A stretch of DNA of 64,000 nt from Diadema setosum (lineage: Eukaryota; Echinodermata; Echinoidea; Diadematoida; Diadematidae): contig NC_092685.1 in assembly GCF_964275005.1 (NCBI RefSeq), positions 26,707,649 through 26,771,648 on the forward strand, read 5' to 3'. The position numbers were made by a program, and so were the translations under genes. Below the pieces are notes generated by a model that had not been told where the DNA came from, ran no database searches, and was given only the letters and a program-made list of their open reading frames with translations. Shown piece after piece: positions 1 through 64,000 of the stretch; positions within the stretch are counted from its first letter, which is position 1, and the number at the start of each line of letters is the position of its first letter.

Positions 1-343
1 CATTCCTAAGTGAGATAATGAAAAGCCTCTTATGAAATATGAAAGAGCATGTCATTTTAAGAAGGATTCAACATTTATTTAATGAAAATTGGTTTTCACA
101 TGGCTGAGATATCCAAAAAGGTGCTAATAATAAAAGGCGACATGCCACAACTTTATTAGGATCTCTTTGTTTCACATTGTTTTTGGATATCCCGGCCATT
201 TCAAAACCGATTTTCATCGAATAAACTTTTGATACCCCTTAGAACTGCATGCTCTTTGACATCTCATATAGTGGTTTCTGAATATCTCGCAAAATGTTAA
301 AAGCTAAATCCTCACCTTGACCAGAACTGTACACACCCTTTAA
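1..343. repeat. Palindromic MITE copy 1, cut by the left window edge
   Basis: The stretch folds back on itself: AAAGAGCATG near position 45 is answered by CATGCTCTTTG near 250, and the ATTGGTTTT/GAGATATCC block near 90-115 by GGATATC/AAAACCGATTTTCATC near 185-220. The right end reads CACCCTTTAA, so a TTAA (340-343) may be the target site. A diverged second copy of the same family lies at 36,209-36,612. No coding capacity is visible, so this is a non-autonomous element. The TTAA target suggests piggyBac-type mobilisation, which is inference. Confidence 0.7.
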
Positions 344-1221
344 AAATTGATGAAAATAATTTGGAAGGATCAGGCATAACACTAAGACTGGCACAAACTG
401 TACATGTACAATAAGTTCTGTTTTAGTGTGATTTCACTAGACAAATTTGCAAGACATCACGGTAAAAAAAACAAACAAACAAACAAGAAAAAACCGCATA
501 TTTCATGCACTTTCTCACAAAAGGAAAATTGTCACTATATATTTCACACGAAATATCAGAAATGTATATAGTGAAAAACAATCATCTTCTTGTTGTGCTA
601 ATTACACAAAACCACAACTTTCGTTGTTCTTGTTGTTGTTGCTGTTGTTTTAAAGAGACCTGTAAGAGCCAACAATGAAGATAAACATTTTGACAGATTA
701 CATACAACAAAGGGATGAAGGTATATACGAAAAGAAATGTATTATCAGCGGATAGAATTTATCGTTTTCTAACAAACTTCCGGGTTGACGATTGACAATC
801 GAATTTATCACAGGTCTTATCACGCTTGTCTGACGAGAAAAGGAAACGAGTCGTCCTGTATCAAGCTAGAAATAGAACTCAAAGTGGCTGTCATCAGCAC
901 TTAAAATACACAGCATCAAAAATACATCATTTGCAAATTTTAGCAATGTCAATGGTAAGAAGGTATATCAGAAGCATCATGCCGTTTATCCCTCATCGTT
1001 TGGCTACACAATGAGAGTGGTGCCTGTATCCAGTGTTCACCCTTTTTGAATATGATATTAACATTTTTAACGACTTTAGAAATGGCAGGGTAGACTGTCC
1101 TGAGGAGAACTGTATTTCAATGACAACTTATAAACGTAACAAAAAGAAAGCAAACGTGAAAAAGTTGGATTGGTTTCGGCATGATAGAAGATGGCGGACA
1201 CTATGCGTTAGTCATCGTCAA
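344..1221. other. Intergenic, downstream of GH1-A
   Basis: AT-rich non-coding sequence past the 3' end of the minus-strand gene GH1-A. It should contain that gene's 3' UTR, but no clear minus-strand AATAAA was seen close to the stop codon. Open frames here are short and of low complexity. No RNA gene was recognised. Confidence 0.5.
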
Positions 1222-4200
1222 TCAATGATGTCCCCTCCTCACGAGATAACACAGACTGACGAAGAGCGATGTCATCACAGCCCACATCGAGATGGCGATC
1301 CGGTGCGCACTCGACCCGTTATCCGGGATCATGCTCGTCATCGTCGTCGAGATGTCAGTTGGTGCTTGTGTCGAGCTTACTTCTGGGAATCCTTTATTGG
1401 CGACGACCCCTGCGTAGAAGTTCGCCGACTTCTTCGGCACGCGGGGTCGGTCGGGGTCCGTGAAGTCGACGTAGTGGAGCCCGAATCGCTCCGTGAATCC
1501 CATCGCCCATTCGAAGTTGTCCATTAGTGACCACGCCACGTAGCCTCGGACGTCGATGCCATCCAGTGATATAGCTAGACGAAGAACGGAAAATACATCA
1601 ACAAAACATCCAAAAAGACAAACATACACAAACAAACACAAAACAACAACATCAACATCAACATCAACATCAACAACAACAATATCAATATCAAAACCGA
1701 GTCGAAATTTAGATCTGCAGGATGTCGAAACGATGAGAGTACGGTGAGAAGTTCCAGAAACCACCTGTTCTCCTCTCCTTCCATTATTTTCACTTGTTAA
1801 AGTTTGCTGGGAACGTTTTTGCAACTTTAAGTTATGATATATCCTTCACACTGAACCTTACCACTTGTTCAACATTGTACAGTGAAGCATTAAATTAATC
1901 AAAGTTGTCATAGTTAATTGTTAGGTCGTTTAAACTCATGATTAGTAGAGATCTCTCTGCATGCTGATTCATCACTCATAGTGATGCCACCGGAAGCAGA
2001 TTATACTCCCCCACACCAAACTAAATTCATTAGAAACTACTGTCATCCCTATGATAATCGATAGGTATCTATATTACCCTTAAGGACTTCATTGATGTAG
2101 GCACGGAAATAGTTGACCCTGACGTCATCGTTAAGGTCACTCGTGTCATTAGTAGCCATGCCGTTCTCGGTGACGTAGATGGGGACGCCATACTCGTTGT
2201 GGATCCATCCCAACAGTCTTCTGATACCCCAGGGAACGATGCTGAACCACTGCTTGGCAGTCTTGGGCCAGGCGGGGTCTTTGAACGAGAGAACATCCTG
2301 ATCCAGCCAGTAGCTAACGCGCAAAGAGACGTTCACCTCTGGCACTGGCAGGGCAAGACTGCTGGTGTAGGTGTTCAGTCCGAAGAAGTCTGCCGTCTGT
2401 TTGATGTAGGCCTTCTCCTCCGCGGTGAATTCCGGAAGGCGAGACTGATTAAACTGAGGTTGAGCGGCGCTCTTCTGGGCGACCTTGTACTTCATCACTT
2501 CCGGGTAATCGCCGTCCAGGAAAATCGGATGGGCGAACCAGCCGAGGTTGAACTGGTGGGCGCGCTCGGCAGCTTCGACATGAGACGTGATGTTGGGGTT
2601 GTAGGGCTCGAAGTAGTCGGAGTTTAGGGTGATGCCGACCTGTCCGCCCTGTAGAAAGAGTGACGACGATCAAGAATTGTTGGCGTTGCCAATTTGTAAA
2701 GGAGTTACACGAACGCTACAATAATGAAAGTTGAATCTAGCATGATGATCTTCACGTTACCCCAACTTTTGAAAATTCTATCATCTGCTCTGATTACTAG
2801 TACTTTTTATACATAGTGTGCCATAAGTAAGAAATATTTGCCCCTGTTTTTTTATCAGCTTTCATGCTTATTTTATAGCGTCAGGTACAGTGTCTAAGCA
2901 GTTCAGTGTTGTGTGACAATTAATCTTGCCTTCGTTAATGTACAATTTCCGGGGCATATAAGGATACTTTCGGGGTAGAAATTTAGGTGAACATGGGATT
3001 GCTGACGGCAAGGTTATTTTTTTCCGTGGAAATAGTATGCATAATATAGTTCACTCTAAAAATGCAAATGTTGAATCAACATTTGAAAGGGCCGAGGAGT
3101 GACAGCATTTTTTGAAGTGTTAGATCCAACTTTTAAAATAACATTTTAAATGTTGAATCTAGCAGGAAAACTAACACTTTGAAAATGTTGTCACTTCTCG
3201 GCCCTTTTAAATGCTAATTCAACATTTGTGTTTTTAGAGTGTTGGTTGTGCTGAACGTGAACTGCAGTGTACGTTGTGATATAGCGGTTGCCGACAACAA
3301 AATATTCTTCAGACTACTGAGTAACTTACAAATATTAAGTCCTCTCACTCACGAGCCAGTTTGCTTTTTTACCTGAATTTTGCGATAGGTATCGTTGTAC
3401 GTGTGGTAAGCATGAGCATGCGCCTTTATGATGTTGTGCGCAACGACATACGTGCTTGTGCCGTCTTCTCTAATACCGGGAGCGAATTCTCCAGTGCCGT
3501 AGCCCAGCATGGTCACCACCCAAGGCTCGTTGAAAGTAATCCAGAGCTTCACCCGATCGCCAAATCTCTGGAAGCACAGCTCGGCGTAGCGATCGTAATG
3601 CTCGACCACCGACTCGTTGGTCCATCCGCCGACGTCCTGTAGGGCCTGGGGGAGATCCCAGTGATAGAGCGTGACCATCGGGGCGATGCCGGCGTCTCTC
3701 ATGGCGTTGATGAGGTTGTTGTAGTAACCGATGCCGGCTTCGTTGATGTAGTTGGTGGTGCCATCTGGTAGGATGCGAGACCAGGAGATGGAGAAGCGGT
3801 AGTACTTGAGACCCATCGCCGTCATGATGGCGACATCGTCCATGTACCTTGAAAAATTACAACAGATCGACATGGAAATGAAATATTCTGGACGCAGTTC
3901 TTACATGCCAACTTTTTAAATCGTCGTCATCGTGCTAACACATGCATCTTTTTAAAAAAGGGACATTTCAATTTATGGAACTATGATGATAAAGATATTA
4001 TAATATCAGAATGTACACGTTATTCACCGAAGTTACAAAAGTTACATCTGAGAACAATAAAAATAACTGTGCAACCACAGTCTTCCACGGCACAGAACAT
4101 TGCTGGTAAACAAAATATAAACTTTAATCAAACTATATAACAAAATCATGTTTCGTTACGCAGCGGTAGATATTGATATCAACAAAGTCAGTCAACAGTC

Positions 4201-4824
4201 AGCTAGAGATAGAGACAGACGAATCAGGTGAGACGGATAAAAGAACATATCTTTTAAAAAGAAATAATCAAAGTAAACAATGATGGTTTGGCAAATTACA
4301 TTCCTTCAAGGGAACCTATGTTAACCTATGATAAAACACGAACATAATCACAGCAACAGAACCAGCGTATTTTCACTTCTGCTATCTACGTGTCATCACC
4401 GAGTCGATTGTGTTGAAGAAACGTACACATGTAAACAATAGTTGTTGCTTTCTTCGAAACGAGTGCTCTTCGATATCAAAATAATAACCATATATAATTA
4501 TGTACAAAATCAATCCTACTTATGGTAACTGTCGCAGGTAACATCACCCGTGGCGTTGTTGGCGATGTTTCCCGGTTCGTGTGTGAAGGTGTCCCAGATA
4601 CTCGGCCCCTTCCCGTCGGCGTCCCAGCCGCCTTCGATCTGGTAGGCGGCCGTCGACGTGCTCCATAAGAAGTCATCGGGGAAGGTGCCGTACAGAAATG
4701 CGTCTCGCTCCGTGTCGTTGAAGACATCGGGGTAGACGAATTCCGGCTCGGCTGCCGTCATTGACCAAGATACAGTCAGGAAAATCACGCATACTCGAAA
4801 CGGGGCAGCCATTATTTTTTTCAT
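1222..4824 (-). CDS. GH1-A: lactase-like beta-glycosidase, four exons, 567 aa
   Basis: Family GH1 retaining beta-glycosidase. Coding exons in gene order are 4824-4520, 3847-3373, 2648-2078 and 1574-1222. They sum to 1704 bp with no internal stop and intron phases 2, 0 and 1. Exon 1 carries a signal peptide (a second ATG at 4812 gives a slightly shorter one) and the YQIEGGW glycone-site motif. Exon 2 has HWDLPQ and TFNEPW, with acid/base Glu about residue 209. Exon 3 has YVTENG, with nucleophile Glu about 421. Exon 4 has DNFEW. Length suits a single-domain LPH/LCTL-like enzyme. The C-terminus has a hydrophobic segment followed by RRGHH, more like a type I membrane tail than a GPI signal. It is the closest relative of GH1-C. 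Likely role: hydrolysis of beta-glucosides or beta-galactosides outside the cell. The substrate cannot be read from sequence. Confidence 0.9.
1638..1695. repeat. CAACAT-type microsatellite in GH1-A intron 3
   Basis: Imperfect tandem CAACAT/ATCAAC units within the intron between exons 3 and 4 of GH1-A (1575-2077). The valine/aspartate-rich or serine/threonine-rich frames across it are repeat artefacts. Confidence 0.8.
3052..3241. mobile_element. 190-bp palindromic MITE in GH1-A intron 2
   Basis: Both ends carry the inverted terminus CACTCTAAAAA. The arms continue as GGGCCGAGGAGTGACA on the left and, read from the other end, GGGCCGAGAAGTGACAA. The arms are about 80 bp each and diverge mildly towards the centre. 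There is no coding capacity. The superfamily was not identified and no certain target duplication is visible. Confidence 0.75.
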
Positions 4825-7103
4825 GGAAATAATTGGGTCTAGGCCCGGCAGTGTATAGTAAAGAAATGACCTGCTTAATTATCTAGGTGATGGGCCCTCA
4901 GGGTTACTCATTTTATGCAATCTTCAATCGTGTGCAGACAGTCTTCTGTTGCCTATGCTTATCTGACTGCTTTAAGTAAATCAGCGCCCTCGTTCGCTTG
5001 CTAAGGCGGATTAAGAAATAAATGTTATCAGACATCACCTGACCCACACGATAAACAGACTCCAATCACGGTATTTTCCTTTATTTCTTTCATTATTTCT
5101 ATCAGTCTGTTCATCTTTCTCTCGTGTTTGTTTGTTTTTGTTTGTTTTGTTTTTTACTTCTTGGCTGCCATCTTAGCCTTTCAATCTAGGCCCGTGTCTT
5201 ACCGTCTCTGTCTTATTGTATTTCATGTTACAGTCACATAGAGCTACGTTTCATTCTTGTAGAAATGTTCGTTTTCTGATGTAGGAAATGGACTCTCCTT
5301 TATCTTTGGTGTGGTGTAGAGTTCGAAGTCACGTTCATCACTGTTTGTTTATCAGGAAAACAAACCGTATCCCTCATCTTTCTTTCTCTCTCTTTTTCTT
5401 TCGTTCTCTGACTGCTTATTACCATTTGAGGTATATGAAACATTTATATTCGGTAAACTGCTTCATGAATGCCATCTATAATCTCCTAACTTTAACTTAA
5501 GAGAAACCACGGTGATTATGAATTGTTATTTCTCAATGGTGACGGAGTTTTCACGTGCTTTATACCTTCTGCATTGTTCTGTTCGCCTGTGTATATAATG
5601 TCTTTATTTTCAAAATGTCGTTTCATTTTGTATTTTATCACATCAAAGGGCTATTCTGAACTTTTAAAGTACGACAGAGCATTTCTATGTTATGCGATAT
5701 GCGATTATGTTAACCTTGCCATTTTGATACAATATCTTTTACTGTATAGACCTATGTGTTATGACTGTGTAAACAATGGTAGATGACTTGATATTACTCA
5801 GTATACAAATAGAAAATGAAAACAAGCAACTGTCTGTCAAAAGTTGTAGGTGTTTCCTGTAGAATGATGTAAACTATTTAAGTACCTGCTTGAATCACAG
5901 CCATGTACCGTATGATAATGATTTGTGTAAATTAATGCTTCTTTAAAAAAAAAAAAGAAATTAACTTTGTCTTCGACATCTTCACTGCCAAACTACCACC
6001 ACCACCAAGACCACCAACATCATCACCATCAACGTCAACATCTCCATCATTCCCCCAATCCTGCTCGTCATCATGAATTAATGGCACCATCAATTATGAA
6101 CCAAATCGTCGAGGATGACGAGTTGTGTCTAAATGGTTTCACCTTTGGACCTTCTAAAGTCTCATAACCATGAATTAAAAGTTGTAGCAATTTTATTCGT
6201 AAGGGGTCTCGAGAGGACAAATTTATATTACTATTTTGAACGGGACCAGCAAGATAACTAGGATTTTCGTCCTGTCATGTTGCACTCCACGTAGAAATAC
6301 GTCAAGAGGACATTCTTGTCGAAGTAAAAGTTATTGATAATTCACTACGATCCAATGCCCTGAATATTGTAATGTTCAATGAATTCTATGTATTTTCTTT
6401 TAACTTTAGAATGTGTATTACGTATGTGTGCGTATTATATACGATAGCTTCATTGAAAAGACCAAAACTTGCATTAATGGACGCCTACAAGATTTATATG
6501 TTTGTCAACAGTCAATGCAATGTGTATACTGTACTCGTTGGGTTGGATCCATTCGCTGACTTTGTTATTGTAAAATTACTCCCTAATCAACGATTTTCCC
6601 AAACCATGAAAAAAAATTATTCGTATACCTAGAGATTTGATTGACATACTGAAACTACAGTGATTGTGCCTACATATCCCATGCCATTGTATACCGCATG
6701 CGAACGACCACACCACACGCGCACATCACCAATTGAGGAGAAGAAAGAGGTCATATATACATTGTGTACTTGAATTTTAATCTGAGGAGCTGCGAGAATG
6801 GATATATTCTCAATTTTACACCCTGGGCTCTTATAAAATAAAAGAAAAGAAAAACATTGTCTGACAAAAGAGAAACTGCATCAAATTAACCGAACATACA
6901 ACCTAATAATAGAGGCTATGAGTGAAGGTATTTATAGGTTACACGTCTGCAGAAGTATAAACGTGAATTCCTTTAAATAAGAAGTTTATATCAAGATGAA
7001 CGGATTCGCTTCTTCATATTTTCAGTGAAGCATATTCTACCGCAATAAATACCTTCCTTTCCCCAATACTTTAGTCACTACTGAGATAAAGATTACAAAA
7101 GGC
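4825..7103. other. Intergenic between GH1-A and GH1-B
   Basis: This is the 5' flank of GH1-A and 3' flank of GH1-B, both minus strand. It is AT-rich, with a CAN-type low-complexity patch near 5,990-6,060 whose His-rich frame is not credible as a gene. No TATA box or other promoter element could be assigned with confidence. No further gene or recognisable transposon was seen. Confidence 0.5.
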
Positions 7104-8677
7104 TTAAAATATGAAATTCATTGCAAGAAGGTACACCCACACACCAATTATTACACAAGTGTCACCAATAGGTGGCGCACTTGCTGTTGTCGGGTCGGGA
7201 ATAGTAGTCGTTGAAATCTCCCTGACGAACCCGTTGTTGGCGATGATCTCAGCGTAGTCTCTGGCAGATTGCTTGGCCTCTCGTGGTCGTTCGGGGTCGT
7301 TGAAATCGACGTAGTGCATGCCGAAACGTTCGCTGTATCCCGAAGCCCACTCAAAATTGTCCAGAAGCGACCAGGCCGTGTATCCCTTCACATCGACCCC
7401 GTCTATATAAATAGCTGGGCGTGGCAAGGTGAAACGATAACGCACTCAGATTTCAGAGATATAAAATACGTCGATTTCCTATTACAGATGCTTGGAATTG
7501 AAGCTCAGATGAATTTGCGATTTAGTAAAGATTTCTCTATTGTTTGTTCTTCTTGTCTGTCTCTCTTTCTTTCTGTTTTTTCTGTCGATCGATTGATTTA
7601 TCCATTGATCTATATCTATCTATCTGTCTATCTATCTATCTATCTACCTACATACATACCTACCTATCTATTCTTTCTAAGATATATTATTTAATAGATA
7701 TAGTATTTAATCAGAAAGAGTGCATTGCTATGTGATAGTTGACTCGAAGTGCGTGATCTTTTTCATTTACAAAAATGCCTGACAAAATATATTACTGTTC
7801 TTTTATAAAGATTAAACGTCAACTCCCCATTTTACTGAAGTGTTGTTAAGGTGTCTTATTTTTTCAGCATTTTACAATGAAGGTGGTATTTGGATCAGAG
7901 TTACCTTTCAGGACCTCGTTGATGTAGGCGCGATAATATTTCTGTCTGATGACGTCATCGAGCTCGTACACGTCATGAGTAGAAACGCCATTCTCCGTGA
8001 CGTAGATGGGGACGTGGTAGTTCGTGTAGATCCACTTCAGAAGGTTTCGGATGCCCCAGGGCACAATCCTCAGCCACGAGGACCCTGCGACCTCCCAGTT
8101 CTCGTCAACGAAGGTGAGGACATTCCGGTCCTTAAGGTAGCCAGGAGGAGTGGAGTAATCCTCCGGCGTGTCGTTGGCGTAGAGGGTGGTGTACTGGTTG
8201 AGACCGAAGAAATCGGCAGTACCTACATGGCGGGCAAAACAAATCAAAACACTAATACCAATGTGCGCTTACTGTCGTTATATTTTTGTGTGATAAACAA
8301 TAAAAAGAGATGTGACTTCTGATCTTACGGCGCTATGCCTCTATTATTGTAAACGTTTCAACATCTGCAAGTTAGGGAAACACAAATCGATGACCTTTCG
8401 TCTGTTTGACACAAGCACGGTGGTCAGACTAGCAAAAACGGCATTTTTTTTTTTTTTCAATAGACCATGGAGAAATATTCCCAAGGCTTTCACTTTCACC
8501 GTTTTTTATCAATAGGTTTCGCCGGTCGAGACAAGTTTGGCCGTGGTGAGGTAAAAATCCATTAGTGTATTGCTAGGCTAGTCGTGCTAGTATGGAATCA
8601 TTATTACTTGTCGATCTAATATCTTGTTAAAGTCGATATTTGCCTTCCCTTTGCCTGCTCAAGGGATTTCAAATCGT

Positions 8678-8717
<40 letters not shown>

Positions 8718-11700
8718 ACACACATGCACAAACAGTACGTAAGCATTTTCAAAAGACGAAAAACAGTGAGATGTCATCCGTTTCAGGCATACCCATGTTA
8801 TATTCCTTTTCGTCCTCGGTGAAGGCAGGAAGGCGAGATTCGCTGAACCCTTGGGAGGCGCTCTTATTGGCTATGTTGGCTTTCATGATTTCGGGATAAT
8901 CCCCGTTGACAAAGATGGGGTTCGCGAACCAGCCCAAATGGAACTGTAACGCCCTGTCCGCGGCCTCGACATGCGCGGGATTGGATTGATCGAATGGCTC
9001 GATATGGTCGGAATTCAAGGTGATACCCACTTGACCACTCTGTAAACAGTTTGAAGCCATACAGAAAATTGTCACAGACATTGATCAATGTTTCCTGTTT
9101 GTTTGCCCATTAACTTTACGAGCTGCAATGTGAATAAACAACTAAAAAGAATATAGAAATTTACATCGATCAAATCAAAAACAAAACACAGTAGAGTAGT
9201 TGCGAGAATCATTCGTCACCCTTTTTTCGACCATTATTTCGTTGAACTTTAACGAGTAGGCCTAAATCGGAAACCAGAGCAATCCTTAAACAGAGTTTGG
9301 CCATCTGGGTTTCAGTTGGCCTCAACATGGTGTGCATTCCTTGTTACATGCTTCCTTACAACAAAGCATCATGCCGTCATAGTGCCACTGATTTCTTTAT
9401 ATCTGCATTACTTCCCAATTCAACAGAGATCAGTACACAGCGCTGTCGGGTGTACAGGTGGCCAGTTTATGACCCTGCTCGAAACCTGCCAACAGCGCCC
9501 TCATGTTATGATTAATTTTATGGGCTCTGTGAATCTTGGCGTTGTCGGATGACGAGGAAGCAGAGGATGTATAATTACCGTCACCATGACGACTTTGAAA
9601 TCTATCATTATACATGTACAAGATTAAGACATAAATAATCTATTCCGATTATTTCTTGGTTGTTTCTTTATTTCATATTATATCATGTGTGATAGGGAAA
9701 CTGTAGGGGCTCAATGGGTATAAGACTATGGTTATCAATCATGAGGTACCTTGCTCGAGTCCTCTGGCTACAGTGGTTGTGACTACGTGTAAGACACTGT
9801 ATCATTGCTTACTAGTCCTTTCTGCTTGCTTACAAGTATTTATTACTTCCTTTAGTGACCACTAACAGTAAAAAAAAAAAAAAAAATCAATATCATATAT
9901 AGTTAAACCCACAATGAATATGAGTTTAGCATTGCAGGCCTAAATACTACAAAACCCAGTGTCAACCTTACCTTTCTCAAACCTTACCTATAAGACACAC
10001 ATTCAAAAACAAAAATGATCACCGACACATATTACCTGATGCCGTCGGTATGTGTCGTTATAAGTGTGCCATGCCCTCGCGTGAGACTTTATGATGTTAT
10101 GGGCCACAACGTATATCGTCGTCCCGTCTTCGACGATGCCAGGGGCGAAGTAGCCGATCCCGTGGCCGAGCAGCGTGACAATCCAGGGCTCGTTGAAGGT
10201 GATCCAAAGCTTAACGCGATCACCAAACCTCTGGTAGCACAGCTCGGCGTAGTCGTTGAAGTGCTCGATGACTGTCTCGTTGGCCCAGCCACCGACGTCC
10301 TGGAGAGCTTGAGGCAGATCCCAGTGGTAGAGTGTCACCATAGGAGAGATGCCGTTATCACGGAGTTCGTTGATGAGGTTGTTGTAGTAGGAGATGCCAG
10401 CTTCGTTGACGTGATTTAGGGTGCCGTCGGGAAGGATTCGCGGCCAGGAGATCGAGAACCGGTAATACTTCAGACCCATCGCACTCATCAACGCAACATC
10501 TTCCTTGTATCTGCACATGCGCCGTAAAAACAACAATTTGCATATCGAGTAAGTATAGGTGATGGGCATTCTGCCTCCTGTTACCATGGCATTGAGACAT
10601 ATACACTGCAAACATGCAATAGCTGAGAAATATGATAAGATTTATGATCAAACATTATAATACTATGGGGTACTTCTTTTACAGAATCCACATCTGACAC
10701 TGCACGTTACTGTCGGTGATGTATTTGTCCACATTCCAAATATACTTGTCAACCTACCCAAATCTCCGTCAGCCTGGTGTAATTATGCGACATAGCAGCA
10801 AAGTCTTAAAAGATCCGTTATGGCTAAATGGATAAAGACTGAGTGTACTCGAAGCCTTTTAGAAATTGTCCAGAAGCGACAGACTATGGCCCTCAATAAG
10901 TGAAGTCCATGGTTCGAGCTCTCTGGAGGCAGCAGTTTTGCCCGGGTGCACGTCCCGAGTTCGACACCTACGAAATCATACAGCCTATGACTTCGACACT
11001 AAGCAAACAAGGCCCACGAGACCGACACATCAAGCCCCGTGTTTTAAAGATAATAAAAAGTTTTGGTACCTCAAAAGCTTCCCTGAATTTCCTTGTCTTG
11101 GTTTGTGTTTCAGGTTAAAGTACGTTGTCTGTGAGAATTTCTCGCCCCACAGTGCTCTCATGTCTTAGTAATCATGCAATAATGGTTTCGTACCAGAGCC
11201 GACGCTGTACAGCGTCGATAAATATTGTACGAAACCACTGACTGCAACCAGCAGCGTGCAGCCCATTGTACGCATAGCTAACCAGTCAGTCCGCAGCACC
11301 CGATAATTCGCTCGTATTTATTCAACTCGTATGCAAGCCCGCTCTAGGCTTGCATACGTAATGAGCTGCGTAAGGGGATTTTGTCCTTGGGCTTTCGGCA
11401 ACAAAAATACACCTTATGTTCACAAATTTGGTATCAAATTCAAGGAAAATATGTAAACTATCGTCACATGTTACTCAAATTATTGTAAATGAAAAATGTC
11501 ATAGCGTAATTTGAGCTTGAAAAATGATGAAAAAAGTAATTCGTGTAGTACACGTTCAAGACGTTCAAAAAATACCAAATTCACCTTGCGTCTCAATGAA
11601 AATGCTTTATTTGGTAGTCCATCTCCAAATCTTTGTATCCATTTAAATATCTTGACAGTTTGTTGCTTAATCCGGTCAGGAACCAGTAAAATATACATCG

Positions 11701-14700
11701 ATGTCAGTGCTGATCAGCTTGAAACCGTGCAATCTCAAGAGTAAGCTCTCTCATTGGACAGCGCTTGCATTCAGCGCTTGCATTACGTTATTACGCTGCT
11801 ACATAACGGTTTCATGCCACTTGCGGTTTCTTGGCACGGGTGTAGTTCAAGCCAAGTTCAAGTGCTGGATGCAAGCACTGTCCAATGAGAGAGCTCTCTC
11901 GCGCCACTGTACACTTTGTGTGGAGCATACTTCCGGCTTAGGAGTGAATTTTACAGATATTTCAAAACGGAAAAACTAGTATAAATCATGCTTGCGTCTC
12001 CTTGACTCCACTATATGATGAGCATCTAAGTTTCCTCTCTACGAAAAAGCCAAAATCAGAAACAACAGTTTCTTAATCCGGTCAGGAACCAAAAAAGAAC
12101 TTTAGACGACAAATTCTTCCGTGAAAAGCAAGTAAAATCTACGCAAATTCAACTGATTATATAGTCATGATAAGATCCGATGTTATATACAAATTTAGTA
12201 TCAAAATAAAGATCAAAGTCTGGAGAAGAATTTACCGTGACTTGTAGCCATGACGAATGTATGTACAAGTCGCTACACTGTGAAAACCATAGCCCTATCA
12301 AAGTCTCGCAAAATCTCGCACGACGAGACACAATTTCGAACGCAAAGATCGTCAACGAGAGTGCTGAATAAATCTTGCCGGATCGGCTCATTAGCATACG
12401 TGCTGCGGACTGACTGTAACTGCGACCAGCAGCCCCATACGCATAGCGTAATGGGGCTTCGCATTGTAGCATTCAGGATCATGACAGAATTAGTATCGCG
12501 GGTAAATGTCAACTTAAAATCCAAAAATTTCTTTGATTTGAAGACTTACCAATTAAGATGAAGTATTGAAAACAGGCTTCGAACATCGTTTGGTTCTGCC
12601 AATAGTCCCTTTCTGTTCGAATTGATGACTGAATGTGACTCGGTCGAGAGGACCTTGGGAGAGCTACATACACTGGATACCATGGCCAGCGCATGCGCAC
12701 ACAAACATCGTATCCGTTCATGGATTTGAAATCTGTGTGCATGTGATGTGTTCGCATGCAGTGGCTGTAGTATTCAGTGTACTGTGTAGCTCTCCTAAGG
12801 TCCTGTCGACCGAGTCACATTCAGTCATCAATTCGAACAGAAAGGGACTATAGACAGAACCAAACGTTGCCCAAAGCCTGTTTTCAATACTTCAACTTAA
12901 TTGGTAAGTCTTCAAATTGACGAATTTATGGGATTTTAAGTTGACATTTACCCTGCGATACTAAATCTGTCATGATCCTGAATGCTACAATGCGAAGCCC
13001 GATTACGCTATGCGTATGGGACTGCTGGTCGCTAAATAAATGCGCATGGGGCTGCTGATCGCAGTTAATTGCATGATTACTAAGACATGAGAGCACTTTG
13101 GGGCGAGTAAGTCTCACAGTGTTAGTTATATGAAAGGTACTTTAACCTGAAACACAAACTAAGACAAGGAAATTCAAGGACACTTTTGAGGTACCAAAAC
13201 TTTTTATTATCTTTAATGCCAAACTTGTGGGTTGTTTTCCCCTATTGTCGAACTCATGGGCCTCATTAGTGTCAAACCCATGGGCTGTATGACTTATGGG
13301 TGTCGGTCTCGTTGGATGACCCCGTTTTGCCAGTAGGCCTACTGCCTTAGGGCGGGTACTTCAGTCTCAATGCCTAGTAATCCTTCATATCTTCATAATA
13401 ATCTTATTCTTCAGTTTTAAGATTTCGAGTGCTTTCTTAATGGCACTATAGCTGTTGAATCAATAAAAGCGAAATGCTAAACGGAACATCATCAACATCA
13501 TAGGTAAGAACTATTCTACACTGTATCTTATCGTAAGAACTGCAGGTTTAAAGCACTCTCATAAGGACAGTGGAATTTAGGCAATTTAGGCAAGTGTGGA
13601 GAAAACCTATAGGTTTGCCATCACTCACCCCCACCCCACCCCTTCCGTCTCATCTCCAACGATCACAACAACATTGAATTTAAAACGTTGGAATCGATAA
13701 TGTTTCTCCAACTCCAGTGTATTATACCTAATTGGCTTGGAAGATTTACAATGCATGCAAACGCTTACACGAACTTTGTTAAAGCATTCATTTTATACCA
13801 TGACATTGTCTTCTAGCTGTAATATCAGTGTTTCTACAACATATTCATTTTCAGTTGTGACAGTCTGAGGCGTTCCTCCTCCTTATGTACCCAAGTGTGA
13901 GACGTGTTTGTTATGTTGTTGTTGTTGTTGGTTTTTTGTTGTTTTTTTTTTGTTGTTGTTGTTGTTTTTTTTTTGGGGGGGGGGGTGATTTGTAAAACAG
14001 TTTTCACCTTGAAACAAAAATAAAAACATTACAACGTTCCAGCTCCTATGCTGATACTAAAAACTAAGTAGAACAAAGGGCACATGGATTTAGTACATCT
14101 TGATAAAAGTTTTCGGTCAAAGTTGCATTAACAGGGGGAGGAGTTAAAACTACTTCTCTCAGTGTATGTCTGGGACAAACAATTCACGTAATTCTTAATG
14201 ACGAATGTACTTGAGGTTAAGTGTTCATCATCAATACCAGGTAGAGTCACGAGGTTTTACACGTGATGAGATGACGTAATTTTTTGATCGTTATTGTACC
14301 CTTTCTCAAAGTGGTACAATCCGATCAGCTTAACGTTTGTAACCGCCATATGCTCATTCCTGGTACCACCAGTTAACATACTTTAATGTATATAATAAGG
14401 ATTTGTCTGCTTTTGTATCTTTTAAATTCGCTCATGAAGAGCTTAAGTTTCTGTCAAGCGGCGTTCAAACTGATTAATACTCACGAAATCAAACATTGCC
14501 AAAAACTATATTGATATTATACTTACCAATGATAGTCACAGAAAACGAAGTAATAACAGTAATGGCAACGAATAAGGTTCTCCGTCCTATGAGAAATCGG
14601 ACAAAACAATCAGAGCCCTACGTGAACCTATACCAAAAAAAAAAAAACAAACAAACAAACAAACAAACACGAAACAAACAAATAGACTCACTTGTGGTAG

Positions 14701-14990
14701 CTGTCGCATGCCACATCGCCAGTGTCATTGTTGTAGACATTGCCCCCTTCGTGGGTAAAGGTGTCCCAAATGCTGTCACCTTTACCGTCCTCGTTCCACG
14801 CCCCTTCGATTTGATAAGAAGACGTCGCCGAGCTCCACACGAAGTCGTCGGGAAACGTTCCGTAAAGGAACGCGTCTCTGACGGGGTCGTTGAAGCGGGT
14901 CGGGTAGACGTACTCGGGTTCTGTGTCTTCTCCGGTCACCACGGATGCGACGAATAGGAGCGCGGCGACTTTGAGGAGTTCTCCAGCCAT
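7104..14990 (-). CDS. GH1-B: lactase-like beta-glycosidase, five exons, 549 aa
   Basis: Family GH1. Exons in gene order are 14990-14692, 10510-10036, 9039-8793, 8222-7905 and 7414-7104, 1650 bp with no internal stop. The start is the ATG at 14,990, which gives a signal peptide ([18 protein letters not shown]). An in-frame ATG at 15,041 would add 17 residues and blur the signal. Catalytic motifs are intact: TFNEPW Glu about 207 and YVTENG Glu about 417, with HWDLPQ and DNFEW also present. The homologue of the third exon is split by an extra 570-bp intron (8223-8792) just before TADFFGLN. The two pieces sum to 565 bp, the same as the single exon in GH1-D. The protein ends in a hydrophobic tail finishing at the stop, as a GPI-attachment signal would. 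Intron 1 is 4.2 kb and filled by a foldback repeat. Confidence 0.88.
7609..7672. repeat. TCTA microsatellite in GH1-B intron 4
   Basis: Tandem TCTA/CTAC tetranucleotide units inside the intron 7415-7904. Confidence 0.85.
8680..8724. repeat. CA microsatellite in the extra intron of GH1-B
   Basis: About 22 CA units with one interruption, inside the GH1-B-specific intron 8223-8792. Confidence 0.9.
10820..10930 (+). repeat. tRNA-like (SINE-type) fragment, weak
   Basis: An A-box-like TGGCTAAATGGATAAAG is followed about 80 bp downstream by a B-box-like GGTTCGAGCTC. The spacing is too long for a real tRNA and no cloverleaf can be drawn, so a decayed tRNA-derived SINE head is the likeliest reading. 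It abuts the left arm of the foldback repeat. Confidence 0.35.
10931..13335. mobile_element. 2.4-kb foldback-type inverted repeat in GH1-B intron 1
   Basis: Long arms face each other. The left arm includes AAAGATAATAAAAAGTTTTG near 11,045 and TGTTTCAGGTTAAAGTAC near 11,105. Their reverse complements lie at about 13,195 and 13,135. A second, inner palindrome is centred near 12,735: GACTCGGTCGAGAGGACCTT on the left is answered by GTCCTGTCGACCGAGTC on the right. No transposase frame is present. The segment 11,180-12,390 has no matching partner arm and looks like an insertion or unique core with its own hairpins. It is probably a Foldback-like or composite MITE cluster. Confidence 0.7.
11740..11912. 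repeat. Hairpin repeat nested in the foldback core
   Basis: CTCTCTCATTGGACAG near 11,747 is matched by the inverted CTGTCCAATGAGAGAG near 11,878, enclosing a related GTTTCATGCCACTTGCGG stretch. A direct repeat TTAATCCGGTCAGGAACC occurs at about 11,668 and 12,074 around it. It looks like a small palindromic element inserted in the larger inverted repeat. Confidence 0.55.
13336..14691. other. Remainder of GH1-B intron 1
   Basis: AT-rich intron sequence with a GTT/poly-T/poly-G run at about 13,915-13,985 and an AAAC run at 14,640-14,675. No gene or defined transposon seen. Confidence 0.5.
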
Positions 14991-17269
14991 GGTTTTCAAC
15001 GTGGCTGTACAGCCCAAGGACACTTGTGAAGTAGATTGCACGAAATCTTTAACGGGTTACAGACTTGTGAATATAGGCCTACTACGTTGTATACATAGTC
15101 TCCTGCTTTCCTCGAGAAAAAAAAAAACAAAATCACCAGAAACGTACAGGCTGCCGTACGTGTTTGCCATGCAAACGTTGGATTATGCAATTCTGGTTAG
15201 CCATCTTAGTTTCCATGGTATTCACGAGACCTAGACATTGAGCGGCTTATCGCGCTGACCGTCATCCAGCCTTCTCGTAATCGAGAAGCATTTTTAGTGT
15301 CGTTGTCGCATGGTGTATGAGAGCGCTGTCAAGTCAGCCTTTATGCTATAGCTCTAATTGTATGAAATTTCTATAAATGAGTGAGTGAAATAACATATAT
15401 CATCTAATCAATCTGCATCTAACCATAAATATGTGACGCATTATGAGCAAAATAAAAAAGAGATAGATAAACTCTCAAATCCTCAAATTTGTAGAATAAC
15501 AGCTGCTTACCAGAAGTGCTTTATCAACACATAACCATCTCGACTAAGAGATTTTATTCCACTCACTTATACCCCCACTCCTGTGGGCACTCCTCCCCTA
15601 AAAAAGCAAAGTAACATTAAAAAAAAAAAAAAAACGAACTTGGCCGGTGTTGAGCTCTTCGAATCCAGAAGCTGTATTTCGACTGGGCACGATGCATGTA
15701 CGACTTGAAGCAAAGCGCATTCCGTTCATGAAATTATTTGCTGGAGTATGACTAATCATCCAGGGTGTACATCGAATAGTCACAACTAACTTTGCATTGA
15801 TACGCCTCGACTGATGTTTGGTGTTTGTCAAAGTCAAACGCTCACTTTACGGACTATATTAACGTTCATTACTCTCATGACTCAACTAGGAGAAATATAA
15901 CTGTGATGTCACATTAGGTGTATCAAATAGAACTGAAATGCACACCCTGGACATTGATGTATTCAGATTTACGGGTTTTTCTTCTTCTCAGGGACACTAA
16001 ATTTAGTAACAAGCTATCACTTGCATGCACTTTGCATGCATTGGTTGCTATGTTGTGTAATCCTCAGACAAGATTTCTGGACGTCAGGAAAAGTCTTCGT
16101 TACCAATTAAGGATGTATTAAGTCTTCATATCGATTATTAATGCATAGTGTATTGGTACAATGCCATCACTTAGAAAGGTCAGTATACGGGAACTAGTTA
16201 TTGAGCATATGCATCAACCCCCCCCCCCCCCATAAAAAGAAAGAATATACTTTTTATAGCTAAATGACGCAATAAAATCAAGACTCCGATGATGTCATGA
16301 CGATAATGGGCCAATCTCTTCCTCTCTCTCTTTCTCTCTCTCTATCTATCTATCTATCTATCTATCCCTCTATCTATACAATACGTCATGTATATCTCTC
16401 TGTCCATCTATTTATCTATCTATCTATTTATATGTATTTATCTATTGAATTATCTCTCAATCCCCTCGCTTATCCATCTCACTATCTCCCTCTGTCTATA
16501 ATCTCCTCCTTCTCTCTCTGTTAATTGTGTATGTAAATACGGACTATTGTCACCCAAATATAGTAAGCCCTTTTTCAAACTTTTCTTCTCTCCTCGTTAA
16601 GAAACAATAATTTCTAAACGCTGGAGCTGTTCTCCTGCATGCAGTTGTAAAGAAATATATGCCTATTGAAAAGTGGGCATGGGTTTACGCCGGTAAAATT
16701 CTGAATTGATCAATAATGATGGCCAGTGTGACAGTTGTGACAATTTTATTGTATAAATGTAGTTGTTTCTTAGATATTACACAGGGTCGCCAAAAGAACT
16801 AAAAAATTAGATAAAAGAGGGGTGAGGGTCTTTTTTTATATGTTACATACATCGTCGTTTTCTCCGTATGATGCTCTATTGATTGATATTCATAATCCTA
16901 TAAGAGCACGAAAATGGATTTGGGGCTTTCCTCTTGACCTGTTAGTCGGGGGTTGTTATTGTCCCGATTTTATTGAGGCAGGTCATGCCAAGCCGTCTAT
17001 CTGCTTTCCACTATTAAGAAGTATCCGGAGGACAAGCCCTATCTAAGTTTGAGGATTAACGCGGCTTAACTCGATCACAACCTTTATCATCTCAACCTGA
17101 GTGATATTTGCTCTCAGAATGATCAGTCTCTTCCACACCCCAAAATAAGGTACTCTAATGCATGTGTCGGCAAAGAAGACATCCCGAGCAAAGTGCCGCA
17201 AATCTAAACAAACTCTACGACATTTTCGCTACATGAGAATGCTTTAACTAAAGTCAACATCAGAAAGGG
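14991..17269. other. Divergent intergenic region between GH1-B and GH1-C
   Basis: B runs leftward and C rightward from here, so both promoters should lie in this 2.3 kb. Contents seen: a poly-A run near 15,620, a poly-C run at 16,218-16,231 and a TCTC/TCTA microsatellite at about 16,320-16,500. No TATA box or shared operator-like motif could be assigned, and no other gene was recognised. Confidence 0.55.
16320..16505. repeat. TCTC/TCTA microsatellite
   Basis: Long imperfect run of CTCT and TCTA units about 0.8 kb upstream of the GH1-C start codon. The Leu/Ser/Tyr-rich open frame across it is an artefact of the repeat. Confidence 0.85.
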
Positions 17270-17848
17270 ATGTTTGCATGTATCAGCATGAGGACTTCGG
17301 CATCGCTATTGGTTCCTGTTCTCCTGATCGTCGTTGGCACGTCGACGGCAGCCGAGCCGGAGTTCGTCTACCCCGATGTCTTCAACGACACGGAGCGAGA
17401 CGCATTCCTGTACGGCACCTTCCCCGATGACTTCTTGTGGAGCACGTCGACGGCCGCCTACCAGATCGAAGGCGGCTGGGACGCCGACGGGAAGGGGCCG
17501 AGTATCTGGGACACCTTCACACACGAACCGGGAAACATCGCTAACAACGGCACGGGTGATGTTACCTGCGACAGCTACCACAAGTAGGCCCATGAATTGA
17601 TTTGAATTAGTTTGATTGTCATCTTCATTCAAAACATAGTCAATCTATCTAATGGCTTATAGAACGCAGTATGAGATCATTTTCTAACATGAAGGGCATG
17701 AGATGTTGCCCTGTTGATCTTATGAAGTCGTCTGGTAATTGGTGAATAGAATTGTCCTTTATTATTATTCGTATGTTTTGTGTTTGTGCGTTTTTTTGTC
17801 TGTATGTCCATCTGTCCTGTTTCATGTGTCTTCGTGACAACGACGTCA

Positions 17849-17888
<40 letters not shown>

Positions 17889-19698
17889 TTTTTTGGGGGG
17901 GGGGGGGTTGCTCTCTTTGCTATGTAGTTCGCTTAGTTATTGTGTTTATCGATCGTGAAGTAGACAGCCTTGAGGTTGAAAATTACTGGTGCTCCTAAAC
18001 ACCATCTCGTCATCACGAATACCATAATGACACTCAGATTATTCCCTTAGAGAATGTATGACACAATAATGTTCTTTGCCAAAATTCGAGTGATATGACG
18101 CCAATTAATAGAGTAGCACCTCATTCCGTTGTCGATCTGTTGTAATTTTTCAAGGTACATGGATGACGTCGCCATCATGACGGCGATGGGTCTCAAGTAC
18201 TACCGCTTCTCCATCTCCTGGTCTCGCATCCTGCCAGATGGCACCACCAACTACATCAACGAAGCCGGCATCGCTTACTACAACAACCTCATCAACGCCA
18301 TGAGAGACGCCGGCATCGTCCCGATGGTCACGCTCTATCACTGGGATCTCCCCCAGGCCCTCCAGGACGTCGGCGGGTGGACCAACGAGTCCGTGATCGA
18401 GCACTACAATCGCTACGCTGACCTGTGCTTCCAGAGATTTGGCGATCGAGTGAAGCTATGGATAACTTTCAACGAACCGTGGGTGGTGACCATGCTGGGA
18501 CATGGAAACGGAGATTTTGCGCCTGGGATTGAGGGCGACGGTACAATTACGTACATCGTCGCTCATACGATCATCAAAGCTCACGCCCGTGCGTATCACA
18601 CGTACAATGACACTTACCGTAGGATACAGGTACGCAATTAACAAACTTGGTCGTATATTTTTACCACACTCACTTGAAGTTCAATCGTTAAGATCAATAT
18701 CGAATAAACTGATAAATATATCCATTCTAACAATAATATATGATAAAACATCTTCCCAGCCGTCAAAGAATCCTGCTGTACTTTTGTGTAATACTGTAAA
18801 CTTCAGCACACACTAGCTGTTGTGTCCACTGCAAAAATGTCCCACCAATCATTATCATAAATGTGCTAAGAACCTTTAAAAATTCATAAATTTACAATTT
18901 TTTTAAAACTTCTCTTAACAGAGCATAAGAATTATTGACTCTCTGATGAATTTTCATCGAATTGTGTTTCAGGGAGGAGAAATTGGAATCACTCTAAACT
19001 CCGACTTCTACGAGCCGTTTAATCGTAGCGTCCCATCTCATGTCGAAGCTGCCGATCGCGCCTTCCAGTTCTACCTTGGCTGGTTCGCTCACCCGATCTT
19101 CCTCAACGGTGACTACCCGGAGGTCATGAAGTACAAGGTTGCCCAGAAGAGCGCCTTCCAATCGCAGTTCAACGAGTCCCGACTGCCCGAGTTTACCGAG
19201 GAGGAAAAAGCATACATCGTCCACACCGCCGACTTTTTCGGTTTGAACACGTACACCAGCAGCCTCGTCCTTCCCGTGCCCGAGCTCAACGTCTCCTTGC
19301 CCGTCAGCTACTGGCTGGACCAGGACGTTCTCCCTTTCAAGGACCAGAGTTGGCCCTACACCGCCCACCAGGGCTTCAGGATCGTACCCTGGGGCATCCG
19401 CAGGCTCCTGGCCTGGATTTACAATGAGTACAATGTCCCCGTCTACGTCACTGAGAATGGCATGGCAACAACCGACACTGATGACCTCGACGATGAGGAA
19501 AGAGTCAAATACCTTCGTTCCTACACAAACGAAGTTCTCAAAGGTAACTTATTGTTACTGATCGATCCAGCTTTGTCACAACTATGTCTCAAAATAAGAC
19601 CGACTAGATTATGTGCACGTCCATCGAATTCATTCATTCATTCAATTGCCATTCATTTATTTCCATCTCCGACAATAACATATAACTATGTGGATTTT

Positions 19699-19756
<58 letters not shown>

Positions 19757-20430
19757 AAATAAGCGCATATATTGACATAAGTGAATATTGTCTGGATTAT
19801 GACGAGATCAGTATAAACTGCACACAGGTAAAAATACATGAAATACGACACTTCTCATGACATATTCCGACGCTCAATAATCTGCGTTTTGTGCTTTGTA
19901 GAAATTGACCTTCATTTGCAAAGAAGTGAACATACAAAAGTAATGGAACATACAAATTACCATTTTTTTTTTTTAGATATCATAGAGGTGTTGTCCTCCT
20001 CAACGTCTTTGCTACAGAATTTCCCTGATTTATCAGGATTTCACTCTCATTTGTTCTGTTCACAATAAATACAAATATGTAAATACATTTCCGTTTTCTC
20101 ACAGCTTACTTACTCGACGGCGTCGACGTCAGGGGCTACGTCGCCTGGACGCTCATGGACAACTTCGAGTGGGCAGTCGGTTTCACAGAACGATTCGGAC
20201 TCCACTACATCGACTTCAATGACCCCGAGCGAACTCGCATCCCAAAGAAGTCGGCGAGTTTCTTCGCCGAAGTCATTAGGAACAATGGCTACCCGGAAAC
20301 GACCTCGACACAAGCACAAACAGAAGCTTATCCGTCCACCACTGCGGACAGCTCGAGTGTCCACCGAGTCACGTGCTACGCTCTATTGATGTCAATTTTC
20401 ATCAGTCTTTTTTATTCTATTTGTAATTGA
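17270..20430 (+). CDS. GH1-C: lactase-like beta-glycosidase, four exons, 561 aa
   Basis: Family GH1. Exons 17270-17583, 18155-18629, 18973-19543 and 20105-20430 total 1686 bp, open throughout, with phases 2, 0 and 1. An ATG at 17,288 gives a cleaner signal peptide ([16 protein letters not shown]) and may be the true start. Motifs: YQIEGGW, HWDLPQ, TFNEPW (acid/base Glu about 212), YVTENG (nucleophile Glu about 424) and DNFEW. The mature part of exon 1 and the first half of exon 2 are about 97% identical in DNA to GH1-A, including about 20 bp of intron before exon 2. Exon 4 and the signal peptides differ much more. The C-terminus is hydrophobic to the last residues (ending FYSICN), as expected of a GPI-attachment signal. 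The probable product is a surface-tethered beta-glycosidase of unknown substrate. Confidence 0.9.
17848..17907. repeat. Compound TA/T/G simple repeat in GH1-C intron 1
   Basis: A TA run, then a run of T, then a run of G, contiguous in the intron 17584-18154. Confidence 0.9.
19700..19753. repeat. TG microsatellite in GH1-C intron 3
   Basis: About 27 TG units about 160 bp downstream of exon 3 of GH1-C. The Val/Cys-rich extension of the exon 3 frame across it is not coding, because the frame leaves a good donor (AAAG|GTAACT) at 19,543. Confidence 0.9.
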
Positions 20431-21624
20431 AGTCAGATTGGTCGATGTAGATATTTGAGATAGGGCCATACAATGTTTTTTTTTTTTTTTTTTTTTTTTT
20501 GCATATCATACTGCAAGTTACCCTATCGACGAATCGTATGAAAATTATTTTAAAACACCTAAAAATCACGTTTCTTCTTAAACAGAATTAAACAGAATAT
20601 ATATTAGTAATTACTCACAACGACTGGTTTTGTTTTGCTTCCCTTTATTATCGTTTCCTAATTCCAAATGTTTTTAACACTTTTAACACAAATACTGTTA
20701 TGCTCTGTCCACAGTCTGTCCATAGAGCATTTGCGTATAGGTACACTATGAAATGCTTCCAAGTTTATTATACAAGACACAATGGAAAGATATAACCATA
20801 TAAGAGTATTATTTGCTGATGAGATTGGTACATGTAATGTTTTAAGGTTGTCTACGCGTTGAATCTGCATACTTTTTTTTTACACATATTTGAAAGTTTT
20901 TTCCTCTTTGTTTTTATTAACGTATGGATACACGCTGTACATGGTTAAACATTTTTCAAACAAACACACAGATGAGTATTTACAAAATGTACGTGCATGT
21001 ATCACCTTTCAAGAGAACAGTATTAACGTATATCAACACATGATGCAGTTATTCAAATAAGTTCAATGTATTAAGAGGCATCCGGTTCATTACAAACACA
21101 TTAAAAAAAAGGACCTATAAGCAACAGTTAAGATTAATAAGGCCCTAAACTGGAAGGTCAGTCGAAAAGGACCATTTCTTAAAATGGCAATCAAGCTTGT
21201 TTTTCTTCTCAGCTAAAGTAAAGTTTTTAGTATGTTTTTTTTTTCTTCTTCTTCTTCTCATGGCGGCAAGTCACACTGTGCCAGAAAAAAAGAAAGAAAG
21301 AAAGAAGAGATCTCTACTGTATTGGTCATGACATTGTAAAAAAAAAAACAAAACAAAAAAAAAAACAACAACAACAACAACACACAAACATTCTAGTAAA
21401 TGTATAAAATATATTTCAATCTCTGTTCTTCCGGTTCTTCTCTCCCTCTTTCACTACCTTCTCGATCTCCTTGGGTGTTTATGAGATATCAAGAAGGAAG
21501 TGAAAGAAATGCTTGTCTCTCGGGTCTATCCTTGCCTGAGGTTGCTTTGAAAAATCGAGGAGAGTTCAAGATTGCACTGAGATTATGTTACCAATATACC
21601 GTTACATTTTTACTTTGAGTGGAC

Positions 21625-21673
<49 letters not shown>

Positions 21674-23724
21674 GAAAACAAACAGAGAAAAACTAACCAG
21701 AAACTATTTCAAACGAATAATGAATAGTGAAAACTTTGAGCAAAGAACTTTGCTCAAATGTTTCAATATATATATTTCTTATCAATTCTAACACTACAGT
21801 TGGGATGTATAGTGCCCCCGTCTAAATCCATATTAATTTGTGGTAAACGCTTACGATGAATCTAAAAAATTAACAACTCTGTTATGAATTCATTATTAAA
21901 AAAAAAATGTTTGCAAAAATTGTTAAAACAAAATTAGGGCGATAATCATTTAATTCTCTTGGATCACATTTTATACATAGGGGTTACGCAAGCTATTTTC
22001 ATCTGATCAGGCACTAAACCAGTCAACGTACTACGATTAAATATTCTAGACAAAGTATAAGAAATTATTGATAAATGAATGACTTAAATAAATGTGTGTG
22101 TGTGTATCTGTCTGTCTGTGTGTCTGAGTGTACATACTTTGATGTTTGAACGTGGTTACAAAACGAGTTAATCTGTAAGCCTACAAACATGTCTTATCAT
22201 AAAGAAATGTTGACAAGCAATCCCCTTGCTATGGATGGGTAAATCCAAGGAGATGCCTCTTTGGTAAATCGCAGGGTGTTAATACTTTACTGAAAGACAT
22301 CACAGACAGATACCACCCAATCACGATCGGCCGAATAGGATTTAAGATACCACTGGATCAACAAAAGTCACCAGTTTTTCTATGTGTGTGTGCGTGTGTT
22401 TTGAAGATAGGTGGTGAGGTAGAAGGGTCACTTTAATTCAGCGCACTTTGCGCCTTACATAACAAACACATTTTGTAATTTGCACGCGCTTTAGTTTCCT
22501 GACTGTAATAGCTTTTCTTCTGACATGTTTAGAACCACGTGTTATAAACAGAGTTCAAAAATAATTTTCTTTGATATTATGACGTTATAAATTTTGACGG
22601 AGGCTTACATACAGTGACAGAGAAGGTTATAATTGTTATGCTTTTATGTAGAAGGGGATTTGATAAATTGACGCATGGTATGCCTGTGAAAGATATTATG
22701 ACATCATTCTTTGAAGTCTTTCTATCCTTTTTTTAAAGAAGTACGCGTGGGAAAAGATCCCCGAATTCAGCTTCACAATGTGTATATTGCGATGAAAAGG
22801 AAATGAAAAAAAAAAAAACCCGAGATGAATACGAACACAAGACAAATATTAAGTAAAGATTTGTAGCATTCGTTTGGAAAATGGGTGATAAAAAGAAATA
22901 AATTACTGAATCGATTTATAGTCTTTTTTATAGGCAAAAGATTGAAATAACTGACAAACTTTAGCTAAAAAGACGTGTGAAAGAGAACAAATAACATACC
23001 TGCCTAAAGTTTCATCGGGAAAAGAAATAGTGGAGATGTAACTGCTGAGGAAATAACAAAATTTAACAGTATTTCCTTCAGCGTTTAGCATCACTGTGTT
23101 ATAACGAGGAGTTGATATAAGTATATTATACTCCACCACTGGCATTAGGACGTTACAGAGAAACTCTCATAACATATCCAGGAAGACTATAAACACGTAA
23201 AGATGAAAAGACATTTTGGAAACACAATTCAGGAAGAGAACAAATTGGATATAGTAATGATGATATTCATTTCGTTCTCTTTTTACACTTACGCTTATTT
23301 ACCAAGGGATAAAAAAGGCACGTGGAGCTCAATGCGACACAGTACTGTGCTTATTTCTTTATTTTCATGAAACAATCGGCTGATAGCTCTGAAGATCAGT
23401 TACGAAACTCCTTCTAATCCTTCAATGTATACATGCATCAGGAGGTTACTGATTACTGTATACTCGAAAGCTCAGTGATGATCACTGAAATCTTTGTACC
23501 CTTACAACTCCCTTGACTCAACAGAATCCATTACGGGAGTTACGCTATAGTAGCACAGATTGAGGAAAGATAAGGAAATCATAAAGGATAGGCCTCGACT
23601 GGATTCAGCTCCCAGTCCACTAGCCACCTCTTGCCGAAAAGTTGAGTGCTGGAGCAAGAGGCTGATTGTAAGGTTTACGCCTCATTTTCCCCATTAAAAC
23701 CACTGAAAGTAGGATAATAGCACG
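20431..23724. other. Intergenic between GH1-C and GH1-D
   Basis: The 3' flank of C and promoter region of D. AT-rich, with a poly-T run at 20,475-20,500, a TA microsatellite at 21,630-21,671 and a short TG/TCTG patch near 22,095-22,130. No gene or bounded transposon recognised. The short open frames have no family resemblance. Confidence 0.5.
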
Positions 23725-25865
23725 ATGGCAACAACCCGGTTGCTAGTACTGGCGGTGGGACTTCTTGGTCTTGTGGTTGCTGTTACCGCAGCAGATCCCG
23801 AGTTCGTGTACCCCGATTACTGGAACGATCCGGAACGGGACGCCTTTATTTACGGAACGTTTCCCGATGGCTTCATCTGGAGTTCGGCCACTTCCGCCTA
23901 CCAGATCGAAGGGGCTTGGAACGCAGATGGAAAGGGAGAGAGCATTTGGGACAATTTCACCCATGAAGGGGGCCACGTTGCCTACAACCAAAATGGCGAT
24001 GTCGCTTGCGACAGCTACAACAAGTAAGGCGCCATTTGTACTTTCCTTTTCTTATTCTGTCAATGTAATATTTTTGATAGCTTTACATGAGAATCTAGAC
24101 GTATGCGTATTTTTGATGGTGTGGTTTCTGTTTGCAGCATTTTGGTGGCAGTATCGTCCATGATTTGCAGCTCTTTCATGGCATTCATGTCATGATTATG
24201 CATTTACTCTCTATTGTAAATTCTGAACTAGGCAAGCGAAATCATTATAGCGACAAAAACTCACAATGTTATCGATGAAAATAGAAGTACAAAGAGAAAT
24301 TGAAATGACATTCAGCTGAACGCAGAAATACCAGGCAGATGGCAATTTCTGCAAACTCTAAACACCAATGATTTACAACAATAAATATTGTCAACTATGT
24401 TCCTATATTGACTTAATTAGCATAATTACAAGAGGTGGTGTGCAAAGTATATGACTAAAAATTAGCAGCGAGAAAAAATTTCAGCACCGGCTTTAATGCT
24501 AATTGCTGTATTAAGTCAGAGTGTCAGTAATCTGTAAGCACTGTCGAGATGATATGACGATATTTCATGAGACATTTCAGAGATTATCTTTCAACGTAGA
24601 CATAGAGACCGTCTATGTCAACCTAAAACGAATAATAACTAAAAAGGTCAGAAGTCTACCAAGTCAGTGGGGGAAAAAAAAAGAACTGTAATGAGCATAC
24701 TTTCATTGCCTTATCAACAGAATGCTACGTGAACACACACATACAGATGTACACACTATCTTGTAATAAAGAGAGAGGGGGGGGGGGGGGAGATAGAGAT
24801 ATCCATTATCTTTGTTGACCAAAGCATGGCGGATGTTCAAGTTAAGAGTACCTCTATATTTCACTCAAGAGAAGAGACTGTCCGACGGTTCATTGCAGGT
24901 ACCGAACGGATGTTGCTCTGATGAAAGCCATGGGTCTCAAGTACTACCGCTTCTCCATCGCCTGGTCTCGCGTCCTCCCGGACGGCACCATCAACAACAT
25001 CAACGAAGCCGGAGTCGCCTTCTACAACAACCTCATCGATGAAATGTTGGTGAACGGAATCTCGCCGATGGTGACGCTCTACCACTGGGACCTGCCCCAA
25101 GCCCTGCAAGACAAAGGAGGGTGGGACAGCGAGGACATTATCGACTACTTCGCCGACTACGCCGAGCTGTGCTTCCAGCGATTCGGAGATCGAGTGCCCC
25201 TCTGGATCACATTCAACGAACCGTGGATCGTGTCTGTTTTCGGCTACGGTACGGGCATCTTCGCCCCAGGACTGGCCGAGATTGGGTCTGCCCCGTACAG
25301 GGTCACTCACAACATAATCAGATCCCACGCAGCCGCGTATCACCGCTACGACGACAAGTACAAGGCAAGCCAGGTAAGCACAGCTGCATTTGTAATCACG
25401 TAATTTAATAATTTAAGTTACTACAGTGTACTATAGGAGAGCATGGAAGTGCTAGGAAAATTTACCCTAGGTCCTATTATAAGATTATTTTGTTTTATTC
25501 TTACCAAAAATATTGTGATGGTTGCAAGAACTTGCAACCATCACAATATTTTTGGTAAGAATAAAACAAAATAATTCCTATAATAGGACCTAGGGTAAAT
25601 TTTCTAGCACTATCGATGCTCTCTATAGTACACTGTCGTAATTTAACTTATCAAATACGTGATGTCCATTATCAGTGCTTGCACACTGTTTTATAGTACT
25701 CAGTAGTACTAGTATATTATAGCGTAATACACTAGCTCCATGGTCTTCTTCCCTATGGATAGGCAAAGATAGTCTGCTGGAAATTACATCATGCTATTTA
25801 CTCTTAGCCCCCCCCCCCCCCCAAAAAAAAAAAAAAAAAAAAAAAAAACCAAACAAACAAACAAA

Positions 25866-25904
<39 letters not shown>

Positions 25905-27186
25905 CAAAACAAAACAAAACAAAGCTCACGACAAAGCTTGACATTGTCATTTACGTGTCTAATTTCAATCATACTTAATTCAGAATGGCAAAGTTGGGAT
26001 CACCCTAAACTCCGACTGGTCCGAACCGTACGACAGGACCAACCAGACGAGCCTCGACGCCTCCGACCGCGCCCTCAACTTCAACATCGGATGGTTCGCT
26101 CATCCCATCTTCATCAACGGAGACTACCCTGAGATCATGAAGACCAAAGTGGCTAAGAAGAGTGCCGCCCAGGGCTTCAACCAATCTCGATTGCCTGAAT
26201 TCACCGAAGCTGAGAAGGCCTACATCAGGGGCACCGGAGACTTCTTTGGTCTGAACACCTACACCACCAATCTCTGCGTCGCCGTGCCGGAGAACCTTGA
26301 CGGCGACCCGAGCTACTGGGCGGACTCCGACATCGCCTCGTGGCAAGACGGCAGCTGGCCGGGGTCCGGCTCTGGCTGGCTCAAGATCGTCCCGTGGGGC
26401 ATTCGCCGTCTCGTCAACTGGATCTACAATGAGTACAATGTGCCGATTTACGTGACGGAAAATGGCGTCTCCACCAAGGATGTCTACGAAATAGATGACG
26501 TCATCCGGCAAGACTATTACCGCGCATACATCAACGAAGTCCTCAAAGGTAAAATACTGAATTTTAAAGTGCTGGGAACACAAGCAGAAAAGAGAATAGG
26601 GAAAGGTTTGGTCACGAGAGTGATCAGGTTACTAACACAAGGAGGGAACCGAACATTTTTATAATTCAAGCACACATGGTTTATTCTTGTGAAAGTCAAA
26701 CCATTTCTCTAATTTAGATTTGATTAAATTCTAAGTGAATTATTTCTATCAATAATGACAGTTTTTTATTGAAACTTCACTCTAATTTTGGCCTATTATA
26801 TTCCTCTCTTAATCTTAGCAAGATATCACATTAAACATTGAACCTTTCCCTCATCCTTATCCGCAGCTATTACACTGGATGGTGTTGATGTGAAAGGATA
26901 CACGGCATGGTCTCTTCTTGACAACTTCGAGTGGGGAGCCGGCTACACCGAGCGTTTCGGTCTCCACTACGTGGACTTCACCGACCCTGATCGACCACGA
27001 GAGGCTAAGAAGTCAACCACAGTGCTCTCCGAGATCATCGCCAACAACGGCTTCATTGCCGGGGCCGGGACTTCGTCACCCCAACCAACAACGGGTAAAG
27101 GGACGTCGATGAAATTTCAAGCCAGTGGCGTGGCGCTTACTTGTCTGATGGGTTTCTTATCATGGGCTCTGGCTCTTTCTTCGTGA
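23725..27186 (+). CDS. GH1-D: lactase-like beta-glycosidase, four exons, 552 aa
   Basis: Family GH1. Exons 23725-24023, 24899-25373, 25984-26548 and 26867-27186 sum to 1659 bp without stops, with phases 2, 0 and 1. The start ATG at 23,725 opens a clear signal peptide ([18 protein letters not shown]). YQIEGAW, HWDLPQ, TFNEPW (Glu about 207), YVTENG (Glu about 417) and DNFEW are all present. After the catalytic domain comes a Thr/Ser/Pro/Gly-rich linker, then a hydrophobic stretch ending in LALSS at the stop. This is the most GPI-like tail in the cluster. Exon 3 (565 bp) lacks the intron seen in GH1-B, its closest relative in length. It is on the same strand as GH1-C, 3.3 kb downstream. Substrate unknown. 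Confidence 0.9.
25421..25638. mobile_element. 218-bp near-perfect palindromic MITE, TA-flanked
   Basis: The two halves are reverse complements about a centre near 25,530: TTGTGATGGTTGCAAG meets CTTGCAACCATCACAA. The termini are CTACAGTGTACTATAG and, from the other end, CGACAGTGTACTATAG. A TA lies at each edge (25,419-25,420 and 25,639-25,640). ACAGTG-type ends with TA targets fit a Tc1/mariner-derived MITE. It lies in GH1-D intron 2. Confidence 0.8.
25808..25924. repeat. Compound C/A/AAAC/CA/AAAAC simple repeat
   Basis: Runs of C, then A, then AAAC units, CA units and AAAAC units in succession, in GH1-D intron 2 just before exon 3. Such compound runs are prone to assembly error. Confidence 0.9.
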
Positions 27187-30100
27187 TATGGGGAAAAAAC
27201 GAAGTAATTTGTTGTTGTTGTTGTTGTTGTTGTTTTTTCATAGCATATGATAAGCTGTCAACAAGTTAAACATATTTATTACAGCTGTACATAATATACT
27301 GTGGGCAGTAATATCGTCGTTAATCAGAAATACACAATGGCACACCTTTCATTCTGTGATAAAGATTAATTTGAATGGCTCAATGAAATGCGTTATGATT
27401 TGTTACTTTTATCAACGTATTCATCGCAAGAGGAGCAGCGGAACACTTTTGGCTCTTGAAAACATGCCAAAAAAAAAAATCGAAAGAGCATTCTTCAAAT
27501 TACGACTAAATACTTGACTCCAAGAAGATTCTACTCGAAGTCTCTTTTCGAATCGTGGTGAAGGGGAGATGTGAACCATTGACTCTTTCCCCTCCCACAC
27601 AAACACACATACAAACACACACACTACTAAAGATCCCGCTGCCCCTGCATGTAATACTGCTTTTGAGGACCAATGAATTATCAGAACATTCTATTGTTTT
27701 ATGATGTCAAACGAACAATGTATTATGAAGAGAATTTCATTGCTTTGCGCTTTTTGAACGAACTTTGAAATACAGAGAATTTTGAATTGTGGAAATTTGA
27801 TTTGCGCAACGTATACAGTTACAGGAGTAAAAGCAGCTTCCAGTAGAAGGCTCGATGAATTTGATACTTATTGGAGGAAAGAGGGTTGTATGTGTGTGTG
27901 GGTGTGGGGGGTATGTGCGTGTGTGCTTGTGTGTGTGTGTGTGTGTGTGTGCGTGTGTAGAAGTGTGTGCCTGTGTGTATGAGAAATATCTTACTTTTCC
28001 TTTGCCAAGGTCATGCAAGTGTAGAGTACACTTGATTGAGCTTGCGATGCGAACGTATATTAGACTCTTGTTAGTTTAGGACATGCAGGTGGTGAGTAAA
28101 CGTGCATAATAAAATTCAAAATCATCATTATCAAGCTTCAGATTCGTTTGTTTAACTTTGTCTGTGCGTCATTTGTCAAGAACATAAGACACTCTCAATT
28201 CCAGCCACTTATAAGAGTTTTCAGACTATGGTGCCGAGCCTGTGTATTATTGCATGATGTCTGAAAGCACTACCAATTATTTTTTACAATCAAGCAGAAA
28301 TGCAGGAAACTATACGCTGATAAAAAAAGATCGACAAATCGAAAGCAACACATTTTGAATTAATCTTTGGGAGTCAACTTTTATTGATTTTAATTCTTTG
28401 ATGTCATAATATAGCTGTAAGTAGACCTACACAGAAATTTGTCGTAGAAATAACAGTGAAAGCGAACAGCTTCATGAATCTTCAAATTGATGAAATTGTT
28501 GCCTTGAGTTGATTTTATTGCGACGTAAATAAGTGTTTTGGTAGTAGCCATTATAAAACATCATGGCATACATAGTCCTGTTTGATTATGTATGCCCATG
28601 ATTTTTCATAAATTATATATATATATATATAGGAAACGTGACGACAGTGTAGCAGAGAGAAAATGAGCGTAAAGAGATACATTACATTACCTAGCATAAC
28701 AAACCATGACTGACCCCCCCCCCCCAAAAAAAAAAAATAAATGAAAAGGAATATGAATTAAACAATATGAAACAATATTATTATTCATGCGGACTGGCAT
28801 ATTAGTGGAAGGAAACGTTGTTTAAATTTGTGGATAGCTTGTCAAACTTGTATACTTTCTACATCAATTTCACTTCATTTCAAGGTTAAAAAATAGACTC
28901 CACAAAAAAGGGAAAAGTCATTATGTTGATTTCAAAAAAGCACATGCAGCAATTGAATACCAGGCGCAACGACAATTTCCATGCATTAGGATTGCTTGTT
29001 CATCGATTGAAAAACAAAACAAAACAAAACAAAACGTATGACTTGCTAAATACATCTAGATATTCCAGACTGAAATATTTCCTTCCATCCACTGACCCTG
29101 TTGAACGGACATTATTCAGTAGATGCTCAGCTAAGCTATATCACACATGTCAGAGGCCTTGGCATTGACTTTAGAGACGCATATTACTATTTCGTCACGA
29201 CTTGGCATTCTGCAATGATATAAATTATGGTCTGCTACTTAATGGATCTCTTACAGTGTTAGCTTTATTCTTCCGAAGGGCGCTGACATAATGATAGCCC
29301 AGCATTTCCATGTAACCATAATTGGTCAAGAGGAGTATAGGAAAAGATACCTTGTCCAATAATTACTAGCACATAATCTCAACACAGCTAACGTTCTTTG
29401 CTGATGCCAGAACGTTATTCCCTATACCATGTTGTTTATACATTTTCGGAACGTATTGTGTGGCATCATCACCATCGATTACAAGATTTATGATTATGAG
29501 AAATTATTGCAAGATTCCATTTTAATGAGAGATGACACATGTAGTGAGGGATGACATCACGACAGAATAAAGAAGTACTTATTCCACTTAAGTATCTATC
29601 ATATTCATTGACTGCTTTGGAAGTTTACAGTAAGAACTGTTGTACACATGTGTTACTGGAATACCCTGTCCCTAATCTGCACTCATTGACTGATCGCAGC
29701 AATAGTGCCCATGTCCGTCGTTACACAGGTTTCATTCACACGATTACATTCCTTAAAAAAAAGAAAAAAACTAGGAAGTCTTTTGTACCCTTATATGCCG
29801 CAATAATATCCCTATTTTCATGAATTTATTGTCAGATTTTTCGCAAGGAGAAAGGGAAAAAATTACAGCGTCTTGCCGAATTGTTGACAGCTTGTCTTTA
29901 AGATTAGCTCATAATTATGTAGCTTAAGACATTACAACCCAACGACACCTTGCCATTCGGCACCATCATCGCCACCGTCACTATTACCATTCTCTTTCTC
30001 AAGTCTTCCAGCTCAAACATGAATTTTGTGAGCCCAACAGCATATGACTTAATGCAATATTAAATCATTATTGACATACCAATCAACCGACAGGCTCTCT

Positions 30101-30220
30101 GAATGACAAAATGCTGTCAAGATGAATAATTGTTTTTCAGCATCTGATATACAGTCGATCTGCCGAGCCATGGGCTCATAATGCTAAACCAAACTAACCC
30201 ATTGTCCACTATGAGACAGA
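27187..30220. other. Intergenic between convergent GH1-D and GH1-E
   Basis: Both genes end here. It holds a GTT run just after the D stop, a GT-rich microsatellite at about 27,890-27,985, a C/A run near 28,715 and a TA patch near 28,615. A stretch at about 28,520-28,580 (GTAGTAGCCATTATAAAACA) matches part of the SINE-like repeat at 37.4 kb. A minus-strand AATAAA at 29,825-29,830 could serve GH1-E. No gene seen. Confidence 0.5.
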
Positions 30221-40856
<10,636 letters not shown>

Positions 40857-41429
40857 TCATCAAATTCGACACTATACACCGCTGTCAATCTCAAAATTAG
40901 AAGGAAAAAAAATATCTTCGAAATGATTACAAGTTTATTGCGTCGTAATGGAGATACGCTTCGAACTGCAGTCGCTTATTGTTAGGGGGCGGTTCAGAGA
41001 TCATAAGCATAGAGCGTTCTTGATCATTTTATTACCGACCGTTATGTCAATATACAAGGGTTATAACTCAAGAGCAGTTGCACTGTTGATCACAGAATGT
41101 GACCTGCCAGCGTGTTAAAACAGTCAATATTTGTTCGTTGGCGCGTTGATACCTCGATATCGGAGTGGTGGAAATTGGAATACATGTATGTGATCGAAAT
41201 AAAGCTTACTTTTATTTGTATACATAATATGTATCATAATATTCCAGTGTGTGTGTGGGGGGGGGGGGGGAGGGAGGGGGTTGGGTAGAGGGTTAGGGTT
41301 AGGACGTGGTTTGGGGATCAAGCGTGAATGGTCTGTTCGCCGTCCCCCGCCTAAAATGAAAGGAATCTCGGGGACAGAAACTCGAAAATGTGTTTCCCTG
41401 TGCCTCTCCCCCTTTTTTTGCAAGCCAAA

Positions 41430-41460
<31 letters not shown>

Positions 41461-41960
41461 CGGGTGGATCGAGCTGACCCCCACCCCCCTCAAGCCACAG
41501 TCCGGTTACTCGGTCCCTGTGTATATTTCATTACTACGTATACACAAATGAGTGTTTGGCATGCTTTCTGTGTAGAATAAAAATTCAGCTGCAAATGTAA
41601 CAAATCGTGACAAAATATTAAGAGCTTTCACGTGATGATGTATGTAGGCCTGTACGAGAAAAAAATTAGTACAGCACGACCAGCATAAATAAACACAAAA
41701 ATTTATTGCAACATTAAAACAGTCGACAATATTGCATACACACACGCACACACACTCCTACACAGACAATTATGAACTGATACATGTATTCTGCTCAACC
41801 ACATACAGTCCATACACATTTCACATACCGGCAATTCCATCAGATATCAATACACTGTATAAACGAAGCACTTACATAATTATACAATACACCAAGTCTC
41901 TGTACATTTGAGTCGTTGTGACCAAAATTCTCACATGACGAGTAGGCACTACTGACGTAG

Positions 41961-42422
41961 GCCAGTTCGGAGTTCCACTTTGCGCATGAGCAGAAAGAAG
42001 GTCATTATTCGTACCATGTTTTGTTTTTTTTTTTAATCCCTAGGATAAGCATCTGTGATGTAATGATTATTCATGTAATCCTTGAAAATGCTGCTTGCCA
42101 GCACATCCACTGGACAGCAAAAATGGTACATGTATTTGGTAATATCAATAGAAAGAGATTGTTAATACATTCAATGCAAAATAATGAAATGGATGCTTTC
42201 TCAAGTGTTATTTATTGACGGATCATTCTGGTCATCTGGTCTACGCAAGTTCATGCTTTGTTTTAACAGGACTGATGAATCCAGAAATATTGTTTTGTAA
42301 AGCTTATGTCTTATGTCGCTCTGAAAGCGAGTAAAGTGTCCCTATCCGACTGAGAAAAAAAAACAAAAAAAAAAACAGAGGTAATTCGTACCAATGTGCC
42401 CATGAGCTAACTCCGAACTGGC
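41961..42422. mobile_element. Probable MITE with GCCAGTTCGGAGTT termini
   Basis: A perfect 14-bp inverted pair GCCAGTTCGGAGTT (41,961-41,974) and AACTCCGAACTGGC (42,409-42,422). The arms extend imperfectly inward (CGCATGAGC against GCCCATGAGC, and ATTCGTACC on both). Non-coding interior. Target duplication not clear. Confidence 0.6.
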
Positions 42423-43214
42423 TTATAAATACAAACTCAACGGTGCATACCGAGGTCACTGATGATATTTAAATCTGTGCCATTGTGCACAACTGATAAA
42501 GCTGACGATTATTATCACACAATGGATATTACCCCCGAGAGCATTTATTGTCTGGAAACCATTCGCATGGCACCTCATGTTTTCTCCCTTCTCCCAACAT
42601 TCAAGAACTAAGCAACCATCCACAGCAGTTGTCTCTTTTTGCGTCCTGGAGGTTTGTTTGTTTGTTTGTTTGTTTTTTCTTTGATTAGCTCTACAAAAAT
42701 CTAAACATTGAAGAACATGAAAATCAAAATTTCGAGAAGGCTAGATCTATTATATAGTTGTCGAAGGAAACCACACTTGACAGAATTTTTGGCTTGAAAG
42801 GTACAAAGGTATGTATTATTGCAACTGCATGTCTTAAGTCTCAGTAACATTCCAGCTTTATCAAAGCTGCATAAGCTTAGTGAAGTATACACATCTCTAT
42901 GCAATGCCTATAAACGAGCGGACCACGAGGATAGAAACTATCCCAGGAGCGTGGGGTGCATCCAGTCAGCATTGGCCCGGGAAGCTACCCGTAAGCAGGA
43001 GAGTAAACAGTGTCACAGACGGCTGGCCATGCAGCACAGCGGATGTAATAGTCCTATTAACTCTGGTCCCCTTAAAATACCCCATTTTGTTCAAATTTCG
43101 GAAGTATTCTGCTTGTTTCGTTTTGCTTTGTTTTATTTTTGTCTCTCTGTCTGTGCTTTTATTCAAAGCAGAAAAAAATAATTGTGGCGTTGTTATTTTT
43201 TTTGGTGATGTTCG

Positions 43215-43700
43215 ATATTCCGAGGTCTCGTTCATCTGATTATAAAATGAGGTTCGTTATCCGAAGGTTAAACGTTATTTCGAAACGCACAATTTCCCTA
43301 TACCTATATAGAGGTTCGTTAATTCGAAAATAAAAAAGGGCTTCATTAATCCGAAAATTTGCGGCGTTATTCCGAAGTTTCGTGATTCCAAAAATGAAAT
43401 AAGAATTGCCTTTCCTAGGGCTCGATAATCCAAAAGTGAAATAAGGTTCTTAATTCCAAAGGTTCGTTAATCGATCCGAAACTCAAATAGGGTTTCTTAT
43501 TTCGAAGGTTCGTTAATCCGAAAATGTAATGACAGTGCAGTTCTAACGAACCGTCGGAATTGCGAACCTTATTTCGTTTTCGGATTAACGAACCTTTGGA
43601 ATGACGACTCATATTTCATTTTTCGAATCACGAAACTTCGGGAAAACGGATCTAATTTCACTCTTGGTTTAACGAGCTTTCGGAGTAACGAAATGTAACC
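43215..43700. repeat. Imperfect TTCGTTAATCCGAAAATG repeat array, both orientations
   Basis: Degenerate units of about 26 bp (GGTTCGTTAATCCGAAAATG plus AAATAA) recur on the plus strand to about 43,530, then in inverted form (TTCGGATTAACGAACC) to about 43,700. It looks like a decayed palindromic minisatellite or transposon interior. No coding content. Confidence 0.65.
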
Positions 43701-43742
43701 GTTATTCTTGCTCAGGGGTCCTACACCTTATGATGCTGAGCG

Positions 43743-44049
43743 CAGAGACTCCAACTCTCCCATTTTCGGCGGGAGATTTCCCGCCGAAAACCCATTTTTG
43801 CAAAATCTCCCGTTCTCCCGCTTCTGAGATTTAATTTCTCCCGCCCTGGTTCTGTCTCCCGTTGGAAAGGATTTCTTACTTATTACTATCGTATGTTGAA
43901 AAAAAAAATAAGCCTTAGATAGCACCAGAGAGCATCTAGAACCCTAGGAACTTCGCGCTTCGCACTCATCAACTTAGAGTCTCCCGTTTGCTAGGGGTTT
44001 CGGGCGGGAGAATCTCCAGATCAGAAGGTGCTTGGGGTTGGAGTCTCTG
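43743..44049. mobile_element. 307-bp MITE with TGAGCG target duplication
   Basis: Inverted termini CAGAGACTCCAAC/GTTGGAGTCTCTG, flanked on both sides by TGAGCG (43,737-43,742 and 44,050-44,055). The interior is rich in TCTCCCG words. It ends about 80 bp downstream of the transporter stop codon, so it may lie in the 3' UTR. Confidence 0.8.
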
Positions 44050-44131
44050 TGAGCGGCGACCGGACATGAGGGACACAGAGGGTTCAAGTTCTTGAAGGAG
44101 TAAGTCACAGGTAGCAGACTTTCAGGCACTT

Positions 44132-47100
44132 CTATCGAAACCTCTTAACAAGCATCAGCAACACTGTCAGTAGAGCAGAGACGAAGGCGAATACTCCAAT
44201 GGAAATGAAGGCTGTATCGAATGATTCCGTAACATCGTACACAGTACCTTTGGAAGAAAAAAAAAAAGAGAACAGATGAGATAAATGGTGATTTGTGTTA
44301 GTATGATCGGAATCGTTTAAACATTAATTTAGCCATAGTTAATCTACAATACTCGACCTTTGTCAAAGTTGCAACACTCACCTGTTATGTATCCGGAAAT
44401 GAGAAGCCCCGACCCAGTGGCGAAAAGAAAATAGGACAGCATTCGCGGAAAATTTGCTTTCGACACATAAACATCCAGAACGGCAAAGCTGGCAGGTAAG
44501 CTACCGAAGACACCAAATCCGACGAAGAAGGAGCACGTCACAAGATGTGCTAAAGACGATCCGGTAGAATAGAGAATAAGGCCAAGTCCTGCAAGGCTGC
44601 AATTAATGACGTAGAGTACGGCGGCTGACTCTCGTTTGCAGTGCAATATGAGAGCAGAGAGTGCCTGATTCACCAGGCCTCCGGCAGCACCGGCGAAGGG
44701 AAGATAGGCCGAAGTAGTTTCATCCAGTCCTTTGGATACGGCGCAGGACACCATGAAGAGAGACCAACCAGACAGCGCTAACTCTATAAGGAATTTGCAT
44801 GGCAAGAAAAGTACGATAAATGGCCATTCTTCAATCACTGCCTGCAAGCACGTTTTGTACCACGAGTTCTGTTCACCCCTGTTTTTCGGTAGAGCGAGAT
44901 CGACTGATTCCGATGAGCTCTGGTGAAACACAACGGAATTCGCGGGTCGGTCATTTTTCGTCAGCCTCCCGACAGGTCTGCGGTGGCTTTCCATGTCGGG
45001 AGGCGTTTTGAAAGTCTCGGCCGCAGGCACCGTGTGTAGGAAGATGGCCCCGAGAATCACTAAGGTGCCTTCGAGTCCGTAGGATTTCAAGGCGTGTGCT
45101 ACAATCAACGGGAGGATCATACCACCGACCGAGCTACATGCCATGCACAGCGAGTTCATGCTGCCGAATCGCTCACCAAAATACTGCTGCAATGTTTCGG
45201 TTCCAACTTGAGTAATGGGTGAACCGAAGATACCTTGGAGAAGCAAAGAAAAGAAAAAGAAAAATCTGAAACGAGTTTTCTAGATTTCAATGAAGTTTAC
45301 TTTCTTATGACACTTGTCATGAATATGCATTTCATGTTGAATTTCCACGACCGGTCGTGGGTTTTCAGCCAATCAAGATACAGTAATTAAAATGCAAGCG
45401 CAAGCAAAATGCAAAGATAGGACAGTCGTAAGCCTACTCGTAAGGTCAGGTCGTACGACTGGGTCTTATGGCGTATGGTCGTGAGTCGTATAATGTGCGG
45501 CGGGCTTATTATACGTATTACCTGTTCGGCCCACGTTGGAGCAGAGGGTGGATCGAGATTGGGGGACACGATGGCGCTCGAGGCGAGGGGGTGGGGAATA
45601 ATGTTTTGTTGTTGCTTAAGTCTGGTATGGTGGTAGTGATTTGTTTGTTGTCAGAAAATACGCGTGACATGTTGTGCCACCAATGTTTTCCTCCCTTCCC
45701 TGATACAGTGTATCCATGAAAGTATAAACCTACTATTTTAGTTGCCATTTAAAAAAAAAAAAGTTGTTATTTTGCTCTTTGTGTTCAAATGTTTATCTAT
45801 TTTTTTATTAACTTATCTTCTGAAAAGCATCTTTGCCTTACCTTCTATCAATCATTTATCACAATAGCAGTGGCGGATTCAGAGAGGGCGCACCGGGAGC
45901 TCGCCCCCTCTTTATTTGTTGTTAAAACAAAAGAAATAAAAAGAAAAATGAGATGAAACCCGGAAGTAGCACCAGAAATATTGTACAATACAAAATGTTT
46001 GGTGCTATTAGTATAGACCAGTTCAGTGTTTACATATACCAATTTTTGCAAATAGCAATGAATGGCATGTTTCCACGTATCACTTGCACAGGGAAAACTG
46101 ACTTATTAAGCAAGCTTTAACACAACTAACACAGGAAAGGAAATTCACGCAGAACTTACCTACGACAACCATCGCGATGCCGAACCACAGAGCCGAATGA
46201 ACGAACGCAGAGATCATGATGGCAAGACCTGCTAAGAGACTGCTGGTCATGGCCAGCGCCCTTCGATTCACTCGACGTGCGAGAGCAAACACGAGTGGAC
46301 CTTGGTGAGAGAACACAATAACATTCCTCTTAAAGAGTGACAAGAGCAGGACCAAGTTCAAATTTCGGCACGTCACGAGCTAGACACCCACGAGTCATAC
46401 TGTCCACGAGTCATATAGCCCACGAGTCATATAGCCCACGAGTCATATAGCCCATAAGCTAGATACGAAGTTCACAAGGTCCTCGAGCTCGACATCAAGT
46501 AAAATAGACCCATGAGCTAGGCACTATAGGCAAATAAGTCCCGCGAGTTAGACGCTATATAGGCAAATAAGGCCTATAACGAGCTCTACAGAGGCAAAAG
46601 GGCGTATGAACTCGACATTACATTAGTGCAGTCGAGCCCATAATGGACCCTTTTTGCATGGTGTCGTTTGCAATACATCCTTGATTACACCTTAAGTAAC
46701 TGATAGCGAAATTTCGTTACAATATGTTGTCCAAAGGGGTAAAAAATAAAAGAAGACGGTTGAAGTGACACCGATCCTAAATTTGAAATTAATTTAAATG
46801 TATCTTTGGTTCTTTTGACCAATTCTTACCCAGATTGGAGTATAATATTGCAGCTTATTTTGTTCTGGTTTGAATGGATGTGCACAGTTTTCATTTCAAA
46901 AATGAAACAAAATGATGTATGATAGGATTTTTTTTTTTTAATGTTTTAATAATGAAACTCCCTTTTGTTGTTTTCAAGTACTGTACTTTACATACTTAAC
47001 CTCACTTGCTGGCAAAAACATTTAATGTGAACCGTGGAGTAGGCCTATAATGTAAGAAGAAATCATGCTTCTAATATGTGTACAGTACTTAAAACGCAGT

Positions 47101-48008
47101 ATACACGTTACACATACACACACTTACACACACACCATGCAGATTCCCTGTCTTTTTTTTTTCTTTCTTCATATCATCTAACTCTTCCCAGTGACAAGTT
47201 AAAATCTAGTTGCATATGGTTTGTGGCTCGTGGGCCTGCTTATGTACTTGGTGTCTGTGTGACGCGTGGGCTGTATGTGTCGTGGGTGCATAACTCACGA
47301 ACCTTTTTTCAATGTCCAGCTCGTGGGATGACCCTATTAAAATCAATGTGACATTTACTTAGCCCGTCCAATTATATTTGTCTTCAATGTCTTCAATTTG
47401 CCTTCAGTGTTTGATTGGTTTTATAAGTTTACTCGTAATGAGAGGAGACTCTTGAATAAGGAAAATTCCGGAACAGATAAACGTTAGTCTGGAAATTAAG
47501 GAAAGATACAATTTCACAAGCATGGACAAGCGAAAATTTGATCATAATCGAATACAAATCATGGAAGTTATGAAATTGTGATTTTCACAGAGCAGTTCTT
47601 GACTCAGAGAGAGATGAATAATTGTAAAATGAGTGAGTTCATGCATGATGCATGTCATCGCCTCTATACAGTAATTTGCAATATAACTGAAAATCCACTT
47701 TCATTTGTTCAAACGATACTATGCCATCAGGAGTCTCAAATCCTTTCGCTTCGGACTGATTTATTGAATAACTTCAAAGTATAGTTAAACCTACATGTCA
47801 TGAAGCCCAGAGAAGTTGCCAGGGATAGAATGAATCCGATGGTCCCGTACTTTGTCCCGAGGAGAGCGGCGAGGTGAGGGACCAAAACGCCGTAAGCTTT
47901 CTGCATGCCGAGGTTCAGAAAATCCCCTCCTCCTTTTCCCGCCAGGACCAAGTACCTCCACTTGTCTTGAGACACTCCACGACGTGATCTTACGGACGTT
48001 GCCATCAT
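44132..48008 (-). CDS. SLC16/monocarboxylate-transporter-like MFS protein, four exons, 440 aa
   Basis: Exons in gene order are 48008-47795, 46300-46160, 45233-44382 and 44247-44132, 1323 bp in frame, every junction phase 1. The protein opens with a short cytosolic DKWRYLVLAGK stretch, has six hydrophobic segments, a polar central loop (about residues 175-230, with PPDMESHRRP and an Asn/Ser-rich part), then six more, and ends in KRFR. An ARRVNRR loop after TM2 matches the basic TM2-TM3 loop of the MFS. The fold and gene layout fit animal SLC16-type carriers of monocarboxylates or similar small organic acids. The usual TM1 DGGWGW-type motif of classical MCTs is not recognisable, so substrate is open. 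The start could be either of two adjacent ATGs (48,008 or 48,005). Intron 1 contains a minisatellite-rich repeat. Confidence 0.85.
45868..45990. repeat. Partial copy of the AGTGGCGGATCCAG element
   Basis: Starts AGTGGCGGATTCAGAG and shares ATGAAACCCGGAAGTAGCACC and an AGAAATATT word with the full copy at 49,773-49,938. The right end is missing. It lies in intron 2 of the transporter gene. Confidence 0.65.
46376..47335. repeat. Element with inverted CACGAGTCATATAGCC minisatellites at its ends
   Basis: At the left, four near-identical 16-bp units (CCACGAGTCATATAGC) at about 46,390-46,445 decay into degenerate GAGCTAGAC units to about 46,610. At the right, about 47,225-47,335 carries inverted GTGGGCTGTATG and CTCGTGGG words. 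The middle (about 46,650-47,200) is unique AT-rich sequence. This layout suggests a non-autonomous element with subterminal repeats inside transporter intron 1. Confidence 0.5.
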
Positions 48009-48341
48009 TTCATTCGGTTAGACAAACTTAATATAGGAACAAGAGAACGGGACATGGAGAAGAAAAGAGAAAAAATGAGATAATGTATATATGCATAAAA
48101 GCGACCGAGTGTCAAACTCAGAAATAGGACAATGTACTACTTCTACTCTCACATGACACATACAGGAAGAAAAAAAAAACATAAGAAAGAAAGAGAGAGA
48201 GGGAGGGAGGTGATAACAATGGTAATCTAAACCAGAGTAACATAAGAACAAAAGTATTGTGCGCTTATATCATGTCCGCTCCGGAATTTGTCCCATTTTT
48301 AGAACATGGATGCTTGTTTAGAGGAAACCAAAACCCATAAA

Positions 48342-48430
48342 GGCCCGAATTCTCAAAGCTGGAATAACTATTCCGCGGAATAGTTATTCCGGGGAATAAG
48401 TTCTTGATTCCACCTTTGAGAATTCGGGCC
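48342..48430. repeat. 89-bp hairpin with a 30-bp perfect palindrome
   Basis: Outer arms GGCCCGAATTCTCAAAG and CTTTGAGAATTCGGGCC, nearly perfect. The inner 48,361-48,390 is an exact 30-bp palindrome built on GGAATAACTATTCC|GCGGAA. It is probably a very small MITE. Confidence 0.75.
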
Positions 48431-48436
48431 AGATAA

Positions 48437-49085
48437 AGAGAAACATGGATTGAGTGAAAGCAGCAACATAGTAGAACACATCATAAAAAGTTTGAGGAAA
48501 ATCGGACAATCGATGCAAAAGTTATGAATTTCTAAAGTTTTGGTGTTGGAACCACTGGATAAGGAGACTACAAAGGTTCATGACATCATGTGTGGACAAT
48601 AAAATAAAGAAAATATAAAGAAAAGTCATCATACTTTCATTTTTTAGCGTAATGAAAGAGCACTTGACTAACCGCTTTCAAAAGCAGGGGAATATACTAC
48701 CCTCTACACATATATGTCAGTTTCAAGTTGATGGAATGTGTAATTTTCGCGAAAAATGAATTTTTGTGGAATTCTCTTTACATTTTCTTTATATTGTTGT
48801 CCACACATGTCATGAACTCTAGTAGTCTCTTTATCCAGTCTTTACAACACCAAAACTTTAAAAATTCATAACTTTTGCATCAATTGTCCGATTTTTTTTT
48901 TTCAAACATTGTATGATGTGTTCTACTAATAGTGCCCGCACAAAGGCCGCTATCGGCAAATTTGGTACATACTTCGCGCGATAGCGGCCTTTGTGCGGGC
49001 ACCCGACGTTAAATCAGGGAGGTGGAAGTGGTCTTTCTTCCACCTCCCTGGTTAAATGTTGCTGCTTTCACCCAATCCACGTTGC
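48437..49085. mobile_element. Palindromic MITE with two smaller hairpins nested in its right arm
   Basis: The left arm (ACATGGATTGAGTGAAAGCA at about 48,442) and right arm (TGCTTTCACCCAATCCACGT at about 49,064) are inverted copies, as are AAGTTATGAATTT/AAATTCATAACTTTT and GACTACAAAGG-side blocks. The right arm is longer because hairpins at 48,932-49,002 and 49,015-49,050 interrupt the homology. Confidence 0.75.
48932..49002. repeat. 71-bp hairpin with 24-bp perfect arms
   Basis: Arm GTGCCCGCACAAAGGCCGCT plus ATCG on the left is exactly complementary to the right end (CGATAGCGGCC...GCGGGCAC), with a loop of 23 bases. It is nested in the larger MITE. Confidence 0.85.
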
Positions 49086-49772
49086 TCTTTGGGATTTGAC
49101 TTCCTTCAAATTCCCCTCCCCCCATATTGTTCATAACGTAACGCTCTACAGAGCATTATTATCATATGGCTTGAAGAGAAAAACTAGTGTTCAAACGCAA
49201 CTCTATAATACAATGTACCCCCTCCCATAATCACTACCAGGACAACCACCACTGACATCGGGGTCAAAGTGAAACAAATTTGAAGTGAAATAAAAAAAAA
49301 ATTCTTGCATGGCTACGGAACTGTTGGTTTTCACTCAGAGATATACACAAGACGTAAGTGCATAAGAAAATGTGTACAATAATGCCGTAATAACACGATT
49401 CCCTTTATAATCGGGCAACGAAGAAATTGCTAAATATTAGCCAAAAAAAAAAAAAAGCTTCGTCGGAAGTCCTACTATCTCAGAGGTTGCTCGATCGTGG
49501 TTGCTATGCGAGTCTTCATAATGCTTGGACACGATTCGATCATTTAGCATTGGGCAGCGTTCTATAATTTATATCCACCAAATATCCACTTATACTGGCA
49601 GGGAGGGCGCGTTCTGTAATAATAGGGAGTTTTCGTAAGCACGACGCGGCCGGAATTTGAGCGTGCCGTGTGCAAAATTTGCTTCTGCGCATGATCAAAT
49701 CCGAGAAACGTCCCGTCCTGGGGAAAACGAGTGCGGTATTCAGCCAAAATAGCGTTCGGCGTTGGGCAGGAG

Positions 49773-49938
49773 CAGTGGCGGATCCAGAGGGGAGCGCAAC
49801 CGGCGCATGCCCCCCCCCCCCTTTATTTTTCGTTAAAAACAAAAGAAAAAGAAAAAAAGAAATGAAACCCGGAAGTGGCACCAGAAATATTAGTCACGCC
49901 CCCCCCCCCCCCTTGCAGAATTCCTGGATCCGCCCCTG
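49773..49938. mobile_element. 166-bp MITE with CAGTGGCGGATCCAG termini
   Basis: Left terminus CAGTGGCGGATCCAG; right terminus CTGGATCCGCCCCTG. AGGAG stands at both edges (49,768-49,772 and 49,939-49,943) as a probable target duplication. Internal C runs. A GCCA tandem run follows at about 49,946-49,972. Confidence 0.75.
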
Positions 49939-51189
49939 AGGAGTGAGCCAGCCAGCCAGCCAGCCAGTCAGCGATCTTGTCCCCACGCCTCCGTCCTGTA
50001 CAGCAAACGCACCCCGGGAGTTCGAGTACGGGGACTGTCTGGTTACCGCGTATTCTCGGTCTTCCCGTCGTGTAACGAAAACTCCCAGTAATGGTGGAAG
50101 GGCGCTTCAGGAATGAAAGTCCGTACGGTATACAGAATTGTTGACATTGGAATTTGGAAACACCTTGTGAGGGGAGCTACCGGGCACATAACTTTTCATA
50201 AACTCTCTATTTCTGATACAGGAATGCGACAGATATAGGCATCTGTTGTGAGTCAAAATAACAGTAGGCTCGAAGGGGTGGGACATAGTACTCCATCAAT
50301 TGATTTTTTTTTTTTAATTGCTTCACCTGAATGACTCCTCTTTCAACAATATTCTTAGAAGTTCTTCGGTGATCCGATCATGAACTCTGTGCGTATGGCT
50401 CTCTTGCATTCACTACCTTTGACTGTATTCTTTACTTTGACGGAGATCCCTGGGGCCAGCTCACTGATAATGATTTCTAATTTTTTTCACCTGTTTTTCG
50501 TCTTTACATGCTATTTTCAACAGCTTTCTCACGTTCACTTTGAACATTATTTTCCACTTCCCAAATTGCTCTGTGTAACTGCTTGCACTATAATTCAACT
50601 GGGCTGATTTGACGGTCATTTTCCCCTTCCAATTCAGATATGGCCATCGCCATACTTGACCTTTGATTCTGACTCGTTTTATCGCAGACATCGTTGATGT
50701 ATCTCTCATAAACGGACATTGTCTTTTCTAATTCTTTTTTCTTCCTTCCTGTCAACAGTACATAATATTAGATCTATATACATGTAGGTCTAACCTTTTT
50801 CTTTCTTCTTTCTACTCTCAAACCAGTCTGCATCTTCGCTCTCTTCTATATTCATTTTCCTTTTCAAACATATACTTATAAGAGGTTGTACTTGTAGGTG
50901 AGTTTGAATTTGTACGCACATCCATGCTTGGCAGCCTGATTCGTCTGTAAACATACTCAAGAATTCGTATATGGTTCATCTTTTGATAGTCTAATGATAT
51001 AGCTTACACTGTTAGCAATGGTATTAATAAAATTGTGCTGAAAGTTGCAGCAGGCTTACCTTCCAGAAATTCCAGTAAGTGACCAAACCATAACTGCCAG
51101 TCCGTCCATGACTACATCTTTCCACACTAGTGTATCAACAGAATCAACAGAAATATCCACTCTATTTGTGAAGTTCGCTCCGATGTCAC

Positions 51190-51211
51190 TCATTCATTCA
51201 TTCATTCATTC
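51190..51211. repeat. CATT microsatellite
   Basis: Five tandem CATT units, no other feature nearby. Confidence 0.8.
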
Positions 51212-54200
51212 GAGTAGAGCATGGCACAATAATGTGCCTGGTTGATACCGTTTGCTGAAAGCTACAGTCACCTTAATTTGGCGAACCACTAGGGGTCGGC
51301 ATCATGCGCCCGTTTTCTTGTGTGGGGTGGTAGGTGAGAGGGAACGCTTCACCGGGTTCGCAACCTGCTTTTTGCAATGTCAATTGGTTATCATCATGGT
51401 CATGGGCCCCCGAGTTCATGGTTAGGTTTGGTGGCGCAAACCGGGACGCAATATACCGCGCAAATCACAAGGCTCTAGTCGGCCGGGCATCGTAGGAGGG
51501 TCGCGATGGTCCCGAAGCTGATTGTGAGTTTCCCACCAAATCTTTAAATAATGGCTTGTGTAAGTTTGAACTCAGAGCTGGAGCGGCCCTAGGTCAAGTG
51601 GTCACATATCCTCCTACTCCAAAGTGTACAGGAGAAGAGTATACGAGAAAAGGTGTATTCACATCGGCAAGACTTCCTTAATCCTTCAACACTTAACTCG
51701 CATAATATCCCCCACCACAAATGTGTGAGTGGGTGCATCCGTGCGTATAAGCTAAAGAGTTTACTGAGGCTTTCATGCCATGCTATCCTTTCATTATATC
51801 TTTGTCTATTTTGTACCATCAAAGGTCCTGTTTACCTTTGGAAACAGTGATTTTATAAAATGTGTAAGATATCACTTTTGATGCATATGTGTAGGTCAGT
51901 TGTATCACAACACATCCTAATGTTATATATATATATATTTTTTTTTTCAATAAAGCCTAAAACATAAGGAGATATCACTATTTTTCTCATTAAACCATAA
52001 CTGTGGTATGGTTTAGTCTGGAAACATTTCTATTATAACTACTGGTCACATCTTGTATATTTAACGATACTTAAAATCTATTATACTGGTTCAAACTTTT
52101 ACATTTATCTCTAATTCACAGTTTAGAACTATTTTGAGGCACTAATGCTGGGTTTTTGTTTTATCTGCAAATGGTAAATTATGCCTTTAAGCAGGCTTGC
52201 ATGTCATGCTGTTATTTCATTTGTATAGTCCCATCTTGTACTATTAACCTGTTCCACACGGGAACCTGATGGCCTGCGTACTAAGTCTATGGGGATTTCA
52301 GAATTCAGTATGGAACGGGTTAAGAAGATATTTATTATTTTTTCAGTTTGATTACGTTGATTACGTTGAATGTTAGTCTTCGTTTCATTGTGAAAACGAT
52401 GGTGACATTAAAAGGAATTCCCATTAAAAAAAAATAAATAAAGAGCTAGTGGTGTTGCAACATTAGGGCAGGGGACACACGGAAGCCTTTTCTTCACCAT
52501 CCAGCAACCCTCGCTGAGATTTTTGTTTATATCAGCGTGCATATTGCCTTGCATATATGCTCGTTCTCCTCGCTTTCAATAAAGATTTGTTCAAGATTTT
52601 TATCTTTAGTTATTGTTAACAGCAAAAACTTTGTAAGCAAAATAAACCTTATGTCATGAAGTGTATATTCATTCACATGCAGAGTTTCCGTGCAATCAGG
52701 AAAGTACTGAGCAATGTTTGTTTTTCAAAGTTCATGCAGAGTAGACCATGTAACGCTCTAAAATCGACACAGAGGAACAATTTTACATGTTGACCAATAA
52801 ACGCAATGCACTTCCAATAACCGTGAAAGACATAAACCTCTCGGAAGGTTATTATTGAACTTCATTCCGTTCAAAAACAACAATAAATAAATAAATAAAT
52901 AATTCACCGAGACATTCAGTGTATAGTACTGAGTCTATGAGTTTGCTAAGTCTGCACCGTGCGTTTGCTCAAGTCATCAAAACATGCTAAGGTCATTTTT
53001 TATTGTGCTTTTTTATCGTGGTTTTATGAAAAAAGAAATAATGTGTCAACAATACCTCCTCCATGATAATAATTCAATGTCAGTCAAACGTCCTTGTCAC
53101 TTCATTCTTATCTCTTGCTTGAAAGCTTTTGTGGAAGCGTCCACTAGCGTCTGATGTATACAGTCATCCAGTGATATTATGTTCGGTCAAGGGCACAACA
53201 CTCGGAGTCGGACCATCTCTTTGATATGTCAGTAAAATGGGTAATGATCATCACACTCCATCTGAACTTGGCCTACTCATCCGCTCAAACTATCTCACGA
53301 TGAAATCATGGACCCTACCATGATGAAATCAACCACTTGAATTTACCTGTAGGGCCTATCACTGTACGCGGTGATTACGGCAAGACTGGCAAATCCATTT
53401 CCTCTGCAATAGACAACATGTTTCGGACAGACTACTGAGCCCTAGATAGCGCATTGATACAGACAAGAACATTATTCTACGTTCATGAGCAGGTATAGGC
53501 ATACCAACTTGCGGTCAAGACCCTGCTATTGACACCATCCACCTCCGGCGTTTTCTGTTGGACTTTGTAACCTCGTACACTTTTCCCAACCTCACATACT
53601 TGAGTAACTTTTAATCCTGCAGAGAAGTGCACGGCATCCACAATGGCACAATGACGTATACTACATGAAGATGCAACGAAGCATGCATTACTGTGCAGTG
53701 CGTTGTGTTCTTGTTGAAAGCTTTGAATCTTGAGATGAGGACCCGTCCTCCCAATTAGCCTATAGATGATAGGCTATACCCAACGTATAGCTATGGAAAA
53801 CAACAAATAAACACTCGAAGACTCTCCCCTTCCCAACACGTAGGCCTACATAATTATACCGATTTAATGAAATCAGACACAATCCTTGAAACGTGTGAAT
53901 CAAAGCCATAATTATTCAAGTTGACTTTTATGAATAGGCCTGAAGTAAAATCAGACACAGCAGAAGTGTGAATGTTTTATCAACATCTTGTGTGAAATAT
54001 ATGATATTAATGAAAATTCCGAGATTCATATTTTTTCCCCCAATATAATTGGCTGGTTGTAACGACGCAAGATAGGTCTATATACGTAAAAACACTATTG
54101 CCGGTTCTGACGTCATATTTTGATCCAAGTCACTCTCCCTTTGGTGTGGTGCCCCTAAAGAATGATGGGAAAAAATTTGATGTTAGAGGTATTTTTATAA

Positions 54201-54914
54201 CTTATACACACATTCATGATCTAGTATACAACTACATACATAATTACCATTTTATATTCACCTCTAGGTCTACATTTAATTCACATCTTTATGGTCTACA
54301 TTAATTTCATGCATGCAAAAATACGTAATACATACATTATACAGATATATACATGCATAGATACAACATGTATCGCGCGTATAGGCTACATAAACAGTCA
54401 TTACCGATCCATTTTATGTGACATAGAACTGTTTCGGGAAAATTTGTGAAACTCTTCAGTTCCATAACTTTCTTTATATTCGTATCTAAATTAAAGGAAA
54501 CTTCCATGGTTTTTGTTTTGCTTTGTATTATTCTAATCAAAGTAAACTTTGGAGGTTTCTTTCTGCAAACGAGATTGCATATGCAGTGAATGCAGAACAA
54601 TGAAATATAGGCACTACATTAAAAGTGTAAGGGTGTAAGAAAATTCAATAATCCGTGGGGAATTACATCCGCATGTTTGCAAAACTATATAGGTATCATA
54701 TAAGGCGATTTTTCTTTTTCTGAAGGCAAAATACTTGATACTTGAAATGGTCTGCCCCACATTCAAGACTTAGTGGATCCCTATCATGGAAGACGAGCTA
54801 GTGCAACTGAATATGGGGCTATTCAGCCAACTTTCTCAAATGAAAATGAATAACAAAAAATTTAATAAACTATTCCAAAGTAAACGTCAGAGGGAGTAGT
54901 ACCTGTACCCTCTG

Positions 54915-55055
54915 GCAGCGTTTCATGAAACTTGTCAGTGACTCGTCAAACGACTCATTAGTTTTAAGCTGTACTGAAATCCTTGCTTCTGATTGGCTGA
55001 GAGCAAATTATTAATCACTGAATATTATAGACGAAACACTTTATGAAACGCCCCC
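54915..55055. mobile_element. Small MITE, CGTTTCATGAAA termini
   Basis: GGCAGCGTTTCATGAAAC at the left is answered by TTATGAAACGCCCCC at the right. The interior includes CTGATTGGCTGAGAGC. About 140 bp, non-coding, ending about 25 bp before the next element. Confidence 0.5.
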
Positions 55056-55079
55056 AGGACTATAATTCATCCTATTTAA

Positions 55080-55837
55080 CCCTAACCAGGCCGGGCTTTT
55101 TTGGGTGTTCTGTGGCCGGGGAGGGGTTGATTCACCCCCCCCCCCCCCGAGATCTCGGCCGTCGATCGCGCAATCGCCATGAAATTTGGCACGTGCATTA
55201 CCTGTGGCGTAATCTACCAAGCTATACATAAAGAAATGGAAATTTTCGTCATTATAATTAATTATGCTAATATATGCATAAAATCATACATTTTGCTCTA
55301 AATCAGAAATTAAAGCTCCTAAAAATCCTAATTTTTGGTGAAAACATTCTTTGTAGCATTCCTAACAATGTACTTGAGAAAAAAAATTTGGTATCAAAAT
55401 CAATTTCTTATGTATTTTCTTGTTTTATGAATTTCTTATGCATTTCCTTGTTTTTTCGACCTTTTGTTTTATCATTTTTTCCGCAAAATTTATGACAGAA
55501 CCTATTTCGAGCATAATTATGCTAAAATTAATTAGTTTCAGGTTAAAAAAGTGAAAATAATCATATCTTTATGAATAAGAAGAGAAAACTCCATTTGCAT
55601 AGACTTAATACACAAAATCACGTTTTTGAGCCATTTTCGGTCTGACAGGCATTTATAAAACGTTATGCAGCGTCGTAACGGTATGCGCGATTTTCGCGAA
55701 AATGGTGTCAAAAGATGCGCGAGACTTGAAAGTAAAAAGTCAGCGAACGGCGCGGTCAAAAAATTTCGCGCGGCGGAGTAGTCGCGAAAAATGTCGAGGA
55801 GGGTTGATTCAACCCCCCCCCCCCGGCCTTTTTAGGG
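55080..55837. mobile_element. piggyBac-like non-autonomous element, 758 bp, TTAA-flanked
   Basis: TTAA at both edges (55,076-55,079 and 55,838-55,841). The inverted termini are CCCTAACCAGGCCGGG and, from the other end, CCCTAAAAAGGCCGGG. Subterminal GGGTTGATTCA plus a C run occurs at both ends. TTAA targets with CCC-starting termini are the hallmark of piggyBac transposons. The interior has no transposase frame. Confidence 0.75.
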
Positions 55838-57808
55838 TTAAGGGAGATTTACTGCGATGCCAAAAAGAGAGGAAATTCTAAGTTTGCGGTATGTATACTA
55901 CATCTGTTCTAGAGTGTTGTCGGAGTTGGACGTACTTGGCGTTCATCAGTACAGAGCCCAATGTTCTCCATTGGTAAATGTCTTGCGCCGCCCTCTTCAG
56001 ATGGAAACTGGCAACACTAACTTGGTTGTAGTACTGATTTTAATGTTCCTTATAGAGACCGGTCATGGGTTGTAGCAAGGAGTTTCAAGAACTGGAATCG
56101 AGTCCCAATTAAAAAAAGAAAAAGAAAAAGAAAAAAGCTTTCAGTTTGCTATGAATGCACAGAACAATTCCACTGGTGCATGTGTCCCTTTGGTGTTGGA
56201 GTTTGATGCCGCCGTCTTTCCAGGCAATCTGAAGATTCATCTCGAACTCTAATAGAATCCGGTGTATTTTGCTTGTTCATTCATGAAGCAAAATTAAATT
56301 TCCCGAGACAATTTTAGATGATATGAAACAGAGGTCGATGCCGTCCGGAAAATCTGTGCAAAAGTTTAAATCAGAGCTGTATATGTTGCGAAAGTGTTTG
56401 AAACTGTACCCTCCTGGGATAGAGCTCCTGGAAAGCCGATTTTATGACTTTTCCGCTTAATTCCGACAATTACTACTGATACGGTAATCAATCTTCGAGT
56501 ATTATAGTTCTTGATAAATCAGTGTGTCAGATTAGTGAGTTGTCGAGTAACTGTAATTTTTATTTCATCAATATTAAGCTGTAAACATTATATTTCGGGC
56601 ATCATAGTACCTTTACGATTGTGCGCATCGTATAGGGAAAAGTAGGCCTAGTTATCATCACAAATACCTTCCTTAGAGAGTGGCTGGTTATTATGCAATG
56701 ATACATGAATCAATCGTCTTCTTATCTGCGAGGAGCAGACCCAGTTTGGCACTTACTATAGTACTTCAAATAGTTTGAGTAGCGCGGCATCGAACATGGG
56801 TGCAAATGGAATAAGTCAGTTGTGACTCCAGTCTCCTCGGTCATACTACTATACGTACAAATGTATTTGTTGTGTTCTCCATGCAATACAATAGATGACT
56901 TTACCATGCTGCTAGATGATAGACCGTATTATAATAGAGAGAATTTAACAACTCCTTTACTCTTCCTGTGCCACCGACTTTTAGACGGTACGAACAATAC
57001 TATTGAGCGTTCTGTGGCAATATTGACACTCCAGTACACAAGGGGCTTAATTTGACAATACACATTCCCTCAAGTTCTTACTGAGCCGGGTTACTGAGAT
57101 AAGCCAAAGCAATTTTCATAAACACGCTGCCATGCCAGGTAAACGGTTTACATTATTGTAAGCGGCTTACATGGAGCCGCTATAATACGGTTATGAGGTC
57201 AAACACACGCCATTTCGATGCCACAGAAAATGATAACTCAGATTTTTTTTAAAACTTCATAATCATGTAGAGAGGAAGGCACACAGGACTAACTTATTTT
57301 TCTTAAAGAATAACTGATCCATCAATTTTGAACAGATTGAACGGTTTTCTTCAACTTTTTCTGCGTGTGGATACGTGTCGGGAATGAAGGATTTACTGAA
57401 CAAGGGTTTTCGGGAAAGAGATGTGTGGCAGGTATGGACTTTTTTCTTTTTCTTTTTTTCTAAAATCGGAGCAACGCTCCCAGTGGTATAAGGCCTATTA
57501 AATCCGAAACAAACAAACAAACAAACATGACGTCTTTAACGTACGTACTACAAAAAAAAAAATAAAAAAAAATTCAATGATAGCTTTTCCCCCGACTTTG
57601 AGCAAGAGTGATGACAAGCGAGTTGAGAGTACACATACAAGTAACGGTCATGAGCAGATGATGGCAATATTTTGAAGATCGAGCTAAAGCTGTATCATCT
57701 AAACTGTTCAGTGACTGGTCAAGTAACAGAGAAAACACGTGCATGGTTTATTTCCTTTTTCTTTGTCAATCCACCTTTCTTTCAATCCATAATTATATCG
57801 TATGGCCT

Positions 57809-57841
57809 AATCTGGCGAGAGTTGTGCACTCTCGCCAGATT
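57809..57841. repeat. Perfect 14-bp hairpin
   Basis: AATCTGGCGAGAGT and ACTCTCGCCAGATT flank the 5-base loop TGTGC. The structure is stable on paper, but no T-run or gene context gives it a function. Confidence 0.8.
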
Positions 57842-60066
57842 CCAAAAACTTGACACGCAAAGGATACTAGTATAGCCTATCACTGATTCTGAGTTTTTTT
57901 TTCTTTCTATAAACAACAACAGCACGTCCATTTACACTATTCTACCTCTTCCATTCGTCTGTCTATGGTAAAATGATTATCATATAATAAACTCGACATC
58001 TCTTTGATCATAGGCCGTGTGTCATCTCCCTTGGTTATCGAACTCAGTACAGCGGAACAAGCATGTATATATGTACGTACGTACAGACGGAAAACTAAAG
58101 CTGACGTAGCACCTTTAGTTGCAACCAAAATGGTTTACAGTGGTTACGCAGTGCAGTTGAAGGCGACGTTTCGTACTACTCATACTTCTACAATCCTGAA
58201 ATATTAATCTCGACTGAGTGAGTGGGTTCTCTTTTAGTTTATCGTGTCGCGAAGAGGAGGATCAATGGGTACAGCTATGGTGTAAAGGAGTAGATATACC
58301 TAAAGTAAGTGCTTGAAGTGATTAGCACGGTCCGTTTCAAGACGTACACTGAGCTGAGCGTGTATTAGTGTGTCTGTATATGCCCCGTAGATCCTATTCC
58401 TTGATACGCAGGCTTCTCCGGGCGTAGGCTGCCTACCTGTCCAGTGGCCAGTGCAGTGAAAACTTGCACACCGTAGATCTAATGTTAAATTTTACACATC
58501 TTTTACAGTAAATTACACAGGGGGTAGTATGGTTGGACCGACTACTCATCGACCGCCTAATTTTTATTTGCTTGAAAGCCTTGATAAGAATATTTAACAC
58601 TGAAATTCATGTAAAAACTTTACCCTTAGTCTTAGCCTTACGTCAAGTTACGACAATGCGTTCCCTGTTCAATTCGAAGTTTCGTTTCAGTGCAAAAATA
58701 TCGCTTTCGAACTTGCGTGGCCTCTTTTCAGCTCCCCGTGGTGCCGCTCCTTTTTTAGATCGACTGCTGTTTTTGCATTGACAATGCACACAAATCGAGT
58801 TGTATTGTACACACCGTGTTGTACGAAGCTTTTTAGAAAATGCATTGACATTACATTATGATTCGGTTGAAATATTCATTCCAAATTTTGTCCTTGATTA
58901 ACAGTTAATTTTCGCATTTTCCCACACATCCTCATCAACGGTCAAAGCCAATAAATTTACATTTTTTGGTGCTCTGCGCGCAGTGCAGTGCGTATTAAGC
59001 GTTCTGTGCGCCAAAGGCACAGCTATAGTGTACATGTATGCGGTCGGTTTCAAAAAGGGTGGTCGATGTGTTCAGTTTAGAGCTACCATACAGTTATTAG
59101 TCCATACAGGTCTATTTTTATTTTACAGGTCTATGACAGCAATAACAATTAACAAAACATTTTGATGTACATCAACACATAGAAGCTATCCACACTCCTC
59201 ACTGACCACAGTTTTTATGTCACCTAGGCATAATCATCATTTATCTTAGTTAATTAATTTACACGCATTCATACCATTACAAGAATACTGTGGAGATGTG
59301 GAGAAGCTTATAATATAGAGTCTAGTATAGTAGTAACCCAAGTAGTGTATCGTTGTTACCATTTTTCCTTAATTAAAATCAAACACGTAATGTAAAAGCC
59401 CACCAAATAAAGTTCGACCTCCCGTGCTAAAAATTTGACTGCCTGCAAAAGCATAGGTTTCTACATGTAGCAGGCGATCAAATTTTGGTCGGTGTTCTGT
59501 TATGGTCGAATTATGAGCAGTTTGCCTTTGATTTGGGTATGTACTGCACTGAATGTTATTGTTTTTATCTAATATGTGTTTTTGTCATCCAGAAAAGGAG
59601 AGAATCAATCGCTGCTCATGTACATTTTTATTCTTCTTCATGGTACATGTTTTATTGCTAGTTCAAGCACTTTGTTTTCGTTATCTTCATACCTGCCAAG
59701 TTTCACACATGTATGTGTAGTTATGATTAATTGTTTTATCTGGTATTTGGATGTTTTATGAGAAGACTTTTTTAAAAAATATTTTCAATTCGTGTTTTGA
59801 ACCACTAAATTCCCTTGACGGGCCACTAAAAAAAAAATAAATTTGTTGATTTAAGTGGCCCGAATTGGTCACACACACACACACACACACCAAAAAAGTT
59901 TGTAGTGTGGAGCCTTGGTATAGCAAGTCATGAAGAATAATGACTGATAAAGGGGCATTTCCATTAAGTAAGAACATTCCATGAACCATTCAATGTCTTA
60001 GTTTATGATCCACAATGTATCTGTTCCTCTCCTTCACCAAAGAGGAGGAGTGGGCATATAGAGATC

Positions 60067-61451
60067 ATGGCCTCTGTTGGATCAGGCCAGGGGGCCAGCC
60101 ATTTTGAGAAGGGGCGGATACAGGCACTACAGGAGGAGCGCATCACCATCCAGAAAAAGACCTTCACCAAGTGGATCAACTCGCATTTGTCCAAGGTACT
60201 TGTGCAAATTTGAAAGTTGTGCTGTGTTGGTGACCCAGACATCCTTAGAAAGTTGTTTCACTTGAAGAATTTATCTAGAGAGTGAGGGAGAGAAAGCTTC
60301 TGTTTGGGATTGCAGTGGTATGATGGCAGTAAAGCTGCAGATGTGTGAAAGTCTTGGCAGAGCCAAGGAACATCATTGGTTAATCAGTTACACTACCATC
60401 AACCTGCTCAGACCCATTGTTTCAAAATGAAGCTTAATGGCAGAGGTGTTACTTATTGTATTTTATTGTAGCTGTTACTTTTACAATGGTGCAACAAAGC
60501 ATTGTCTTGACTGAGATATTGATGCTGTAGTATGAATGTTTCTGCTCATAACATTTCAAAATGACCGTGTTGATCATGTGACTGACATCTTTTGCATAAT
60601 TTCTATCATATTCATAATCATATGTTTCTTTCATTTGTTTTGCACACAAAATTACCTGAGTTTGTTTAGAGTCTCATGACTTTTCGTAAAGTGTTTAAAA
60701 GATATTTAAAAGAATGTAACATCCTAGATGCATCTTAACACAGTGGGGAGTAGATTGATTATCCTGTGGAGAGAATGTAGTGTTAAACAAACAGTTTTTC
60801 AAGGAAATAAGGAGTCGTGGAGCAATGATTTTACAACGGTGACATCGGGACATAAAAGTTTTTCTCACATTTAATGGGTTGGAGTTTGCCCAGTTTTCTC
60901 TCGTCCATGCAGTTTTGTACCCTTCACTAAGCAAGCAGACTTTATATAGGTCAAACAGAGAATGGTTCCTGAGTTGAAATGTTCAGCTGCTTGGAAGCCT
61001 GTGCAGCCTTGTCTCATCAAACACTTGTGGTTGTTGAATCAGGACCAAAATCTTGTACAGGATTTGCCAATATAGGAGACAATAGGGTATAATACATGTA
61101 CAGAATCAAAATGTATTTGTTAGCCCAAGAGGACTTGATTGAGTGGGAACAGACTAGGGTTATTTAAAAAAAAAAAAAGAGTTAATACATACTAGTATTC
61201 TCTCACAAAGTTTCATTCACCCAAAGTTGTCTCGTCATTGGTTAATTATGCACATTTTTCTGTTTCTTCCCTTGCTTATCCAGGCAAACCTCCATATCAG
61301 TAATCTGTTTGAAGATCTCCATGATGGCAAGATCCTGATGAGACTCCTAGAGGTGTTGTCTGGGGAGTCAGTCGGCAGACCCAACCATGGCAAGCTGAGG
61401 GTACAGAAAATGGAAAACATCAACAAGGCACTCAAGTTCTTGTCGTCCAAG
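60067..61451 (+). CDS. Beta-spectrin (beta-heavy-like) N-terminus, first two coding exons, partial
   Basis: Exon 60067-60195 encodes 43 residues ([17 protein letters not shown]...), and exon 61284-61451 encodes 56 more, joined in phase 0 by GT-AG sites. Together they make the first half of a CH1 actin-binding domain: [15 protein letters not shown], then [20 protein letters not shown] and [20 protein letters not shown]. These are the hallmark blocks of beta-spectrins. [17 protein letters not shown] and [13 protein letters not shown] resemble beta-heavy spectrin (SPTBN5/karst) more than conventional beta. The rest (second half of CH1, CH2, repeats) lies to the right of the window. The start ATG is assigned by homology. 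The frame stays open upstream, so a longer N-terminus cannot be excluded. Confidence 0.85.
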
Positions 61452-64000
61452 GTAAATAATCAAGTCACAAGATATTTCTTTATCCCCTAAAGTCCCAGAG
61501 ACCACATTTTTCTGGTTTGCTGTTGAACCTTTCTATTTTCAATCATTTAATCTTTGTTATAAGTGTTTCAAATGTTTAAGAATTTATTGTTCATTTTTAC
61601 CCATATTTTGGTGATATGCCATCATTCAGTTTTGAATGTAGAATTATCAAAAGCCTCTACATTGCTACATTTAAATGATCCATAAATTGGCAACAGAAGA
61701 GTAAAGTCACAGTTTCTGTATCAAATTATTGGCATGTTTTGTTTTTGTATTTTGTTTTGTTCAGATTTAAGTAGTTTTTATCAATTAAAAGAAAAAAAAA
61801 TCTCTGATATCAAGATATCATGCATTGGTGCTAGTTAAAAATTTTTTGTTTTCAGCAAAATTCCTCCATGATTGATGGATGCATTGATGCATTGATCGTA
61901 TGTGTGTATCTTTTAGGGTATTTCATAATTCATACACTATTGTTAGCATACCTGGTACTTATGTGTAAGTACAAGGAATGGCAAGTCATGTTTAGTCTCA
62001 ATGTAACATTTACAATATGGTGTTATACTAAAGATTGTTGTTAGTGCTGTTACAGATACTGTGCTTTCTGCTGTATACGATGTAATCCTTCCATTATTCA
62101 TGACCATTTGCTGAAATTCGGTAGCCAGCAGACTGTATCTTTTCAACTATTACCTGTGTGACACTGGGAGTATATTCTGTATTTTTCATTTTATTGACAA
62201 TTTTTCTGGAATATTTTGTAGAAGCTTAACCTACTGTTTTGAATTATAAAACTTTATATAAACAGTAACTGTATGCCACGAGGTATGCTGTAATCTGTTT
62301 GATTGAAATTTTTATAAAATCTGTAATGGTTAGGATGTATACATTAATGAGATCAATGAACATTGTACTCCCTTATCTTATTCACAAATACACATACTGG
62401 ACAATATTTTATATTTTAATTGAGTTGACATGAAGAGAGTGGTAGTACAGTGAATGTCTCCTCTCAACCTAATGATCTACAGTGTACATAATGTAGAATG
62501 ACACTTTAGAAATGTAAAACTTTTACCCCTAAACTCAGTTTGCATGTACATATGTAGTTCACTAAAATGAATAATAAACCCTCGTGATTTGTTGGTATAT
62601 GTTCTGCCTACAGTACACTTGTACAGGTACATCATAAATTTCAGATCCATTCTACCAGCTGCAGTTTTCCTCAGAGCTGTGCCAGGTGTACATGCATGCA
62701 TGTTACATTTACTAGTGCCGTTATAATGCACTAGGATAGTTCAGAGTCCACTTTGAGTCACTAGCAGTCTAGTACTGTGGCTGAATCATATTGTAGAACT
62801 CATCATTATCTATATTTTATTGGACCTTATCATACTCTGAAGATTGTGAAGCACATTTTATTTGTTCTAGTGCACTGCAGTTTTATGGGGGCAAGAGGTC
62901 ATAGGTGCAGAAACAATTGATCTCTTCCAAGAGTGTCATACAAGTGTATTGTATAGCCTGTTCAGGGGTATTTTTGTCACAGAGCTTTGTTGCACAGAAC
63001 TGTATATTCATGCTGCTCTTCTGTGAATATTTCTTCTGTCTCTATTTATTCATTAATAATATTAATAATAATAATTTAAAAAAAAAGATCCCGATTGGGA
63101 TTGTTCGGGTATGTGAGTGTCATCTTAAACTTAGTTAATGACATTGTTAATGTTTGTTTTGTTTTGTTTTGTTTAAATTGTTAGGTTTGGTTTTTGCAAT
63201 TGCAAAAATTGAGAATGAAATTGAATTGATTAGAAAAGAAACCCAACAGAAATATTTCCACAATGCAGATGTGCTTGGAGGTCTGCACTTTGTGTCAATT
63301 GCATATTAACAACTGCTGATGACGTGAATTCTTTCAGGTTTTAAAAAAAAAAAAAAATCTGTACTCAAATATGTTGCCATAGAAAAAAACAAAAACAACA
63401 ACAACAAAACCTGTTACAGCATTTTGCGATTCTCAAGACCTGGATCCAGTAGTCCCATGGACCGAAGAGGCAGTGTAGTTCTGAAAGTGCTACAGTATAC
63501 ATGCAGCAGTCTATGGTTGTACAGGCCAGTGGGCCATGTGTGTCCATGGTTGGAAAGATCAATGACCGTGATCACTCAAACTGTGGGACCCTTTTAGAGA
63601 TGAAGTGAGAAATTATCTTGTGTGTGCAAACAAGACCAACAGTATCGGTAGGGAAATGTCTGTGTTTTATTTTCACCGCGGTGATTTTCCCTGGCAAATC
63701 CAACTCTCTTTCCCCAAGACACTTATAGAACAGATGCAAGTGGTTCATTTTTATTGACGATTGACTTTATTGATGTTTGAGTGTGTTTTAAAGGGGGGGG
63801 GGGGCTGGTTGTGCCGAGAACTATGCAACAGCTTGTGTGGCAGGGTAAACAGAAAAAAGCGTTGACATAAGCCATTAGGTGTACAGCTTGCTCTGTCAGT
63901 AGACATAAACCATACATACAGACATACAGTACCTTGTATTGTGACCCTGACTTTACTATCAGGGTGCTGTACTCTTTATAGACACATTTAGTTGTGATAT
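61452..64000 (+). other. Spectrin intron 2, open at the window edge
   Basis: At least 2.5 kb of intron. The expected continuation of CH1 (the IVDGN-type block) was not found in any frame here. It contains scattered A/T runs and a G run at about 63,793. No nested gene recognised. Confidence 0.6.

Follow-up and report, generated by a model that had tools for sequence, protein, structure and literature searches.

Introduction

Glycoside hydrolases of family 1 (GH1) carry out retaining hydrolysis with two glutamates, a mechanism that is well established. The family includes the vertebrate gut enzyme lactase-phlorizin hydrolase, which has several GH1 domains per chain, and the klotho proteins, which have lost the catalytic glutamate(s) and have non-digestive roles. 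The cytosolic beta-glucosidase of PDB entries 2e9l, 2jfe and 2zox is the product of human GBA3. The sea hare enzyme akuBGL digests laminarin and consists of two GH1 domains, the first of which is inactive (PMC10619976, partial text). Insect GH1 sets have been tied to cell-wall digestion and to the detoxification of plant metabolites (PMC9500737, partial text). For the sea urchin, 142 GH genes have been counted, and a GH1 count does not appear in the available part of that paper (PMC6011409). No paper on sea-urchin GH1 gene families was recognised among the best literature matches listed, and most subscription journals lie beyond the coverage of that search.

The five-gene cluster

The window, which is the whole stretch of 64,000 nucleotides analysed here, corresponds to bases 26707649-26771648 of chromosome C1 and is free of N. 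It holds five GH1 genes between positions 1222 and 40853, in the order and orientation A-, B-, C+, D+, E-:

1222..4824, minus strand: GH1 gene A, 567 aa; exons 4824-4520, 3847-3373, 2648-2078, 1574-1222
7104..14990, minus strand: GH1 gene B, 549 aa; exons 14990-14692, 10510-10036, 9039-8793, 8222-7905, 7414-7104
17270..20430, plus strand: GH1 gene C, 561 aa; exons 17270-17583, 18155-18629, 18973-19543, 20105-20430
23725..27186, plus strand: GH1 gene D, 552 aa; exons 23725-24023, 24899-25373, 25984-26548, 26867-27186
30221..40853, minus strand: GH1 gene E, 496 aa; exons 40853-40606, 38338-37864, 31579-31012, 30420-30221

A tblastn search of the window with its own exons recovered the GH1 exons of all five genes, and no further convincing GH1 exon was found in the window (two other rows, E 0.25 and 0.86). 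Each splice model gives a single open frame, with GT/AG at all 16 introns, and the spliced proteins of A to E match PF00232 from end to end with 600.8, 587.8, 579.4, 584.0 and 591.2 bits, respectively, where the curated cut-off is 22.6 bits. These scores exclude chance as the source of the matches. The profile search finds one GH1 stretch per protein in all five, and a PF00150 match in E (21 bits) lies below cut-off. A reading made earlier from the sequence only had placed five in-frame genes at these coordinates and on these strands, each with both catalytic glutamates, and it was right on all of these points: the acid/base Glu (in the motif NEP) and the nucleophile Glu (in TENG) are present in every gene. 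The second coding exon is exactly 475 bp in all five genes, as that reading had it, and also in three relatives elsewhere on chromosome C1 (F1, F2 and G1, below).

Two other claims need to be narrowed. Three introns with phases 2, 0 and 1 are common to the five genes, but B has a fourth, so that exactly three introns describes only four of them. The genes had also been called complete-looking; the catalytic domain is whole in each, but the model of E has neither a signal peptide nor a C-terminal tail. A picture of five uniform genes thus does not stand, given the extra intron of B, the absence of both end signals from the best model of E, and the sequence exchange that appears to have taken place between A and C.

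The window also contains the following elements:

3052-3241: self-palindrome in intron 2 of A
12422-13032: self-palindrome in intron 1 of B
25395-25663: self-palindrome in intron 2 of D
31952-34849, plus strand: non-LTR retrotransposon frame, 965 aa, in intron 2 of E and antisense to E
36230-36616: self-palindrome in intron 2 of E, with a 78% relative at 10-347
43365-43690: self-palindrome
44344-45279, minus strand: major facilitator (MFS) transporter exon (PF07690, 61.9 bits)
48469-48928: self-palindrome
61158-61490, plus strand: calponin-homology (CH) exon (PF00307), best PDB matches alpha-actinin, then beta-spectrin

The palindromes are imperfect (68-91% identical) and are possibly fold-back or MITE-like elements. 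The retrotransposon appears to belong to a young family, with at least seven further places that share 99% identity with it across residues 2-965, one of them interrupted by a stop, among the 50 matches listed, 47 of them scored out of 27489 candidates.

The GH1 family across the genome

In line with an echinoderm source, the genome (912,680,840 bases in 102 contigs) contains two matches to bindin (193.3 and 55.6 bits), a sperm protein of sea urchins and other echinoderms, and its mitochondrial COX1 is open when translated with the echinoderm code; TGA as Trp also occurs in other animal mitochondria, and the COX1 frame by itself is no proof. A PF00232 search of this genome gave 63 matches, with all 61 candidates scored. 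By our own grouping these make up 13 genes and one fragment, and 11 of the 13 genes are on chromosome C1. The cluster is part of a larger expansion, five of the 13 genes counted genome-wide. The members outside the window are:

C1:1.56-1.59 Mb: GH1 genes F1 and F2
C1:2.29-2.31 Mb: GH1 gene G1
C1:17.39-17.42 Mb (17391272-17419783), minus strand: GH1 genes H1-H3, a same-strand trio with its own intron plan
C12:20519423-20526980, minus strand: GH1 gene I1
C12: GH1 gene J1
C12:20648024-20648143, minus strand: fragment K, similar to J1's final exon but with four residues missing in a gap

Fragment K is probably a dead partial copy. The models of I1 and J1 have poor joins and probably miss one exon each, so that their rows in the alignment, the tree and the residue comparison are partial; the J1 model omits a stretch that is visible in tblastn.

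The 13 genes follow three intron plans, given here as alignment columns. A-E share columns 108, 268 and 460 with F1, F2 and G1, making eight genes. H1-H3, which have dS of 0.44-0.72 among themselves, have introns at columns 208, 304, 385 and 460, and I1 and J1, in their partly poor models, at columns 79, 142, 208, 313, 404 and 460. The intron at column 460 is common to all 13. In the protein tree of the 13 genes the eight-gene group has 99/98 support, and within it A with C and F1, F2 with G1 have 100/100 each, while the placement of B, D and E is unsettled. A clade of the five window genes apart from F1, F2 and G1 is not supported: of 200 bootstrap trees, 0% have a branch that separates the window set from all other genes. 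The best tree requires two changes between the window and F1/F2/G1 labels, and the starred branches force one only.

The mixed orientations had been attributed to duplication with inversion, which is borne out by the sister genes A and C, oppositely oriented, and by the five genes being old paralogues. The cluster is real and of a known enzyme family; it is best read as an ordinary, old expansion without a new mechanism, and it overturns no known principle.

Active site

All five window genes are identical to akuBGL in the alignment at Q529, H630, N674, E675, N817, Y819, E885, W927, E934 and W935. The residues that we take to form the glycone site are kept in all five (Q, H, N, N, Y, W, E, W). 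Positions 677, 681, 689, 846 and 857 dock laminaritetraose in akuBGL (PMC10619976, partial text). Here F677 is replaced by Trp in A-E, W681 by M, L, M, V and V in A to E, respectively, and Y846 by K, V, K, Q and H in the same order; F689 is kept, and W857 is kept save for Gly in C. Judged from these residues, the copies agree at the end of the active site that binds the sugar and vary at the end that faces the leaving group. Since the laminarin-docking positions partly differ, A-E do not necessarily share a preference for laminarin.

Targeting signals and predicted role

End signals were read from hydropathy only. By this reading both protein ends are hydrophobic in A-D, F1, F2, G1 and H1-H3, and the two ends of A-D are taken as a signal peptide and a C-tail. 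GPI-anchored proteins carry a signal peptide and, behind an omega site, a hydrophobic C-tail; A-D have hydropathy peaks at both ends, and E has neither peak. The last residues of A's tail are charged, and this tail may be a membrane span. I1 and J1 end in KDEL and KTEL, respectively. I1 has Gln in place of the acid/base Glu (INQP) and Gly in place of the Trp that follows the active-site His, and J1 keeps the acid/base Glu, both models being partly poor. An acid/base Glu to Gln change is known in plant myrosinases.

On balance we lean towards reading the cluster as an old expansion of retaining beta-glucosidases, in which A-D would be membrane-bound digestive enzymes of the gut and E a cytosolic one. 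A-D are predicted to enter the secretory pathway and to remain at the cell surface, facing outwards and attached through a GPI anchor or a single C-terminal span. In that position they would split glucose off beta-glucosides by retaining catalysis with two glutamates. The gut lining is their most likely site. There they would finish the breakdown of oligosaccharides derived from laminarin and cellulose, and of algal glucosides, much as mammalian intestinal lactase and the sea-hare enzyme akuBGL do. E is probably a cytosolic enzyme, like human GBA3. We infer the gut function from the algal diet of Diadema setosum (PMC11066563, partial text), from the beta-glucosidase measured, along with beta-galactosidase, in the stomach and intestine of Strongylocentrotus (PMC12461134, partial text), and from the parallel with akuBGL. 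Laminarinase is reported from S. purpuratus larvae (PMC12079659, partial text). Diet is our best guess for the role of the cluster, and A-E are a defined set of genes that could underlie the beta-glucosidase activity of the sea-urchin gut, in a reef grazer that is now entering the Mediterranean.

The enzymes might instead chiefly detoxify or activate glycosides, either algal phenolic or other glucosides or the animal's own defence or signalling glycosides, in which case gene number would track chemical variety and not sugar supply. A fixed sugar end with a leaving-group side that varies from copy to copy is what different aglycones would lead one to expect, and the insect GH1 sets are linked to plant-metabolite detoxification as well as digestion (PMC9500737, partial text). 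However, no glycoside pathway gene lies beside the cluster among the flanking exons looked at (MFS and CH-domain), and nothing connects A-E to a given glycoside. We consider this rather unlikely. It is less probable still that A-E serve the turnover of the animal's own glycoproteins and glycolipids, or development, at cell surfaces and not food. The membrane-type signals of A-D would suit such a role, as would the presence of klotho proteins among the best PDB matches, but none of the five window genes shows the klotho-type loss of catalytic residues. The digestive reading of A-D remains the one we prefer.

Gene E

E groups with A-D, F1, F2 and G1, all seven of which have end signals, and for this reason E most likely lost its own signals independently. 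In the 120 bases that precede the start codon of E there are seven candidate acceptors. Six of them are followed by an in-frame stop ahead of the ATG, and the seventh, which is open, scores -8.8. Exon 1 itself holds four candidate acceptors, the best of which, at 40828, scores 1.1, where the 37 modelled introns score 2.3-14.5. An upstream signal-peptide exon is just possible, as acceptor 40828 is just under the lowest score of a modelled intron. E has two N-glycosylation sequons, the fewest in the eight-gene plan (the others have 3-9), which speaks somewhat for a location in the cytosol. Over 490 columns, private replacements number 22 in E, 31 in A, 23 in D, 18 in F1 and 11 in B, and by this count E is about as constrained as its sister genes.

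The loss of both ends could also mark the start of pseudogene formation, with E, and perhaps others, a decaying copy. The two missing ends still count for this, as does a long intron 2 that holds a young retrotransposon. The frame is unbroken, though, the splice sites are all GT/AG, the catalytic residues are all kept, and the private replacements are within the range of the other copies with no excess, and we regard decay as highly improbable. A functional E, probably cytosolic, is the reading retained here.

Age of the genes and probable exchange between A and C

By Nei-Gojobori counts, A/C has the lowest pS of the ten window pairs, 0.49, and the nine others have 0.68-0.76. Seven pairs with computable dS have dN/dS of 0.08-0.18, ratios that are rough, since most dS values are at or above 1.7; A-B, B-C and B-E are saturated. 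These counts indicate that the window genes are old and under purifying selection. That A-E are assembly duplicates of one locus, for which the A/C similarity over two blocks and nothing else speaks, is vanishingly unlikely, since the window has no N and silent sites are near saturation in nine of the ten pairs, and pS of 0.49-0.76 across the ten and the unlike introns of A and C also stand against it. The sequence-only reading had raised such duplicates as a possible undoing of its claim; by silent-site divergence the five copies are paralogues.

A and C are oppositely oriented, and the start of A (4824) is 12.4 kb from that of C (17270). They are most alike in two blocks:

4515..4759, minus strand: block 1, aligned with C 17344-17588; 238 of 245 bases identical, taking in the greater part of exon 1 and 5 bases of intron 1
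3508..3872, minus strand: block 2, aligned with C 18130-18494; 25 of 25 final intron-1 bases and 322 of 340 first exon-2 bases identical

The bulk of exon 1 and the beginning of exon 2 are 95-97% identical, and the last 100 bases of exon 2 are 69% identical. dS is 0.27 in exon 1, 0.61 in exon 2 and 1.57 in exon 3; the catalytic portion of exon 4 gives 1.24 and the tail 0.83. Of 432 variable third positions in total, 130 lie before column 183, and A and C agree at 91% of these and at 48% of those after it. The changepoint score was reached in none of 5000 shuffles and the longest identical run, 29 sites, in one of 20,000; the shuffles assume independent sites and so overstate the precision, but the contrast is large nonetheless. 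Intron 1 is similar at its edges only, in the 5 bases past exon 1 and in 34 bases ahead of exon 2 that blastn matches at 91%, and blastn gave no other intron-1 match with E below 0.1.

This patchwork of similar and diverged stretches fits gene conversion that halted where the introns are unlike. A cDNA (spliced-RNA) template for the blocks is unlikely, because block 2 includes the 25 identical intron bases. The unlike remainder of intron 1 may go back to two separate events, to a single event that stopped where the introns were unlike, or to a later replacement of the intron.

A broader proposal, which we put forward tentatively as possible but short of likely, is that GH1 has spread over three compartments: the cell surface (A-D, F1, F2, G1, H1-H3), the cytosol (E) and the endoplasmic reticulum (I1 and J1), with one of the ER copies, I1, having changed its acid/base Glu to Gln. 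Conversion between A and C, halted at the unlike introns, would keep their N-terminal part alike as the rest drifts.

The extra intron of gene B

The third coding stretch of B is interrupted by an intron that has an in-frame stop if read through:

8223..8792, minus strand (8792-8223): extra phase-1 intron of B, 570 bp

Joining B across this intron gives a protein that aligns there without a gap to the other GH1 genes. The intron lies at alignment column 351 and occurs in one of the 13 genes; it is absent in 11 others with usable models, and an uncut tblastn match of J1 spans the site. Most simply, B has gained this intron. An introner or repeat origin is not supported, as the 570 bases match nothing but themselves, once, in a genome search that passes over simple repeats and very common words.

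Comparison with known systems

The cluster offers natural comparisons on one catalytic core: A-D with E for the effect of targeting signals, B with the other genes for an extra intron, and A with C for patchwork similarity between inverted copies. Among solved structures, 8in1 (akuBGL) scores best for both A and E, the two proteins searched. A-E share the catalytic and glycone-site residues of the active second domain of akuBGL, whose source is, like the sea urchin, a marine algal feeder. They differ from it in having one domain each, where akuBGL is a two-domain chain of an inactive and an active GH1, and in the changed positions 677, 681 and 846, as well as 857 in C.

Lactase-phlorizin hydrolase is a membrane-held GH1 ectoenzyme, and A-D are predicted to have a similar topology; all five window genes, however, encode a single GH1 domain. 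The cytosolic beta-glucosidase likewise has a single domain, and E in its present model resembles it in having no signal peptide, but E clusters with the seven signal-bearing genes. Klotho and beta-klotho are GH1-fold relatives found among the best PDB matches of A and E, from which A-E differ in retaining both catalytic glutamates, in one domain. The insect GH1 families are also multi-gene sets, linked to plant use (PMC9500737, partial text), and they are a separate lineage from the sea-urchin set.
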